Part shown: positions 1 to 64,000 of the stretch, piece after piece
Position numbering within the stretch: the stretch's first letter is position 1
Layout of the letters: every line of letters starts with the position of its first letter
Made by a program: the position numbers and the translations under genes
Notes under the pieces: model-generated
Told to the model about the DNA's origin: nothing
Databases searched by the model: none
Seen by the model: the letters and a program-made list of their open reading frames with translations, nothing else
DNA from: Cognatundibacterium crateris
GTDB lineage: Bacteria; Pseudomonadota; Gammaproteobacteria; Burkholderiales; Burkholderiaceae_D
Length of the DNA: 64,000 nucleotides
NCBI RefSeq assembly: GCF_010078235.1
Contig: NZ_JAABOS010000006.1
Coordinates: forward strand, 62,001-126,000
Direction of reading: 5' to 3'

Positions 1-24
1 TTCTGACGAAATCAATTCGCAGAA

Positions 25-612
25 TTATTTTGCTTCAGCGTCAGCAGAAACAGCACCTGCTGGTACGGTAGCGATCGCTACAGTTGCGTCGTCGCCGTGT
101 ACAACTGCTGTTACGCCAGCTGGCAAAACCAGTTGAGAAACGTGTACGGATTGACCAGCTTCCAGTTTGGACAGGTCAACTTCAACGAATTCTGGCAGAT
201 CAGCTGGCAGGCAGGAAACGTCCAGCTCAACAGCAACGTGGCTGATGACTGCTGCGGACAGTTTTACTGCTGGAGATACGTCAGCGTTAACGAAGTGCAG
301 AGGCACTTTAACGTGGATCTTTTGGTTAGGATCAACGCGTTGGAAGTCTGCGTGCAATACCAATTGTTTGTATGCGTGGACTTGGAAGTCGCGCAACAGA
401 ACTTTTTCTACTTTACCGTCAACTTCCAGATCCAGAATGGAAGAGTGGAATACTTCTTTTTTCAATGCGTGGTACAGCGCATTGTGGTCCAGGCTGATTG
501 CTACTGGCGCTTCTGTGCCGCCGTAGATGATGCCAGGTGTTTGGCCAGCATTGCGCAGGCGGCGGCTCGCTCCGGTCCCCTGTTCTTTGCGTGCAAATGC
601 GATAACTTTCAT
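25..612 (-). CDS. rplY: 50S ribosomal protein L25 (CTC/TL5 long form)
   Basis: Binds 5S rRNA in the large ribosomal subunit. The 195 residues match the long CTC-type L25: an N-terminal L25 5S-rRNA-binding domain (about 5-93, starting with the typical [19 protein letters not shown]-like basic stretch) followed by the beta-rich TL5 C-terminal domain (about 100-180) and a short Ala-rich acidic tail. A GGAG ribosome-binding site lies 7 bases before the ATG at 612. It sits downstream of prs on the same strand, the usual betaproteobacterial order, so it is probably co-transcribed with prs. Identification is firm. Confidence 0.96.
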
Positions 613-651
613 GGTGTTACTCCAAAAAATGCAAGAGCTAACTTGCGGTTT

Positions 652-675
652 TGTATCCCCGCGACCAGGGATACA
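652..675. repeat. 8-bp inverted repeat in the prs-rplY spacer
   Basis: TGTATCCC (652-659) and GGGATACA (668-675) form an 8-bp perfect stem with an 8-base loop between prs and rplY. No T-run follows on the minus strand, so it is not an ordinary intrinsic terminator. It could be an RNA processing site or an attenuator acting before rplY. This is seen in sequence only. Confidence 0.35.
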
Positions 676-732
676 GTAAAAAGCGCCACCACGTACATGG
701 CAGCGCCGGAAACGGGTTCGTCGATTAGTCTG

Positions 733-1695
733 TTAGTCTGTGAACAGGGAGATGACCGATTCGCCTTTAGTAATACGGCGGAAGGTTTCTGCCAGCAGGC
801 TGTCACAGGACAGTTGACGGATTTTACTGCAGGCGCGTGCTGCGTCTGACAGTGGAATGGTGTCAGTCACAACCAGCTCATCGAGCGGGGACTGGGAAAT
901 ACGCTGAATCGCCGGGCCGGACAAGACTGGGTGAGTACAGTAAGCCAGCACTTTTTTCGCGCCGCGTTCTTTCAGTACTTCTGCTGCCTTAGTCAGTGTG
1001 CCTGCGGTATCAACCATGTCATCCATGATTACGCAGTTACGGCCTTCAACTTCACCGATGATGTTCATGACTTCGGACACATTGGCTTTTGGACGGCGCT
1101 TGTCGATAATCGCCAGATCGCAGCCCAGGCGTTTTGCCAGCGCACGTGCACGAACCACACCACCGACGTCAGGCGATACCACCAGCAGGTCATCATAGTT
1201 TTTAGAAACCAGATCACCCAGCAAAATCGGGGATGCGTAAATATTATCAACCGGGATATCGAAGAAACCCTGAATCTGATCTGCATGCAGATCCATAATC
1301 AGAACGCGGTCTACACCGGCTTCTTCCAGCATATTGGCAACGACTTTGGCAGAAATAGCCACGCGTGCGGAACGCGGACGGCGATCCTGGCGTGCATAAC
1401 CGAAATACGGAATCGCTGCAGTGATGCGGCCAGCGGATGCACGTTTGAGCGCGTCGACCATCAACATGATTTCCATCAGGTTGTCATTGGTTGGCGCACA
1501 AGTGGACTGCAGAACGAAAACATCTTTACCGCGCACGTTTTCATTGATTTCGACAGCAACTTCGCCATCAGAGAATTTGGAGACATCTGCTTTACCAAGC
1601 GGAATACCCAATTGTTTTGCAACGCCGGCAGCCAATGCAGGATTGGCGTTACCAGTGAAGACCATCATGTTGTCGTGTGCGCGCGCGTTTGCCAT
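733..1695 (-). CDS. prs: Ribose-phosphate pyrophosphokinase (PRPP synthetase)
   Basis: Makes PRPP from ribose-5-phosphate and ATP for purine, pyrimidine, histidine, tryptophan and NAD synthesis in the cytosol. The 320-residue protein has the class I length and motifs: [11 protein letters not shown] (95-105), the signature [11 protein letters not shown] (135-145) and the PRPP/ribose-phosphate loop [12 protein letters not shown] (222-233). The ATG at 1695 is used here. A start at Met10 or Met11 would also keep the conserved fold, so the first nine residues are uncertain. It lies between tRNA-Gln and rplY, all leftward. Confidence 0.97.
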
Positions 1696-1781
1696 GGCGG
1701 GACCTATCGGCTGAATTTTTTGAGGGCCAGACTATTTGTCTAATTGGTGAAGCTTTAGAAAATAATCAGAGGTATAAACTG

Positions 1782-1814
1782 AAAAAGCCGCCGCACATTG
1801 TATGCGGCGGCTTT
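1782..1814 (-). terminator. Rho-independent terminator after tRNA-Gln
   Basis: AAAGCCGCCGCA (1784-1795) pairs perfectly with TGCGGCGGCTTT (1803-1814) around a 7-base loop. Read leftward, the stem ends in a short T-run (CGGCTTTTTC). It lies just downstream of the tRNA and upstream of prs, so it should end the lolB-ispE-tRNA transcript and leave prs with its own promoter. Confidence 0.85.
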
Positions 1815-1821
1815 AATTTAA

Positions 1822-1898
1822 TGGCAGGGGAAGAAGGATTCGAACCTTCGCATGCCGGAATCAAAATCCGGTGCCTTAACCAGCTTGGCGATTCCCCT
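1822..1898 (-). tRNA. tRNA-Gln (anticodon UUG)
   Basis: The 77 bases fold as a full cloverleaf on the minus strand. The 7-bp acceptor stem AGGGGAA/TTCCCCT is followed by discriminator G and an encoded CCA. The anticodon stem CCGGA/TCCGG encloses loop TTTTGAT with anticodon TTG, and the T-loop is TTCGAAT. The body closely resembles E. coli tRNA-Gln. It reads CAA and, by wobble, CAG. The gene lies 68 bp downstream of ispE, a common arrangement in betaproteobacteria. Confidence 0.97.
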
Positions 1899-1966
1899 AC
1901 ACAACCGTTTATCTGTTGTCAGAATCTTTCGCTATTCTAGCGTAAAACTCGCAACAGACCAAATTT

Positions 1967-2818
1967 TTATCTCTGCAGCAAATCAACTAAAGGATGTTGA
2001 TTCAGCGATTTTGCCTTCCATGATTTCCAGCGACCGGGCATTTGCATTATTACTTTGTCTGCTGCTGATTCATCAGCAAAAGCACAAAAAACACAAGCTC
2101 CTGATCCTGTCATCTTCGCATTTCCAAATTTCGAGAGCCACTGTATGGCTTCATCGACTTGCGGAAACATTGCGCAGGCAACTGTTTGCAGATCATTTCT
2201 CCAGTAATTTTCTGCATTGCTGGAAAAGTCCGCTATTCTGACGGCCTTACTGTCTCTTGTCAACTCCCTGGACGAAAAAATTGCTGGAGTCGGTACATGT
2301 ACGCCCGGTTCTATCACCACAAACCAGCGTTCCGGCGTGCTGATCGCTTGTAATTCCTCGCCTACGCCCTCGGCAAATGCATTTTCGCCGAAGATAAAAA
2401 ACGGCACATCGGCACCCAGCTGCAAACCCAGTGCCATCAGCTCAGTGCGGCTCAGTCCGGTTTGCCATAAATGATTTAAAGCCATCAGCGTCGTCGCCGC
2501 ATCCGAGGAGCCACCACCGACACCGCCGCCCATAGGCAGGATTTTATGCAAAGTCAGGTCAGCTCCCAGCGTGGTGCCGGTTTTCTGTTGCAGCAGGCGG
2601 GCGGCGCGTACGATCAGGTCGCTGTCCGCCGGAACACCCGGCACATCGTTGGTGCGCAGAATTTGCCCATCCTGACGTACATCGAAATCGAGCAAATCAC
2701 AGCGATCTATCAATTGGAATGCGGTTTGCAGCAGGTGATAGCCATCATCGCGGCGACCTGTCACGTGCAGGAATAAATTCAGTTTGGCCGGTGCCGGACA
2801 TTGATGTAAAGACTTCAT
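1967..2818 (-). CDS. ispE: 4-diphosphocytidyl-2-C-methyl-D-erythritol kinase
   Basis: Phosphorylates CDP-methylerythritol with ATP in the MEP isoprenoid pathway. The 283 residues match the family length. GHMP-kinase features are visible: [11 protein letters not shown] near the N-terminus with catalytic Lys12, the glycine-rich ATP loop [15 protein letters not shown] (95-109), and GADVPFF with the likely catalytic Asp137. It overlaps the upstream lolB gene by 4 bp (ATGA), so the two are translationally coupled. tRNA-Gln follows. Confidence 0.96.
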
Positions 2819-3414
2819 GGTGAGGAAGGGGCTTCTAAAATAATTTGCAGGCTGACCTGGCCAGCCTCGGTAGTGTAACGGGATAATTCTAGGCGCTTGG
2901 GTGAACCCGGCTGATGCCAGCTGGCGTAACGGATTTTCCAGCCATCGGTTTCTACCACCTGATCATTCGTGCTTAAGGCGATCAGCTGACCATCAGCCTG
3001 GCGTATCTGTCCCTGCAGCCAGTAGCGCAAACCGGAAACCGGCAGCGGGAAGTGCAGGCTGTCTTGCAGCAGCTGTTCCAGATTGTCGGCTTGTAGCGGC
3101 AGCTTGTCCTGTTGCTCCAGCAGCGCGGATTGCGCAGTCTGGGTAATTCTGGCGATGGTTTGTCCCAAGGGATTGTAGAGATCGATGACCAGATTTTGCG
3201 CGTTCTGCTTCCAGTCAAAGTTGCCGGGTAATTGCTGTGCTTTGCCATTCTGTTCATAGCGTATAAACAGTTTGCCGCTCAGGCTGATTTGCTGCTGATA
3301 GCTGCTGACTGGCTGAGTCTTGAGCGTGCCGCTTTCGGATGGAGTGAGCGGTATGACGGAGCAGGCGCTGCTAAGTAGCAGCATGCCCAACAGCAGGGGA
3401 TTAATCAAATTCAT
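2815..3414 (-). CDS. lolB: Outer-membrane lipoprotein LolB
   Basis: Receives lipoproteins from the periplasmic carrier LolA and inserts them in the outer membrane. The 199-residue protein starts with a lipoprotein signal peptide and lipobox LLSSAC, lipidated at Cys18, followed by a LolB-type beta-rich domain with the motif [18 protein letters not shown]-like around residues 44-61. Its placement directly before ispE with a 4-bp overlap is the usual proteobacterial order and supports the call. It should itself be a substrate of the Lol system. Confidence 0.9.
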
Positions 3415-3462
3415 AGAGGTAGACCTGGATGTCAGGGAGGGCAGTGCAGAGTGAGCCTAAGG

Positions 3463-3490
3463 CAGGCGATACCTGTGCCGGTATCGCCTG
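3463..3490 (-). other. Intercistronic hairpin between TPR gene and lolB
   Basis: CAGGCGATACC (3463-3473) and GGTATCGCCTG (3480-3490) form a perfect 11-bp stem with a 6-base loop in the 97-bp spacer upstream of lolB. No U-run follows on the minus strand, so it may be an mRNA stability or processing element or a weak terminator. Confidence 0.5.
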
Positions 3491-3511
3491 TAGTCGTTAG
3501 CCGTTCAGTCT

Positions 3512-5359
3512 TTAGGGCTGAAACTGAAAGCGCTGCAGCGTGCCTTTTAATGTCGTGTTGCCCGCATCCTTGCGGTGCGCTTCACGCCAGATTTTTTTTG
3601 CGGCATCCTGATCACCTTTGCTCCACAACAGTTCGCCTAAATGTGCCGCGATATCGGCATCGTTACGGATTTCATAAGCACGGCGCAAGGCTTTTTCTGC
3701 CTCGTTGATTTTACCGAGGCGGAAGTAAACCCAGCCCAGGCTGTCCAGAATATACGGATCATCCGGTGCCAGCTGATTCGCTTTCTGCACCAGGGTCAGC
3801 GCTTCATCGAGCCTGATATTACGGTCTGCGAACGAGTAACCCAGCGCATTGTAAGCATGCTGATTTTCTGGTGCCAGCGCGATCACTTTGCGCAGACTGG
3901 TTTCCATTTCCTCCAGGCTTTGCTGGGATTCCAGCAGCATGGCATAGTCGTACAGCAGGTCGGCATTGTCCGGGAATTTCTTACTGCCTTCTCTGAGTAA
4001 CTGACCGGCTTCCAGCACGGAACCGCGGTCACGCAGTAACTGCGCTTCGGTTTGTATCAATTGCACTTGTTCTGCTTCATTTGCTGCAGACGTGGTTTTG
4101 AGTAATTGCATTGCGGCGTCCGCATTGCCAGTGCGTGCTAACAGGTGAGCGCGCCGGATTTGCACATTGAACCAGACCGGATTTTTGCCATCATAGGATT
4201 CAATTTGTGATAACCAGTCCAGCGCTTGTTGGTAATCCTTTTTTTCGATGGCGATACGTGACAGGTTCAACAGCGCCGGGCTCAGATCGCGATCTTCCGG
4301 CTTATCTTCTGCCAGTTTCAGATATTGCTTCAGATAGTTTTCAGCCTGCTCGGGCTGGTTACGCTCCATAGACAGCACACCCAGTGTGTAGAGTGCATTG
4401 GTGTCGTCCGGCTTATCGCGCAGCAGTTGAGCAAATTCGTTATAGGCCTTGTCGTACTCTTTCAGTTCAATCAGCAAGCTGGCCAGCGCCAGTCTCACAT
4501 CACGTGCCTGCGGATTTTTTTTCAAAAAGCTATTCAGGAATTTAACCGCATCGGCCTGCGTGGAAGCCTGTGCTATGGTCAGTGCGGCGATTTGGGAATC
4601 GGTTTTTTTGCTGAGCACCTGTTGTGCCTCGGACAGTGCACGTGCTTTGTTACCAGCTACCATCGCGCCTTGCGCCAGTGCCAGATGCGCTTCCGGGAAA
4701 TTTTGATACGGTGCCAGCAGTTCTTCCAGCATATTCATGGCGGCTTGTTTGTCGCGCGCGCGTGACAGCAAGCGCTGCGCCTGCAGCATGATGACCTGAT
4801 ATTGCTCAGGGCTGGCGGCTTTCAGTCTGTCGGTGTAGACCTGACGGATTTCGCTCAGATTATTATTCATCAGCATGAAGCCCAGGTAATACTGCATGGC
4901 TTCATTCGATTCCGGTGCCAGTTCGCGCCACAGCCTGATGGCCGACAAGGCTTCGCTCGGTTGTTTAGCGCTCAGCGCGATTTCAGCGGAGCGGCTGGCA
5001 AAGCGTGGATCACGCGTTTCCTGTGCGGTCGACATCAGTGTCACATAGGCTGCTTGCCAGCTGCCGCGCTGATAGGCGACTTCTGCCATCATCACTTTGT
5101 ACAGTAATTCGGGGCTCAGGCTGAGTTCGGGCAGCTTATCCTGTTGCGGCACCTGCGCCACCGGGGGAGCACCCACTTCTTTTTCGGCGGACAGCGCAGC
5201 ATGGGCGGCATCGCGTGCATGATGCGCATCCTCAGGCTGTAGTGCCGTCTGTGTTCCTAATCCGGCGCAGGCAGTCAGCACGACGGTGCATGCCAGATAA
5301 GCAGTAGGCCTGAGAGCGGCTACAATAGCGGTCGAAACAAAATTGTTCAGAGTTTTCAA
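3512..5359 (-). CDS. TPR-repeat lipoprotein, function unassigned
   Basis: A 615-residue protein built almost entirely of tetratricopeptide repeats, with recognisable units such as ALYTLGVLSMERNQPEQAENYLKQ, AYNALGYSF and ILDSLGWVYFRLGKINEAEKALRRA. The N-terminus has a hydrophobic segment ending in a lipobox-like VLTAC (Cys31), so it is probably anchored to a membrane facing the periplasm. Homologues between mutM and lolB are common in betaproteobacteria, but their role is not established. TPRs mediate protein contacts, and a role in envelope assembly is plausible but unproven. It is divergent from mutM and upstream of lolB. Confidence 0.85.
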   Translation of the reverse strand: MKTLNNFVSTAIVAALRPTAYLACTVVLTACAGLGTQTALQPEDAHHARDAAHAALSAEKEVGAPPVAQVPQQDKLPELSLSPELLYKVMMAEVAYQRGSWQAAYVTLMSTAQETRDPRFASRSAEIALSAKQPSEALSAIRLWRELAPESNEAMQYYLGFMLMNNNLSEIRQVYTDRLKAASPEQYQVIMLQAQRLLSRARDKQAAMNMLEELLAPYQNFPEAHLALAQGAMVAGNKARALSEAQQVLSKKTDSQIAALTIAQASTQADAVKFLNSFLKKNPQARDVRLALASLLIELKEYDKAYNEFAQLLRDKPDDTNALYTLGVLSMERNQPEQAENYLKQYLKLAEDKPEDRDLSPALLNLSRIAIEKKDYQQALDWLSQIESYDGKNPVWFNVQIRRAHLLARTGNADAAMQLLKTTSAANEAEQVQLIQTEAQLLRDRGSVLEAGQLLREGSKKFPDNADLLYDYAMLLESQQSLEEMETSLRKVIALAPENQHAYNALGYSFADRNIRLDEALTLVQKANQLAPDDPYILDSLGWVYFRLGKINEAEKALRRAYEIRNDADIAAHLGELLWSKGDQDAAKKIWREAHRKDAGNTTLKGTLQRFQFQP

Positions 5360-5632
5360 GTCGGATCCGAATAGAGAAGAGGATGAGCGATTTTACGCTG
5401 AACTTATCTCAGCGTGGGTTTCTTAGGATTTTATACAAAACGCCGCCAGCCTTACGATTTGAGCGACTGGCCTTTATCCTCAAATTATTGCTCTGTGTCA
5501 AATTGTAAATGCGTTTGTCTGCCTTGATTGCTTACACCATGATGACGGTAAAAATGCATCCCGGTCACAAACTGAAGTGGCACAATGGCGCATCCAGCTT
5601 TTTAGATTTATCTGCTCAGAAAAGTTCCCGCT

Positions 5633-6454
5633 ATGCCTGAATTGCCAGAAGTTGAAGTGACCCGTCAGGGGCTTGATCCACATCTGCATGGACAAGTCGT
5701 CACCAGCGTCGTGATGCGCAGGGCGGGTTTGCGCTGGCCATTTCCTGAGCAATTGCCCGGCCTGCTCAGCGGACGCAGAATATTGAGCACTGGCAGACGC
5801 GGGAAATATTTACTCTTGCATTTTGAGCATGGCAGTCTGTTGATACATCTGGGCATGTCTGGCCATTTGCGCATATTGCCCGCAGATCAGCCTGCCGCAA
5901 AACATGATCATCTTGATATTGTGGTCGGTACGCAGGCTTTAAGAATGACAGATCCGCGCCGCTTTGGTGCGGTGTTATGGCATGACCATGCAGATGGACC
6001 GCTGGAACAGCATGTGCTGTTGAGCGGCCTGGGTGTGGAGCCCCTGCAGGCTGATTTCAACGGGCAGTTTCTGTACCAGCAAAGCAGAAAGCGCAGTGCG
6101 GCGATTAAACAGGTGCTATTGGCGGGTGATATTGTGGTCGGGGTCGGCAATATCTACGCGTCTGAGAGCCTGTTCAAGGCCCGTATACGCCCGGAAACTG
6201 CCGCACAGCGTATCAGTCTGCAGCGCTACCAGTTGCTGGCTCATGCCATTAAGGAAACCTTGGAAAGAGCCATTACTCAGGGTGGCAGCACCTTGAAAGA
6301 CTTTGTCGGCGTAGATGGACAGAGCGGTTATTTTCAGCAATCGTATTTTGTGTATGACCGCGCGGGGCAGCCCTGTCGCTTGTGTGAGCGCCCTATAAGG
6401 CAAATCCGGCAGGGGCAGCGCAGTAGTTTTTATTGCGCGTATTGTCAGAAATAA
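5633..6454 (+). CDS. mutM: Formamidopyrimidine-DNA glycosylase (Fpg)
   Basis: Removes 8-oxoguanine and formamidopyrimidines from DNA and nicks the abasic site. The start MPELPEVE gives the catalytic N-terminal Pro and Glu once Met is removed, and Lys58 is conserved. The C-terminal zinc finger is complete (Cys248, Cys251, Cys268, Cys271). The length of 273 is normal. The ribosome-binding site before the ATG is weak, but the start is fixed by the catalytic Pro. It is one of two 8-oxoG repair genes here; mutY lies 2 kb downstream on the same strand. Confidence 0.97.
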   Translation: MPELPEVEVTRQGLDPHLHGQVVTSVVMRRAGLRWPFPEQLPGLLSGRRILSTGRRGKYLLLHFEHGSLLIHLGMSGHLRILPADQPAAKHDHLDIVVGTQALRMTDPRRFGAVLWHDHADGPLEQHVLLSGLGVEPLQADFNGQFLYQQSRKRSAAIKQVLLAGDIVVGVGNIYASESLFKARIRPETAAQRISLQRYQLLAHAIKETLERAITQGGSTLKDFVGVDGQSGYFQQSYFVYDRAGQPCRLCERPIRQIRQGQRSSFYCAYCQK

Positions 6455-6576
6455 GTCAAAAAATAGTCAAAATGCCTGCACTTTGGGGCAATGCTTGTTG
6501 GTAATACCGTGTTTTGCGTTTTTTTTGCGGCGCTTACATATATACTTGAACGAATAAAAAATTTACTGAGGGGAAC

Positions 6577-8514
6577 ATGAGCAATCTGGTTCAAAAATTC
6601 CAAGAATATAGCGAATGGCGCAAGGGTGTCGCCCGGGCGCTGGAACAGTATCGCGGCTGGATTAGTGGATCAGACATGGCTGATGCGGCAACTGATCAGC
6701 GTCTGGCCCGTTTGCAGGAGCGTCTTGTTGACGATAAGTTATCAATTGCTTTTGTTGCTGAATTTTCCCGTGGCAAGTCTGAGTTAATTAACGCTATTTT
6801 CTTTGCTGATTATGGTCAGCGCATCCTGCCGTCATCGGCCGGACGCACTACCATGTGTCCGACTGAACTGCTGTACGACGATACGATTCCGCCTTGCATA
6901 CGCTTATTGCCGATTGAAACCCGCGCCGAAGCGCAGTCAACCAGCGAATACAAGGGACAGAACCACGTATGGAAAGTGCTGCCGCTGAATATCAGTTCAG
7001 GCGATGGCATGCTGGAAGCCTTCAAGCAAGTCAGTCTGACCAAAAAAGTCAGTGTAGAGATGGCCAAGCAATACGGCCTGTTCGATGAAGATGATCCCGA
7101 CGCAGCGCTGGAAGTCGATGAAAACGGCCTGGTCGAAATTTCTCAATGGCGTCACGCCATCGTCAATTTCCCGCATCCTTTGCTCAAAGAAGGCCTGATC
7201 ATTGTTGATACGCCGGGTCTGAATGCGATTGGTACCGAGCCTGAACTGACGCTGAACCTGATCCCGAATGCGCATGCCGTCCTGTTCATTCTGGCCGCCG
7301 ATACTGGTGTGACCAAGAGTGATATCGATGTCTGGCGCAATCATATAGGCTCTGGTATGGGCCGCATGGTGGTGCTCAATAAAATCGACAGCATGTGGGA
7401 TGAGTTGCGTACGACTGAGGAAACTGAGCGGCAGATTGCACGTCAGGTCAGCACCGTCGCACAGACCTTGGCGCTGGAAGAAAAACAGATTTTCCCGGTT
7501 TCCGCACAAAAAGGCCTGGTTGCAAAAATCAATAAGGATGCGCCTTTGCTGGCACGCAGCCGTTTGCCCAGCCTGGAATATGCCTTATCGAAAGAGCTGA
7601 TCCCGGCAAAGCAAGACATCATCCGTTCGCAACTGATCGCAGAAATTACTGAAATCACCCATGCACAACAAGCCGTGATCACTTCACGCAGCCGCAGCGT
7701 GGTGGAGCAGATGCTGGAGCTGAAAAGCTTACGCGGTAAGAACATGAACGTGATCGAGCACATGATGAAGCGTGTCGACGCCGAGAAAAGGGAATTCGAT
7801 GCGAGCCTGATTCGTATGCAGGGTACCCGTGCGGTATTTACCAAGCTCTCAACAGAAGTATTCACCAGCCTGGGCATGGATATTCTGCGCGAGGAAGTGC
7901 GCAAAACCCGGGAAGCGATGGAAGCCAGTCATTTGACAACCGGTTTGCGTGATTCGATACGTCAGTTCTTTGCGCAGGTCAGACTGAATCTCATTTCCTC
8001 TAACAAAAAGACCGATGAGATTTCTGAGATGATGGCGGTGATGTATCGTAAATTCTCGACTGAGCATGGCCTGGCTTTGTCCGCACCTATGCCTTTTTCA
8101 CTCGATAAATACATCAATGAGTTAGACGCTATTGAAGTAGTGTGTCAAAAACAGTTTAGCTACACCAAGATGATGAGCAAAACCCGTGTCAAGCTGATTC
8201 ATAAATTCTTTGATTCAGTGGCAGCGCGCGTCAAACAAAACTTTTTACAGGCAAATAAAGATGTGGAAGCCTGGCAAAAAGTGGTGATGGCACCGTTGGA
8301 AGCGCAGATTCGTGAGCATAAATCTCAGCTCAAAAATCGCATGCAATCGATACAGCGTATCCATGTGGCGACTGATAGTCTGGAAGATAAAATCACTTCA
8401 TTTGAAACTATGCAGGCTGAGGTCGATGCGCAGAAAAAAGCGCTGACTGATCTGGAAACCGAACTCAAAGAAGCGCTGGCCGCTAATTTATCCAAATTAA
8501 AAGTAGCCGCCTGA
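6577..8514 (+). CDS. Dynamin-family GTPase
   Basis: A large GTPase of the bacterial dynamin-like type, 645 residues. Visible G motifs are a P-loop variant AEFSRGKSE (61-69), TT at 91-92 (G2), DTPG (211-214) and NKID (268-271). The remainder is helical with coiled-coil character, including a Lys/Glu-rich C-terminus. Bacterial dynamins can remodel or repair membranes; here the partner is unknown. A GAGGGG ribosome-binding site precedes the ATG. The first P-loop Gly is replaced by Ala, a variation seen within dynamin-like proteins. It sits between mutM and mutY, with mutY starting 8 bp later, which suggests an operon. Confidence 0.88.
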   Translation: MSNLVQKFQEYSEWRKGVARALEQYRGWISGSDMADAATDQRLARLQERLVDDKLSIAFVAEFSRGKSELINAIFFADYGQRILPSSAGRTTMCPTELLYDDTIPPCIRLLPIETRAEAQSTSEYKGQNHVWKVLPLNISSGDGMLEAFKQVSLTKKVSVEMAKQYGLFDEDDPDAALEVDENGLVEISQWRHAIVNFPHPLLKEGLIIVDTPGLNAIGTEPELTLNLIPNAHAVLFILAADTGVTKSDIDVWRNHIGSGMGRMVVLNKIDSMWDELRTTEETERQIARQVSTVAQTLALEEKQIFPVSAQKGLVAKINKDAPLLARSRLPSLEYALSKELIPAKQDIIRSQLIAEITEITHAQQAVITSRSRSVVEQMLELKSLRGKNMNVIEHMMKRVDAEKREFDASLIRMQGTRAVFTKLSTEVFTSLGMDILREEVRKTREAMEASHLTTGLRDSIRQFFAQVRLNLISSNKKTDEISEMMAVMYRKFSTEHGLALSAPMPFSLDKYINELDAIEVVCQKQFSYTKMMSKTRVKLIHKFFDSVAARVKQNFLQANKDVEAWQKVVMAPLEAQIREHKSQLKNRMQSIQRIHVATDSLEDKITSFETMQAEVDAQKKALTDLETELKEALAANLSKLKVAA

Positions 8515-8522
8515 ATTTATCC

Positions 8523-9692
8523 ATGACCCATGTGACACCGGCGGCTGCGGCCGCCAGTTTTTTTTCTGACTATGCACCCGATGCCGGCTTTTCCTTTGCT
8601 GTGATTGAATGGCAAAAGCAGCACGGCCGCCATGGCTTACCCTGGCAGCAAAGCCGCGCGGCGTATCGCGTCTGGCTGTCAGAAATCATGCTGCAGCAAA
8701 CCCAGGTCAGTGCAGTCATTCCGTATTATCAGAAATTTTTAAGCAGCTTCCCTGACGTATATGCGTTGGCGCAGGCACCGTCGGAACAGGTGATGGCGCA
8801 TTGGGCCGGACTCGGTTATTACACCCGTGCGCGCAATTTGCATCAGTGTGCCAAACGCGTGGTGGCTGAGTATGGCGGGGAATTTCCGGCTGATCCAGCT
8901 TTACTGCAGGATTTACCTGGAATAGGAAGATCCACGGCGGCAGCGATCACTGCTTTTTCTTATGGCACTAAGGCGGCCATTTTGGATGGCAATGTCAAGC
9001 GGGTGTTGGCGCGAGCGTTTGGCATACATGGTTATCCCGGCAGTAAACCGGTTGAGGATAAAATGTGGCGACTGGCCGATGCGCTATTGCCAGATAGCGG
9101 CATTGAAGCCTACACCCAGGGCCTGATGGATCTGGGCGCGACCGTTTGTACCCGTAGCAGTCCGACTTGTCTGCTGTGCCCTTTGCAGCAACGTTGTGTG
9201 GCCAAGGCAGAGGGATTGACCGGGCTATTGCCCTTCAAAAAACCTAAGACAGCCGCAAAACAAAAACAGACTGTGATGCTGGTGCTGATGCACCAGGATG
9301 CGGTATTAGTCGAACGTCGTGCCGATATCGGCATCTGGGGAGGCCTGTTATCACTGCCAGAACTGGATGGCATGCAAGCCTGCGAACCAGGCCGCAGCCC
9401 CGATCTGCCACAACTGCCCACTGATGCCTTCAACACGGTGATACGGCCATTTGGTCAGGCTGGAACCGGCCGCTTATTACCGGTCATGGAGCATGTGTTT
9501 ACCCATTTCCGCTTATGGATGCATCCGCTGCTGATGGAGTTGCAGCCTGCCGCCGCAAGCTCCCGGTTGGTTGTGGCCGAAGACAAATACCAATGGCTGC
9601 CACTCAATGAAGTGCAGGATGCTGCTTTGCCGGCACCGGTGAAAAGCTTATTGCTGAGCCTGGCCGGTGATGTGCAGATCACTGCGCGCTGA
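8523..9692 (+). CDS. mutY: A/G-specific adenine glycosylase
   Basis: Removes adenine mispaired with 8-oxoguanine, complementing MutM. The 389 residues include catalytic Glu54 in SEIMLQQTQV, the helix-hairpin-helix loop LPGIGRST (131-138), catalytic Asp155 and a C-X6-C-X2-C-X5-C 4Fe-4S site (Cys209, 216, 219, 225). The C-terminal third is the NUDIX-like 8-oxoG-recognition domain. Compared with E. coli MutY there is about 20 residues of Ala-rich N-terminal extension. A later start is possible, but no in-frame Met is better placed. Confidence 0.96.
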   Translation: MTHVTPAAAAASFFSDYAPDAGFSFAVIEWQKQHGRHGLPWQQSRAAYRVWLSEIMLQQTQVSAVIPYYQKFLSSFPDVYALAQAPSEQVMAHWAGLGYYTRARNLHQCAKRVVAEYGGEFPADPALLQDLPGIGRSTAAAITAFSYGTKAAILDGNVKRVLARAFGIHGYPGSKPVEDKMWRLADALLPDSGIEAYTQGLMDLGATVCTRSSPTCLLCPLQQRCVAKAEGLTGLLPFKKPKTAAKQKQTVMLVLMHQDAVLVERRADIGIWGGLLSLPELDGMQACEPGRSPDLPQLPTDAFNTVIRPFGQAGTGRLLPVMEHVFTHFRLWMHPLLMELQPAAASSRLVVAEDKYQWLPLNEVQDAALPAPVKSLLLSLAGDVQITAR

Positions 9693-9848
9693 TGGCTGTG
9701 TCTGAGTACACAACACAGCGCTGCTTAGTTCAGCATCGTGTTGCCGTATTTAGTCACTGCAAAACCTTGTTTCGTCACATGCTGCCACTTTTCTAATTGT
9801 TAGCGATACACTAGGCGTCCTCAAAGTAAAACAACTCAGGAGACTGCC

Positions 9849-11282
9849 TTGCCCCGTCATGTTTTTTCTCAGCTACTGAGCCTGACAGCCTTACTGGCCG
9901 CAGGCGGTGCGCAAGCCGCGACCAGCGCTTGTCGCGTGCCCGATTTTCCTCAGGAAGTGCAATGCGGTGTGGTGTCACGCCCGCTCAATCCGGATCAGCC
10001 TGCCGGTAAAAAAATCGACGTACATTATGTAGTGTTGCCATCCCAGGATAAAAACAAATTACCGGATGCGGTGTTTTTGCTGGCCGGTGGACCTGGTCAG
10101 AGCGCGGTACAGGTCGCGGGTTTTGGCCAGGCTGTGTTGGGACGTCTGAATAAGCGGCGCGATCTGGTGTTTGTCGATCAGCGCGGTACTGGCCGCAGCG
10201 CTTCGCTCAGTTGTCCTGAGCTGGAAGCACGCGATGAGGTGCTGGATGAGGTGCAGACAGAACGGCGCACCGAGGCTTGTCTGAAACGCCTGCAAAGTTT
10301 GCCGCATGGCGAACTGGGGATGTACACCACCAGTATCGCGGTGCAGGATCTGGAGGCGGTCAGACTGGCGCAGGGCTATAACAAAATCAATCTGGCCGGT
10401 GCATCGTATGGTACCCGCGTTGGTCTCGAATACCTGCGTCAGTTCCCAGGCTCAGTCAGACGACTGGTGCTGGATGGTGTAGTGCCGCCCGATATGGGCA
10501 TACAAAGCGCTGATGCACAGGCGGCACTGGATGGGCTGTTCACGGATTGCGCCAAGCAGGAGCGCTGCAATCAGGCTTATCCGCAACTGGCACAGCGCTG
10601 GCAGCATTTACTGAACAGTCTGCCTAAGCAAGTGACACTGACACACCCGCGTACCGCAGCCACGATGAAGCTGGAGCTGAGTCGTGATCAGGTCTTGGGT
10701 ATGGTGCACCGTACCCTTTATACGCCAGCCTTGACCGCAGGTTTGCCCTACGCGATATCGCAGGCGGATCAAGGGAATTTTCAGGCTTTGGTTGGCCTCA
10801 GTGGCTCGACCAATTTGCCCGGCCCGGCCGCAATCAATTACGGTATGCATTACTCGGTCTGGTGTAGTGAGGCAATGGCTAAACCCTTGCCTGCGGCGCG
10901 CAATGAATTTGAAAAACTGATGAATGGCATGTATGAAAAAGCCTGTAAAAACTGGCCGCGCGGCAAAGTACCTGAGGCTTTTTATCAGATACCGGTGACT
11001 GCCGCGCCCGTCATGCTGTTGAGCGGTGGTATCGATCCGGTCACGCCGATACGCAATGGTGCCGCAGTTGCACAGGCACTGGGTGCCAATGCACGGCATA
11101 TCACGGTTGATAACGCCGGTCACGGACTGCTCGCTCACTCATGCGTGCGCGATGTGGTGGTTCGCTTTTTCAGCGCCAAGGAAGATAAAGAAGCCCTGGC
11201 GACTGACAGCAGTTGTGTACGTCAGATACCCAGACCGCTGGCATGGATGCCAGTACAGGAAAAGAAGGGAGCTCAGCCATGA
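9849..11282 (+). CDS. Exported alpha/beta hydrolase, S33 peptidase-like with TAP-type C-terminus
   Basis: A 477-residue secreted hydrolase resembling the prolyl/tripeptidyl aminopeptidase group (S33). The signal peptide ends near AQA (23). The oxyanion motif GGPGQSA is followed by VDQRGTGRSA, the nucleophile elbow GASYG (Ser186), Asp396 in SGGIDPVTP and His425 in NAGHGLL, giving a full catalytic triad. The start is TTG, with AGGAG 6 bases upstream; the nearby ATG at 9860 is out of frame. The stop overlaps the next ABC gene by 4 bp. The natural substrate is unknown; a peptide ester or N-terminal peptide is likely. Confidence 0.87.
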   Translation: MPRHVFSQLLSLTALLAAGGAQAATSACRVPDFPQEVQCGVVSRPLNPDQPAGKKIDVHYVVLPSQDKNKLPDAVFLLAGGPGQSAVQVAGFGQAVLGRLNKRRDLVFVDQRGTGRSASLSCPELEARDEVLDEVQTERRTEACLKRLQSLPHGELGMYTTSIAVQDLEAVRLAQGYNKINLAGASYGTRVGLEYLRQFPGSVRRLVLDGVVPPDMGIQSADAQAALDGLFTDCAKQERCNQAYPQLAQRWQHLLNSLPKQVTLTHPRTAATMKLELSRDQVLGMVHRTLYTPALTAGLPYAISQADQGNFQALVGLSGSTNLPGPAAINYGMHYSVWCSEAMAKPLPAARNEFEKLMNGMYEKACKNWPRGKVPEAFYQIPVTAAPVMLLSGGIDPVTPIRNGAAVAQALGANARHITVDNAGHGLLAHSCVRDVVVRFFSAKEDKEALATDSSCVRQIPRPLAWMPVQEKKGAQP

Positions 11283-12112
11283 TTATCGTCGACAATCTGC
11301 ATAAAGAATTTGTACGCGTAGGTAAAGCAGAAGCGCTGACCGTGCAAGGCATAGCCCGTTCGCTGGGTTTGATGAAAAAACAGCCTGAGCTGGTGAAGGC
11401 AGTCAACGGCGTCAGCTTCAGTGCGGAGGATGGTGCGATTACCGGCTTACTCGGCGCGAATGGTGCGGGTAAAACCACCACGCTGAGAATGATTGCCGCC
11501 TTATTGAAACCGGACTCAGGTTCGATACAGGTTGATGGTGTCACTGTGCAGCCAGGTGCGCAATCCACTCAGTCACAAATGGGTGTGTTATCGGATGCGC
11601 GTGGTCTGTATCCACGATTGACGGCACGTGAAAACATACGCTATTACGGTTTGCTGCATGGTCTGCAGGCAGACGCGGTGGATGCCAGAATCTCCCAGCT
11701 CGCGCATTGGCTGGAAATGGAAAAACTGCTGGACCGGCGTACTGATGGTTTCAGTCAGGGCGAGAAAATGAAAACCGCGCTGGCGCGTGCATTGGTACAC
11801 GACCCTAAAAATATCATTCTGGATGAACCGACCAATGGACTCGATGTCGTCGCTACAAGGGCACTGCGCGAGTTTTTACGCTGGTTACGCTCAGCAGAAG
11901 GCGGCGCCAAATGCATCATTTTTTCTACCCATATCATGCAGGAAGTGGAACGTCTTTGCGATGATGTGGTGATCGTGGCACAAGGCCGGAATGTGGCGCG
12001 CGGCACGGTACCGCAATTACTGGATTTAGCGGGTAAACCGGACTTTGAAGACGCCTTCGTGAAACTCGCATTTTTAAATGATGCCGACGCTGTGAAAGGA
12101 GTGCCGGCATGA
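11279..12112 (+). CDS. natA: ABC transporter ATP-binding protein (NatA-like)
   Basis: The ATPase subunit of a two-gene exporter. Within 277 residues it has Walker A GANGAGKTT (59-67), signature SQGEK (159-163) and Walker B IILDEP followed by TNGLD. The ATG at 11279 overlaps the previous stop (ATGA); an upstream extension in the same frame lies inside the hydrolase gene and is rejected. The pairing with the following NatB-like permease and 4-bp overlaps on both sides indicate one operon with the exported hydrolase. NatAB of Bacillus exports sodium, but the substrate here cannot be deduced. Confidence 0.88.
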   Translation: MIIVDNLHKEFVRVGKAEALTVQGIARSLGLMKKQPELVKAVNGVSFSAEDGAITGLLGANGAGKTTTLRMIAALLKPDSGSIQVDGVTVQPGAQSTQSQMGVLSDARGLYPRLTARENIRYYGLLHGLQADAVDARISQLAHWLEMEKLLDRRTDGFSQGEKMKTALARALVHDPKNIILDEPTNGLDVVATRALREFLRWLRSAEGGAKCIIFSTHIMQEVERLCDDVVIVAQGRNVARGTVPQLLDLAGKPDFEDAFVKLAFLNDADAVKGVPA

Positions 12113-13272
12113 TGGCTACCATAGAAATTCTGAAAAAAGAATTACGCGATGCCTTGCGTGATCGCCGTACCCTGATGACTGCGCTGATCAGCTCTTTGCT
12201 GGGGGTACCCATCATGTTGGTGATCTTTTCAGCCATACTGTCCCAGGTCGAAACCCAGGAAGAAAAGCGTATCGTGATCGCGGTCGGCATGGAGCATGCG
12301 CCGCAACTCGAGAACTTCATTCTGCGTCAGGGTTATCAGATTCAGGCGGCAGCAGCCGATTACGAAGCTAAGTCACGCAATAAGGAGCTGACCCAGCCGG
12401 TGTTGCTGATCCCGGCAGACTTTGAAAGCAAGCTGCTGAGCGCTGAGCCAGTCCGGCTCGAGCTGGCCTACGATACCTCGAATCGTCAGGCTGAATTCGG
12501 CCTGCGGCCTTTGCGCCGCTTGCTTGATGCGTTTGTACAGGAGAGCATGGTGATGAATCTGACCATGCGTGGTATTTCTCCTGACTTGTTACAGACGATA
12601 GAAATCCGTGAGCGCCATCTGCAAAAACCGGAGGAACGCAAAACCACGCTCACGGAAATGCTGCCCATGATGGTATTGATGGCGATCGTGGTGGGTTGTA
12701 TGTACGCGGCGATCGACACCACCGCCGGTGAGCGTGAGCGTGGTTCGCTGGAACCATTGATGATGAACCCTGTGAGTGGCTGGCAACTGGCCGTCGGTAA
12801 ATGGGGCGCGGTGGCGCTGGTCGGTATGGGGGTGGTCGTGCTCACGATCTTCAGCTTCTTTCCTACCCAGTGGCTGATTAAGAATGAGACCCTGCGGGCT
12901 GCATTTCAATTTAATCTGAAAGACGCCTTCGGTTTCCTGTTCATCTTATTGCCTTTGGCGGCCAGCGTCGCAGCCTTACAGATCGCGATTGCGCTGGATT
13001 GCAAGAGCTATAAAGAGGCACAGGTCAGGAATCAGATCGTCACCATGTTTATCCCTTTTGTATCGCTCGCACCTATCCTGTTTCCGGGGCGTGAACCAGC
13101 CTGGTTTCAATGGGTGCCAGTGCTGGCGCAGAACCAGATGATGAATCAGGTGCTCAAGGGCGAAGCGCTGAATTTCCCGGCTGCCGGTGCCGCACTGATC
13201 GTCTGCAGCGGAATCACGCTGACCGCCTTGCTGTATATCGCACAAAAAATGCGTAAAGTGGTGATGGTCTGA
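12109..13272 (+). CDS. natB: ABC-2 type permease (NatB-like)
   Basis: The membrane subunit of the exporter, 387 residues. One transmembrane helix lies near residues 20-45, then a large extracytoplasmic region (about 50-185), then about five helices (190-385), the usual NatB/ABC-2 layout. The motif GERERGSLEPLMMNPVSG-like around 206-222 is typical of this permease group. The ATG overlaps the natA stop by 4 bp. A strong terminator follows 30 bp after the stop. Confidence 0.87.
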   Translation: MMATIEILKKELRDALRDRRTLMTALISSLLGVPIMLVIFSAILSQVETQEEKRIVIAVGMEHAPQLENFILRQGYQIQAAAADYEAKSRNKELTQPVLLIPADFESKLLSAEPVRLELAYDTSNRQAEFGLRPLRRLLDAFVQESMVMNLTMRGISPDLLQTIEIRERHLQKPEERKTTLTEMLPMMVLMAIVVGCMYAAIDTTAGERERGSLEPLMMNPVSGWQLAVGKWGAVALVGMGVVVLTIFSFFPTQWLIKNETLRAAFQFNLKDAFGFLFILLPLAASVAALQIAIALDCKSYKEAQVRNQIVTMFIPFVSLAPILFPGREPAWFQWVPVLAQNQMMNQVLKGEALNFPAAGAALIVCSGITLTALLYIAQKMRKVVMV

Positions 13273-13305
13273 GCAGGTCTGAGCTTGAGCAAGGAAGTTG
13301 AAATA

Positions 13306-13336
13306 AAAAAAACCGGGAAAAATTCCCGGTTTTTTT
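13306..13336. terminator. Bidirectional rho-independent terminator
   Basis: A 14-bp A/T-flanked stem, AAAAAAACCGGGAA against TTCCCGGTTTTTTT with a 3-base AAA loop, lies between the convergent natB and rapZ genes. T-runs on both strands let it stop transcription from both sides. Confidence 0.92.
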
Positions 13337-13361
13337 ATGCATCATTTCCAGTGCGCTGCGC

Positions 13362-14225
13362 TTAATGCAGGCGGCGATGGCGTATCAAAACTTGTTCCGT
13401 CGTGAGGAATTGTTGAGTCAGTTTTTCCACCATATAAACAGAGCGGTGCTGGCCACCGGTACAGCCTATCGCCACCGTCAGATAGCTGCGGTTATCTGCC
13501 TTAAACGCAGGTATCCATTTGCGCAGGAATTGCAGGATATCCTGATACATGTCCTGCGCCATGGGTTGTCCATCCAAAAATTCTATCACCGGCTCATCGC
13601 GTCCGGTCAGCGGGCGCAGCGCCAGGTTATAGTGCGGATTCGGGATCATGCGCACATCGAATACCAGGTCGGCATCCAGTGGAACGCCACGTTTGAATGC
13701 GAAAGACTCAAACATTAGCGTCAGTGGAACGTGCTGTATCTGAATAAATTCTTTCACCCATTTGCGTAATTGATTGGCGTTCAGATCAGTCGTGTCTATC
13801 ACATGCGCACTGGCCTGGATAGTCGCCAGTATTTCTCTTTCCTCATCTATGCATTCGGTTAAGGTCAGATGAATCGATGCATAGGCATCGATGCCCATGC
13901 GATGCGATAAAGGATGGCTACGGCGTGTTTCTGAAAAGCGTGCGACCAGCGATTCTGTGCTGGCAGTCAGGAATAAAATTCTGACGGTATGGCCAGCCTG
14001 ACGCAGTTTTTCTATGGTGGCTGGCACCGTGGTCAGCAAATGCGCGCTGCGGGAATCCATTGCAATCGCAACCGTTTGTTGTGACTCGCGTTCCAGCGTG
14101 TCTATCAGTTCCGGTAACAGTGAAGGCGGCAGATTATCGACACAGAAATAACCAGCGTCTTCCAGCACATTCAGCGCCACCGATTTTCCTGAACCGGAAA
14201 TACCTGAAATCAGTATCACATCCAT
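13362..14225 (-). CDS. rapZ: RNase adapter protein RapZ (YvcJ-type P-loop NTPase)
   Basis: RapZ-family proteins bind nucleotides and RNA; in E. coli RapZ hands the small RNA GlmZ to RNase E and so controls glmS. The 287 residues show Walker A GISGSGKS (8-15), the DNLP motif just after, and the conserved C-terminal GCTGGQHRSVY region. It starts 2 bp after hprK, so the two are co-transcribed. Whether a GlmZ-like target exists in this organism is unknown, so the conserved name is used for the family rather than the E. coli pathway. Confidence 0.93.
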   Translation of the reverse strand: MDVILISGISGSGKSVALNVLEDAGYFCVDNLPPSLLPELIDTLERESQQTVAIAMDSRSAHLLTTVPATIEKLRQAGHTVRILFLTASTESLVARFSETRRSHPLSHRMGIDAYASIHLTLTECIDEEREILATIQASAHVIDTTDLNANQLRKWVKEFIQIQHVPLTLMFESFAFKRGVPLDADLVFDVRMIPNPHYNLALRPLTGRDEPVIEFLDGQPMAQDMYQDILQFLRKWIPAFKADNRSYLTVAIGCTGGQHRSVYMVEKLTQQFLTTEQVLIRHRRLH

Positions 14226-14227
14226 GC

Positions 14228-15169
14228 TCAGTCTCCCGCTTCCATGGCACGACGCTGGCGTTCCATAAAGTCTTCCAGTGTATTGATGCCGCGCAGCTGC
14301 AGGATAGTGTTACGTACCGCCGCTTCCAGCAAGACCGCAATATTGCGACCAGCCGCGACCGGGATCACCACTTTGCGTATCGGCAGGCCCAGCACTTCCT
14401 CGGTGTGCGAATCGATAGGAAGGCGTTCATAATTTTCTTCCAGCGTGCTGCGTCTGACCAGATGCACGATCAGCTTCAAACGCATTTTGCGCCTTACCGC
14501 CGTTTCGCCGAATATGGTTTTAATATCGAGTAAGCCCAGGCCGCGTACTTCCAGCAAATTTTGCAGTAATTCTGGACAGCGGCCTTCTATCATATTCGGT
14601 GCAATGCGTGAAAATTCCACTGCATCATCCGCCACCAGGCCATGGCTGCGTGAAATCAGCTCCAGACCCAGCTCGCTTTTGCCTAAGCCGGATTCACCGG
14701 TAATCAGTACACCTACACCCAGCACGTCCATAAAAACGCCGTGCATGGTGATGCGTTGCGCGAGTTTTTTCGACAAATAAACACGCAGATAATCGATGAC
14801 CTGTGCTGATGGATAGGGCGTGGAAAACAAGGGGATATTGTTATCGTCGCAGGTAGTCAGAAACGCCGGTGGCGAATCCAGACCCTGCGCTACGATCAGT
14901 GCAGGCGGGCCACCGGCCACCAGTTCACGGATCAGATTAGCGCGCGAAGCATTGGATAAACGGTTGTAGTAAGCAAGTTCCTGATGCCCGAGTACCTGAA
15001 TACGGCCAGGATGAATCAGGTTTAAGTGGCCGACCTGATCGGCCGAAGAAGCGGCATCGCCAGTGATTTGTTTATCCGCTCCGGCAAAGCCGGCAAACCA
15101 GCCCAGCTGCATGATGTCGCGGTTGTCGTCGTAGATTTTTTGTATCGTTAATTCTGTAAATATTGGCAT
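14228..15169 (-). CDS. hprK: HPr(Ser) kinase/phosphorylase
   Basis: Phosphorylates and dephosphorylates HPr on the regulatory serine. In Gram-negatives lacking sugar PTS permeases this acts in regulation rather than sugar uptake. The 313 residues have the N-terminal HprK domain, the P-loop GESGLGKS (158-165) and the HprK signature [12 protein letters not shown] (206-217). It is flanked by ptsN and rapZ, forming the classic ptsN-hprK-rapZ block. Confidence 0.95.
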
Positions 15170-15206
15170 GGCGGGGAAATCAACAATCTGCGAAGACGAT
15201 CAGGCG

Positions 15207-15680
15207 TTAAACAGCAGGAGGTAAATTCGGGCGCCAGGCCAGAATTTTATCGTAGACGACACTGGCATCGGTCTCAGTCTGTAATTCATCACGGAATGCT
15301 TCATTGGACAGCATTTCAGCGATTTCAGAGAGTATGGCCAGATGCTGTTGCTGTACATTGTCAGGCATCAGTAAAAAAATCAGCAGGCTGACCGGCTGTC
15401 CATCCGGCGATTCGAACGGAATCGGATCTTTGAGGCGCACAAAAGCAGCAATCGGCGCTTTCAATCCCTTGATGCGACCATGGGGAACCGCAACGCCATG
15501 CCCCAGCCCGGTTGAACCCAGGCGCTCCCGCGCGAACAGATTATCCGACACGGTGGAACGGGCGATGCTGCAGTTATTTTCAAATAACAAGCCTGCCTGC
15601 TCAAATGCTCTTTTTTTGCTGGATATTTCCAGATCCAGCAGCACATTGGAAAGGGGCAGAATTTTTGCAATATTTGTCAT
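15207..15680 (-). CDS. ptsN: PTS IIA-like nitrogen-regulatory protein (EIIA-Ntr)
   Basis: Phosphocarrier at the end of the PTS-Ntr chain, regulating potassium, nitrogen and stress functions. The 157 residues contain the EIIA type-2 core STGLGHGVAVPHGR with the phospho-acceptor His67. The spacing to hprK (37 bp) indicates one operon. Upstream, where rpoN and hpf are usually found, there is instead a GGDEF/EAL gene on the same strand. Confidence 0.94.
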   Translation of the reverse strand: MTNIAKILPLSNVLLDLEISSKKRAFEQAGLLFENNCSIARSTVSDNLFARERLGSTGLGHGVAVPHGRIKGLKAPIAAFVRLKDPIPFESPDGQPVSLLIFLLMPDNVQQQHLAILSEIAEMLSNEAFRDELQTETDASVVYDKILAWRPNLPPAV

Positions 15681-15752
15681 GGTGCGAAGAAAGTACAGCT
15701 GCGATAGGAGCTAGACATGCAAATTATAGGCTGGAAATGGATGCTCAGTGTA

Positions 15753-15768
15753 ATTAACTTAAGTTAAT
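15753..15768. repeat. 16-bp perfect palindrome at the end of the GGDEF/EAL gene
   Basis: ATTAACTTAAGTTAAT spans the stop codon of the GGDEF/EAL gene and lies 73 bp upstream of ptsN. It is a perfect dyad with no spacer, AT-rich, and could be a regulator site for ptsN or a chance palindrome. Confidence 0.3.
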
Positions 15769-18472
15769 CATTGTGCCAGCTGCGCTGAAACAAGGTTTCA
15801 AATTCGGCCGCAGGTACCGGGGGGCTGAAGTAATAGCCTTGCATCTCCTGACAGCCTGATCCGGCCAGGAATTGCATCTGCTCACGGTTTTCCACGCCTT
15901 CAGCGGTGACGCTCATTTGCAAGGCCTGACCCATCGCGATAATCGCACGGGCCAGCGCGACGGAATCCGGGTTGTGCGGGATATCATGAATAAAAGAGCG
16001 GTCTATCTTCAGGTTATCAATTGGAAAACGCTGCAAATAAGACAGCGAAGAAAATCCGGTACCGAAATCATCTAAGGAAATACTGACACCGAGCTGACGC
16101 AGACTCTCAAACATAGGCAGCAAAGTATCGAGGTCTGCCATCAGCAGCCCTTCGGTAATTTCCAGCTGCAGTGCATGGGCGGGTAAGCCCGTGCGCTGCA
16201 AAGTGCGCTGTATGAACTTACATAAGCCGGTATCCTGAAACTGTTTGGGCGAGATATTGACACTGATGACCAGATCCGCATGATGCTGTTCGCGCCAGTA
16301 CTGGGTTTGCTGGCAAGCTTGTTCCAGTACCCAACGCCCAAGCGGCAGGATCAGGCCGATTTCTTCCGCAATAGGGATAAACTCGGCCGGAGAAATCAAG
16401 CCCAGTCCCGGCATCTGCCAGCGCAGTAATGCTTCGGCCCCAACGATGCTGGAGTTGCTCAAACATAGCTTAGGCTGGTAATACACGCGGAATTCCTGCT
16501 CTGCCAACGCACGGCGCAGGTTGGTTTCCAGCGAGTAGCGATGCTGGGCCCGCACATTGAGTTCGGTGGTAAAGAACTGGTAATTATTGCGGCCACATTC
16601 TTTGGCGTGATACATCGCAGAATCGGCGCAACGCATCAGTGTCGCAGCATCCTGGCCATCATGCGGAAAGACGCTGATGCCTATCGAGGTGCCCAGATGA
16701 TATTCATTGCCGTCTATGATGAATGGCTCGCGCATGCGCACCAGTACCCGTTCACCCAGTTCGCGCAGATAGAACGCATCTCTGACTTGTTCCGCAATGA
16801 TTACGAACTCATCGCCACCCAGGCGCGCCAGCATATCGGTCTCGCGTATACAGGAATGCAGGCGTTCGGCGACATTGCGCAACAGGCTGTCGCCAGCCGC
16901 ATGTCCCGCAGTATCATTCACATTTTTGAAGCGGTCGAGATCGAGAAAGAGTAAAGCGACATGTTGGCGATGCTGTTTGGCCTCGCTGATGGCTTTATCC
17001 AGCCGCTGATTCAACTGATGCCGGTTCGGCAGGCCAGTCAGGGCATCAAAACTGGCCATCAGATTAAGCTGGTGCTGGGTTTCTCTTACTTCTGTGGTGT
17101 CGGTAAATGAAATCAATACGGCCGAGGCATATTGACTGTTTTTGCCGGAAATCGGTAAGCAATTGACCAGCAGCCAGACCACAGAGCCATCCTGCAATTC
17201 CATGCCTATCGACAGATCCAGTATGGCGGTTCCATTGCGGAAAACCTGTGAAGCAGGGTCTTCGCCCAGTTTCAATGCATCGCCATTTTCAGTGAATATA
17301 CGTTTGAAATAGCGGTGACGGCGTCCGACCGAGCTGATATCTGCAATTTTGAGGATGCGCAGTGCGGAAGGGTTGGACGTCAGGATCTGACCGCCCGGGC
17401 CTATCACCATGATACCCTCAGTCAGGTTGGTCACGACGGAACGGTAGCGCTCCTCGCTCTCTTCCAGACTTTGCTCCATGTTCTTTTTGTCGATGGCCAG
17501 TGCGATCAGACCGCAGGCATCCATAATCATGGCTTGTTCATCTTCATCCGGCGCATGTGGATGCTGGTAGTACACATCCACCGTACCCAGCAGCGAGCCG
17601 AAGGCCGTACTGATGGGAGTAGACCAGCTTGCATGCAAGCCATTGTCCGCGGCCACTTGCCGCAGCTCACCCCAGACCGGACTGTGCTGTATATCCTGTA
17701 CGATAGTGACCCGGTTTTTCAGTATCGTCGCTGCGCTACAGCCATTGTTTTCCTGTACTTTCAGCTGCAATATCCGTTTTACAAACGCTTCCGGTAGCGA
17801 AGGGGCGGCTCCCAGATTCAGCACTTGCAGTTCCTCATCGACCAGGCTGATGGCGCATAAGGCACCGTTGTCCAGCAAGCGCTCCATGCGATCGCACACA
17901 TCTTCCAGGATATCGGCCAAAGGCTTATCCAGTGCGATCATTTCCAGGATTTCTTTTTCGTGGTGCAGCGCTTCGTGCACCCGGCTGCTCTGGTGTTTGA
18001 CTTCGTTGATTAATTGCTCAATGGTTTGCTGCGCTGGGGAAGGGCTTTTGTAGTGCCGTGCGCTGAGTAAAATTGCGGTCTGTTCGCCGATCAGCAAGCC
18101 TTTGCTGTAAACCTCTACGTCTACAGTCTGCCCATCCAGTCCTACGCATTGATAGTACTGTGGGCCAGGAATACGTTCGTTTTTTCCGAGTTCAAATAAC
18201 TGGCGTACCGCAAAGTGATACTGGCCTGTCAAAAAATCTTCTGGCCGCATTCCCATGATCTGCTCGGTGTTACTGGCTTGCAGCAGCTCCAGTCCTGCCT
18301 GGTTGGCATAGGCGATTTTCTGATCGAGCAAAACAAAGATCGCATCCGGCTGCATGTCCAGCATGGCGCTATGCCATTCTGGGCTGACGGTGAGCACAGC
18401 TGGCGCAGGCTCAAAATTAGGTTTGGACGGTATCACGACAACGTAAAAACAAGGCAGCAACAAGTTCAACAA
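15764..18472 (-). CDS. PAS-GAF-PAS-GGDEF-EAL cyclic-di-GMP signalling protein
   Basis: A 902-residue soluble sensor for c-di-GMP turnover. Order: PAS (about 33-140), GAF (165-330), PAS (340-465), GGDEF (475-640) and EAL (650-895). GGDEF 552-556 is intact and preceded by an RETD inhibitory site (543-546). The EAL domain keeps EAL at 680-682 plus NISPKQF, LEITEG, DDFGTGFSSL and TAEGVE, so phosphodiesterase activity is likely. No transmembrane helix is evident. The TTG at 18472 has no clear ribosome-binding site, and internal starts (GTG codon 13, ATG codon 37) are possible. The ligand is unknown. Confidence 0.9.
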   Translation of the reverse strand: MLNLLLPCFYVVVIPSKPNFEPAPAVLTVSPEWHSAMLDMQPDAIFVLLDQKIAYANQAGLELLQASNTEQIMGMRPEDFLTGQYHFAVRQLFELGKNERIPGPQYYQCVGLDGQTVDVEVYSKGLLIGEQTAILLSARHYKSPSPAQQTIEQLINEVKHQSSRVHEALHHEKEILEMIALDKPLADILEDVCDRMERLLDNGALCAISLVDEELQVLNLGAAPSLPEAFVKRILQLKVQENNGCSAATILKNRVTIVQDIQHSPVWGELRQVAADNGLHASWSTPISTAFGSLLGTVDVYYQHPHAPDEDEQAMIMDACGLIALAIDKKNMEQSLEESEERYRSVVTNLTEGIMVIGPGGQILTSNPSALRILKIADISSVGRRHRYFKRIFTENGDALKLGEDPASQVFRNGTAILDLSIGMELQDGSVVWLLVNCLPISGKNSQYASAVLISFTDTTEVRETQHQLNLMASFDALTGLPNRHQLNQRLDKAISEAKQHRQHVALLFLDLDRFKNVNDTAGHAAGDSLLRNVAERLHSCIRETDMLARLGGDEFVIIAEQVRDAFYLRELGERVLVRMREPFIIDGNEYHLGTSIGISVFPHDGQDAATLMRCADSAMYHAKECGRNNYQFFTTELNVRAQHRYSLETNLRRALAEQEFRVYYQPKLCLSNSSIVGAEALLRWQMPGLGLISPAEFIPIAEEIGLILPLGRWVLEQACQQTQYWREQHHADLVISVNISPKQFQDTGLCKFIQRTLQRTGLPAHALQLEITEGLLMADLDTLLPMFESLRQLGVSISLDDFGTGFSSLSYLQRFPIDNLKIDRSFIHDIPHNPDSVALARAIIAMGQALQMSVTAEGVENREQMQFLAGSGCQEMQGYYFSPPVPAAEFETLFQRSWHND

Positions 18473-18696
18473 AAAAAGTCAGCTGCGTTCTGATCGGCGC
18501 TAGCGACTCACATAATATGCTTCTTAGGACCTGTGTGGAAATGCAAACTGGTGTCAGTTTTATTGCATTTGTTACATGAATTACGACGTATGATCCGGCT
18601 GCTGCGTATCCGCATGCATGCCTGGTCATTGCTTTATGCCATCAAATTGACACAAGGCAATGATCATCGCAAATACGGATGGCGTCCGTCAATCGT

Positions 18697-19275
18697 TTAG
18701 TTTAGATCGATGCGTACGAATAGCAATAAAACGTCACCATTGCCTTTGTTTTTAGAAAAACGCGGTACATAGGCCGCCATCAGCTTACTGTGACGGGTAC
18801 CGACTGAGGCGACCGGCAATACGGCCGGGAAGGGGAAGCCACCAAAATAGTCGGTGCGGCTGATCAGTAAGCCAGTCGCGCCTACGCCGACTTCCAGTTT
18901 TTCAGATAATGGTTTAGTCCATTGATAGGCATAGCCGACCATAGGCTGGGGCTTGAAGTGGGAATCTGAAATCACCATGCCATAGATGGATTCTTCATTA
19001 TCCTTTTCATCACGCATGACTTTGCTGAAACCCAGTCCCCAGGCGCGTTCATTCAATTCAGCGATACGTTCTGGGGTGTAGGTATTACGTCCATGACGCG
19101 CATAACCCGACAACATCAGAGACAGCTGTCCATTGTCATACAAGCCAACGGCCTTGTTTTTATATTTTTCCCACCAGCTGGTGTCGGTTTTTTCCTGAGC
19201 CATGGCGGCCAAGGGTAGTGCTGCGGCCAGACATAGGCTAACGCGTAGCAGAGTTTTTGTGAAATAAGACTTCAT
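18697..19275 (-). CDS. pagP: Lipid A palmitoyltransferase PagP
   Basis: Outer-membrane enzyme transferring palmitate from phospholipid to lipid A, which modifies resistance to cationic peptides. The 192-residue precursor has a signal peptide ending AMA (about 26). Similarity to E. coli PagP is seen by eye: GYARHGR with the catalytic His61, NERAWGLGFS, SDSHFK with Asp104-Ser105, and FPAVLPVASVG. The C-terminus ends in a beta-strand (LLLFVRIDLN). All three catalytic residues are present. In other bacteria pagP often responds to low magnesium or peptides; no regulatory site was identified here. Confidence 0.88.
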   Translation of the reverse strand: MKSYFTKTLLRVSLCLAAALPLAAMAQEKTDTSWWEKYKNKAVGLYDNGQLSLMLSGYARHGRNTYTPERIAELNERAWGLGFSKVMRDEKDNEESIYGMVISDSHFKPQPMVGYAYQWTKPLSEKLEVGVGATGLLISRTDYFGGFPFPAVLPVASVGTRHSKLMAAYVPRFSKNKGNGDVLLLFVRIDLN

Positions 19276-19340
19276 GGGTCCAGTCGAATAAGAAGTTAAT
19301 TAAGTAGCTAATGGTTTAAATGAAAGTGTGTGCAGGGTGT

Positions 19341-20189
19341 TTATTGCCGCGCATTGCGTGCATTCCCCGGTGCCTGGGCAGTGGAAAAATTGCTGCGCCA
19401 CGGATTGATGTCCAGCCCGCCACGTCGTGTGTAACGTGCATACACGGCCAGTTTCTGCGGCTGACACTGACGCAGAATATCGACAAAGATGCGCTCTACG
19501 CATTGTTCGTGAAACTCGTTGTGATTGCGGAAGCCAATCAAATAGCGCAACAGGCTCTCCTGATCGATTTGCGGACCGACGTAATGGATTTGTACACTGC
19601 CCCAGTCGGGCTGGCCGGTGACCAGGCAGTTAGACTTAAGCAGATGCGACACCAGGGTTTCTTCGACTATCGCTTCATCGTGGTTAGCGCGCAATAATTC
19701 CGGTGCCGGATGGTAGTCATGGACTTCAATATCCAGCCGGTCAAGTAAAGTGCCGCTGAGTTCCTGCATCTGCAATTGGGAAAACTGTTCCGGCAGGGTC
19801 AGGCTGACAGACACATGCGCACCGGCTGCGGCAGTCAGATCGCGTTGTAAAGTCTGGATCAGCGTATCCGTATCCACCACCTTAGTCTGGTTAAAGGAAT
19901 TCAGATACAGCTTGAAGGACTTCGATTCTATGATGTTAGGAGAGTCTGCCGGCACATGGAAACGCGCAATCGCAACTTGTGGCTTACCGCGCTGATTGAG
20001 CCAGGACAGTTCATAGCCATTCCAGATATCCACGCCAAAGAAAGGCAGGGTGCCGCTGACACCGATTTCCTCGCGTTTGGCACTGCGCGGAATCGGGAAC
20101 AGCAGGGATGCATCATACTCCGCCTTGTAGGTGGCGACTTTACCCAGCTGGGATTGTTCCGGTGAATTCAGTGTGTGGTCTTGTGTCAT
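19341..20189 (-). CDS. queF: NADPH-dependent 7-cyano-7-deazaguanine reductase
   Basis: Reduces preQ0 to preQ1 in queuosine tRNA modification. The 282-residue protein is the long, two-domain QueF type. The substrate-binding motif ESKSFKLY is at 88-95, and the catalytic Cys188 and Asp195 are in [13 protein letters not shown]. It lies between ilvA and pagP with modest gaps on the same strand. No other queuosine gene is in the window. Confidence 0.95.
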
Positions 20190-20237
20190 GGTTTTAAAGT
20201 TCTAAAGCGCTTACAGTTCTTAAAATTGTTGAAGAAC

Positions 20238-21773
20238 TCAGCCTAAAAATAATTTGTATACCGGATTTTGACTCTCATCCCAGTAGCGATAGCCCAGCGT
20301 GGACAGGAAGGAACGGAAATCCTTCATTTCTTTTTTCGGCACTTGCAAGCCGACCAGTGTGCGACCATAGTCGGCACCGTGATTACGGTAGTGGAACAGG
20401 CTGATATTCCAGTTCGGAGCCATGCTGTTTAAGAAGCGCATCAGCGCACCCGGACGCTCAGGGAATTCAAAGCGATACAGCAGCTCATTCTGCGCCAGTC
20501 CACTCTTTCCACCGACCAGATGGCGGATATGCAGCTTGGCGAGTTCATCATGTGTTAAGTCCAAAGTTGGGAAACCATGTTTCTCAAAATTTTTGGCAAT
20601 CTTGCTGGACTCCAGCTTGTCATTGACCTGGATGCCGACAAAAATATGCGCGGCTTTATCATCGCTGATGCGATAGTTGAATTCAGTGACATTACGTGCG
20701 CCGACCAGTTCGCAGAAACGACGGAAACTGCCGCGCTCTTCGGGGATGGTCACCGCAAATACGGCTTCACGTGCCTCACCGACTTCGGCGCGTTCAGCCA
20801 CAAAGCGCAGCCGGTCAAAATTCATATTTGCACCGCAGGCTATCGTCACCAGGGTTTCGTTTTTGAGTGGTTTTTTCTGTGCTTTGGCGCGCTCGATATA
20901 GGCTTTGCAGCCAGCTACCGCCAGTGCACCGGCGGGTTCCAATATGCTGCGCGTGTCCTGGAATACGTCTTTAATCGCAGCACAGACCGCATCGGTATCA
21001 ACCGTGATGACTTCATCCACATACATTTTCGCCAGGCGGAAGGTTTCTTCGCCTACCAGTTTGACTGCAGTACCATCCGAGAACAGGCCGACATCGTTCA
21101 GCGTCACCCGTTTGCCTGCAGCCAGGCTGCGTGCCATGCCATCAGAATCGGTGGTTTGCACACCAATGATTTTAATGTCAGGACGGATCGCTTTGACATA
21201 GGCGGATACACCGGCGATCAGGCCACCGCCACCAATCGCAACAAAAATCGCATGAATAGGACCAGCATGCTGGCGCAGGATTTCCATACCCACCGTGCCC
21301 TGACCGGCGATCACATCCGGATCATCGAAAGGGTGGACAAAGGTCAGCTTGCGTTTTTTTTCCAGCTCCAGCGCATGGGCGTAGGCATCGGAATACGAGT
21401 CACCATGTAGCACGATTTCCACCAGTTCGCCGCCATGCGCACGCACCGCGTCGATTTTGACTGGCGGGGTGGTGGTCGGCATCACGATCACTGCTTTGCA
21501 GCCGCGTCGTTTGGCGCTCAGTGCCACACCCTGCGCATGATTACCAGCGGAAGCGCAGATCACACCGCGCTTGAGCTGGGCAGCATTCAGATGGGCGATC
21601 TTGTTATATGCGCCGCGAATCTTGAAGCTGAACACACTTTGCATGTCTTCGCGTTTGAACATAATTCGATTATCCATCCGGGCTGACAGGCTGGGTGCAA
21701 ATTCCAGCGGTGTTTCAAAAGCCACGTCATAGACGCGTGCAGTCAGGATCTTTTTCAGATAATCAGTGCTCAT
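20238..21773 (-). CDS. ilvA: Biosynthetic threonine dehydratase (deaminase)
   Basis: PLP enzyme converting threonine to 2-oxobutyrate, the first committed step to isoleucine. With the ATG at 21773 the protein has 511 residues, close to the 514 of E. coli IlvA. PLP-binding Lys51 is in SFKIRGAYNK, the phosphate-binding IGGGGL follows, and two ACT-like regulatory domains (about 320-511) bind isoleucine or valine. The frame stays open to a TTG at 21833, but a TATAAT at 21844-21849 would put the transcript start at or after that codon, so the ATG is preferred. Confidence 0.95.
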   Translation of the reverse strand: MSTDYLKKILTARVYDVAFETPLEFAPSLSARMDNRIMFKREDMQSVFSFKIRGAYNKIAHLNAAQLKRGVICASAGNHAQGVALSAKRRGCKAVIVMPTTTPPVKIDAVRAHGGELVEIVLHGDSYSDAYAHALELEKKRKLTFVHPFDDPDVIAGQGTVGMEILRQHAGPIHAIFVAIGGGGLIAGVSAYVKAIRPDIKIIGVQTTDSDGMARSLAAGKRVTLNDVGLFSDGTAVKLVGEETFRLAKMYVDEVITVDTDAVCAAIKDVFQDTRSILEPAGALAVAGCKAYIERAKAQKKPLKNETLVTIACGANMNFDRLRFVAERAEVGEAREAVFAVTIPEERGSFRRFCELVGARNVTEFNYRISDDKAAHIFVGIQVNDKLESSKIAKNFEKHGFPTLDLTHDELAKLHIRHLVGGKSGLAQNELLYRFEFPERPGALMRFLNSMAPNWNISLFHYRNHGADYGRTLVGLQVPKKEMKDFRSFLSTLGYRYWDESQNPVYKLFLG

Positions 21774-21843
21774 ATGCTTTGAAAGTGAGTCTGAGCTCAG
21801 TGGCAGGCTCAGTAGGGTTGAAAATTGCTGCAATTAAGCATCT

Positions 21844-21851
21844 ATTATAAT
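21844..21851. promoter_or_regulatory. Palindromic ATTATAAT, possible shared -10 box
   Basis: This 8-mer gives TATAAT on both strands in the space between divergent ilvA and the YqaA-type gene. It could be the -10 element for ilvA (leftward) and possibly for the rightward gene. No good -35 is present at 16-18 bp on either side, so the assignment is tentative. Confidence 0.35.
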
Positions 21852-21938
21852 GGATGCGGTTTTGAGACCCGCAGGCTGAATGTAACATCGCTTAATTTGA
21901 CCTGATTTGAAACAGAATGAAAGCTAAATGGAAGCCGA

Positions 21939-22427
21939 ATGGATGCACTGATACACTGGATTTTTGAGGTTTTGGCAGTGCCCGAGGTGGGCTTGCTGTC
22001 AGTCTTTATTGTTAGTTTTATTTCGGCAACATTGCTGCCCATGGGCTCAGAGCCTGCCGTGTTTGCCGTTATCAAAGCCAATCCCGAACTATTCTGGCTG
22101 GTGATTGCGGTTGCCACCGTTGGTAATACGCTGGGTGGAGCGGTCGATTATGCGATGGGCTACGCGGCAGAAAAGGCTTTTCACAAAGAGCGCCGCAGTT
22201 TCTGGTTTGGCTGGCTGGAAAGGTTCGGCCCGAGGGCCATGCTGCTGGCCTGGCTGCCCATCATCGGCGATCCGATTTGCACCCTGGCCGGCTGGCTCAG
22301 ACTGCCGTTCTGGCCCAGCTTGCTGTACATGGCAGTGGGTAAGTTTCTGCGCTATGTAACGGTCACTTTTTTATTGTTGAAGGTGCCAGATGGCTTTTGG
22401 CGCCGCTTGGTTGAGCTGATTTCCTGA
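21939..22427 (+). CDS. yqaA: YqaA family (DedA/SNARE-associated) membrane protein
   Basis: A 162-residue inner-membrane protein with about four hydrophobic segments and features of the small DedA branch: FISATLLPMGSEP near the N-terminus, GNTLGGAVDY, and GDPICTLAGWLRLPFWPS. DedA proteins are linked to lipid-carrier recycling and membrane potential, but YqaA itself has no defined role. It is divergent from ilvA. Confidence 0.85.
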   Translation: MDALIHWIFEVLAVPEVGLLSVFIVSFISATLLPMGSEPAVFAVIKANPELFWLVIAVATVGNTLGGAVDYAMGYAAEKAFHKERRSFWFGWLERFGPRAMLLAWLPIIGDPICTLAGWLRLPFWPSLLYMAVGKFLRYVTVTFLLLKVPDGFWRRLVELIS

Positions 22428-22607
22428 AATCAGGCTGACCTGACGCCAGGATTCAGGTAATATTTTGCCATTTGTTTCCCTGCGGCATGTTTGTTTGTCG
22501 TAACAATGTCATGAATCGCTGACATACTCGCGGGTTACTCATACGACCGGTCAGCGTGGATGCGCTGGTCAGTATTTCGTTTCACTATCTTTTAAAGGAT
22601 CATAACG

Positions 22608-23900
22608 ATGCAACACACAGACAAACCACGTCGTGGCTTTATTCAGGGACTGATGGCAACGGCAGCTGGCGCTACGCTGGCAGCACCAGCGCTGGCGCGC
22701 CCGGTAGCAGCGGCTGTACCTGCCGTTATCCTGGACAGTGCGAAATGGGCACCACGCAACCGTGAACTGATCGCTGCTATGATCGCTAAGCATGGCATCA
22801 CCAGCAAGACCTATAACCCTAAACGCAAGCCTTACGCCGTGTTTGACTGGGATAACACCAGCATCATGAATGACTGCGAAGAAGCCTTGCTGCTGTACCA
22901 GATCAACCAGCTCGCCTTCAAACTGAGCCCGGCAGAATTCTCTGCGATCGTGCGTCAGAATGTCCCGGCTGGTAATTTTGCGCCTGACTTCAAAAATGCA
23001 GCTGGTAAAGTCGTCGATCTGGAAAGCATTTGCGCCGACCTCGACAGCGATTACGCCTTCCTGCATGCGAACTACAAAGGTCTGGCTGGCAGCCGCACGC
23101 TGGAAGATATCGCAACTACCGAACAATTCCTCGATTTCCGCGCCAAGCTCTACTTCCTTTACGAAGCGGTGAATGATACTCACGGCGTGAATGTCGGCTA
23201 TCCATGGGTGATCTACTTCTTCGCCAACATGACGGTGAGCGAAGTCCGCAAACTGGCAGAAGCCTCGCATGACGCCAATCTGGGTATGAGTCTGGTTAAG
23301 GCTAAATTCACCAGCCCGGCGTCTCTGCCAGGTAAGGCCGGTGTGATCACTGCTTCGCATTCCCAAGGTATACGTCTGTGCACTGAAGTAGCGACACTGA
23401 TGGATACTTTCCGCAATCACGGTATCGATGTGTATGTGAGCACCGCTTCGCTGGAAGATGTGGTCGCAGAGTTCGCAACCAATCCTAAATACGGTTACCA
23501 CGTCAAGCGTGAAAACGTACTTGGCCTGCGTTTGGAACAAGACGGCGAAGTGTACAAAAATGCCTATCGCAAAAACTGGACACTGAACTGGGGTCCGGGC
23601 AAAACTATCGTGATCAAACAAGAGCTGGTCGCGAAAAAAGGCTACGGCCCGGTATTTGTTGCCGGTGACAGCGATGGCGACTACGACATGCTGCGCGACT
23701 TCCCGGAAACCGCAGTCGGCCTGATCGTCAATCGCCTGAAAAAAGGCAAAATCGGCGAATTATCCAAAGCCGCCGCCGACGCACTGAAAGAAGCGAATCC
23801 ACGCTTCCTGCTGCAAGGCCGCCAGGAATCGACAGGTAACTGGTTGCCTGTAGAAACGACCCTGAAGTTAGGTAAGACTGCACCAGCCTTGTTAGGCTAA
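22608..23900 (+). CDS. Tat-exported HAD-superfamily phosphatase
   Basis: A 430-residue phosphohydrolase with an N-terminal twin-arginine signal (RRGFIQG at 8-14, then a hydrophobic stretch to about 37), so it is probably exported folded to the periplasm. HAD motif I is FDWDNT (Asp80, Asp82), and motif IV is GDSDGD at 353-358. The C-terminal region differs from ordinary phosphoserine phosphatases, and the substrate is unknown. AAAGGA precedes the ATG. A 95-bp piece of its 3' end (encoding about residues 392-422) recurs exactly at 43779-43873. A strong terminator follows. Confidence 0.85.
   Translation: MQHTDKPRRGFIQGLMATAAGATLAAPALARPVAAAVPAVILDSAKWAPRNRELIAAMIAKHGITSKTYNPKRKPYAVFDWDNTSIMNDCEEALLLYQINQLAFKLSPAEFSAIVRQNVPAGNFAPDFKNAAGKVVDLESICADLDSDYAFLHANYKGLAGSRTLEDIATTEQFLDFRAKLYFLYEAVNDTHGVNVGYPWVIYFFANMTVSEVRKLAEASHDANLGMSLVKAKFTSPASLPGKAGVITASHSQGIRLCTEVATLMDTFRNHGIDVYVSTASLEDVVAEFATNPKYGYHVKRENVLGLRLEQDGEVYKNAYRKNWTLNWGPGKTIVIKQELVAKKGYGPVFVAGDSDGDYDMLRDFPETAVGLIVNRLKKGKIGELSKAAADALKEANPRFLLQGRQESTGNWLPVETTLKLGKTAPALLG
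23780..23874 (+). repeat. 95-bp direct repeat, copy 1 (inside HAD phosphatase gene)
   Basis: This stretch of the phosphatase gene is identical base for base to 43779-43873, in the same orientation 20 kb away. The copies bracket the mannoside locus. Copy 1 lies in an intact gene, so it is the likely source. Confidence 0.95.
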
Positions 23901-23937
23901 TTGGACGGGCTGCCAGCGCATTGATGCTGGTTAGCAG

Positions 23938-23976
23938 AAAACCCTCAGCACACTGCGGTGGCTGAGGGTTTTTTAT
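23938..23976 (+). terminator. Rho-independent terminator after HAD phosphatase
   Basis: AAAACCCTCAGC (23938-23949) pairs with GCTGAGGGTTTT (23961-23972), and a T-run follows (TTTTTTATT). It lies 38 bp after the stop codon. Confidence 0.9.
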
Positions 23977-24090
23977 TGGGCCTATGCGTTTTATGGCTTG
24001 TTGTTAGTGTGACGGAGGCGCCGTATTTTATTCTTTTCGCATACGCACTCTGGCTGTTATCGCGCTCTGACCTTGCCCTGTAAGCGTTTG

Positions 24091-24099
24091 TTTAGTAAA
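24091..24099. promoter_or_regulatory. Candidate LacI-family operator TTTAGTAAA
   Basis: A 9-bp dyad inside TGTTTAGTAAAAAACCTAAACA, 237 bp upstream of the sugar permease. The same core recurs at 25860-25868 and 39441-39449. The flanks here also form TGTTTAG...CTAAACA. Binding by the LacI protein encoded at 26200 is inferred, not shown. Confidence 0.4.
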
Positions 24100-24249
24100 A
24101 AACCTAAACATGCCCCGAAGAGCAAACTGGATTTGCACGCTCACTCATAGCGCAGTATATATACAAACAGTAGTTTCCTAATCAAGCTCAGGGTGATAGC
24201 GATTGCTCTCATCGTAGTTGATCAAACTGCCAAATAAGCAAGCCTTAAG

Positions 24250-24282
24250 TAAGCGTTAAATAAGCGTTAAATAAGCGTTAAA
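24250..24282 (+). repeat. Three exact 11-bp tandem repeats (TAAGCGTTAAA)
   Basis: Units at 24250-24260, 24261-24271 and 24272-24282 are identical and lie 54-86 bp upstream of the permease ATG. The 11-bp period is about one DNA turn, so a protein bound to each unit would sit on one face of the helix. In the rest of the 23,977-24,335 spacer I see only the operator-like site at 24091. Confidence 0.8.
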
Positions 24283-24335
24283 GAATAACTTCCTGGTGCA
24301 GTATGTGCAGTCAAACCTAAACTATTTATATCACT

Positions 24336-25772
24336 ATGCATGCGACAAATACAAAAACACAATGGGGACAATTTATACCACTGGTGACAGTGTTTTTCTT
24401 TTGGGGGTTCGTGGCGGCCAGCAACGATATCCTGATCCCAGTCTTCAAAGAAGCCTTTCATCTTAGTCAGGAGCAAAGCCAGCTAGTGTCGCTGGCTTTT
24501 TATGTGGCGTACACCGTTGGTTCGCTGATCTATCTGGCTGTTTCCCGCTTCATCGGCAATGATCTGGTCAATAAACTGGGATACAAAAATGGTCTGGCTC
24601 TCGGCTTAATCATTTCTGCTGCGGGTACGCTGTTGTTTTTACCCGCCGCTAACACCGGCTCTTTTACGCTGATGTTGTCGGGCCTGTTTATCGTGGGACT
24701 GGGATTTTCACTGCAACAGACTGCTGCCAATCCTTTGGCAATTGCCCTGGGCTCACCCGAAACAGGTTCGCAAAGACTGACTTTGGCCGGAGGTGTGAAT
24801 AACTTCGGTACGACCATAGGCCCGCTCATCGTCAGCTTTGCTATCTTTGGTGCGCCGACTAGCATGAACCGTCAACTCAGTATAGAAAGCGTCAAATTCC
24901 CCTACCTGATGTTAGGCGCTGCGTTTCTTCTGGTCGCGATTATGCTTAAATTTTCATCTCTGCCAGATCGCCCGGCGATACAGGCTAATGAAGATGCAGC
25001 AGATGGCTCGGGCAAGCAATCTGCACTGCAGTTCCCGCAGCTGGTGATGGGCATGTTGGCTATTTTTGTCTATGTCGGTGTGGAAGTATCTACCGCCAGC
25101 AATCTTCCTGCCTACATGGAGAGCAAGCTGGGTTTGCCAACCAGAGATGTGGCTCCGTTTATTTCGCTCTACTGGGCCAGCCTGATGATAGGGCGCTGGA
25201 CGGGCGCAGTTGAAGCTTTCGATTTGGGTGCGGGCTTGGGTAAGCTGTGTAAATTTTTGGCGCCATATCTGGCCTTTAGCGTGTTTTTACTGGTCAATGC
25301 AATTGCCCGGCACGAGCTCAGTCATTTTTATGTGTATGCCCTGATCGTGCTGGTACTGATTGGGGCTGACATGCTGAGTCAGGGTAATCCAGCCAAAATG
25401 CTTGGCATATTTTCTGTGCTCGGCATTTCTGCGCTGTGTATAGGGATGAGCACCACCGGCATGATCAGTGTCTACGCTTTCACCAGCATAGGTTTATTTT
25501 GCAGCACCTTGTGGCCATGCATATTTACGCTGGCAATCAGCGGTCTGGGCAGGTATACCGGGCAGGGAAGTAATTATCTGGTCATGATGATTATGGGGGG
25601 CGGTATCGTCAGCTGGCTGCAAGGCTTTGTGGCTGACAAGATCGGTATACAAATGAGTTATGTGGTGGGCGTTGCCTGTTTTTCTTACCTGGCTTTCTAT
25701 GCCTGGAAGGTGCAGGGCATTTTGCGTGCGCAAGGCATCAGGCTTGGTAAGTCCACTGCGGTAGCGCACTAA
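24336..25772 (+). CDS. FHS-type MFS sugar permease (fucose/glucose-galactose family)
   Basis: A 478-residue inner-membrane proton-linked sugar symporter with about 12 helices. Family features are FFFWGFVAASNDILIPVFK in helix 1 and GLGFSLQQTAANPLAIALG in mid-protein, typical of FucP/GluP relatives. In this locus the substrate is most likely mannose, released in the periplasm by the mannosidases, or possibly glucose. There is no clear ribosome-binding site before the ATG, and a TATTTA box only 8 bases upstream makes a leaderless mRNA possible. Two hairpins follow the gene, so it is probably transcribed separately from lacI. Confidence 0.88.
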   Translation: MHATNTKTQWGQFIPLVTVFFFWGFVAASNDILIPVFKEAFHLSQEQSQLVSLAFYVAYTVGSLIYLAVSRFIGNDLVNKLGYKNGLALGLIISAAGTLLFLPAANTGSFTLMLSGLFIVGLGFSLQQTAANPLAIALGSPETGSQRLTLAGGVNNFGTTIGPLIVSFAIFGAPTSMNRQLSIESVKFPYLMLGAAFLLVAIMLKFSSLPDRPAIQANEDAADGSGKQSALQFPQLVMGMLAIFVYVGVEVSTASNLPAYMESKLGLPTRDVAPFISLYWASLMIGRWTGAVEAFDLGAGLGKLCKFLAPYLAFSVFLLVNAIARHELSHFYVYALIVLVLIGADMLSQGNPAKMLGIFSVLGISALCIGMSTTGMISVYAFTSIGLFCSTLWPCIFTLAISGLGRYTGQGSNYLVMMIMGGGIVSWLQGFVADKIGIQMSYVVGVACFSYLAFYAWKVQGILRAQGIRLGKSTAVAH

Positions 25773-25793
25773 AATTAGCCTTGTTCATTGTTG

Positions 25794-25825
25794 TGGCGCA
25801 CTGTCATCAGTGCGCCATTATTTTT
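25794..25825 (+). terminator. Rho-independent terminator after sugar permease
   Basis: TGGCGCACTG (25794-25803) and CAGTGCGCCA (25808-25817) form a perfect 10-bp stem with a 4-base loop, followed by TTATTTTT. It ends the permease transcript before the lacI unit. Confidence 0.9.
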
Positions 25826-25852
25826 GAGCGAATTCCGCTCAGTGTTTTTTCC

Positions 25853-25892
25853 GGTCTTGTTTACTAAAATTAATAAACTGAGACCATTTTTT
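25853..25892 (+). promoter_or_regulatory. Hairpin with T-run that contains an operator-like TTTACTAAA
   Basis: GGTCT and GTTTA (25853-25863) pair with TAAAC and AGACC (25874-25885), and ATTTTTT follows, so this could be a second terminator. Within it TTTACTAAA (25860-25868) matches the candidate operator core. It is located about 330 bp upstream of lacI and could serve autoregulation. Which role is real cannot be settled from sequence. In the rest of the 25,773-26,199 spacer I see only a small leader frame. Confidence 0.4.
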
Positions 25893-26134
25893 CTCGCTTA
25901 ATTGACCCTTGATTTTGCCACTTGTATAAATGAGTTCAAATGAAGAATTCGTATTTTGGGGCAAATAGTTGCTAGCTTGAAGTGGTCTGTATCGTTTATT
26001 AAACATACTGTCGCTGACAGGCTGGAAGTCGTTAAATGGAATAGGTTTAACGATGTAAATACCAGCCAAGGTAAACGCATCACATTCGCATTTCAGCACT
26101 ATCCACTACGAGCACTATCAGCAGGAACAAAGCA

Positions 26135-26203
26135 ATGAACAAGATACAGGCTCGCTTTCCTGATTTTGAAACTGATCTAACTTGCAAGGAGTTCACGGCA
26201 TGA
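26135..26203 (+). CDS. Possible 22-residue leader peptide overlapping lacI
   Basis: An ATG with AGGA about 8 bases upstream opens a 22-codon frame whose TGA overlaps the lacI ATG (ATGA). The lacI ribosome-binding site lies inside it. This geometry fits translational coupling, but a frame this short can occur by chance, and the peptide has no recognised similarity. Confidence 0.3.
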   Translation: MNKIQARFPDFETDLTCKEFTA

Positions 26204-27183
26204 GTGTGACCATACGCGATATTGCGCAGGCTACCGGGCTGTCGATTGGTACGGTATCACGTGCATTGAAGAACCAGGGTGGATTGACCGAGGCTACCCG
26301 CGTGCGTATCAGCAAAGTCGCGCGTGAGCTCGGCTATGACTTTGCCAATCTGAAGCAGGGCAGAATCAGGCGCATCGTTTTTCTTTTACATCGGCAGCAT
26401 AATACTCTGTCGAGCAGTCCCTTTTTCTCTCCTGTGCTGCATGGAGCTGAAGAGGCTTGTCGCAGGGAGGGAATCGCGCTCTCGTTCGTGGCCATTGGCC
26501 CGTCAGAACCCGTTATGGAGCAGATACGTCTGCATCAGCCGGATGCAATTTTATGCGCTGGTTTTTTTGAACCGGAATTACTCCAGGCCCTGCTGCATAC
26601 CAGTAAGCCTATCGTGCTGGTCGATATGCGCTTGCGCGGTTATACCTCGGTGAATCCGGATAACCGGCTTGGTGGTTTTCTGGCGACCCGCCATCTGATA
26701 CAGAGCGGACGCAAACGTATCGCCATGATCTCTGGATCACTTGCGCATTTCAGTATTCAGGAAAGGGCACGCGGTTTTCGTCAGGCCTTGTATGAATCCA
26801 AAACCCTGGCCGACCCCAGTCTGGAAGTCAGCATTCCGGACCCCAGTGATATCGAAAACGGCGTGCGTGAAGCGATGCGTGAATTGCTGAGTCTTAGTCG
26901 TCCGCCAGATGCTGTGTTTTGCTACAACGATAGTGCCGCACTGACGGCGCTGCATTACTGTCTTGATCTTGGCATGAAGGTGCCGCATGACATCGCCATC
27001 GTTGGCTTTGATGATATCAATGCTGCCGCCAAATCTATCCCTCCGCTGAGCAGTATCCGAGTCAATAAAGAAGCACTGGGCGCGACCGGCGTGGATTTAC
27101 TGATACGCAAACAAACTGACGACATCATAGAAAAAACGCTGGCAGTTGAATTAATCGTACGCGAAAGCAGCTGCGACGATTAG
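26200..27183 (+). CDS. LacI-family transcriptional regulator of the mannoside locus
   Basis: A 327-residue repressor with an N-terminal helix-turn-helix (about 4-23, TIRDIAQATGLSIGTVSRALK) and a periplasmic-binding-type effector domain (from about 57; hallmarks include DAVFCYNDSAA and IAIVGFDDI). The ATG at 26200 has AAGGAG 8 bases upstream; an in-frame TTG 18 bases earlier is rejected because the binding site would fall inside it. It lies between the permease and the isomerase/kinase/mannosidase genes, so control of this locus, probably by a mannose-derived ligand, is inferred. Confidence 0.9.
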   Translation: MSVTIRDIAQATGLSIGTVSRALKNQGGLTEATRVRISKVARELGYDFANLKQGRIRRIVFLLHRQHNTLSSSPFFSPVLHGAEEACRREGIALSFVAIGPSEPVMEQIRLHQPDAILCAGFFEPELLQALLHTSKPIVLVDMRLRGYTSVNPDNRLGGFLATRHLIQSGRKRIAMISGSLAHFSIQERARGFRQALYESKTLADPSLEVSIPDPSDIENGVREAMRELLSLSRPPDAVFCYNDSAALTALHYCLDLGMKVPHDIAIVGFDDINAAAKSIPPLSSIRVNKEALGATGVDLLIRKQTDDIIEKTLAVELIVRESSCDD

Positions 27184-27238
27184 CCGCAGCACTCAGGCTT
27201 TCACTTTTCTCTCTCTTTTGAGCTCCATTCCTAATTGT

Positions 27239-28468
27239 ATGCATCCACTTCCCGACTTTAAATCAATTTCTGTCCTGACCGATCACATCAGTGACACACT
27301 GAATTTCTACTACCCGCGCAGTATTGATCCCAGTGGTGGTTTTTTTCATTACTTTAAAGATGATGGCAGTATTTATGATCTTCACAGTCGTCATCTGGTC
27401 AGCAGTACCCGTTTTGTTTTTGTGTATGCCATGGCCTATCGCCATTTCGGCAATCCCGCATATTTGGATCAAGTCAAACACGGAGTGGATTTTTTACGGC
27501 AGGTACACCGTGATTCGCTCACAGGTGGCTATGCCTGGCAACTGCGCTGGGAAAATGGCAGCAAGACCATTATCGACGCTGATAATCACTGCTACGGCCT
27601 GGCTTTCGTCATGCTGGCCTATGCCCATGCTCTGATGGCAGGGCTGACTGAGGCGCGCGCTTTTCTTGATGAGACGATGGACTTGATGGAGCAGCGTTTC
27701 TGGGAGCCGCAGCATGGTCTGTATGCCGACCAGGCGAGTGCTGACTGGCAGCAGCTGGACAGTTATCGCGGTCAGAATGCCAATATGCATGCCTGCGAAG
27801 CCTTGCTGGCTGCCTACGAGGCAAGCGGCGAACTGCACTTTTTACATCGTGCAGAAACCGTGGCGCACAACATCACGCAGCGCCAGGCCGCGCTGGCGCA
27901 AGGCATGATCTGGGAACACTACGACGCGAATTGGAACATCGATTGGAATTACAACCTCGAAGACAAGGCCAACCTGTTCCGTCCCTGGGGATTTCAGCCC
28001 GGCCACTTTACCGAGTGGGCCAAATTATTGCTGCAACTGGAAAGTCATTCCCAGCATCTTCAACATGACCAGGCATGGCTATTGCCGACTGCTGAAGCCT
28101 TGTTCGAAAAGGCCATGCAGTTTGCCTGGGACGAGCAATACGGTGGCATCTGCTACGGTTTTGCGCCTGACGGCAGCATCTGCGATGGTGACAAATATTT
28201 TTGGGTACAAGCGGAATCTATGGCCGCAGCAGCGATGCTGGCCAAACGAACGGGTCACGACAGCTATTGGGAGCGTTATGAACATCTGTGGCAATACAGC
28301 TGGCAACACATGATCGATCACGAGTTTGGTGCCTGGTTCCGTATTCTGTCCCGTGACAACCGTAAGCTCAGCGATGAAAAAAGCCCGGCAGGCAAAGTCG
28401 ATTATCACACCATGGGTGCCTGCTATGAAATCCTGCGTGTTTTGAAGGAGGAACAACATGGATGCTGA
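27239..28468 (+). CDS. AGE-family sugar isomerase/epimerase, probably mannose isomerase
   Basis: An (alpha/alpha)6-barrel protein of the N-acylglucosamine 2-epimerase superfamily, 409 residues. Candidate catalytic histidines are His184 in YRGQNANMH (176-184), His256 in FQPGHFTEW, and one near the C-terminus in DYHTMGACYE. The RGQNANMH stretch favours the mannose isomerase/YihS-type group, which interconverts mannose and fructose, over GlcNAc 2-epimerase. The fructokinase gene overlapping its 3' end by 11 bp supports mannose-to-fructose. Cellobiose 2-epimerase is a less likely alternative. The ATG at 27239 is preferred over an in-frame TTG at 27218; neither has a good ribosome-binding site. 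Confidence 0.82.
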   Translation: MHPLPDFKSISVLTDHISDTLNFYYPRSIDPSGGFFHYFKDDGSIYDLHSRHLVSSTRFVFVYAMAYRHFGNPAYLDQVKHGVDFLRQVHRDSLTGGYAWQLRWENGSKTIIDADNHCYGLAFVMLAYAHALMAGLTEARAFLDETMDLMEQRFWEPQHGLYADQASADWQQLDSYRGQNANMHACEALLAAYEASGELHFLHRAETVAHNITQRQAALAQGMIWEHYDANWNIDWNYNLEDKANLFRPWGFQPGHFTEWAKLLLQLESHSQHLQHDQAWLLPTAEALFEKAMQFAWDEQYGGICYGFAPDGSICDGDKYFWVQAESMAAAAMLAKRTGHDSYWERYEHLWQYSWQHMIDHEFGAWFRILSRDNRKLSDEKSPAGKVDYHTMGACYEILRVLKEEQHGC

Positions 28469-29381
28469 ATTTCCTGTAATGCTCAGTGCTGGCGAAGCAC
28501 TGACTGACATGATCGCTTGCGGTCATGGACAGTGGCGCAGTGTCGTAGGTGGTTCGACCTGGAATGTCGCACGCAGTATGGCCAAACTGGGACTGTCTAC
28601 CGGTTTCGCCGGTGCGGTTAGCAAGGATTTGTTTGGTCAGGAACTGTTGCGGGCCAGTGCCGATGCCGGGCTGGATTTACGCTTGCTGCAGCAATATGAA
28701 CGTCCCCCTTTACTGGCTATCGTTGGTGAAAGTACTCCCCCTGATTACTTCTTTATTGGCAGCGATAGTGCCGACTTGCATTTTGACCCGGCACAGTTAC
28801 CGACTGGCTGGAGTTCGCGTTTGCAATGGGCGCACTTCGGCGGCATCAGCCTGGCTCGCCAGCCTTTGGCTGGAAAACTGGTGGGACTGGCGCGACAGTT
28901 GAAAGCGCAAGGCGTAAAGATCAGTTACGACCCGAATTTTCGTAACAATATGCATGCTGACTACGACGCCACGCTGCATGAAATGGGGCGCCTGGCGGAT
29001 CTGATCAAGGTCTCCGACGACGATTTGCGCGGACTATTTCGCTGCGATGATGCTGATCTGGCATTCAAACAACTGCGTGCTATCAATCCTGCTGCGACCG
29101 TCTTATATACCCGTGGTGAATTGGGTGCCTCACTCCATATCGAAGAATCGGTATGGCGCGCAGATGCACTCAAGGTCGCGGTTGCAGACACCATCGGTGC
29201 TGGCGACGCCAGCATTGCAGGCTTGCTCTACAGCCTGTTCATGCATCCGGAAAGAGCGCCGGAAAATCATCTGCGCTTTGCTCTGGCAGCCGGGGCTGCA
29301 GCCTGCATGGCATCAGGCGCACAGGCGCCAGGCTTGCAACAAATAGAGGCCTTATATAAAGGCCCGTACAAAAAGAACTGA
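28458..29381 (+). CDS. PfkB-family carbohydrate kinase, probably fructokinase
   Basis: A 307-residue ribokinase-fold kinase with the N-terminal glycine-rich GGSTWNVA (31-38), DPNFR (158-162) and the ATP/anion-hole signature DTIGAGD (244-250), where Asp250 is the catalytic base. These are typical of fructokinases. It would make fructose-6-phosphate from the fructose produced by the isomerase. GGAGG precedes the ATG, and the gene overlaps the isomerase by 11 bp, so the two are coupled. Another ketose or 2-keto-3-deoxygluconate as substrate cannot be excluded from sequence. Confidence 0.85.
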   Translation: MDAEFPVMLSAGEALTDMIACGHGQWRSVVGGSTWNVARSMAKLGLSTGFAGAVSKDLFGQELLRASADAGLDLRLLQQYERPPLLAIVGESTPPDYFFIGSDSADLHFDPAQLPTGWSSRLQWAHFGGISLARQPLAGKLVGLARQLKAQGVKISYDPNFRNNMHADYDATLHEMGRLADLIKVSDDDLRGLFRCDDADLAFKQLRAINPAATVLYTRGELGASLHIEESVWRADALKVAVADTIGAGDASIAGLLYSLFMHPERAPENHLRFALAAGAAACMASGAQAPGLQQIEALYKGPYKKN

Positions 29382-29408
29382 ATCTTGACAGTGATAAAGG
29401 AGAACAAC

Positions 29409-30800
29409 ATGCGTATCAAAATATGGTCTGGCATCTTGCTGGTGCTGGCTCTCGGTGTCGCGACACTGAGTCATGCGACTCAACAAGAAAGCGTGACGGA
29501 AAAAGAAGCTGCTCATCTGGCATTACAAGTGAAAAATGAAACCCGGCATGCCTGGGAATCCTACAAACGCTATGCCTGGGGCTACGACGCCTTAAAGCCG
29601 CTGAGTAAATCCGGACATAACTGGTACGCACAATCCTTGCTGATGACGCCGGTGGATGCACTCGATACGCTGGTATTGATGGGCTTGAAGAAAGAAGCTG
29701 ATGAAGCGCGCGAACTGATCGCCACTAAGCTCTCTTTTGATCACGATATGGAAGTACAGAATTTCGAAATCACCATACGCTTGCTGGGTGGTCTGTTGTC
29801 CGCCTACCAGATGACCGAAGACCCAAGATTGTTGAATCTGGCAAAGGATCTGGGTCAGCGTTTGCTGCCGGTTTTTGAGTCGCCTACCGGCTTACCTTTT
29901 ACGCATGTGAATCTGCGTACTGGCAAGGTACGCGGCAAGATCAGTAACCCGGCTGAAACTGGCACCTTGCTGCTGGAGTTTGGCATGTTGAGCAAACTGA
30001 GCGGCGATCCGGTTTTCTATAACAAAGCCAAACGCGCGCTGGTTGCCACCTATGAGCATAGGTCCAAACTGGGGCTGGTTGGTTCAGCCATTGATGTAGA
30101 GACGGGTGTCTGGGTTAACAAGAACGCGCATATCGGTGGTGGCATCGATTCCTATTACGAGTATCTGTACAAATGCTGGAAGCTGTTTGGTGACCAGGAT
30201 TGCAAAATGATGTGGGAAAAGAGTATTCCCGGTGTCAATCAGTATCTGGCGGACGAAGTACGCGGCGAGCTGTGGTACGGTCATGCTGACATGGATAAGG
30301 GGACCCGCAACGCCACCCAATATGGCGCATTGGATGCCTTTATGCCAGCCTTGCTTGCTCTGGGTGGCGATCTGGATCGCGCCAAACGTCTGCAAGAATC
30401 TAATCTGAAAATGTGGCGCTTGCATGGCATGGAACCTGAAGCCCTGAACTATCAATCCATGCTGGTCACTTCGCCGGAATACGCATTGCGGCCTGAGATC
30501 ATCGAGTCGGCCTATTACTTGTATCACTACACCGGAGATAACAAGTACCGCGCCATGGGTAAAGAATTTTTCCTCGATTTTGTGAAACGCTGCCGCAGCG
30601 AGGCTGGATACACTGCGCTAAAAGATGTGCGTAACAGCAGCCGCGAAGATTCGATGGAGAGCTTTGTGTTTGCCGAAACCTTCAAGTATTTTTATTTGTT
30701 GTTTGCGCCAAAGAAGACCATTAATTTTGAGGATGTCACTTTCAATACAGAAGCCCATCCTTTCTGGCTGAATCAAAAAAAGAAAATCATCAAAAAATAA
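29409..30800 (+). CDS. Glycoside hydrolase family 47 alpha-1,2-mannosidase
   Basis: An inverting, calcium-dependent alpha-1,2-mannosidase of a family known mainly from the eukaryotic ER and Golgi. The 463-residue precursor has a signal peptide (cleavage near SHA, about 23), so it acts outside the cytoplasm. GH47 landmarks are DALDTLVLMGL (83-93), FEITIRLLGG with acidic Glu120, GGIDSYYEYLYK with Asp247, RPEIIES (361-367, Glu363 and Glu366) and a C-terminal FNTEAHP with Thr447, the usual calcium ligand. GGAG precedes the ATG at 29409. It follows fructokinase by 27 bp and precedes GH92 by 61 bp. No cysteine-rich eukaryote-type stem is present. Confidence 0.92.
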   Translation: MRIKIWSGILLVLALGVATLSHATQQESVTEKEAAHLALQVKNETRHAWESYKRYAWGYDALKPLSKSGHNWYAQSLLMTPVDALDTLVLMGLKKEADEARELIATKLSFDHDMEVQNFEITIRLLGGLLSAYQMTEDPRLLNLAKDLGQRLLPVFESPTGLPFTHVNLRTGKVRGKISNPAETGTLLLEFGMLSKLSGDPVFYNKAKRALVATYEHRSKLGLVGSAIDVETGVWVNKNAHIGGGIDSYYEYLYKCWKLFGDQDCKMMWEKSIPGVNQYLADEVRGELWYGHADMDKGTRNATQYGALDAFMPALLALGGDLDRAKRLQESNLKMWRLHGMEPEALNYQSMLVTSPEYALRPEIIESAYYLYHYTGDNKYRAMGKEFFLDFVKRCRSEAGYTALKDVRNSSREDSMESFVFAETFKYFYLLFAPKKTINFEDVTFNTEAHPFWLNQKKKIIKK

Positions 30801-30861
30801 GAAAAGAGTCCATCACAATGGCCGCTACCGTTGTGGTGGCTGACAAAATTCAGGAGACAAA

Positions 30862-33324
30862 TTGAATACACTATCCAACTTTGGACGCGTGGCCGTTGCA
30901 GCTGTGCTGACGCTGCTGGCCGGTACCGGCGATTTTACTTACGCAGCTAGTGCTACCGACAAGCGCTTCCCGGTCAATACGTTTATTGGTACGCAGGACG
31001 ACGGGAATACCTTTCCCGGTGCGGTCGCTCCGTTTGGCATGATACAACTCAGCCCTATCGGCGAGCACTATGCAGGCTGGCGCTATACTGATCAGAAAAT
31101 TCGTGGCTTTGGCCATTCATTTTTGTCTGGTGCAGGGTGCTGGGAACAGGGTGGTCAACTCTCTGTGTTGCCGGTCACAGGCAGCATTCAGGCGGGCGGA
31201 AATTTTGATACCAGTAAAGCTGGCAGCTTCGATCACAAGAGCTATGGTTCCCGCTATACCCACGATGGCGAAGTGGGGCAAGCGGGCTACTTCAAAGTCA
31301 GGCTCACTGACTACGGCGGCATTACCGCCGAGACCACCGCACTCACCAGAGCGGGGGCAGAGCGCTATACCTTTCATCAGCCGAATGGACGCGCGCATAT
31401 CTTGGTCAATCTGGGGCAGGCCAATGAGCGTCATTCAGTCGTAGGCAGCCATTTGCAAGTAGTGGACAAACATACGCTGGAAGGAAAAATCGTCACACGC
31501 AGTTTTTGTGGCGGGGCGCAATATACCACCTGGTTCAGGATGGAGTTTGATCAGGATTTCCGTACCCATGGTATTTGGAATGAAAGCGGCGGTACCGAAG
31601 CCAGCATGCAATTAAGTCAGCAAGGGGATAGCAAGCCCCATGGCGCCTGGCTCAGTTTCGATCTGAAGCCGGATCAGGCGGTGACGGCCATTACTGCGAT
31701 CTCCCATGTCGATGCAGAGGGTGCCCGACGTAATTTACAAGCTGACGGAAAGTCTGGCGGTAAGCTGCGCAGCTTCGATGCGATGCGCAAGCAGGCGCAG
31801 GATGAATGGAATAAGGAACTTGCCAGTGTCCGCATAGAGGATGGCAATAATGACGATCGTACCGTGTTCTACACGGCGCTGTATCATGCACTGTTGCAGC
31901 CGCTGACCGGCAATGACAGCGACGGCCGTTACCGTGGCTATGATGATGCCATTCATACCGTCGATAGCGGCACTTATTACGAATTCTTTTCGCTGTGGGA
32001 CACCTATCGCGCGCAAAATCAGCTCATCGCCTTGCTACGGCCAGAACGGGCGCGTGATATCGCCGGTTCTGTCTTGAAAATACAAGAGCAGGCCGGCTGG
32101 CTACCACGCTGGGGCTATGCGAATTTTGAATCGAATGTGATGACGGGTGATCCGGTGACACCGTTTTTGGTGGATCTGTGGCGCTACGGTGCGCTGTCAG
32201 GCAAAGAGACGGCAGCCTATGCCGCCTTACGTCAAAATGCCTTTGGTGTACCCAGCTTCAAATTACGCTCAGAAGGACGGGCAGGCAATCCACAATATCT
32301 GCGCGAGGGCTTTGTGCAATATGACAAAGGCTTCAGGGCGAAGGGGATGGACGTAGACCCGCATCACGGTGCTTCAGCCAGTCTGGAATATGCTGCAGCC
32401 GACGCCGCCTTATCCTATATGGCAGCAGCTTTGGGCGAGCAGGCTGATGCTGCTTTGTTGCGACAGCGTGCGCAAAACTGGCGTAAGTTGTGGGACAAAG
32501 ACGCGGTCGATAAAGAGTTGGGATTCACAGGATTCCCACGCCCACGGCTGGAGGATGGCAGTTGGTTCTCTGAATTGCAGGGGCATTACAATCCACGGGC
32601 AGAACATGGTTTTCATGAAGGTACGGCCTGGCAGTATCAATGGCTGGTTCCTCAGGATGTACAGAAGCTGTTTGCTGCAATGGGCGGGCGCGAGGCCGCT
32701 GCGAAGCGACTGGATGCTTTTTTTGCCTTTGATCAGATAGAAAAAAACGCCTATCAGACTGTGCGTAAAGACTGGGTAGTCGGGCCATACAGCTACTACA
32801 ATCAATATCGCTACAATCCGAATAATGAGCCAGACTTGCATGTACCCTGGATGTACACGCTGGCCGGTCAGCCGTGGAAAACAAGCACCGTATTACGTGC
32901 CGCCGAAACTCTGTTCAGCAATGCCCCCAATGGTGTGACGGGCAATGATGATTTAGGCACGATGTCCGCCTGGTATATATTCAGCAGCCTGGGCATTTAT
33001 CCGTGGATGCCGGGCAGTGGTCAGTTCTTGCTGCATGCGCCTAAGTTCGCAAAGGTGGAGCTGGATCTGGGCAATGGAAAAACGCTTAGCATAGTGAGTA
33101 AGGCAGCAGCACCTGCAGCACCAACAGGTTCAACAGGGTCAACAGCGGTCCCTTTGATCCGGCAGGCACAATGGCAAGGCAAGCCTTTGTCTCAGGTATG
33201 GCTGTCATGGGAGCAGATACAAGGTGGCGGCAAACTTGTTCTGGATCTGAGCCATGACGACAAGGCTAAATCCTGGGGCAGCAGTGTGCAGGCACTGCCT
33301 CCGGGTCCGCTGGATGGGCATTAG
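30862..33324 (+). CDS. Glycoside hydrolase family 92 alpha-mannosidase
   Basis: A calcium-dependent exo-acting alpha-mannosidase, most often alpha-1,2. The 820-residue precursor has a signal peptide (to about 28). GH92 features are NTFIGTQDDGNTFPGAVAPFGM (39-60), Glu586 in HEGTAWQY (the likely catalytic acid region) and GNDDLGTMSAWYIFSSLG beginning at 694. The start is TTG with AGGAG 5-6 bases upstream; no ATG would keep the signal peptide. It completes the rightward unit lacI-isomerase-kinase-GH47-GH92. Confidence 0.93.
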   Translation: MNTLSNFGRVAVAAVLTLLAGTGDFTYAASATDKRFPVNTFIGTQDDGNTFPGAVAPFGMIQLSPIGEHYAGWRYTDQKIRGFGHSFLSGAGCWEQGGQLSVLPVTGSIQAGGNFDTSKAGSFDHKSYGSRYTHDGEVGQAGYFKVRLTDYGGITAETTALTRAGAERYTFHQPNGRAHILVNLGQANERHSVVGSHLQVVDKHTLEGKIVTRSFCGGAQYTTWFRMEFDQDFRTHGIWNESGGTEASMQLSQQGDSKPHGAWLSFDLKPDQAVTAITAISHVDAEGARRNLQADGKSGGKLRSFDAMRKQAQDEWNKELASVRIEDGNNDDRTVFYTALYHALLQPLTGNDSDGRYRGYDDAIHTVDSGTYYEFFSLWDTYRAQNQLIALLRPERARDIAGSVLKIQEQAGWLPRWGYANFESNVMTGDPVTPFLVDLWRYGALSGKETAAYAALRQNAFGVPSFKLRSEGRAGNPQYLREGFVQYDKGFRAKGMDVDPHHGASASLEYAAADAALSYMAAALGEQADAALLRQRAQNWRKLWDKDAVDKELGFTGFPRPRLEDGSWFSELQGHYNPRAEHGFHEGTAWQYQWLVPQDVQKLFAAMGGREAAAKRLDAFFAFDQIEKNAYQTVRKDWVVGPYSYYNQYRYNPNNEPDLHVPWMYTLAGQPWKTSTVLRAAETLFSNAPNGVTGNDDLGTMSAWYIFSSLGIYPWMPGSGQFLLHAPKFAKVELDLGNGKTLSIVSKAAAPAAPTGSTGSTAVPLIRQAQWQGKPLSQVWLSWEQIQGGGKLVLDLSHDDKAKSWGSSVQALPPGPLDGH

Positions 33325-33357
33325 ACTGCACTAGTGTTGCGGTGAGCTTGTTTGTTC

Positions 33358-33398
33358 CGGGCTGCCCTTGCTAATGGCTAGGGCAGCCCGGCGTGTTT
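33358..33398 (+). terminator. Rho-independent terminator after GH92
   Basis: CGGGCTGCCC (33358-33367) pairs with GGGCAGCCCG (33381-33390) around a 13-base loop, followed by GCGTGTTTT. It ends the rightward unit before the convergent GH31 gene. Confidence 0.75.
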
Positions 33399-33434
33399 TA
33401 AGAGCGGATTTCGGCGCATAGCCGTATCCCGGTA

Positions 33435-33464
33435 TCGCAGGTACATGCCGGCATGTACCTGCGA
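33435..33464. repeat. 30-bp perfect palindrome between convergent GH92 and GH31 genes
   Basis: Every base from 33435 to 33464 pairs with its mirror around the centre CCGG (arms TCGCAGGTACATGCC and its complement). It lies 12 bp beyond the stop of the leftward GH31 gene. It could be a transcript-end hairpin for that gene, a BIME/REP-like element or a protein site. Confidence 0.85.
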
Positions 33465-33476
33465 CCGGAAATGAAC

Positions 33477-35930
33477 TCAGTAGTTGAGTGTGATTTTTCC
33501 AGCGCTGTTCGGGATAGTGAATTTGGATACATTCAACTCCCTGTCTTCCTGCCCAAAAAATCCCAAGCGCAGTGTCTCCAGGTCGATGGTCTTGCCATTG
33601 AACGCTATGCTGCGCACGTCATTAAAGCCGTGTAACAGGATCTCCAGCTTACGAAATTTGGATGCGTGTTTCCCCTGGCTGGCCTCGAATTGAATTTCCC
33701 TGCGCTCAGGAACAAAGCGCATCTGACGTTGGTAGAAATCTCCGTTCTGGTACGCATAGGAGTGGCCGTCATCTTCGTAATAGCTGGCGCTGTTGCTTTG
33801 GGTACCGTTATACACATGGATAAACAAGCTGTCTTCCGGCTGCTCAGCGGTGCTTTGGACTTGAGATTGCATGGGGATGATGCTGCCGGCTTTGACATAG
33901 ACAGGTAAGCGGTCCAGGCGCAATTCCAGCGTTTTTGCTTGTTTGCCGGGTTCCCGTTTATCGCTATACAAGTCATACCATTCACCTTCAGGCAGATAGA
34001 GGCGGCCAAACTCTTTGTTGCTGGTAAAAGGCGCAATCAGGAAAGCATCGCCAAACATGTATTGGTTTTGGTAATGCCTGCTATACACCTGCGCATCATG
34101 AGTGTAATCGATTGCCAGTGAGCGCATGACTGGCAGACCTGAGCTGGCGGCCTGGTGAAAACTGGAATACAGATAAGGCATGAGCCGGTAGCGCAAATTA
34201 ATGTAGTTGCGGCTGATGTTCAGCACATCCTCGCCATAGGTCCATGGTTCGGAAGAACGGCTGTCACTGGCGGCATGATTACGGAAGTAGGGGGTGAAGG
34301 CACCAATCTGCATCCAGCGCGCATACAAGCCAGCTGTCGGTGTACCTGTGAAGCCACCAATATCCATGCCGGTAAAAGGCATGCCACTCAGACCCAGACT
34401 ATTGAGCAGGCGGACACCGAGCAGCATGTGTTCTTCGTCTGCCGTATTGTCCCCGGTCCAGATTGCCGCATAACGTTGTAAACCGGCATAGCCCGAACGC
34501 GACAAAATAAACGGACGTTCCCCGCTCGCCTGCTTCATCCCTTCATGGCTGGATCTGGCCATTTCCAAGGCATACACATTGCGGCCTTGCTTGTGGGTAG
34601 TGAGCTGGCCATCATAGTCGAATAAGATATTGTTGGGCATTTTCTGGCCCCAGGTGGAAATCTCGTTCATGTCATTCCATATGCCGGCCACGCCTTGTTT
34701 TGCATAACTGGCGACTTCAGCCTGCCACCAGGAACGGGTGGCGGCGCGGGTAAAATCAGGAAAAACCACCCAGCCCGGCCAGACTTCGCCAGCGTAGTGC
34801 GTACCATCGGCATAGCGCAGAAATGCATCCTGCTGCAGACCGCGTGTATAGGTGGCGTAGCCTGCGTCTATTTTGATGCCGGGATCAACGATGACCGTAG
34901 TTTTAAAGCCCAGCTTGGCCAGCCTTGCTGTCATGGCTTTGGGATCTGGAAATGCCTGCTTATCCCAGCTGAATACCCGATAGCCATCCATGTAGTGAAT
35001 ATCTAAGGTAATGCCATCAGCCGGAATTTTCTTTTCGCGTAAAGTTTGAGCGATACGCATCACTTCTGATTCCGGATAATAAGACCAGCGATTTTGCTGG
35101 TAACCCAGACTCCATAACGGAGGTAAAGGCATACGCCCGGTCAGGTCGGTATAGGCGCGGAGGATATCCGCCACACGCGGCTGAAAAATGAAGTAATAGT
35201 TTAACTCGCCACCTTGCGCCGAAAAGGAGGAGAAACGGCGGTTGCTGGCACCAAAATTGAAATCCGTCTGATAGCTGTTGTCAAAGAAGATGCCATAGTT
35301 CATGCCATGATGAATGCCGATGTAAAAAGGGATACTTGCATAGAGCGGATCGGTTTCTCCGGTATAGCGAAACGCATCGGTATTCCAATTGGTATAAGCA
35401 CTGCCACGCCGGTCGAGATTACCTGTTTTTTCACCCAGTCCAATAAAACGCTCGCCATCCTGCAGCGTTTTGTAACTGCTGACCTCATCGCCTATCCATG
35501 AATTCGACAGACCGGGTTCATCCTGATTTATCAGCACGCCGTCAGGGGTCTCAAAGCGCAAAGAAAAGGTCTGCTTCTGTATCAAGAGCTGCAATGCTGA
35601 GGTTTGCAGAATCAGCTTGTCGTCAAGCTCAGTGAGTTGAAAATCCGTCTTACTTGCCTGACCAGTGACTGCATAAGAAAAATCGGACCCCAAATTTTTT
35701 TTATCCATACGCACCCGTATCACGCCGGGTGAAAACACTGTCAGTTCGACCTGTGCATGTTCGGTTTTTATCGCCACCCCGTTGGGATTGCGTGTGTAAG
35801 AAATGAGCTTCCCTGGCTGCAAAACAGGGTGAGCAAGCACCTCTGTCATCATCAGCACCAGGCTGGAGCTACACAGCAGAATAGTGCAAAGGTTTTTCAG
35901 TTTCTTTCGTGGCAGACGTGGTATCGACAT
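33477..35930 (-). CDS. Glycoside hydrolase family 31, probable alpha-glucosidase
   Basis: A retaining alpha-glycosidase of 817 residues with a signal peptide (hydrophobic stretch to about 33), so exported. The nucleophile is Asp420 in GIWNDMNE and the acid/base is Asp494 in IWTGDN. The N-terminal beta-sandwich and C-terminal beta domains are of normal GH31 layout. GH31 covers alpha-glucosidase and alpha-xylosidase; beside mannosidases, removal of the glucose caps of N-glycans or general alpha-glucosidase activity is plausible. The ATG at 35930 has GAGG 6 bases upstream; an in-frame TTG at 35945 is less likely. It follows GH2 by 11 bp in the same operon. Confidence 0.9.
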   Translation of the reverse strand: MSIPRLPRKKLKNLCTILLCSSSLVLMMTEVLAHPVLQPGKLISYTRNPNGVAIKTEHAQVELTVFSPGVIRVRMDKKNLGSDFSYAVTGQASKTDFQLTELDDKLILQTSALQLLIQKQTFSLRFETPDGVLINQDEPGLSNSWIGDEVSSYKTLQDGERFIGLGEKTGNLDRRGSAYTNWNTDAFRYTGETDPLYASIPFYIGIHHGMNYGIFFDNSYQTDFNFGASNRRFSSFSAQGGELNYYFIFQPRVADILRAYTDLTGRMPLPPLWSLGYQQNRWSYYPESEVMRIAQTLREKKIPADGITLDIHYMDGYRVFSWDKQAFPDPKAMTARLAKLGFKTTVIVDPGIKIDAGYATYTRGLQQDAFLRYADGTHYAGEVWPGWVVFPDFTRAATRSWWQAEVASYAKQGVAGIWNDMNEISTWGQKMPNNILFDYDGQLTTHKQGRNVYALEMARSSHEGMKQASGERPFILSRSGYAGLQRYAAIWTGDNTADEEHMLLGVRLLNSLGLSGMPFTGMDIGGFTGTPTAGLYARWMQIGAFTPYFRNHAASDSRSSEPWTYGEDVLNISRNYINLRYRLMPYLYSSFHQAASSGLPVMRSLAIDYTHDAQVYSRHYQNQYMFGDAFLIAPFTSNKEFGRLYLPEGEWYDLYSDKREPGKQAKTLELRLDRLPVYVKAGSIIPMQSQVQSTAEQPEDSLFIHVYNGTQSNSASYYEDDGHSYAYQNGDFYQRQMRFVPERREIQFEASQGKHASKFRKLEILLHGFNDVRSIAFNGKTIDLETLRLGFFGQEDRELNVSKFTIPNSAGKITLNY

Positions 35931-35941
35931 ATGATGCCTCT

Positions 35942-38626
35942 TCAAGGAGATGGTGCCGGAGCTGCGGCTTTGAGTTGAGCCAGGTGACGAATGCGCAAAC
36001 TGTCGCGCAGCGTCGTCAGGTTTTGCGCACTGTCGAGACGCAGGGAAATGCTTTCGCCAGGGAGTAAGGTCAGCGCGTTGTCGGACAAGCTGTGCTGATG
36101 CTCGCCAAAATCCAGCCAGACAGCGCGTGCCAGCTTGGTTGCATGTAAGTGCAGACGATAATGGTCCGCCTCAGCGACAATAGTCGCCTCCAGTAATGGA
36201 TCGGGTAAAGTCAGCTGTTTGGATGCTTGCAAATAGGCGATACTGCGCGCGATGCTGTTCCCGTCTCTGATTAATTCAGCCACGATAAACGTCGTATCGG
36301 CTTTGCTCGCCGGAGGTAATTCTGCATCGCTGATTTGTGCCAGTTCTATCGCGCTGTTGGCAGATAATGTGAGTGGCCGGATTTCATCGCGCAAGAGCTT
36401 GCCGTCTACGTCCATGATGCGCAATCGCCATTCCAGAGCCTGGTCTTGCAGCAGATCAGACACAGCGCTGATCCGGGTGATGCCCTTATCATGTAGCGCT
36501 GCAACGGCGAGCGGTGCGAAAAATCTTCTCGCATGAAAATGCAAAGCTTTCCAGTGCCCAAAATAATCGATGCCGGACCAGGATGCGCCAGGCCATACGT
36601 CATTCAGTTGCCAGTACAGAGAACCCATAGTGCGAGGTTTGCTGCTGCGGTGATGCAGCGCTGCCAGTTCTATGCCTTCGGCCTGCATCAACTGACTCAG
36701 ATAAATAAAATCGGCAAAGGTTTTGGGTTCCGGGTAACTGGCGCGGATATAGTGCAGCAGGCGCTGATTGCCATCACCCGCCAGGAATTTTTGATGGGCG
36801 CGGATCAGCGGGCTATCGCTGCTCTGTTCACTGCGGGGCGCAAAGGCATCGACGGTACTTTGTACTGGCCAGGCTTGCAGGCCAAATTCTGACATGAACC
36901 TGGGTGTCTCGGATAAATAAGACTCTATCGCTTGTGAGCCGGCCCAGACATCCCAGTAATGTTTGTCACCGTTATTGCTGTCATTGGCGCGATCCGCCAG
37001 ATCATTTCCTGGCGAGCTGGACCAATACGGAACCCCCGCGCCTAAACGGGTAACCTGCTCCCGCAAATCTTTACCAAACAGCGTCTGATAGCCTGCCCAA
37101 ACGTGCGCAGCGAAAATCGGATTGGCTTCGGTGAGTTTCTGGCCTATTCCCCAATCCTTCCAAGCCGTCTCCTGTTCGTTGTTGCCACACCAAAGTACTA
37201 TGCTGGGATGGGAGCGCAGACGCAGTATCTGCTCTCTGGCTTCAGCAATGACATTGTCACGAAATTTTGGATCATATGCCGGAACGACGCCACCGCCAAA
37301 CATAAAGTCCTGCCATAGCATTAAACCCAGCTCATCTGCCATGTCGTAAAACGCATCGCTTTCGTAGTAGCCGCCGCCCCACAAGCGCAGCATATTCATA
37401 TTGGCATCTTTGGCTGATTGCAGAATGGCGCGTATCTGCCCGGGCTTGACGCGGTTGGGAAACATATCGAAGGGAATTACATTGGCACCCTTGGCAAACA
37501 CCGGGATACCATTGATCACAAAGCCAAATGCCTGGCCCCATTGATCCTTTTCACGCGCCAGTTCAACCTGCCTCAAACCGGTACGCTTAGTTGTCTCCGT
37601 AATGATTTTTTTGCCCTTGCGTATGCTGAGCCTGACACTGTACAAAGCTTGCTCACCCATGCCATGCGGATACCAGCGCCGCGGATGATCTATGTGTAGC
37701 GGCAGTGAAAGTTGATTGTGTCCTTTGCCAAGCTGAGCCTGCACATTTTTGGAGAGGATCTGTTTGCCATCCGGATCAAGGATGCGTAAATCCAGATCGA
37801 TCTGTGTATCCTGATCGGCTTGTATTTCCAGCTTAGCTTGCAGTTCCGCACTTTGGGTATTCAGCCGGCCTTGCTGAATATGAAAATCCTGCAGAAACAC
37901 CTCGTCATAACTGACGATTTTGACGGCGCGCCAGATACCGGCACTGACATACCTGGGGCCCCAGTCCCAGCCATAATGATATCCAGGCTTGCGGGCAAAA
38001 TTGCCGGTCATGGCATCACGCGGCTCATCCCCAAATGGCGATGGGTAGTTACCTGCCAGCTTGATGGGCATGGCTTGTACCTGTGGCAGTAAGCGTTGTA
38101 TGGGGGAATGCAGGATGAGTCTTAATTCATTCTGACGTTTTTTGAGCAGGCTTTTGGCCGGTAAAACCCAGCGCCGGAAGGCATTGTCCGTCGTCGCAAT
38201 TTTTTCCCCATTCAGATAGATGTCGGCAAATGTATCGATACCCTCAAATACCAGATCCTGATGTCTGGATTGCCGGATATGTTCATCCAGATCAAATTGC
38301 AGCCGGTATTCCCATGCCGCATTTCCTATCCATTGCAAGGCAGCTTCAGCATCACCCACATAAGGATCGGCAATCAACTGGTGTGCCAGTAAATCTGTAT
38401 GGACATGGCCGGGAACCTGCGCTGTATGCCATTCGGTTGCTTTCGCATAGTTGGCGGCCGCAGGGTCGCTGTGTGGCAAGCGAAAAGACCAGCTGCCGGA
38501 TAAATTCTGCACACGCGTAGTGGCTCCCGTTACAGGTGCCGCCATGATCAGGCTGGATGAGGCTGCAAGCAAGCCCAGGCAAGCCTTGTGAAAATAGCGC
38601 CGGAAGGAAGAGTGGGGTAGGTTCAT
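35942..38626 (-). CDS. Glycoside hydrolase family 2 beta-mannosidase
   Basis: A retaining exo-beta-mannosidase of 894 residues with a signal peptide (about 1-33). The order is an N-terminal sugar-binding domain, Ig-like sandwiches, a TIM barrel and C-terminal beta domains. The acid/base is Glu484 in LWCGNNEQE and the nucleophile Glu580 in SEFGLQ. The overall resemblance is to mannosidase 2A types that cut Man-beta-1,4-GlcNAc or Man-beta-1,4-Man. The ATG at 38626, with AGGAT upstream, is preferred over the longer open frame to 38683. It is the first gene of the leftward unit and is divergent from the TonB receptor. Confidence 0.92.
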   Translation of the reverse strand: MNLPHSSFRRYFHKACLGLLAASSSLIMAAPVTGATTRVQNLSGSWSFRLPHSDPAAANYAKATEWHTAQVPGHVHTDLLAHQLIADPYVGDAEAALQWIGNAAWEYRLQFDLDEHIRQSRHQDLVFEGIDTFADIYLNGEKIATTDNAFRRWVLPAKSLLKKRQNELRLILHSPIQRLLPQVQAMPIKLAGNYPSPFGDEPRDAMTGNFARKPGYHYGWDWGPRYVSAGIWRAVKIVSYDEVFLQDFHIQQGRLNTQSAELQAKLEIQADQDTQIDLDLRILDPDGKQILSKNVQAQLGKGHNQLSLPLHIDHPRRWYPHGMGEQALYSVRLSIRKGKKIITETTKRTGLRQVELAREKDQWGQAFGFVINGIPVFAKGANVIPFDMFPNRVKPGQIRAILQSAKDANMNMLRLWGGGYYESDAFYDMADELGLMLWQDFMFGGGVVPAYDPKFRDNVIAEAREQILRLRSHPSIVLWCGNNEQETAWKDWGIGQKLTEANPIFAAHVWAGYQTLFGKDLREQVTRLGAGVPYWSSSPGNDLADRANDSNNGDKHYWDVWAGSQAIESYLSETPRFMSEFGLQAWPVQSTVDAFAPRSEQSSDSPLIRAHQKFLAGDGNQRLLHYIRASYPEPKTFADFIYLSQLMQAEGIELAALHHRSSKPRTMGSLYWQLNDVWPGASWSGIDYFGHWKALHFHARRFFAPLAVAALHDKGITRISAVSDLLQDQALEWRLRIMDVDGKLLRDEIRPLTLSANSAIELAQISDAELPPASKADTTFIVAELIRDGNSIARSIAYLQASKQLTLPDPLLEATIVAEADHYRLHLHATKLARAVWLDFGEHQHSLSDNALTLLPGESISLRLDSAQNLTTLRDSLRIRHLAQLKAAAPAPSP

Positions 38627-39013
38627 GTCGACATCCTGATCATCAAAAGAATTGAAGAAAGAGACAGCTGAATCAGCCATCACAAACCAACTGCAATCGA
38701 CAAAGCTGCGACAGTAAGAACGGGCTGCCAGCTTGTGTCAGCGTGCTGGATACCGCCTTATCCATAATTTTTTTGCCGACCTGGGGGATGGGCTGGGCTT
38801 CGCGCACTGATTCGTCAGACCTGCCTGAATGCGCAGTTACTGAGTTGCTAAGCGACTGAAAAAACAACGCGGATTGATCCGAAATTTGCATGCGACAGAG
38901 GAACTGCTGCGCATGCATTTCATCGTTTATAGGTAAACAGGCCCTGAATCCCTCTGATGAAGGTTTATATAGCGCCAATTTTTTTACTTCAATTAATACA
39001 AAAAAATCTGCGC

Positions 39014-39037
39014 TTGTTTATAGAGTTCACTAAACAA
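39014..39037. promoter_or_regulatory. Inverted repeat TTGTTTA-N10-TAAACAA
   Basis: Perfect 7-bp arms at 39014-39020 and 39031-39037. Its right half includes TTCACTAAA (39026-39034), one mismatch from the candidate operator core. It is a possible site for the LacI regulator or another dimeric protein. Confidence 0.4.
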
Positions 39038-39317
39038 AATTTCTTACTGTCGGCAGCGCTTGTGCGCTCGCGCGCATCGTGCCTGGGCTGAAGTTCAGCT
39101 TTCGTGATACGGAGTCTGGATTTAGAACTTGTATCAGGATGCTTACCATCAGCGAAGAGGAGAAAGTTGACTTAACTGCGCGCAGTCCTGATTGCAAAGG
39201 CAGTATGTCCGGCTTTGGCTGACAGAGCAGGCATGCGTGACAGCCGACGCGGAATGACAGAGTCAGTTGGCATTACATAGATTATGCGGGAGCACGATCC
39301 ACACTTTTCGACTTGTG

Positions 39318-39326
39318 TTTACTAAT
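39318..39326. promoter_or_regulatory. Near-match to candidate operator (TTTACTAAT)
   Basis: Eight of nine bases match the TTTA(G/C)TAAA core, and it lies between CTTG and CAAG (39312-39330), adding outer symmetry. It is 268 bp upstream of the receptor ATG. Confidence 0.3.
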
Positions 39327-39440
39327 CAAGCTAAACTTCGCCCAAATTTTGAGATCTTGTTTAAGTGTGTTTTCTTTTTTTGTATAAACGGATTTGGGTG
39401 TATTTCCGTGCCCAACGACATGTACATAGAAAAAATGTCG

Positions 39441-39449
39441 TTTAGTAAA
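39441..39449. promoter_or_regulatory. Candidate LacI-family operator TTTAGTAAA
   Basis: An exact match to the core, within CGTTTAGTAAATCG, 145 bp upstream of the receptor start. It adjoins the right arm of the AACGACAT/ATGTCGTT repeat, so binding and RNA folding could compete. Confidence 0.4.
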
Positions 39450-39593
39450 TCGTCAGGACTCTCATCAGTTTGCGTAATGCGCTTTCTGGGGAAGCGAGCA
39501 GATTCGGAAGGTGCAGGTCTGTTCCACGAACGAAGAGTAATCAGCCAGCGCCATATAACAAGCCCGCTGTTGGCCACAATCAGGAGACATAAT

Positions 39594-42500
39594 ATGAGCT
39601 TTAGAATTGATCCCGCCTCACATCATTATCGTCGTTGTCGCTTTACCCCCATCGCCATGGCTGTGAGTGCCGCATTGCTGGCTCTTTCCAGCGCGCACGC
39701 ACAAACTGCTCCAACAGAAAAACCTGCTCAGAAGGAAGCAGAAAAATCAACCGAAACGACACAACCAGCTGCAGTGGTCGTGACAGGCTACCGTTATGCT
39801 ATCGAGCATAGCCTTGATCAAAAGCGCTCTGCCAATGCGATTGTTGAAGTGGTGACGGCTGAGGATGTTGGTAAATTCCCTGACAAAAATGTCGCTGATG
39901 CCTTACAACGCGTACCCGGTGTGATTGTGAATCGCAGCGGTGGTGAAGGTAAAAATGTCAGCGTTCGTGGCTTATCTTCTGAACTGACACTGACCCAGCT
40001 GAATGGCAATTACATCGCCACAGCTGAATCCAATGGCGATCCTACCCGTTCATTCAACTATATGCTGATGCCCTCGAATATGCTGTCGAGTGCAGAGCTG
40101 TATAAGACACCGGAAGCGCGTCTCGATGAAGGTGGTATTGGTGGCACGGTTATCTTGCGCACCCGTCGTCCGCTGGAGGTCAAGTCGCATAGCGGTTTTA
40201 TTTCGACGGAAGGAACCTGGGCGGATACCAGCAAGAAGCTTGATGGACAGTTTTCCGGTCAATATGCCTGGCATGATGAAAGCAATCGCTTTGGCGTGCT
40301 GGTCGGCTACACCCAGCAAAAGCGCACCACACGTACCATGGGGGCCAGCACAGAAAACTGGCAATGGTATGCCGATAACTACAAGACTAATCCACCTGTC
40401 GATGTCAATGGCGCACCGTCGGGGCTGAACTCCAAATGGTGGGGGCAATCCGGTTTCTACGACCAGAATGGCAAGTACTACAAAAACTTCATGATGCCAA
40501 CCTCAGTCAATCTGGATGTGAAGAGCGAGGATCGTGAACGCAAGGGCGGACAGCTGACCTTGCAATTCAAGCCTGTGCGCAACCTGAATCTGACAGCCAA
40601 CTATTTCCGTTTCGATCTGTCGCAAAACTCACAAACCAATACTTTAAAAATTCCGGAATGGAATCTGGCACGCTATGACGGAGACGGCAACTGGCCAGGC
40701 GGGCGTATGCTCGACGGCCTGACTTTCGACCGTAGCGGTACTATTGTCACTGGTGCGCAATACAGCGCACGTCCCGGCAAGACTTATTATTGCAGTGGTA
40801 GCGCAGCAGCGGCTGGTGGCCTCAAAAATACAGGTGGTTTCGGTCCTGATGACTGTACTATCCCGACGCCGCAGATTACCGGTAGCTTTAATCGCGAAAG
40901 CTCTTTGTCACAGACAGCTGATTTCGAAGCTGAATGGACTGGTAGCTCGATCGATGCGACTTTCAAGGGCGGACGTACCTGGGCCAGCGGTGGTCCTGAG
41001 ATGCAATTTACCATGCCGATCAAGCCGCGCATGCAAAACGCGGACAGCAGCTGGACACTGGGGAACTACGCCAGTTCCTGGAGTACCGTCGGTACGCCGA
41101 CCATGAACTTCTCGCCGCAACTGATGGATAACCTGAGAAAAGGCATAGGCGAAATCGACCTGGGTTCAACCTCTTCTTCATGGACTAAGAACAGTACCGA
41201 GCAAAAGTATGCGCAGGCCGACTTTACCTGGCATGTCGATGGTGACTGGCTTGACTCCTTGCAATTTGGTGCCAAGTACCGTGATGGCGGCATTCGTCGC
41301 AGCACAGGAAATAATTACTGGGCCTGTAAGGGCACGGATGGCAGCAACTATGATAACCGCTACCAGGCAGGTTGCGACTCCAGTGCTTCCAAGTTTCAGC
41401 CGGGCTTTTTGTATCCCACATCGCTGGATAATATTGCCGGTGGCTTTAAGGCCAGTGCATTCCCGGCGATTAATTTTCCTGCCTATATCGCCTACCTGAA
41501 TCAGACCTATGGTGCTATGCGGACGCGTAACGAAGACAATTTCGTGTACAACGTCAGCGAAAAAATTACAGCAGCTTATCTGCAGGCGAATATCAAAACG
41601 AATCGCCTGCGTGGTAATGCCGGTTTGCGACTGGTGCAAACGAAGCAGCATGCCGATTCGACCGATCAGGTGGATTACTACAACGATTATTTCTACAACG
41701 GTGCGAATGGTGCGCCTGCACCCTGCCGTGCGGGTGGGCTGCCAGCCACCGGTGCGCCTGCCGGTTCCGGCTGCATCAGCGGTTACACCACACTGCCGGA
41801 CAGTATAGGACGCAAGTCGTCTTTCGTCGTCAGTTCCCTGGATCGCACTTATACAGACGTACTGCCCAGCTTTAACCTGGCCTATGATTTGAGCGACAAA
41901 CTATTGTTGCGTGCAGCAGCTTCCAAGGTAGTGGCGCGGCCAAGTTATGGTGACATTGCGTCGCCTGGCAGTTTGAATTACTACAGCCAGGAATATGTGA
42001 ATGATCGTCGTCTGATCGGCGGTGCTGATCAGCAGGGCTGGTTTGGCCAGGGCAGCAACAAGGGCTTGGAACCATACAAGGCCACTCAGTTTGATTTGGG
42101 GCTGGAATGGTACTTCGATCGCGGATCGGTACTTGGTGCTGGTTTGTTCCGCAAGAATGTCAGCAATTTTGCGGTACCGGTACTGGTAAGTATGCCTATG
42201 GTCGTTGGTGGTAATCCTGTGACGGTACAAAACTTTTCCACCAATGCGGGTGGCCGCGACGCGGTGTCGCAAGGCGTTGAATTGTATGCGCAGCATACGT
42301 TCAAATCCGGTGTTGGATTTCAGTTTAACTATACCTATAACCAAACTAATCAAGCCGCAATCACGCTTGCTAATGGTAAGGAGCTCGGTAAATCACCGCT
42401 GGTTGGCAGCGCCAAAAATCAAACCAATCTGACCTTGTTTTACAGCACAGAGCAATACCTGGTGCGTGCTTCGTATAACCGCCGTGGCGAAGTCGTGGGA

Positions 42501-42719
42501 GGGCTGATTAATGGGCTGAATGTTTATCAGGACCCATACAGCCAGCTGGATCTGAACGCAGCTTATAACATTAGTCCGCAACTCAGCCTGACTGCTTCTG
42601 TGTCTAACCTGACGCAATCGGAATCAAGTTCTCATCTGGGTAACGACACCAGGGATCGCTTTTACTCGAATGCCTATTCAGGTCGCGTTTTTTACGTGGG
42701 CCTGAATTACAAGTTCTGA
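39594..42719 (+). CDS. TonB-dependent receptor for oligosaccharide uptake
   Basis: A 1,041-residue outer-membrane active transporter. It has a signal peptide to AHA (about 36), an Ala/Glu/Thr-rich linker with VVVTGYRYAIEHSL at the TonB-box position (about 62-75), a plug (75-190; KNVADALQRVPGV, VSVRGLSS) and a 22-strand barrel ending YVGLNYKF with terminal Phe. The style is that of Caulobacter-type large receptors used for glycans. The ATG at 39594 has AGGAG 7 bases upstream. No SusD partner is present, as usual in proteobacteria. The substrate is inferred from its neighbours to be mannose-containing oligosaccharides. Confidence 0.9.
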   Translation: MSFRIDPASHHYRRCRFTPIAMAVSAALLALSSAHAQTAPTEKPAQKEAEKSTETTQPAAVVVTGYRYAIEHSLDQKRSANAIVEVVTAEDVGKFPDKNVADALQRVPGVIVNRSGGEGKNVSVRGLSSELTLTQLNGNYIATAESNGDPTRSFNYMLMPSNMLSSAELYKTPEARLDEGGIGGTVILRTRRPLEVKSHSGFISTEGTWADTSKKLDGQFSGQYAWHDESNRFGVLVGYTQQKRTTRTMGASTENWQWYADNYKTNPPVDVNGAPSGLNSKWWGQSGFYDQNGKYYKNFMMPTSVNLDVKSEDRERKGGQLTLQFKPVRNLNLTANYFRFDLSQNSQTNTLKIPEWNLARYDGDGNWPGGRMLDGLTFDRSGTIVTGAQYSARPGKTYYCSGSAAAAGGLKNTGGFGPDDCTIPTPQITGSFNRESSLSQTADFEAEWTGSSIDATFKGGRTWASGGPEMQFTMPIKPRMQNADSSWTLGNYASSWSTVGTPTMNFSPQLMDNLRKGIGEIDLGSTSSSWTKNSTEQKYAQADFTWHVDGDWLDSLQFGAKYRDGGIRRSTGNNYWACKGTDGSNYDNRYQAGCDSSASKFQPGFLYPTSLDNIAGGFKASAFPAINFPAYIAYLNQTYGAMRTRNEDNFVYNVSEKITAAYLQANIKTNRLRGNAGLRLVQTKQHADSTDQVDYYNDYFYNGANGAPAPCRAGGLPATGAPAGSGCISGYTTLPDSIGRKSSFVVSSLDRTYTDVLPSFNLAYDLSDKLLLRAAASKVVARPSYGDIASPGSLNYYSQEYVNDRRLIGGADQQGWFGQGSNKGLEPYKATQFDLGLEWYFDRGSVLGAGLFRKNVSNFAVPVLVSMPMVVGGNPVTVQNFSTNAGGRDAVSQGVELYAQHTFKSGVGFQFNYTYNQTNQAAITLANGKELGKSPLVGSAKNQTNLTLFYSTEQYLVRASYNRRGEVVGGLINGLNVYQDPYSQLDLNAAYNISPQLSLTASVSNLTQSESSSHLGNDTRDRFYSNAYSGRVFYVGLNYKF

Positions 42720-42776
42720 TCTGCAAACACAAGTCCCGCAAGCTCCCCAACGCGCAATGCAAGGGGTGTTTTTTAC

Positions 42777-42812
42777 AGGCAGTGGCCGACCTACCGGCTA
42801 CTGCCTTTTTTT
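42777..42812 (+). terminator. Rho-independent terminator after TonB receptor
   Basis: AGGCAGTGGCCG (42777-42788) pairs with CGGCTACTGCCT (42795-42806, one G-T pair) over a 6-base loop, and a T7 run follows. It marks the right end of the mannoside locus. Confidence 0.9.
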
Positions 42813-43209
42813 ATGACAGCCCAGGCTTGTAAAAGCGGTGACACCAAGGCACAGAGATATACCGCGAGCCGCGTGGATCTTATCTCAAGCCCTCGCAGGA
42901 CGCGTCTTTCAAATGGAACATATGACGGTACTGTGCATTAACAGCGAATTAGCCCGGATATTGTTTCTCTAATAATTTAATGGTAATTTGGTAAATCATG
43001 TACATATAATGCTGTGGATTAACTAATACTGGGATGAGGCCTTAGCTGTTGAGGATTTTTCTGAAACCCAATCGTGAATTCTTTTGAGTATTTGGTATCG
43101 TTGATAAAACCTATGTGGCAGTCTCCAAACCGGCATCATCTGATTGGCTCGACATGTTGCGGTCTGCGGAGCTTCCTGAATCCATTAACGTTCGCGCTTA
43201 TAAAAAATA
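42813..43209 (+). promoter_or_regulatory. Leader region of the BLUF gene with TATAAT at 43005
   Basis: A 397-bp A+T-rich spacer. A perfect TATAAT at 43005-43010 may be the -10 of the BLUF gene, but no good -35 is spaced correctly. In its last 120 bp one frame (about 40 codons, including IVDKTYVAVSKPASSDWLD) ends with a TAA that overlaps the BLUF ATG. It could be a decayed gene end or chance. Confidence 0.4.
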
Positions 43210-43650
43210 ATGCCCACAAAACTTTATGCCTTAGCCTACATCAGTACTGCAACAGAACGATTAAGTACGCCAGAGGCGATTGATGCTTTACTTGTGGATG
43301 CCAGAGCCTTCAATCGTAAGTGCGATGTTACCGGGGTGCTGTTGCACAATGATGGTAGTTTTTTTCAATACCTTGAGGGTTCTAAAGACGCAGTTGATCT
43401 CGTCTATGAGCGTATTCGTCGTTCTTTCTCCCATCGAAATATTTGTGAGTTAGTGAGCGAACCCATACTCCTGCGTCACTTCTCGTCCTGGTCGATGGGA
43501 TTCGCGGAGGGCACGGCCTCAGAGCTGAAAGCGATCGCCCAGGCGCACTGGAACCATGAACGCAGAAATCTCAAGGGGGCATCTCATGTGTCGCCTGGCT
43601 TAAAGTTGTTACTGCACTTCTGGCAAAATTCCAAGCGCTGTGTCGCCTGA
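43210..43650 (+). CDS. BLUF-domain blue-light sensor
   Basis: A 146-residue protein consisting of a BLUF flavin-binding domain and a short C-terminal helix. By comparison with AppA the photoactive residues are present: Tyr10 in LAYIST, Asn35 in AFNRKC, Gln53 in FFQYLEG, and Trp94-X-Met96 in FSSWSM. No output domain is fused, so it must signal through a partner; BLUF-only proteins elsewhere control biofilm and motility. The ATG overlaps an upstream TAA (TAATG), with no strong ribosome-binding site. Part of its 3' half is duplicated downstream. Confidence 0.93.
   Translation: MPTKLYALAYISTATERLSTPEAIDALLVDARAFNRKCDVTGVLLHNDGSFFQYLEGSKDAVDLVYERIRRSFSHRNICELVSEPILLRHFSSWSMGFAEGTASELKAIAQAHWNHERRNLKGASHVSPGLKLLLHFWQNSKRCVA
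43467..43550 (+). repeat. 84-bp direct repeat, copy A (inside BLUF gene)
   Basis: Identical to 43702-43785, which lies 152 bp after copy A ends. This copy is within the intact gene and is the likely source. Confidence 0.95.
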
Positions 43651-43701
43651 TTTTTTTAATTACTATCGTTGAAGAATCGCTGATTCGGTCGCATGCGGTG
43701 G

Positions 43702-43785
43702 ACTCCTGCGTCACTTCTCGTCCTGGTCGATGGGATTCGCGGAGGGCACGGCCTCAGAGCTGAAAGCGATCGCCCAGGCGCACTG
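43702..43785 (+). repeat. 84-bp direct repeat, copy B (displaced BLUF fragment)
   Basis: An exact copy of the BLUF gene segment, outside any gene. Its last 7 bases (CGCACTG, 43779-43785) are shared with the beginning of the HAD-derived fragment, so the two fragments are fused at a microhomology. Confidence 0.95.
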
Positions 43786-43873
43786 AAAGAAGCGAATCCA
43801 CGCTTCCTGCTGCAAGGCCGCCAGGAATCGACAGGTAACTGGTTGCCTGTAGAAACGACCCTGAAGTTAGGTA
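43779..43873 (+). repeat. 95-bp direct repeat, copy 2 (displaced HAD phosphatase fragment)
   Basis: Identical to 23780-23874. It lacks the last 26 bp of the source gene, including its stop codon. A chimeric frame of 94 codons (43693-43977) runs through it in the phosphatase reading frame, while the BLUF part is out of its native frame; no ribosome-binding site supports translation. It is treated as non-functional debris. Confidence 0.95.
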
Positions 43874-43902
43874 TGAAGGAGAACTTGCTTTTTTACTCAA
43901 GC

Positions 43903-44490
43903 TTACTTCGCCCATGCAACCGAAACGCTGTTCCAGTACATGGTTTTGGATGCAGTCTTTCGAAGTTGGAACAGTAAGGCAAGATCACCAAAGCACGCAC
44001 TGAAATGCATACCAAAGGTATTCACCATTAGTGCCTGATTGATGTTGGGGTTGCAGTAAAAGAAAATGCTGAGTACAACCGTGAGTGTCAGCAGCGGCGC
44101 AAGCAAAATGATGTACATTCTGCGAGATGAAACCTCTCCGTTGTAAACGACAAATATCGTCCCATTTGCAGCCCCGGCCATGGTGCGCTTTGAAAAGCCA
44201 TGATCAGGGTGAAATGCAACGTGGATGATTTCGTGGATGACAAAATACAGTGCGATGAATATGCAAATCGTGCTCAGAATACGAACTGGTTGACTGCCCA
44301 CAGTCTGTACAAAGTCTTGCAGGTAACTGAAACCAAAGTAGTGCAGACACAGGCCATTGACTATAAAAAACAGCAAGATCGTGCCATAACTGATAAACCG
44401 TAGCATCAGGTTGGAAAAACCAAGCGGCACCGTTTGCCAGCCTTGGTTTAGTGGGGGATGCGTGATATTGGCTTCGAGAAATTTGATCAT
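43903..44490 (-). CDS. DUF3267-type membrane protein with HExxH
   Basis: A 195-residue protein with about four hydrophobic segments and HEIIH at 86-90 inside the membrane-proximal region, followed by HPDHG. This is the pattern of the DUF3267 putative zinc-metalloprotease family. The substrate and role are unknown. The ATG at 44490 is preferred; the longer open frame to 44643 adds a 51-residue Cys-rich piece without family character. It is more A+T-rich than the flanking core genes and lies against the mosaic repeat region, which suggests an accessory origin. Confidence 0.7.
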   Translation of the reverse strand: MIKFLEANITHPPLNQGWQTVPLGFSNLMLRFISYGTILLFFIVNGLCLHYFGFSYLQDFVQTVGSQPVRILSTICIFIALYFVIHEIIHVAFHPDHGFSKRTMAGAANGTIFVVYNGEVSSRRMYIILLAPLLTLTVVLSIFFYCNPNINQALMVNTFGMHFSACFGDLALLFQLRKTASKTMYWNSVSVAWAK

Positions 44491-44911
44491 AAACAGTGAA
44501 CTAGTGATTGGACAAAATACAGAGGTGGCAATTTGCCACTTCATTACTTCGGTAATTATTGCCACCCCCATGCGATCACGCCATGTATATTGCGCGAAGG
44601 TAAGCGAAATCGCTACCCTGATGGGGCAGTCTGGCCAGAACAAATGGTTATATTTTTCCAGAAATGATTTTTGTATGGTGAATAAATTTTCATGGATTTA
44701 ATCAGGATAGGGCTGGCAGACGGAATAAACTTTGGTCAAATGCCACAAAATGGAGCCATAGCCGTACAAACTTCAAGGCTGTTGCCGCATGGTGCATCGC
44801 AATAAGTTAGAATAAGCCTTTGAGAAACCTCAGACGGAAGCAAGTTGGTACGCTGGCGCTGGTTTGCCGGCAGCCTGCCTGCGCTGTCTGCCATCGTCTA
44901 AGCCGCCGCAC
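44491..44911. promoter_or_regulatory. Divergent intergenic region before the FAD oxidoreductase
   Basis: A 421-bp spacer between the leftward DUF3267 gene and the rightward oxidoreductase. It must carry both promoters. A TAGAAT box at 44808-44813 is the only -10-like element noticed on the plus strand. No RNA gene, repeat or hairpin of note was seen. Confidence 0.4.
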
Positions 44912-47900
44912 ATGAACGCTCCAGTCCAGATACCCACCCTGCATGCAGAGACGCCGCAGGGCGCTTTACCCACCCGTGTCCGGGAAATTCCGTATAACTA
45001 CACTTCATTCTCCGACCGTGAAATTGTGATCCGCTTGCTGGGCGAAGCGTCCTGGACGCTGCTGGATCAGTTGCGTGGTAAACGCCAGACCGGTCGTTCT
45101 GCACGCATGTTGTATGAAGTGCTGGGCGATATCTGGGTCGTGCGCCGTAACCCGTATCTGCAGGACGATATGCTGGATAATCCGGGACGGCGTCAGGCGC
45201 TGATCGATGCGCTGAATCACCGTCTGGCGGAAGTCGAAAAACGCCGCCTGAATACCCAGAATGATGACGATGCCGAGCGTAGCAACAGCGTGGAAACGCT
45301 GGTACAGGCTGCGCGCAAGGCAGTCGCCGATTTTGCGCGTGAATTCCGCGACACCTATGATTTGCGTAAAAAAGCCAGCCGTCTGCTGGCGCGCTATACC
45401 GCCAAAGACAATATCAAATTTGATGGCCTGAGCCGGGTCTCACATGTGACGGACGCGACTGACTGGCGCGTCGAATATCCGTTTGTGGTACTGACGCCGG
45501 ATACCGAAGATGAGATGGCAGGCTTGGTCAAGACTTGTATAGAACTTGGGCTGACCATTATTCCACGCGGCGGTGGTACCGGTTATACCGGTGGTGCGAT
45601 TCCGCTCACGCCTTTGTCGGCTGTGATTAACACGGAAAAACTGGAAACCCTGGGTGCAGTCGAGATGACACGCCTGCCGGGTGTGGATCGCGATTACGCG
45701 ACCATCTATTCCGGCGCAGGGGTCGTGACCAAGCGGGTGTCGGATGCGGCAGAAAAAGCTGGCTTCGTATTCGCAGTCGACCCGACTTCGGCCGAGGCGT
45801 CCTGCGTAGGCGGCAATGTGGCGATGAATGCGGGTGGTAAGAAAGCCGTGTTGTGGGGTACGGCGCTGGATAATCTGGCTTCCTGGAAAATGGTCGATCC
45901 GAATGGCGACTGGCTGGAAGTCACGCGTCTGGAACATAATCTGGGCAAGATCCATGACGTGGAACTGGCGAAATTCCGGCTGGAGTGGACCCATCCCGGC
46001 GATAAGCAGCCTTTCAAAACCGAGCAGCTGGAAATCAAGGGCCGCGTATTCCGCAAAGAGGGCTTGGGTAAGGACGTGACTGACAAATTCCTGGCTGGCT
46101 TGCCAGGTGTGCAAAAAGAGGGCTGTGACGGACTGATTACTTCCGCGCGCTGGATTTTGCACAAAATGCCGAAATTTGCGCGCACCGTTTGTCTGGAATT
46201 TTTTGGCCAGGCCAGGGATGCGATTCCTAGCATCGTCGAGATCAAAGACTATCTGGATGGCGAAAGCAAGCAGGGCGGCGCGATACTCGCCGGTCTGGAG
46301 CATCTGGACGAGCGTTATCTGAAAGCAGTGGGCTACACCACCAAATCCAAACGCGGTGTGTTGCCAAAGATGGCCTTGTTCGGCGATATCGTCGGCGATG
46401 ATGAAGATGCGGTAGCGCGGGCTGCCTCGGAAGTGATACGCATCGCGAATACCCGCGTGGGTGAAGGCTTTGTCGCGGTGAGTCCGGAAGCACGTAAAAA
46501 ATTCTGGCTGGACCGCGCTAAAACAGCCGCCATTTCCAAGCATACCAATGCCTTCAAAATCAATGAAGACGTGGTGATACCGCTCAATCGTATGGGCGAA
46601 TATACCGACGGTATAGAACGTATCAATATCGAATTGTCGATACAAAATAAACTCGCCATGCTGGCTGAGTTGAAAGCATTTTTCAGTAAAGGCAATCTGC
46701 CGCTGGGTAAGAGTGAGGATGCCGATGGCGACGATATTCCGGCGGCTGAATTGCTGGAAGACCGGGTATTGCAAACCCAGGCTTTACTCGATGCGACCCA
46801 GGCACGCTGGTCTTATTTACTGCAGCAACTGGATAAGCCTTTGCGTGAAGCACAGTCCGAATTACTGCAACTGGGCCTGGAAAAACTGGCAGCGAATGTT
46901 GAAGAAAGGCTGCAACGCCAGCCTGACGCAACGGTGTTCTCGCTGGTGCAGGACAGAACCATACGCGTCTCCTGGAAAAATGAATTACGCAGCCCTTTGC
47001 GTCAGATTTTTAACGGCGCCGCATTCCGCCTGATACTGGATGAGTGCGTCGCCCTGCATAAAAAAGTACTGCGCAGCCGTGTGTTTGTCGCTTTGCATAT
47101 GCATGCAGGTGACGGCAATGTGCATACCAATTTGCCGGTGAATTCGGATGACTATGCGATGCTGCAGGTGGCGCATCATGCGGTAGCGCGCATCATGGTG
47201 TTGGCACGTTCGCTCAATGGCGTGATTTCAGGCGAACACGGCATCGGCATCACCAAGCTGGAATTCCTGACTGAAGAGGAAATCCGTGACTTCCGCAGCT
47301 ACAAACAAAGAATCGATCCTGAAGGCCGCTTCAATAAAGGCAAGCTGCTGAATCTGCCTGAGTTCGCCGCGGATTTACGCAATGCCTATACGCCTTCATT
47401 TGGACTGATGGGCCATGAGTCGCTGATCATGCAGCAAAGCGATATTGGCGCGATTGCTAACAGTGTCAAGGATTGTCTGCGTTGCGGTAAATGCAAACCG
47501 GTGTGCGCCACCCATGTGCCGCGCGCGAATCTGCTGTATTCGCCGCGTAATAAAATTCTTGCGACTTCGCTGCTGGTTGAGGCCTTCCTGTATGAAGAGC
47601 AAACCCGGCGTGGGATATCGATCAAACACTGGGATGAGTTCTCGGATGTGGCTGATCACTGCACGGTCTGCCATAAGTGCGTGAACCCCTGCCCGGTGGA
47701 TATCGACTTTGGCGATGTCTCTATGAATATGCGCAATCTGCTGCGCAAAATGGGACAGAAAAAATTCAACCCAGGTACCTCGGCGGCGATGTTCTTCCTG
47801 AATGCGACTGACCCGGCCACGATTAATGCGACCCGTCAGGTCATGATAGGGCTGGGCTATAAAGCGCAGCGCTTAGGCCACGACTTACTGAAGAAAGTGG

Positions 47901-48889
47901 TGAAGAAGCAGACTAAGGCACCACCGGCAACGGTAGGCCGCGCACCGGTCAAAGAGCAGGTCATCCACTTTATCAATAAAAAAATGCCGGGCAATCTGCC
48001 TAAGAAAACTGCGCGTGCTTTGCTTGATATTGAGGACGATAAAGTAGTGCCGATTATCCGTAATCCGCACACCACCAATGCCGATACCGAAGCCGTGTTT
48101 TACTTCCCGGGCTGTGGCTCGGAACGTCTGTTCTCGCAGGTAGGTCTGGCGACGCAGGCGATGTTGTGGAATGTCGGTGTACAGACGGTGCTGCCACCTG
48201 GCTATCTGTGCTGCGGTTATCCGCAACGCGGTAACGGCCAGTTTGATAAGGCAGAGAAAATGATGACGGATAACCGCGTGCTGTTTCACCGCATGGCGAA
48301 TACACTCAATTATCTGGATATCAAAACGGTGGTGGTATCTTGCGGTACTTGCTATGACCAGCTCGCGACCTACGAGTTTGATAAAATTTTCCCGGGCTGC
48401 CGCATTATCGATATCCACGAATATCTGATGGAGAAAAATGTGCGTCTGGAAGGCGTGACCGGTACCCGTTACATGTATCACGATCCCTGCCATACGCCGA
48501 TGAAGTTGCAGGACTCGCTGAAGACAGTGAACGCGTTGATTCCGGCTGCCAATGGCACACAGAAGATAGAGAAAAACGAACGTTGCTGCGGTGAGTCTGG
48601 CACGCTGGCAGTCAGCCGTCCTGACATATCTACTCAGATACGCTTCCGCAAAGAAGGCGAAATGCAGCGCGGTGCCGATAAGCTGCGCGCGGATGGCTTT
48701 AGCGGTGATGTGAAAATTCTTACCTCCTGCCCATCCTGTATGCAAGGCCTGTCGCGCTATAACGACGACAGTGGCACTGAGGCTGATTACATTGTGGTCG
48801 AAATGGCGAAGCATATTCTGGGTGAGAACTGGTTGCCTGAATATGTGGCTAAAGCGAATAACGGCGGAATTGAAAGGGTATTGGTGTGA
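44912..48889 (+). CDS. FAD-linked oxidoreductase with 4Fe-4S and CCG domains (DUF3683 type, D-lactate dehydrogenase-like)
   Basis: A 1,325-residue fusion combining the roles of a GlcD-like FAD subunit and a GlcF-like iron-sulfur subunit. The order is a DUF3683 N-terminal domain (1-150), a FAD-binding domain with [12 protein letters not shown] (218-229), an FAD-oxidase C-terminal domain (to about 810) with [10 protein letters not shown], two 4Fe-4S motifs beginning at Cys855 and Cys917, and two CCG domains with CCG at 1100 and 1225. It probably oxidises D-lactate or a related 2-hydroxy acid at the membrane, with electrons to quinone. The substrate is not proven. The ATG at 44912 is chosen over an upstream TTG. 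Confidence 0.9.
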
Positions 48890-49341
48890 TGCAGTCTGTT
48901 CAGCATGAAGCCGTGCCCGGCTGTGAATTATGTGCGGCTACTCAGCCGCAGCTTATTGTGAGCAGTGCTAACTGGCGCGTGATTTTGGTGGATGACGCGA
49001 GTTATCCTGGCTTTTGCCGTGTGATCTGGAACCACCATGTTAAAGAAATGACCGATTTGTCTGAGGCAGAACGGCTGGAAATCATGCAGGTGGTGTGGCA
49101 GGTGGAAGCGGCGCAGCGTGAAGTGCTGCTGCCGCATAAGATCAATCTGGCCAGTTTTGGTAATATGGTGCCGCATTTACACTGGCATGTGATACCGCGC
49201 TATCTGGATGACGTTCATTTTCCGAATCCGGTCTGGGCAGCAGTACAGACCCGTGGCCCGGCAGAAGAAATTCTGACCGCCAGACGTGAACGCCTGCCGC
49301 AATTAATCCGCGCCATACAACAGCGCTTATCCAGCATATAA
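48889..49341 (+). CDS. HIT-family nucleotide hydrolase/transferase
   Basis: A 150-residue histidine-triad protein with HLHWHVIPRY near residue 100, the HxHxHx catalytic motif, and a CxxC pair (CELC) near the N-terminus that may bind zinc. HIT proteins cleave nucleoside phosphoramidates or dinucleotides. The ATG at 48889 shares its A with the preceding TGA (TGATG), so translation is coupled to the oxidoreductase; a GTG one codon earlier is also possible. Confidence 0.9.
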   Translation: MQSVQHEAVPGCELCAATQPQLIVSSANWRVILVDDASYPGFCRVIWNHHVKEMTDLSEAERLEIMQVVWQVEAAQREVLLPHKINLASFGNMVPHLHWHVIPRYLDDVHFPNPVWAAVQTRGPAEEILTARRERLPQLIRAIQQRLSSI

Positions 49342-49346
49342 CAACG

Positions 49347-49763
49347 ATGAGTACAGCTAAACCACAACCTACTTCACTCAATGCGCGTACCCAGTCGCGC
49401 GTCCTGGAAATCAGCTTTGACGATGGTCGCAGCTTTGTGCTGCCGTTTGAGCTGATGCGTGTGTATTCGCCTTCAGCGGAAGTACGTGGTCACGGCGTGG
49501 GGCAGGAAACCCTGCAGACCGGTAAGCGCGAAGTCAGCCTGGTGGGCATAGAGCCGGTCGGGAATTATGCGGTGCGGCCCTTGTTTTCAGACGAACATAG
49601 CTCAGGAATTTTCACCTGGGAGTATTTACACTGGTTAGGCGAAAATCAGAGCCAGCTGTGGCAGGACTATCTGCAAAAGCTGCAGGCAGCTGGGCATCCG
49701 GGTGAGACTGGCCGCGATGCGCCCATGATCAGTGCAGGACGTTCCTGTGGCAGCGCGCACTAA
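49347..49763 (+). CDS. DUF971 (GBBH-like N-terminal) protein
   Basis: A 138-residue protein with the DUF971 fold: SFDDGRSFVLPFELMRVYSPSAEV, NYAVRPLFSDEHSSGIFTWEYL. The fold resembles the N-terminal domain of gamma-butyrobetaine hydroxylase, whose family has been linked to iron-sulfur or zinc-binding roles. Its own function is unknown. It starts 5 bp after the HIT gene and sits a little upstream of ubiE, an arrangement common in betaproteobacteria. Confidence 0.88.
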   Translation: MSTAKPQPTSLNARTQSRVLEISFDDGRSFVLPFELMRVYSPSAEVRGHGVGQETLQTGKREVSLVGIEPVGNYAVRPLFSDEHSSGIFTWEYLHWLGENQSQLWQDYLQKLQAAGHPGETGRDAPMISAGRSCGSAH

Positions 49764-49791
49764 GCGTTTATTACAGACCGGACGCAGGCAA

Positions 49792-50340
49792 ATGCGCCGC
49801 TTTGGCCGCACAGCCAGTGTCAGTGCGGCAGGTTTGCTGCTGATGAGCGCTTGCAGCAGCATTACTGAAGCGCCGCCTGATCGCAGTGGCTCTGTGCCTG
49901 GCATAGCCAGCCCTGTCATTGGTTCTGGTCATACGAATGCTGTTCCGGCGGAGATGCCAGCACGTTCACTGCCACCTCCGGCACCATCACAGGCGGCCAG
50001 CATAGATGCATATAAGCGCGAGGTGGCGCAGCGCGTCTATGCCAGTTTCCCTTCTTATGTGTATCAGGAGCAGCCTCAGCCTTTGCTGCGTGCCGTGATC
50101 GTGCTGCGTTATGTGATCAATGCCGATGGCAGTCTGAGCCGGGTGGAACTGTTACGCGGTAACGGCGACCGTTTTGCTGAACAGCGCGCCATGCAAAGCC
50201 TGCGTCAGGCTGCACCGTTTGCCAAACCGCCGGCTAAATTAATTCGTGGCGCCAGACTGGAGCTATCTGAAACCTGGCTGTTCAATGATGATGGGCGTTT
50301 TCAGGTGCGCAGTATCGCCTTACCTCAGCGCGCAGAGTAG
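49792..50340 (+). CDS. TonB-C-like lipoprotein
   Basis: A 182-residue protein with a lipoprotein signal peptide (lipobox LMSAC, Cys20), a Pro/Ser/Ala-rich linker (about 30-75) and a TonB C-terminal-like domain (about 90-178; LRYVINADGSLSRVELLRGNG). Unlike true TonB it is lipid-anchored and lacks an N-terminal membrane helix that could contact ExbB, so a role in energising receptors is doubtful. The ATG at 49792 is preferred; a GTG at 49732 would put the start inside the DUF971 gene and give a poor signal peptide. Confidence 0.75.
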   Translation: MRRFGRTASVSAAGLLLMSACSSITEAPPDRSGSVPGIASPVIGSGHTNAVPAEMPARSLPPPAPSQAASIDAYKREVAQRVYASFPSYVYQEQPQPLLRAVIVLRYVINADGSLSRVELLRGNGDRFAEQRAMQSLRQAAPFAKPPAKLIRGARLELSETWLFNDDGRFQVRSIALPQRAE

Positions 50341-50459
50341 GCTGCTGTGCAGCGTCCCGGGCTGCGGCCAGTACCCTGGATACATGTTGAGATGACCAAA
50401 ATCCATGCCGTTTGCGGGCACTTCCCCTATAATGCGGCATCGCAAAGGAGTCAGAAATT

Positions 50460-51194
50460 ATGAGCAATACCACCCATTTCGGTTACACCACAGTCGAAGA
50501 AAATCAAAAAGTACATAAGGTTGCGGAAGTTTTCCATTCTGTGGCGGCCAAATACGACATCATGAATGACGTGATGTCCGGTGGCTTGCACCGCATCTGG
50601 AAAATCTTCACCATCGCCCAGGCTGGCGTGCGTCCCGGCTTCAAGGTGCTGGATATCGCCGGTGGCACCGGTGATCTGACCAAGGAATTTGTGAAGCAGG
50701 CGGGCAAGACTGGCGAAGTCTGGCATACCGATATTAATGAGTCGATGTTGCGTGTAGGACGCGATCGCCTCTTGAATAAAGGCCTGATCACCCCCACTTT
50801 ACTGTGCGATGCAGAGAAATTGCCTTTCCAGGATAATTATTTTGACCGCGTCACGGTCGCTTTTGGTTTGCGTAATATGACGCACAAAGAGCAGGCGCTG
50901 GCAGAAATGCACAGGGTGTTAAAGCCGGGCGGTAAATTGCTGGTGCTGGAATTCTCTAAGGTGCCTGAAGTGCTGCAAAAACCGTATGACCTGTATTCAT
51001 TCAAGATACTGCCTTGGATGGGCCAGAAAATCGCTGGTGATGCAGACAGTTACCGTTATTTAGCGGAATCTATCCGTATGCATCCGGATCAGGAAACGCT
51101 GAAAGGCATGATGGAAGCGGTCGGTCTGGAAAAGGTACAATATTTCAATTTGACGGCAGGTGTGGCCGCATTACACACTGGAATCAAACTTTAA
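50460..51194 (+). CDS. ubiE: Ubiquinone/menaquinone biosynthesis C-methyltransferase
   Basis: SAM-dependent C-methylation of the ubiquinone ring precursor. The 244 residues match the family. The N-terminal [31 protein letters not shown] is diagnostic, motif I is LDIAGGTGD (Asp65), and [18 protein letters not shown] is near the end. AAAGGAG lies 8 bases before the ATG. It opens the ubiE-Tim44-ubiJ-ubiB cluster. Confidence 0.96.
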
Positions 51195-51214
51195 GAAGTG
51201 AAGGAGTCACTGCA

Positions 51215-52138
51215 ATGAAGAAATTTTTACTCGCCATGGTCATGGTCGCCAGCACCTTAGCAATGACGGTGACGGATGCTGATGCTAAACGCCTGGGTAG
51301 CGGTGGGTCTTCCGGACGCCAGTCACAAAACGTGTCACGCCAGGCGACGCCGGCTACACCTGCGAATCCGGGTAATGCTGCGAATCAGGCCAAGCCTGGT
51401 GCGCCAGCTGCTGCACCGGCAGCTGCTGTTCCGCCTAAACCAGCGACACCATGGAAAGGTATCGTCGGCGGTCTGATCGGTGGTGCCTTGCTGGCGGGTG
51501 TGTTGTCGCACTTTGGTCTGGGTGGTGCCGTCGCCAGTATGTTGGGTTCGCTGCTGACTTTTGCGACCATCGGTCTTCTGATTTTCTTCCTGTTCCGTCT
51601 GTTCCGTGGCAATAAAGCGGCACCGGCGAACGCCTTTAGTCAGCCAGCGTATGCCGGTGTACCACAGGCGCAGAGCTTTAATCAGGCTCAGCCTCAGGCA
51701 GATCATCAGGCTTATCAGTCAGCCCAGACACAGACTGCAGTCGATCCGAATGCGGGTTCCTGGACAATTCCGGCTGATTTTGATGTGCCTGGCTTCCTGC
51801 GCAGCTCCAAGTCTTATTTCATCCGCTTGCAAGCGGCCTGGGATAAGGCTGACATCAATGATCTGCGTGAATTCACTACCGCCGAAATGTTCGCTGAATT
51901 GAAATTGCAATTGCAGGAACGTGGTGCCAGTGCGAATGTGACCGACGTGGTCAGTATCGATGCCGATTTGCTGGGGATTGAACAGGTAGGCAATGATTAC
52001 ATGGCCAGCGTGAAATTCACTGGCATGATCAAAGAAGCGGCGAATGCGCCGACCGAGCCTTTCGCCGAAGTCTGGAATCTGTCTAAACCTGCAAATGGTC
52101 AGGGTGGCTGGGTACTGGCAGGGATACAGCAAGTCTGA
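51215..52138 (+). CDS. Tim44-like domain protein
   Basis: A 307-residue protein with a signal peptide or anchor (1-24, ending ADA), a low-complexity Ala/Pro/Gln region (25-75), hydrophobic segments between about 80 and 128, a Gln-rich spacer and a C-terminal Tim44/MBA1-like domain (about 175-307). The Tim44 fold binds membranes and lipophilic groups; bacterial versions have no settled role. It lies between ubiE and ubiJ, so a link to quinone or membrane function is possible. A strong terminator follows. Confidence 0.85.
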   Translation: MKKFLLAMVMVASTLAMTVTDADAKRLGSGGSSGRQSQNVSRQATPATPANPGNAANQAKPGAPAAAPAAAVPPKPATPWKGIVGGLIGGALLAGVLSHFGLGGAVASMLGSLLTFATIGLLIFFLFRLFRGNKAAPANAFSQPAYAGVPQAQSFNQAQPQADHQAYQSAQTQTAVDPNAGSWTIPADFDVPGFLRSSKSYFIRLQAAWDKADINDLREFTTAEMFAELKLQLQERGASANVTDVVSIDADLLGIEQVGNDYMASVKFTGMIKEAANAPTEPFAEVWNLSKPANGQGGWVLAGIQQV

Positions 52139-52265
52139 TCTGGCAGTGCAGACAGGTCGCAGCAATGCGCTGCCAATCAGTTGATCGCAATCAGTTGATA
52201 GCAATAAGTTGACATCAGCTGATACAGATCCAGGACCTGCCTGCCCGGAAACTGTTAAACTGGAG

Positions 52266-52296
52266 ACCGCCCGTCATTTGTCGGGCGGTTTTTTTA
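52266..52296 (+). terminator. Rho-independent terminator after Tim44-like gene
   Basis: ACCGCCCG (52266-52273) pairs with CGGGCGGT (52282-52289) over an 8-base loop, followed by a T-run to 52296. It separates ubiE-Tim44 from ubiJ-ubiB, so the latter may need its own promoter. Confidence 0.9.
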
Positions 52297-52356
52297 TTGA
52301 TACCTGGCAGAGCATATCCAGACGTGTTGGATACTAAGCCTGCCACCGGGACTGTT

Positions 52357-52929
52357 ATGATCTCCATTGCTCCCTTTATTAATCACTTGTTAGCGCGCGA
52401 AGACTGGGCTTTGCAGCAGTTATTACCGCATGCCGGTAAGGTCGCCTGTATTGATACCCAAATGCTGCAAATCCGCCTGAGGATAGCGGTCGATGGCTAT
52501 CTGGAAGCGGTAGCGCCGGATGCGCTGGCTGATGTCACGATACGGATACAGGCCAGCGATGTGCCGCTGATACTGCAAAACCGCGAACGTGCTTTCTCTT
52601 ATGTGAAAATTGAAGGGGATGCTGATCTGGCGAATACCATATCCCGGCTCAGTGAACACTTACGCTGGGATGCGGAGGCCGATCTGAGCCGTGTGATTGG
52701 CGATATTCCCGCCGTCCATCTGGTCGCGGGCAGTAAATCATTGATAGCAAACGTGCAGCAGGCGCACCAGCGGCTGCAACACAATCTGGCTGAATATCTC
52801 ACCGAAGAAAAACCCGTGCTGGTACGGCCGCAGCTGACCCGCCAGCTAAGTCAGCAAGTTCAACAAACCCGCGATGATGTCGAGCGTCTCATGAAGCGCA
52901 TCGAAAGACTGGAAAGGTTGCGTTCATGA
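52357..52929 (+). CDS. ubiJ: Ubiquinone biosynthesis accessory factor UbiJ (SCP2 domain)
   Basis: A 190-residue protein with an N-terminal SCP2-type lipid-binding domain (about 15-115) and a C-terminal helical segment with heptad character (about 140-190, [25 protein letters not shown]). UbiJ binds ubiquinone intermediates and scaffolds the soluble Ubi complex. The ATG at 52357 begins [12 protein letters not shown], matching the family better than the longer frame from 52297. It overlaps ubiB by 4 bp. Confidence 0.9.
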
Positions 52930-54491
52930 TTTTGAAGTTTGTCCGTCTGTTTAAAATTATCCGTGTCACGCTGCGTTATGGCATAGATGAAATCGCGCTC
53001 AGCGGCTTGCAAGTACCGGGCTTGCTGAAGCTGTTGAAAACCGCTTTGTTTTGGCGTGACTTGTCAGCGCCGCGTGGCGAGCGCCTGCGCAAAGCCTTAG
53101 AAGACCTGGGTCCTATTTTTGTGAAGTTCGGCCAGGTCTTATCCACCCGGCGTGATCTGATGCCACCGGATATCGCCGAAGAACTCGCGAAGCTGCAGGA
53201 TCGCGTTCCTTCCTTCGATCCTGATCTGGCAATAGCACAGATACAGAAATCACTGGGTGCCCATCCAGATACCTTGTTCGGCAGTTTTGAACGCATACCG
53301 GTCGCATCTGCTTCCATCGCGCAGGTGCATTTCGCTACGCTCAAAGACGGCCGTGAAGTCGCGGTCAAAGTCCTGCGTCCCGGGATGAAAGACACGATCG
53401 ATAAAGATGTAGCCCTGATGCAGGTCGCCGCCAGCTGGCTGGAAGCCTTGTGGGCCGATGGCAAGCGCCTCAAGGCCAGAGAGGTGGTCGCAGAATTTGA
53501 TAAATACTTGCATGACGAACTGGATCTGATGCGTGAAGCAGCGAATGGCAGCCAGTTGCGCCGTAATTTCATGGACTCCGATTTATTGCTGGTACCGGAA
53601 ATGCATTGGGACTACTGTTCTTCATCGGTGATCGTGATGGAGCGCATGAAGGGTATACCGATTTCCCAGATTGAGCGTTTGCGTGAAGCCGGGGTCGATC
53701 TCAGTAAATTATCCAGAGATGGCGTGACCATCTTTTTCACCCAGATTTTCCGCGATGGTTTTTTTCATGCGGATATGCATCCCGGGAATATCCTGGTATC
53801 GACAGAGCCGGCGACCTTTGGACGCTACATCGCGCTGGATTTTGGTATCGTTGGCACCCTCAATGACTTTGATAAAGATTATCTGTCGCAGAATTTCCTG
53901 GCCTTTTTCCAGCGCGATTACAAACGCGTGGCACAAGCCCATATCGAATCTGGCTGGGCGCCGAAAGAGACCCGTGTCGATGAGCTGGAAGCCGCAGTAC
54001 GCGCTTGTTGTGAGCCCATCTTTGATCGTCCGCTAAAAGATATTTCATTTGGTCAGGTGCTGCTGCGTCTGTTCCAGACTTCACGCCGTTTTAATGTAGA
54101 AGTCCAGCCGCAACTGGTACTGCTGCAAAAGACACTGCTGAACATTGAAGGCTTGGGACGTCAGCTCGATCCGGATCTGGATTTATGGAAAACCGCCAAA
54201 CCTTATCTGGAGCGCTGGATGAGCGAGCAGGTGGGTTGGCGCGGGCTGCTCGATAAACTCAAAGACGAGGCGCCACGCTACAGCCATATCTTCCCGCAAT
54301 TGCCACGTCTCGCGCATCAGGCCCTGAGCCGGGTGGCAGAGGGGAATCAGGATCACCAGATGCTGGCTGCTTTGCTGGCAGAGCAAAGGGCGACCAATAC
54401 CCTGCTGCGTACCATCATTTACTTTGCCGGTGGCTTGCTGGCTGGTGTGATTGCTGCGCAATTGCTATACCACTGGTACTTTTTGGCCTGA
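52926..54491 (+). CDS. ubiB: UbiB (ABC1/ADCK-type atypical kinase for ubiquinone synthesis)
   Basis: A 521-residue membrane-anchored atypical kinase/ATPase needed for ubiquinone synthesis. Visible motifs are the family KxGQ (KFGQ, 67-70), AVKVLRPG, a Glu-rich [26 protein letters not shown] and [10 protein letters not shown]-terminal hydrophobic region (about 495-520) gives one or two membrane helices. The ATG overlaps the ubiJ stop (ATGA). Confidence 0.96.
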
Positions 54492-54515
54492 ACCTCAGGC
54501 AGGGAAGCTGCGACT

Positions 54516-55121
54516 ATGTCAAACTTTCAGCAACGTGATGCGCGCCAGCCAGCCTTCTGGGATGAGCGCTTTGAGCAGCAATTCACGCCCTGGGACAAAG
54601 GGGCGGTGCCTCAGCAATTCCGGCAATTCATCGCGCAAAGTGAGGCTGGCAGTGTGCTGATACCCGGCTGCGGTAATGCCTATGAGGCGGGTTTTTTGGC
54701 GCAACAAGGCTGGCAGGTCGAGGCAATTGATTTTTCTGCGGCTGCGGTACACAGTGCCCAGCAAGTGCTGGGGCCGTGGGCAAAGCTGGTGACGCAGGCA
54801 GATTTTTTTGAATTTACGCCCGCTCAGCCGTTGGCATTGATTTACGAGCGCGCTTTTTTTTGCGCACTGCCACCTGAATTCCGGCCACGCATCGTTCAGC
54901 GCTGGGCAGAACTATTGCCGGCCGGCGCCACGCTGGCGGGCTATTTTTACCTTGATGAGAACCCACTGCATACGCCCAAAGGACCGCCATTTTTGACGCA
55001 TGCCGACAGCCTGATGCAAATGATGTCGCCTTATTTTCAGTTAGTGCTGGATCAGCCTTCGCTGGATGCGCTTGAGGTATTCGGTGGCAAAGAGCGCTGG
55101 CAAGTCTGGCGCCGGATATAA
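54516..55121 (+). CDS. TPMT-family SAM-dependent methyltransferase
   Basis: A 201-residue Rossmann methyltransferase of the thiopurine/halide methyltransferase family: FWDERFEQQFTPWDKG at 13-28, SAM motif LIPGCGNAYEAGFLA (48-62), AIDFS, and YERAFFCALPPE (110-121). It may methylate thiols, selenium or tellurium compounds, or halides; the substrate cannot be told. It follows ubiB by 24 bp and may be read with it. Confidence 0.88.
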   Translation: MSNFQQRDARQPAFWDERFEQQFTPWDKGAVPQQFRQFIAQSEAGSVLIPGCGNAYEAGFLAQQGWQVEAIDFSAAAVHSAQQVLGPWAKLVTQADFFEFTPAQPLALIYERAFFCALPPEFRPRIVQRWAELLPAGATLAGYFYLDENPLHTPKGPPFLTHADSLMQMMSPYFQLVLDQPSLDALEVFGGKERWQVWRRI

Positions 55122-55214
55122 GTGAGTTTTGTTGATGCTTAGCGGGCTGCGCTTGCTAGGAAGCCAGCGCAGGTAGTGCTACTATCTTCCTGTTTTTGTC
55201 AGCCACACTTCCCG

Positions 55215-56573
55215 ATGCGATTTCTACGACCACGTTCAAACTTAGATCAGTTGCCAGCGATAGCACTGGATGCGGGTAAAGTCCGGACTTTGCTGAGTGC
55301 TGCTGCCTATAAGCAGGAATTGCTGCAGCAGATCGCGCATGCAAAAAACCGGATTTACCTGTGTAGTCTGTATCTGCAGAATGATGAAGCCGGAGCGGAA
55401 ATACTGGCGGCGCTACATGCTGCCAAAGCTGCGCGTCCGGCGCTGGATATAGCCGTCCTGGTGGACTGGCACCGCGCACAGCGTGGTTTAATCGGTGAGA
55501 AAAAACAGCTAGGTGTCAGTGCCGGTAACGCCGCCTGGTATCAACGCGTCAGCAGTACCAGTGAGACGCAGGTGCCGGTATATGGCATACCGGTACAGAC
55601 CAGTGAATTGTTTGGCGTGCTGCATCTCAAAGGCTTTGTGATTGATGATCTGGTCATCTACAGTGGTGCCAGTCTGAACAATGTCTATCTGCATCAGTTT
55701 GATAAATACCGGCATGACCGCTATTTGCTGATACAGAATGCCGTGCTTGCGAATTCCATGGTGGACTTTATCCGTCAGCATTTGCTTTCCGCCTCGGCGG
55801 TACACAGACTGGATAAGCCAGGCTATCCGGCGACTAAACAGATACGTCCGGAAATCCGCAGCTTTCGTGCCAGTCTCAAAAAAGCACGCTATCATTTTCC
55901 ATCCGGGCTGGAGCGGCATGCGCAGCAATTATCCGTGACACCTATCGTCGGTGTGGGGAAAAACAATCCCTTAAACCGCGTGATATGCCAGTTGATTGCG
56001 AATAGCCAGCATAGAATTTGTATCTGTACCCCATACTTCAATTTTCCGGTCGCGATTACCCGTGAAATCAACCGCGCCTTAAAACGTGGCGTCAAAGTGG
56101 ACGTGATCGTCGGCGATAAAACCGCGAATGATTTTTATATACCGCCGGAAGAACCCTTCAAAGTGATTTCCGCGCTGCCGTATCTGTATGAGGCCAATTT
56201 ACGCCGCTTCGCCAAATCGCATCAGAAAGATATTCAGGCTGAACGCCTGCGTTTGCATCTGTGGCGTGAGGGGACGAATAGCTATCATCTCAAGGGCATG
56301 TGGATAGATGAGGATTATGCGCTGATGACAGGGAATAACCTGAATCCGCGTGCCTTCAGACTGGATTTGGAAAATGCCTTGCTGATTCATGATCCTCAGC
56401 ATGAATTGCAGCCACAACTGCAACAGGAACTGAACAGCATTTTGCAGCATACCAGCCAGATCCGCGATTATCAGCAACTCGAAAAAATCCGCGATTATCC
56501 GGCGGATGTAAGTAAATTACTCGGACGTCTGAGTACGGTAAGGCTGGACCGCCTGGCCTACCGGGTGTTATAG
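55215..56573 (+). CDS. pssA: CDP-diacylglycerol-serine O-phosphatidyltransferase (PLD-type PssA)
   Basis: Makes phosphatidylserine, the precursor of phosphatidylethanolamine. With the ATG at 55215 the length is 452, matching E. coli PssA (451). There are two HKD motifs, HLKGFVID starting at His137 with trailing SGASLNN and HLKGMWID starting at His358 with trailing TGNNLNPRA, which form the phosphodiesterase active site. An in-frame codon at 55176 would add 13 unsupported residues. It is peripheral at the inner membrane. Confidence 0.93.
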   Translation: MRFLRPRSNLDQLPAIALDAGKVRTLLSAAAYKQELLQQIAHAKNRIYLCSLYLQNDEAGAEILAALHAAKAARPALDIAVLVDWHRAQRGLIGEKKQLGVSAGNAAWYQRVSSTSETQVPVYGIPVQTSELFGVLHLKGFVIDDLVIYSGASLNNVYLHQFDKYRHDRYLLIQNAVLANSMVDFIRQHLLSASAVHRLDKPGYPATKQIRPEIRSFRASLKKARYHFPSGLERHAQQLSVTPIVGVGKNNPLNRVICQLIANSQHRICICTPYFNFPVAITREINRALKRGVKVDVIVGDKTANDFYIPPEEPFKVISALPYLYEANLRRFAKSHQKDIQAERLRLHLWREGTNSYHLKGMWIDEDYALMTGNNLNPRAFRLDLENALLIHDPQHELQPQLQQELNSILQHTSQIRDYQQLEKIRDYPADVSKLLGRLSTVRLDRLAYRVL

Positions 56574-56613
56574 GCTTGCACATGGCAGAATGTGCGCTGA
56601 GCAGGAGTAAGTA

Positions 56614-57444
56614 ATGCGTTTTGCATTTGTGGGTTGTGACAGAAATATCGGCGTACTGGAAAGTCTGCAAGCCTCAGGCTGGACTTTGCTCAAAGCATAC
56701 AGCCAGTTAGCCACGGAGGTCTCGGGCAGCAATCAACAACTGACTGCATTGGCGGCCTTGCAGGGTATTCCGCTGCAATTAAACCGCATACAGGCTGCCG
56801 ATTTGCAGAGCCTGGCAGATGCTGGATGTGAGGTCCTGATCGTGGCCAGCTATAACCATAAAATTCCCGACTGGCGTGCTTATCTGCCGTATGCAGTGAA
56901 TTTTCATCCTTCACCGCTGCCAGTCGGGCGCGGACCTTATCCGCTGATTCAGGCTATCCTGCGCGGACATCGCTCCTGGGCGGTGAGTTGCCACCGTATC
57001 GATGCAGGCTATGATACCGGCGCGGTGCTGGATGCCGAGGCTTTTGCGCTCGATGAGTACGATACGCATGAAACCCTGCACCTGAAAATACAGATCGCCA
57101 GCCAGGTGCTGGCGACCAGGGTCGCAGCCGGATTTGGACAGTTATGGCGTGAGGCGCAAATTCAGGATGAGGGTGAATACTGGCCTATGTTCAGTACGGA
57201 AGATCAGACGCTGGATTGCAGTGGCAGCGTCGCAACTATCCGGCGTCAGTTACGCGCTTTTGGCGAGCTCGGCTGTTATACCCGTTTTCAGGGACGAAAA
57301 ATCCAGGTGCAGCGAGCCAGTGCCTGGCCTACCGGCCACAGTCTGCACCCTGGTACCCTGCTACATCACGCTGGGAATACGCTGGTGCTGGCTTGTGCTG
57401 ATGGCTATCTGGCTTTACAGGACTGGCGCTATCTGCCGGACTAG
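56614..57444 (+). CDS. Methionyl-tRNA formyltransferase-like N-formyltransferase
   Basis: A 276-residue formyltransferase. Catalytic-type residues are conserved: Asn96 and His98 in NFHPSPLP, and Asp134 in IDAGYDTG, with a C-terminal OB-like domain (about 190-276). Shorter than Fmt (about 310) and without SLLP, it is more likely a sugar-amine or amino-acid formyltransferase that uses 10-formyl-tetrahydrofolate. The acceptor is unknown. Its last 116 bp overlap the 3' end of the convergent acetyltransferase gene. Confidence 0.83.
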   Translation: MRFAFVGCDRNIGVLESLQASGWTLLKAYSQLATEVSGSNQQLTALAALQGIPLQLNRIQAADLQSLADAGCEVLIVASYNHKIPDWRAYLPYAVNFHPSPLPVGRGPYPLIQAILRGHRSWAVSCHRIDAGYDTGAVLDAEAFALDEYDTHETLHLKIQIASQVLATRVAAGFGQLWREAQIQDEGEYWPMFSTEDQTLDCSGSVATIRRQLRAFGELGCYTRFQGRKIQVQRASAWPTGHSLHPGTLLHHAGNTLVLACADGYLALQDWRYLPD

Positions 57445-58594
57445 AGCTTGCAATGGACGAGGTTTGTAGTGCCAGTTTGTTTTGCCGTGTCTTACGCCAT
57501 TGTTTAAGCCTATAGATTTGTTCAGCGACCAGGCGATGCCAGCGGCTGTTCTTCACGCAATGAAATTCCAGATAATCGACTTGTTCTGGTCCCCAGCGGG
57601 TTTTTGATACGTCTTCGCCGACAGATAAGTTGATGGCCGGGATGCCGCAACGGATAGCCCATTGTATGGTCTCCGCGACCAGGGTGGTCATCACACTATA
57701 CTGACCATAGTTCAGGTCGTAGCCGGAATAATACAGATAGACTTGCTGCTCCATGCGGAAGGCCAGCCTGAGTGCGACTATCTTGCCGTTCAGTTTAAGA
57801 ACCAGTAGCAGACAGCGTTCCGAAAACGGACTGTTGAGCAAGGCTTCCAGCAGTGCACGATGGCGCGGCGCGGCGAAATAATCGGGATGCTGTATGGTGT
57901 CACTGGCTGCTGCGCGCATGCCATGCAATTGGTAAAACAGCGGTAGCAGCGGCAGGATTTGCTCGCGCCCTTGCAGCACACAGAATTCCGGTTCCAGCTG
58001 ATCGCGTTTCAGCGAGTTATAGCAGCGCCGCAGCGATTCCTTGATATTGCGCTTTAACTGGGATTTGAAACTATCCCAGTCCGTGCCCAGATGCAGTACA
58101 AAGTTAGGAATCTCGCGGCTGGTCAGCGCATGCAAGGCATGATGGGTTTGCAGGAAGTGCCGTGCACTATTTGCATCCTGCACTAATTGAAATTCTGTCA
58201 GTCCGAATAGCTCTTCTCTGGAAATCTCTTCCCAACACTGCAAAACCCGTTCACGGTAAGCCGGCAGGCACAGCGGCAGTCTTAGCTCAGTCAGATTCGG
58301 GTCAGCTCCGAAGGGGCGTACATAACGGTACAGATGAAAATGATGCGTGCCGACATAGGCATTGGTGAGCGGCAGCACTGCGACCAGATCCTGGCCGGAA
58401 AACAGCGCGCAAATCAGCAATTCATCCTTGCGCCAGCCAGTCCGTTGAGCAAAGCTAGTCCACCAGACCCGGTTCCAGTCATAAGTCTGAAACGGCAGCA
58501 AGTCTGTCACCTGAGTCTCCAGCTTGCGCCAGGCATCTGCCAGTGCATCGAAGTCGGCCTCGGATCGGATTATCTTTTTCTGTAAATGGCTCAT
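57329..58594 (-). CDS. GNAT/CelD-type acetyltransferase (BcsL-like)
   Basis: A 421-residue protein with a duplicated GNAT fold of the CelD/BcsL group (Acetyltransf_6), with FQTYDWNRVWWTSF near the N-terminus and YLYYSGYDLNYGQYSVMTTL in the second half. Such proteins often act in cellulose or capsule polysaccharide clusters, but no such cluster is here. The final 38 residues, Ser/Ala/Pro-rich, are read from the antisense of the formyltransferase 3' end and are probably a tail rather than part of the fold. The ATG at 58594 is chosen; a TTG lies six codons upstream. Confidence 0.78.
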   Translation of the reverse strand: MSHLQKKIIRSEADFDALADAWRKLETQVTDLLPFQTYDWNRVWWTSFAQRTGWRKDELLICALFSGQDLVAVLPLTNAYVGTHHFHLYRYVRPFGADPNLTELRLPLCLPAYRERVLQCWEEISREELFGLTEFQLVQDANSARHFLQTHHALHALTSREIPNFVLHLGTDWDSFKSQLKRNIKESLRRCYNSLKRDQLEPEFCVLQGREQILPLLPLFYQLHGMRAAASDTIQHPDYFAAPRHRALLEALLNSPFSERCLLLVLKLNGKIVALRLAFRMEQQVYLYYSGYDLNYGQYSVMTTLVAETIQWAIRCGIPAINLSVGEDVSKTRWGPEQVDYLEFHCVKNSRWHRLVAEQIYRLKQWRKTRQNKLALQTSSIASSSPADSASPVKPDSHQHKPAPAYSQRDVAGYQGADCGR

Positions 58595-59108
58595 GCGTAC
58601 GGATTCACTCAAACAAACAACTCATTCGGCGTATGTCTATATGGAAACTTAATAGCTACACTGTGTTACAAGAGCTTAGCTTATGCCATGATTTTTCGTT
58701 TCAGGCAACTCATTTCAGTGCAATAAACAGGATGAAGCGATGAACTGGTCTGTTTGTAATTGCGTGACCAGCCAGGCGAAAAAGCTTATCAAGCTAGCTT
58801 GTGAGGATAGTTTTTTCGAATTGAGGCCTGACTGGTATGCAGCGTAGGTGCAAAGACGAGTGCTCTGCGGGCGCGCTGACTATCGCTGACTATGACTGTC
58901 AGACCAATACCGGATGTTTGCTGCATACAAGGCTGATACCTGCTCACTAGATTATGCTGCGTTGAGCCTTATCAACGCTTGCTACAACTGAATCAGCATA
59001 CTGATAACTATCCGGCGTGCGGCCTTCATCTCCCTCTATGTAAAAAAAGGCGATTTGACAGAGCTTGTTTGCCAGGATTGTTTACTCCACTAATTACCGA
59101 GGTGAGCG
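58595..59108. other. 514-bp intergenic region
   Basis: No convincing gene was found. A TTGACA at 59055-59060 may be the -35 of the small membrane protein that follows, but its -10 is poor. A 35-codon frame (58740-58847) begins after GGATG, but nothing else supports it. The remainder is unremarkable. Confidence 0.5.
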
Positions 59109-59249
59109 ATGAAACTGATGATAGATTTGTTTTCTACTGATTATGGTCTGATGAGCCTGGGCGTGATACTTTTTGTGCTGTTTATGGGGGTGTTTTTCTT
59201 CAGTATGTTTAAGAAACACGTCCAGGAAGAAATGCGGGCTAACAAGTAA
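59109..59249 (+). CDS. DUF3149 small membrane protein
   Basis: A 46-residue single-helix protein: a short N-terminus MKLMIDLFSTDYGLMS, a hydrophobic helix (about 17-34) and a basic/acidic tail ending ANK. This matches the small DUF3149 family seen in betaproteobacteria. GAGGTG lies just upstream of the ATG, and a strong terminator comes 29 bp after the stop, so it is a complete single-gene unit. Its function is unknown. Confidence 0.8.
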   Translation: MKLMIDLFSTDYGLMSLGVILFVLFMGVFFFSMFKKHVQEEMRANK

Positions 59250-59278
59250 GCAGCGCGATGTTGCGTGTAATAACAAGG

Positions 59279-59310
59279 CAGGGGGCGCAATCGCCTCCTG
59301 TTTTTTTTTT
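59279..59310 (+). terminator. Rho-independent terminator after DUF3149 gene
   Basis: CAGGGGGCG (59279-59287) pairs with CGCCTCCTG (59292-59300, one G-T pair) around a 4-base loop, followed by ten T residues. Confidence 0.92.
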
Positions 59311-59382
59311 GAGTACAGCACCTTGGTCTCAGACCGCAAGTTGTATTTGCTGGCCAGTCTGGCGCCCCGCTCACTGTCCCTT

Positions 59383-60606
59383 TTACAGCATGTTGAGTGA
59401 AACTTGCTGGTACTTTGCATCATCGGTCAGCACGGGATCGAATTCCGTTTGTCCGTCGACACATACCCGGTTTCTGCCCTTCTTCTTGGCACGATACAGA
59501 GCGCGGTCAGCCGCATGGATCAAGGCTTCAGCATGGCCGTCATCCTTCTGCAGAGCGATCCCTATGCTGATCGTATAGGCGGGTAGGGCGGGGTTGGTTT
59601 GCTGTGCTGTTTGTTGTGCTAATTGGCGCTGAATTGCATATGCCAGCTCCAATGCAGTATCAGTAGAACTGACTGCAGACAACACGACAAATTCTTCCCC
59701 GCCGAAGCGTGCCAGCACATCATCTGGCTTCAGGTGATCACGTATCTTTTTGACGATATCTACCAATACCAGGTCACCCATACCGTGACCATACTGGTCA
59801 TTGATAGCTTTAAAGTGGTCTATGTCTATCACCAGCGCACTCAGCCGTATTTGAAGCGAGGCTGCGGCTGCATTTTTCTGTTGATAGGCGATGTCAAAGC
59901 CGCGCCGGTTTAAGGCCTCGGTTAACGGGTCCGTTAATGCACGCTGTACCAGGCATTTCTGCAATTCATGGGTACTCATGAGCATAATGCCGACGCCTAT
60001 TAACAGCGACATGAAGGTATTGCTGTACAAGTAGAACTGATGGGCGAATCCACCATGGAAAATATCAAACGGAGTTTCCTGCCTTTGGTATATGTGACAG
60101 GCATTAATCAGAATTGCCAGCGTCTGTATGAGTAGCAGCCCGACCAAAAAGTAAGAGGAAAAATGATGGTCGCCGTGCCGCAGGATTAGGAAGACCTGCA
60201 GCAGATACATACTGCATAAGAAAAAAGCAGCGATCACTATCCGTACTGGAAAATCGTCATGCAGCAGCAAAAACCAGAGTATGCCCAGATACGCTGTACC
60301 GGAAAAAACCAGTAAAGCAGGCCAGTATATGGGGCGCCTGAAAAAGCACGTCGTGCCGGCCACAATCGCGATGGTGCTGACGAACACCATGCAGTTGGCA
60401 ATGATCAGTGCCCAAGCTTGTGGTAACACATAGACCAAGCCATAGCTGGGGCCGATCAAAACGGAAACCGCAGCACCTAAACACCAGTAACCCAGTCCCT
60501 GTATATCTTCAGGAAAACTGCGATAAGCCGAAAACATGACCAGACTGATCCCGGCAGCCATCGCAGTGGCCATTAGCACCATGGTATGTACGAGTTCCGG
60601 AGACAT
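59383..60606 (-). CDS. Membrane-bound diguanylate cyclase
   Basis: A 407-residue c-di-GMP synthase with about seven hydrophobic segments (8-215) and a C-terminal GGDEF domain (about 228-385). The active motif is GGEEF in ARFGGEEF. The residues five before it are KPDD rather than RxxD, so product inhibition through the usual I-site is probably absent. The ATG at 60606 is used. It is convergent with the DUF3149 gene. Confidence 0.9.
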   Translation of the reverse strand: MSPELVHTMVLMATAMAAGISLVMFSAYRSFPEDIQGLGYWCLGAAVSVLIGPSYGLVYVLPQAWALIIANCMVFVSTIAIVAGTTCFFRRPIYWPALLVFSGTAYLGILWFLLLHDDFPVRIVIAAFFLCSMYLLQVFLILRHGDHHFSSYFLVGLLLIQTLAILINACHIYQRQETPFDIFHGGFAHQFYLYSNTFMSLLIGVGIMLMSTHELQKCLVQRALTDPLTEALNRRGFDIAYQQKNAAAASLQIRLSALVIDIDHFKAINDQYGHGMGDLVLVDIVKKIRDHLKPDDVLARFGGEEFVVLSAVSSTDTALELAYAIQRQLAQQTAQQTNPALPAYTISIGIALQKDDGHAEALIHAADRALYRAKKKGRNRVCVDGQTEFDPVLTDDAKYQQVSLNML

Positions 60607-60889
60607 GTCTGGGGTGGGGGAAATTTGAATGCACGCATCATATCAAAAAACGCAGCATGGAAATTCCAAAAACAAATTGTAGTTGCGGCTTGTGATGACT
60701 GAGGTAGCCAATGCGCGAATAAATGTAGATAAAGCTTAGACTCAGCTTGACCTCAAAATATGAGTAAGCTTGTCAGCCGCATGCATGTCTCAGGCTGTTG
60801 TTTTTCAGTTATTTGATGAATACCTCAACATGATGAAAAAGCAAATCATTTATACTTTTTACTCTTTTAATAAAAACAAAGGTGTAGAA

Positions 60890-63244
60890 GTGAGGAAGCA
60901 GCATTTACAGAAGAAGAATGGGACGCTGGCCGCGATTTTTGCATTGTCGCTTAGCTTGAGCGCATGTGGCGGCGGGGGCAGCAGTGCCAGTGGATCAGAT
61001 GGCAATACGAATGGCGGGACGCAAACGCCAAGCGTCACAGTCAGTTCCAGCGTCAGCACGGTCGCAGCGGGTGATGGCAGTGTGCAGTTGAGTGCCCAGA
61101 TTACAGGTAGCACAAGCGCAGTGACCTGGAGTATCTCACCTGCTGGTATCGGCAGTCTGGATAGCACCAGCGGCACGCAGGTGAAATACATACCGCCACT
61201 GGCCGGTACCGTGCTGGCTGATACGCCAGTGACTATTACTGCCAGCGCTGGTCAGGTCAGTAAGTCTGTGAGTCTGACGGTACAACGCGCAGCCGGTGTT
61301 GCCTTGCTGGCGGGTGACTACGGACGTATGGTGGATGGTCCGGTAAATATCTCAAAACAGCTGCGTCCGGGAAATGCTGTAACCGATTCCAAGGGCAATC
61401 TGTATGTCATCAATAGTGGTATGTCCATACGCAAAATTACACCAGACGGCAATGTCTCCACCATTGCCGGTTCTGTCATGCAAGGAACACTCAAAGAGGG
61501 CAATGCAAATGACGTCAATTTTAGTTCATTGAACCAATTAGCGATCGCGCCAGATGACACATTATATGCAATTGATGTAATCGATAAAACGATCAAGAAG
61601 ATAACAACGGCAGGTGTGGTCACTACCATAGCCGGACCTTTGAAACCCAATAACAAGGAAAGTTTTGACAAGCTTACTAGCCTTGCGGTTGCCAAGGATG
61701 GTAGCGTCGTTTTTTCTGATGCTATTTGGGACCAGGAGAATATGCCTGTCTCTGTTCCAGCTCCTAACGTGTATCGCGTTAAAAATGGCATTGTCGAACT
61801 CTTAAATAGTAAATCGAATATTAATGTCGTCGCCATGGGTGTGGATAGCCGCAATGGCGATATCTATGCCTTGGAAAGTTATTTTGGCGGCCTTGTGAAA
61901 CTACAAATCACAGGCAGTAACATAGTGGCGCAGCCCTTCCAATGGTTAAGAGGACGCGGTATCACTGATTTCAACTATGCGGCTATTGCAATCAACAGTC
62001 AGGGTATCGTTTATATTGCCAGTATCACGGATAATAAAGTATTCGCCATGAATAGCGGCGCTAACCCGGTCGTGTTTTTATCTGCACCGGTGACCGAAGC
62101 GGAAGGCCTCAACAGTTTTCAGGATGGATTGCTTGCGACGGCGAAATTCAGTGATGTGAATGGCTTAGCTATTGATGCTGCAGATAATTTATATTTGACG
62201 GAATACCATAACGAGAAAGTCAGAAAAATTACGGCAACAGGCTTAGTATCGACCATTTCCGGTGCGCCGCATCGTGGTATTCAGTCTGGTTTGGCAACTG
62301 ACAGCAGATTTTCAACTTTATTCGGTGTGACTTTGGATGCGACCGGTAATATTTTTCTGTCGGAATCTGGTTACAATGCGATACGGAAATTAGATAAAAA
62401 CGGTAAGGTACAGGTTTTTGCAGGAGGAAATGCTGCCAGTGGCTACGCAGATGGTATTGGCAATGCTGCAAAGTTCAATTACCCCATGGGTAGTTTTATC
62501 AATGCTGATGGTGCATTGCTTGTTGCTGATACCTATAATCAGCTCATACGCAAGGTCGACACTAATCAAAAAGTAACTACCCTGGCTGGTAGGCAGGGTG
62601 TGTCAAGCCGGATAGATGGAAGTATATCAGGCGCGTCCTTCCGCTCACCATACAGTGTTGTTCAGGATAAAAGTGGGAACATTTATGTTGGTGAAACTTA
62701 CTCTATCCGTAAAATAGCAACGACCGGTCAGGTGACGACCATTGCAGGTGGTAAATATCAGCTTGCTACCGTTGGTGGAGTAACGACTTTTATTTATCCG
62801 GACGGACCAGCTTTGAGTGCTGGCTTGGGATACGTTTATGGGATGACGATAGACAGTAAAGATAATTTGCTATTTGCAGATTGTTATTCACATCGGATCA
62901 GAAAACTCACACCCAACGGTGAAATTATGACTGTCGCTGGCTCGCTCAACAGCGAGCGGGGTAAAACGGATAGTAATGGTATCAATGCGAGGTTCGCTTG
63001 CCCCAATGCGGTAGTTGCGGATGAGTCTGATAATCTCTACGTACTGGATTACGGCAACCGCCTGATCCGTAAAATCACCCCGCAAGGCGACGTGACGACG
63101 GTCGTTGGAAATGGCAGCTATTTAAGCTCGGTCGGTAAATTGCCCGCCAATCTGAGTTCGTTATCTGGCTTGGCCTATGATAAAAATAGTCGTTCCTTGC
63201 TGGTTACGACTGATGCAGCCTTGTTCCGTGTGGTGTTGCCCTAA
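60890..63244 (+). CDS. NHL-repeat beta-propeller lipoprotein
   Basis: A 784-residue surface or periplasmic lipoprotein. With the GTG at 60890 (AAAGGTG 5 bases upstream) the signal peptide ends in lipobox SLSAC (Cys26), followed by a Gly/Ser linker, an Ig-like domain (about 45-135) and about ten NHL-type repeats such as DNLYLTEYHNEKVRKITATG and NIYVGETYSIRKI. The frame is open from 60770, but longer starts leave the lipobox too far in. NHL propellers bind proteins or sugars; no enzyme motif is seen. Confidence 0.85.
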   Translation: MRKQHLQKKNGTLAAIFALSLSLSACGGGGSSASGSDGNTNGGTQTPSVTVSSSVSTVAAGDGSVQLSAQITGSTSAVTWSISPAGIGSLDSTSGTQVKYIPPLAGTVLADTPVTITASAGQVSKSVSLTVQRAAGVALLAGDYGRMVDGPVNISKQLRPGNAVTDSKGNLYVINSGMSIRKITPDGNVSTIAGSVMQGTLKEGNANDVNFSSLNQLAIAPDDTLYAIDVIDKTIKKITTAGVVTTIAGPLKPNNKESFDKLTSLAVAKDGSVVFSDAIWDQENMPVSVPAPNVYRVKNGIVELLNSKSNINVVAMGVDSRNGDIYALESYFGGLVKLQITGSNIVAQPFQWLRGRGITDFNYAAIAINSQGIVYIASITDNKVFAMNSGANPVVFLSAPVTEAEGLNSFQDGLLATAKFSDVNGLAIDAADNLYLTEYHNEKVRKITATGLVSTISGAPHRGIQSGLATDSRFSTLFGVTLDATGNIFLSESGYNAIRKLDKNGKVQVFAGGNAASGYADGIGNAAKFNYPMGSFINADGALLVADTYNQLIRKVDTNQKVTTLAGRQGVSSRIDGSISGASFRSPYSVVQDKSGNIYVGETYSIRKIATTGQVTTIAGGKYQLATVGGVTTFIYPDGPALSAGLGYVYGMTIDSKDNLLFADCYSHRIRKLTPNGEIMTVAGSLNSERGKTDSNGINARFACPNAVVADESDNLYVLDYGNRLIRKITPQGDVTTVVGNGSYLSSVGKLPANLSSLSGLAYDKNSRSLLVTTDAALFRVVLP

Positions 63245-63275
63245 GTAACAAGCCGCTAGTTTGCAATGAAAATAC

Positions 63276-63308
63276 AGCCCCGTTTGTTGAACAGACGGGG
63301 CTTTTTTA
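63276..63308 (+). terminator. Rho-independent terminator after NHL lipoprotein
   Basis: AGCCCCGT (63276-63283) pairs with ACGGGGCT (63295-63302), followed by TTTTTT. Confidence 0.9.
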
Positions 63309-63434
63309 TATGGCTGTTTGAATAAAACTTGTTAATTTTTGTAATTTTATACACAATGCTAAACGGGAATTATTTCCCCATTAAGTATTTCTTATCCAGC
63401 ATTTTTACTCAGCAGCTTTTGCCAAGGGCCATTC

Positions 63435-64000
63435 ATGTCAGAACTTTCAACCATCGCTGAAGCCTATGTCCGCTTAGTCCTGGCTGTCGGTTTGCATGAT
63501 CCCGGTTATGTCGATGCCTACATTGGGCCGCAGGCCTGGCGCGATGAGGCACAGCAGTTGCCGCTGACGCAGTTGAAGCAGCAGGCCGCTGATTTATTGG
63601 AAGGTATCGCTGCGCTGTCTGACAGCGATGTAGAGCAAAAAGCGCGACAGGCATTTCTGCGCTTACAGATCGCCTCGGTGAAGACGTATATAGAGCAACT
63701 GATGGGACAGTTGCTGCCCTTTGATCAGGAGTCGCTGGCCTTATATGATGCGGTTTCTCCGCCACTGACGCCAGCTGATCTGGATGCAACACTGGCGGAG
63801 TTGGATGCGCTGGTACCGGGGCAGGGTGATCTCAATGCGCGTCTGTCTGACTACAACCGCCAATTCGAAATTCCGCGTGACAAACTCGATGCCGTGTTCA
63901 CGGCAGCTGTCAACGAAGCTCGTGCCAGAACACGGCGCTACATCGCTTTACCGGACAATGAGAGTTTTGAAATTGCCTATGTCAATAATCAGGTCTGGAG
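63435..64000 (+). CDS. Unrecognised protein, 5' part only (runs off the window)
   Basis: From the ATG at 63435 (AAGGG about 6 bases upstream) a frame stays open to the window end, 188 complete codons. It is helix-rich, without signal peptide or membrane segment, beginning MSELSTIAEAYVRLVLAVG and later DESFEIAYV-like (DNESFEIAYVNNQVW). Codon use resembles the neighbours, so it is probably real. The general pattern recalls uncharacterised proteins of about 400 residues, but no function is claimed. Confidence 0.7.
   Translation, partial: MSELSTIAEAYVRLVLAVGLHDPGYVDAYIGPQAWRDEAQQLPLTQLKQQAADLLEGIAALSDSDVEQKARQAFLRLQIASVKTYIEQLMGQLLPFDQESLALYDAVSPPLTPADLDATLAELDALVPGQGDLNARLSDYNRQFEIPRDKLDAVFTAAVNEARARTRRYIALPDNESFEIAYVNNQVW

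Follow-up and report, generated by a model that had tools for sequence, protein, structure and literature searches.

A LacI-associated carbohydrate utilisation locus in Undibacterium that probably serves released, mannose-rich N-glycans

Introduction

The N-glycan cluster nixD–nixL of Xanthomonas encodes a TonB receptor together with, among others, the beta-mannosidase NixH, the hexosaminidase NixG and the alpha-mannosidase NixK (PMC6718126, PMC5700972). In the high-mannose PUL of Bacteroides thetaiotaomicron, alpha-mannosidases trim imported glycans in the periplasm (PMC7021837). CUT loci, i.e. carbohydrate utilisation loci with a TonB-dependent receptor, place the receptor, degradative enzymes, an inner-membrane transporter and a regulator side by side (PMC1790865), and the Man pathway of Shewanella combines manI, manK, the GGP-family permease manP and manR regulators with an outer-membrane receptor (PMC2996990). 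For high-mannose glycans, the exo-alpha-mannosidases characterised up to 2023 are given as GH38, GH92 and GH125 in a review from that year on how bacteria degrade N-glycans, whose main text makes no use of the term GH47 (PMC10154615). CkGH47 of Caulobacter K31 is a bacterial GH47 that hydrolyses alpha-1,2-mannobiose (PMC10685318).

Here, we analysed a stretch of 64,000 nucleotides (the window) from Cognatundibacterium crateris, whose genome is that of an Undibacterium. It carries a nine-gene block that includes GH47, a family better known from eukaryotic cells.

Results

Open reading frame calls and Pfam profiles bore out the gene set that a first-pass annotation had placed at 24336-42719: all nine genes are present there in the families proposed, each matching at least one Pfam family model above its gathering score.

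24336..25772, + strand: MFS sugar permease of GluP/FucP type (Pfam MFS_1; NCBIfam gluP TIGR01272, 230 bits against a cut-off of 202.55)
26182..27183, + strand, likely ATG 26197: LacI-family regulator (Pfam LacI and Peripla_BP_3)
27218..28468, + strand: probable D-mannose isomerase of the AGE superfamily, no leader (GlcNAc_2-epim, 390 bits)
28458..29381, + strand: PfkB sugar kinase, possible fructokinase (PfkB, 124 bits)
29385..30800, + strand: predicted GH47 alpha-1,2-mannosidase with leader (Glyco_hydro_47, 421 bits against a cut-off of 22.9)
30862..33324, + strand: GH92 alpha-mannosidase with leader, distinct subgroup (Pfam GH92, 486.5 bits, and GH92N)
33477..35945, - strand: GH31 alpha-glucosidase-like enzyme with leader (Pfam GH31 domains, barrel 386 bits; 415 bits to 5djw)
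35942..38683, - strand: predicted GH2 exo-beta-mannosidase with leader (Pfam GH2 and mannosidase Ig domains; 892 bits to 6byc)
39267..42719, + strand, likely ATG 39594: TonB-dependent outer-membrane receptor (Pfam plug and beta-barrel; TIGR01782, 735 bits against a cut-off of 310)

Reading the translations by eye, we found hydrophobic N-terminal leaders on all four glycoside hydrolases, in keeping with the export proposed for them, and none on the isomerase, kinase or regulator. The LacI protein probably starts at ATG 26197, and the receptor start given in the annotation (39267) should probably be moved to ATG 39594. Since the receptor falls under TIGR01782 and the Pfam scan matched nothing from a SusD family, the view that no SusCD pair is used holds. 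That scan covered 30 window ORFs, a subset of all those in the window, and found none of GH18, GH20, GH85, PNGase and GH76 among them, which agrees with the claimed absence of an endoglycosidase from the locus.

The permease is 75-92% identical across nine other Undibacterium loci, the regulator 96-97% in four relatives, and the receptor 70% over 990 aa to one beside a Stenotrophomonas locus (L071). The top NCBIfam model for the isomerase is D-mannose isomerase (236.5 bits, under the cut-off of 600), and its closest PDB chains are 3gt5 (555 bits) and 5x32 (495), with the following chain reaching only 166. For the kinase, whose gene overlaps that of the isomerase by 11 bases, the top model is fructokinase (127 bits, under the cut-off of 450).

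The annotation credited the enzyme set as a whole with the stripping of alpha-1,2-mannose, a role that probably falls to one of its two alpha-mannosidases. The GH47 protein scores 260 bits against CkGH47 and keeps the equivalents of its D249, L310 and R363, as well as the Glu two residues after R363, which we take to be catalytic; a Gly takes the place of an Arg of human ER mannosidase I. Family profile and conserved active-site residues both mark it as a GH47, for which alpha-1,2-mannosidase activity is predicted. The GH92 protein, for which the closest PDB structure is 7zgm, carries an insert before NEP. In the columns that we tentatively chose, by residue number, as those of the His–Glu pair of BT3990, the alignment is gapped, and the pair is absent from the window GH92 and 12 orthologues (8 from other Undibacterium and 4 from Xanthomonadaceae). 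For GH92 alpha-1,2-mannosidases, Trp, Glu and His have been named at the +1 subsite (PMC9522356). The window GH92 is therefore probably not an alpha-1,2 enzyme, and since it lacks the pair, alpha-1,2-mannose removal can probably be assigned to GH47 and other linkages to GH92.

The GH31 and GH2 genes overlap by 4 bases. Although removal of terminal alpha-glucose by GH31, as first suggested, is plausible, the enzyme has no specific closeness to ER glucosidase II, and we dropped the idea of a special relationship between the two: neutral alpha-glucosidase AB chains (at most 371 bits) score below 5djw (415) and 2g3m (390), while the top row, maltase-glucoamylase 9kz6, has 465 bits summed over several stretches. 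Nor do these matches give GH31 a clear signature of N-glycan processing, which weighs against the N-glycan reading. In GH2, the galactose-binding-like model reaches 182 bits and the TIM-barrel model 19.6, under its cut-off of 21; the identity of this protein therefore rests on its other domains and on its match to the beta-mannosidase 6byc, its closest structure, presumably a Xanthomonas enzyme and presumably XAC3075. XAC3075 is nixH, the beta-mannosidase of the N-glycan cluster (PMC6718126).

The promoter regions have words in common, from which we derived an 11-base palindrome, GTTTANTAAAC; among longer palindromes (16-20 bases, at most one broken pair) no shared operator was found. Scanning with GTTTANTAAAC gave the following sites.

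24090..24100, unstranded: operator-like site, one mismatch, upstream of the MFS gene (same sequence at the corresponding position of 4 relatives)
25859..25869, unstranded: operator-like site, one mismatch, between the MFS gene and lacI (kept in 4 relatives)
25994..26004, unstranded: perfect palindrome, exact copy, upstream of lacI (kept in 4 relatives)
39025..39035, unstranded: operator-like site, one mismatch, GH2/receptor divergent region (kept in 3 relatives)
39317..39327, unstranded: operator-like site, one mismatch, GH2/receptor divergent region (kept in 3 relatives)
39440..39450, unstranded: operator-like site, one mismatch, GH2/receptor divergent region (kept in 3 relatives)

The three promoter regions, 1.77 kb altogether, thus hold six sites with at most one mismatch, compared to a shuffle mean of 0.11, and none of 2000 shuffles scored as high. 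The exact copy upstream of lacI is the only one in the 4.31 Mb genome. Given this uniqueness and the presence of sites in all three regions, the cluster probably forms a single regulon, with the LacI protein as the candidate binder of the palindrome. Against this binder, four variant Undibacterium loci keep a palindrome site and have no lacI match within the stretch read. No site with at most one mismatch occurs in five Xanthomonadaceae stretches, which fits the LacI of that family being only ~30% identical to the window LacI.

A search for the gene set in related genomes, as the annotation had suggested, recovered it repeatedly. The layout is repeated in four other Undibacterium genomes, in one of which a contig end truncates the locus, and five more have a variant. 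All nine window genes have open reading frames and share 78-97% identity with their counterparts in the same-layout relatives, apart from short N-terminal pieces of the receptor (55-63%). A reshuffled set is present in most of 30 Xanthomonadaceae GH47 neighbourhoods, where tblastn (>90 bits, within about 10 kb of GH47) detected GH92 in 28, the isomerase and LacI in 26 each, the MFS permease in 22 and GH2 in 12. Two weak GH47 matches (L091, L092) were left out of the analysis, and L074, a contig picked by guess, contained no match. An isomerase match is missing from four of the Xanthomonadaceae loci, among them L144 and L152, which match only the receptor, GH92, LacI and GH47, and one clade of 15 GH47s has no GH2 detected nearby. 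The recurrence of similar sets in both groups, together with the rare palindrome common to three promoter regions, means that the grouping of the nine genes exceeds chance.

Among the GH47s sampled, those of Undibacterium nest inside those of Xanthomonadaceae, their nearest outside group, which suggests lateral transfer. The system, first thought to be possibly undescribed in its lineage, is hence shared beyond this strain and beyond betaproteobacteria.

The GH31 matches, which include maltase-glucoamylase and other alpha-glucosidases, would also suit a locus of broader purpose, for mannosides in general or for beta-manno-oligosaccharides, with GH2 acting on plant mannan fragments and GH31 on maltodextrins, and Shewanella mannoside pathways do combine manI, manK, manP and manR with an outer-membrane receptor (PMC2996990). 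We regard this as quite improbable, considering that an endo-mannanase is missing among the locus genes and that, near GH47 in Xanthomonadaceae, the isomerase is found in 26 of 30 cases but GH2 in only 12. Moreover, to our knowledge GH47 has no role on beta-mannan.

The absence of GH20 noted in the annotation extends from the locus to the whole genome of the window strain, in which no match was found, whereas in relatives this gene is part of the system: it adjoins GH2 in three of the four same-layout Undibacterium loci and in two variant loci.

38684..38963, unstranded: ~280 unmatched bases where three relatives have GH20 and one operator site (blastn and tblastn against G048, G034 and G020)

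No GH20 relic could be recognised in the GH2/receptor gap, where no match was better than an E value of 0.5 (blastn and tblastn against these three relatives), and the window locus has one operator site fewer than its three complete same-layout relatives. Such losses, and the fragmentary state of GH47 elsewhere in Undibacterium (two genomes), might point to a decaying locus that no longer supports growth on N-glycans; with nine open genes conserved in four relatives to the extent given above and six operator-like sites kept, we judge this highly improbable.

For enzymes that release glycans, the search covered GH85, GH18 and PNGaseA. GH85 was found in none of 12 genomes and PNGaseA in none of 10, the window's genome included in both cases, and none of the three GH18s of that genome was recognised as an endoglycosidase type: two have chitin-binding modules and the third no further domain. 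As far as these three families go, the proposed uptake of already released glycans is probable. With no GH20, GH85, PNGaseA or endoglycosidase-type GH18 found in its genome, the strain cannot, as far as tested and within the families searched, complete N-glycan breakdown alone. The genome also carries GH18 and GH19 chitinase-type genes.

The lack of GH20 would also suit a locus directed at the cell walls of fungi or algae (mannoproteins) and their alpha-mannosides, O-linked or short; GH47, GH92, the isomerase and the kinase need no more than alpha-mannosides. The 15 Xanthomonadaceae GH47 loci without a detected GH2 are in line with this, and the chitinase-type genes would fit a fungal diet. 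Nevertheless, the GH2 beta-mannosidase and the adjoining GH20 of relatives match the needs of an N-glycan core, and no GH76 was seen in the locus, so that we consider such a role unlikely. None of GH76, GH99, GH38 and GH125 was seen in the locus, and yeast alpha-mannan, which the annotation had also considered, therefore seems an unlikely substrate.

Discussion

Gene families, key residues and a recurring gene set support the originally proposed role in mannoside/N-glycan utilisation. We interpret the block, with a probability of roughly 0.7, as a LacI-controlled CUT locus for already released, mannose-rich N-glycan oligosaccharides. Families, gene order, recurrence, shared sites and the absence of GH20 are read directly from the DNA.

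In the working that we propose, the receptor would bring released high-mannose glycans into the periplasm, where GH31 would remove any terminal alpha-glucose, GH47 the alpha-1,2-mannoses, and GH92 the leftover alpha-1,3- and perhaps alpha-1,6-mannoses, leaving GH2 to cut the core beta-1,4-mannose from GlcNAc; the GH20 of relatives would serve the chitobiose core. The MFS permease would import mannose, and perhaps glucose too, for conversion by the isomerase to fructose and by the PfkB kinase to fructose-6-phosphate, with LacI at the GTTTANTAAAC sites repressing all units until a mannose-derived inducer appears. Substrates, linkages, cell location, site-binding protein and inducer are what we infer from these features.

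GH31 and GH47 are families known from glycan trimming in the ER. It is conceivable, if rather doubtful, that the locus is specialised in scavenging untrimmed ER-type glycans, as large as glucosylated Man9, that eukaryotic cells set free on lysis, with both enzymes used catabolically, that it originated in Xanthomonadaceae and passed laterally to Undibacterium, and that its GH92 subgroup has a new linkage specificity.

In the open-licence PMC literature, we found no description of a GH47 locus with a TonB-dependent receptor or of an Undibacterium N-glycan/mannosidase system. A locus centred on GH47 that recurs in two families of bacteria would be a further route of high-mannose breakdown, a source of new glycan-trimming enzymes, and a regulon open to testing at its candidate site.

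Five sampled Caulobacter-like GH47s, a class that we infer, are 34-37% identical to the window GH47 and, except for one GH92 (L088), have no cluster genes within the 20 kb read. The Shewanella Man pathway, as outlined in its source, resembles the window locus in isomerase, kinase, permease, regulator and receptor (PMC2996990). All four CUT gene types are present in the window: receptor, glycoside hydrolases, a gluP-type MFS permease, and LacI with conserved palindromes. For CUT loci, the excerpted account names sucrose, pectin, xylan and starch among other substrates, in contrast to the N-glycans proposed here (PMC1790865).

According to the excerpted accounts of nix, the two loci share a TonB receptor and exo-enzymes including a beta-mannosidase and an alpha-mannosidase; GH47, GH31, LacI, the isomerase and the kinase set the window locus apart, and nix differs in having genes for an alpha-fucosidase, the NixF glycosyl hydrolase, a beta-galactosidase and a beta-glucosidase-related protein (PMC6718126, PMC5700972), none of which was seen in the window's locus. 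No alpha-fucosidase, NixF-type glycosyl hydrolase or beta-galactosidase family was matched among the 30 window ORFs scanned. The nix hexosaminidase has no GH20 counterpart in the window's genome, whereas GH20 is present in the loci of relatives.

With the B. thetaiotaomicron PUL, as excerpted, the window locus would share periplasmic trimming of high-mannose glycans by alpha-mannosidases, while SusC/SusD, a surface endoglycosidase and a set of three alpha-mannosidases are particular to that PUL (PMC7021837). The alpha-1,2 cut, made there by the GH92 enzyme BT3990 (PMC9522356, PMC7021837), would probably be made in the window by GH47.

Recurrence of the locus within Undibacterium

All nine genes described in the first-pass annotation were confirmed, each with at least one family model over the Pfam cut-off, in a genome of 4.31 Mb (42 contigs, 99% complete) whose contig 39 contains the window at 62001-126000. 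The flanking genes appear unrelated to the locus.

Neighbours of the locus in the window
Left: HAD-like protein (Pfam)
Right: BLUF photoreceptor, DUF3267 protein, DUF3683 dehydrogenase-like protein

The BLUF blue-light sensor gene (43210-43650) is the first gene beyond the receptor gene.

The nearest named GH47 matches come from Undibacterium umbellatum (G048; 89% identical) and Undibacterium sp. TS12 (G034; 85%). The genus grouping comprises the window's genome (G000) and 42 others; GH47 occurs in 12 of these 43, in two of them (G026 and G012) only as fragments, and its neighbourhood was read in all 12. The same gene set, which the first-pass annotation had proposed to look for in related genomes, does recur. 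In five genomes (G000, G048, G034, G020 and G031) the order is MFS permease, lacI, manI (the probable D-mannose isomerase gene), pfkB, GH47 and GH92, followed on the opposite strand by GH31 and GH2, and then by the receptor; the G031 contig stops within GH2, which places the receptor position outside the data. In this layout, which we call type A, GH20 adjoins GH2 in G048, G034 and G020, and a glucokinase gene (Pfam assignment based on the G048 copy) adjoins GH31 in G048, G020 and G031; the G000 locus has neither. Neither flank of the window's locus (5.9 kb on the left, 7.3 kb on the right) gave a tblastx match, at E up to 1e-15, to those read in G048, G034 and G020, whereas the right flanks of these three match one another, and on this comparison the window's locus seems to lie at a different genomic place.

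Four variant loci (G035, G011, G044 and G030) share the order manI-pfkB-GH47-GH92, preceded in three by the MFS gene, with no lacI match in the stretch read. G035 and G011 have a GH2-GH20 pair about 8-9 kb further along; for G044 and G030 the sequence read stops early, and the pfkB matches of G030 are split over two frames. A fifth variant (G027) carries lacI, two divergent GH92 genes, MFS, manI, pfkB and GH47. The GH47 fragments of G026 and G012 match over 197 and about 90 residues, respectively; the former stands alone (L066-L067), and since G012 (L068-L069) retains MFS and manI beside its fragment, the locus seems to decay piecemeal within the genus.

Candidate operators

The window holds seven copies of the palindromic site GTTTANTAAAC when at most one mismatch is allowed; shuffling gave a mean of 1.11, and none of 100 shuffles reached seven. 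This count is not fully independent of motif discovery, as the motif was found in the same loci (G048, G034 and G020). The locus has three promoter regions, which together contain six of the seven sites.

Candidate operators in the window
24090, 25859, 25994, 39025, 39317, 39440

For these regions (1.77 kb, with a GC content below that of the window), dinucleotide shuffling gave a mean of 0.11, and none of 2000 shuffles reached six. Genome-wide, the exact palindrome has one copy, at 25994, against 12 for a reversed-pattern control; with up to one mismatch the numbers are 68 and 209. As far as the stretches reach, all six sites are letter-identical in G048, G034 and G020, as are the first three in G031. 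Exact copies of GTTTAGTAAAC stand upstream of manI in G035, G044, G011 and G030, and upstream of lacI in G027; five Xanthomonadaceae stretches scanned contained no site.

Predicted activities of the enzymes

The solved chain closest to the window GH47 is Caulobacter CkGH47 (260 bits), with human ER mannosidase I and Golgi mannosidase IA at about 238 bits each. An Arg two positions before the active-site Asp restricts ER mannosidase I to one cut; Golgi IA has Leu there, and the window GH47 has Gly. In the alignment, the window GH47 is identical at CkGH47 D249, L310 and R363, residues named in PMC10685318, and at the Glu two after R363. The Stenotrophomonas GH47 (L005:9854-11293) differs from it in a leader ending in LSAC, by eye a lipoprotein-type motif.

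For GH92, the closest chain is 7zgm (326 bits), followed by 6f8z, 6f91 and BT3990 (2wvx, 235 bits). PMC9522356, which names 7ZGM three times, presents a GH92 structure of its own, an alpha-1,3-mannosidase; it compares this with BT3130 (6F8Z), the other structure of alpha-1,3 type, and gives Trp, Glu and His as common to alpha-1,2 members at the +1 site. The window GH92 and all 12 aligned orthologues (eight from other Undibacterium, four from Xanthomonadaceae) share an insert ahead of the NEP motif. Aligned with the printed chain fragments, none of these 13 proteins has the BT3990 His-Glu pair; because the residue numbers used to place it are those we presume and the alignment is gapped there, we infer with moderate confidence that the window GH92 lacks this alpha-1,2-type pair.

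The window GH2 matches the beta-mannosidase 6byc at 892 bits. GH31 scores 415 bits to 5djw, 390 to 2g3m (presumably MalA of Sulfolobus) and 371 to ER glucosidase II (neutral alpha-glucosidase AB). The isomerase matches 3gt5 (555 bits) and 5x32 (495), the next chain scoring 166; the depositors name both 2-epimerases, and we take 5x32 to be a mannose isomerase.

Missing GH20 and the source of the glycans

GH20 (PF00728) has at least one match in six of the seven genomes searched, G000 being the one negative. The GH2-receptor interval contains GH20 in G048, G034 and G020; the corresponding 280 or so bases of the window (38684-38963) gave no match to these intervals and no GH20 relic in a sequence search, and the window also lacks the seventh operator, which in the relatives lies some 180-340 bases from the start of GH20. 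Given that GH2 and GH20 are also adjacent in two variant loci, loss of GH20 from the window's locus is the simpler reading. The sole GH3 match in G000 fits the hexosaminidase model PRK05337 (209 bits, cut-off 207), which we take to be of the NagZ type.

GH85 was detected in none of 12 genomes and PNGaseA in none of 10. G000 has three GH18 genes, two near one another with chitin-binding modules and a third without any other domain. At L072:2678-8050, this genome, in which no GH20 was detected, carries a chitinase-type cluster (GH18-ChiC, GH19, GH18), each member with CBM5/12. As no release enzyme was recognised, the locus is most naturally read as taking up glycans that are free or previously released. 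An endoglycosidase leaves one GlcNAc on the glycan that it frees, and such a glycan would require no GH20; this may be why the window's strain manages without this enzyme.

Distribution and history of GH47

Among 399 genomes drawn from the order, three other Undibacterium included, only the window's own genome has GH47; a draw of 398 genomes from the phylum gave 10 with a match, of which two are weak (E 1.5e-4 and 2e-4). In the Xanthomonadaceae, the family of Stenotrophomonas, 31 of 198 genomes (15 of 54 genera) have a match, one a short fragment. Scanning about 20 kb around the 30 full matches (tblastn over 90 bits) revealed GH92 in 28, mannose isomerase in 26, LacI in 26, MFS in 22, GH2 in 12 and GH20 in two; the receptor matched in four, many stretches stopping short of its expected position. 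In L144 and L152, only the receptor, GH92, LacI and GH47 gave matches; GH2 is present in L149 and L153, where neither MFS nor isomerase was matched. The window-like GH92 motif NPNNEPDLH occurs in 14 of the 30 and YAHGNEPSHH, of another kind, in 15; L129 has both, and two loci show neither motif over the sequence read. The Xanthomonadaceae GH47 loci (L127-L154, L084, L085; L084 is from the same genome as the named locus L005) are of two kinds: the first has the window-like GH92 and often GH2, whereas in the second a different GH92 (33-37%) lies on the opposite strand and no GH2 was detected. In Stenotrophomonas L070 and L071, beside GH47 loci, a receptor 55-57% and 70% identical adjoins GH92.

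In a tree of 55 GH47 sequences, leaving out the two Undibacterium fragments, the ten Undibacterium GH47s cluster together (99/96) and lie within the Xanthomonadaceae, where they group with three sequences of that family (95/82). Acquisition from a Xanthomonadaceae-like donor is likely, a grade set by the root of five very distant Caulobacter-like sequences, lower intermediate branches (89/88, 82/72) and the sparse sampling of other bacterial groups. A metagenome bin labelled Methanomicrobia archaeon contains a GH47 59% identical to the window's (L013:10001-11257). Its partner in the tree is a Saprospiraceae sequence, on long branches, so a binning error or a transfer is possible.

Comparison with known systems

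In the parts tested, the window's locus agrees with the definition of a CUT locus, a carbohydrate utilisation locus with a TonB-dependent receptor. It is neither a Xanthomonas nix (N-glycan) cluster nor a Bacteroides-type SusCD locus. A search of the open-licence PMC literature found no published description of a GH47-centred locus; what is new is this GH47-centred composition together with the candidate regulon.
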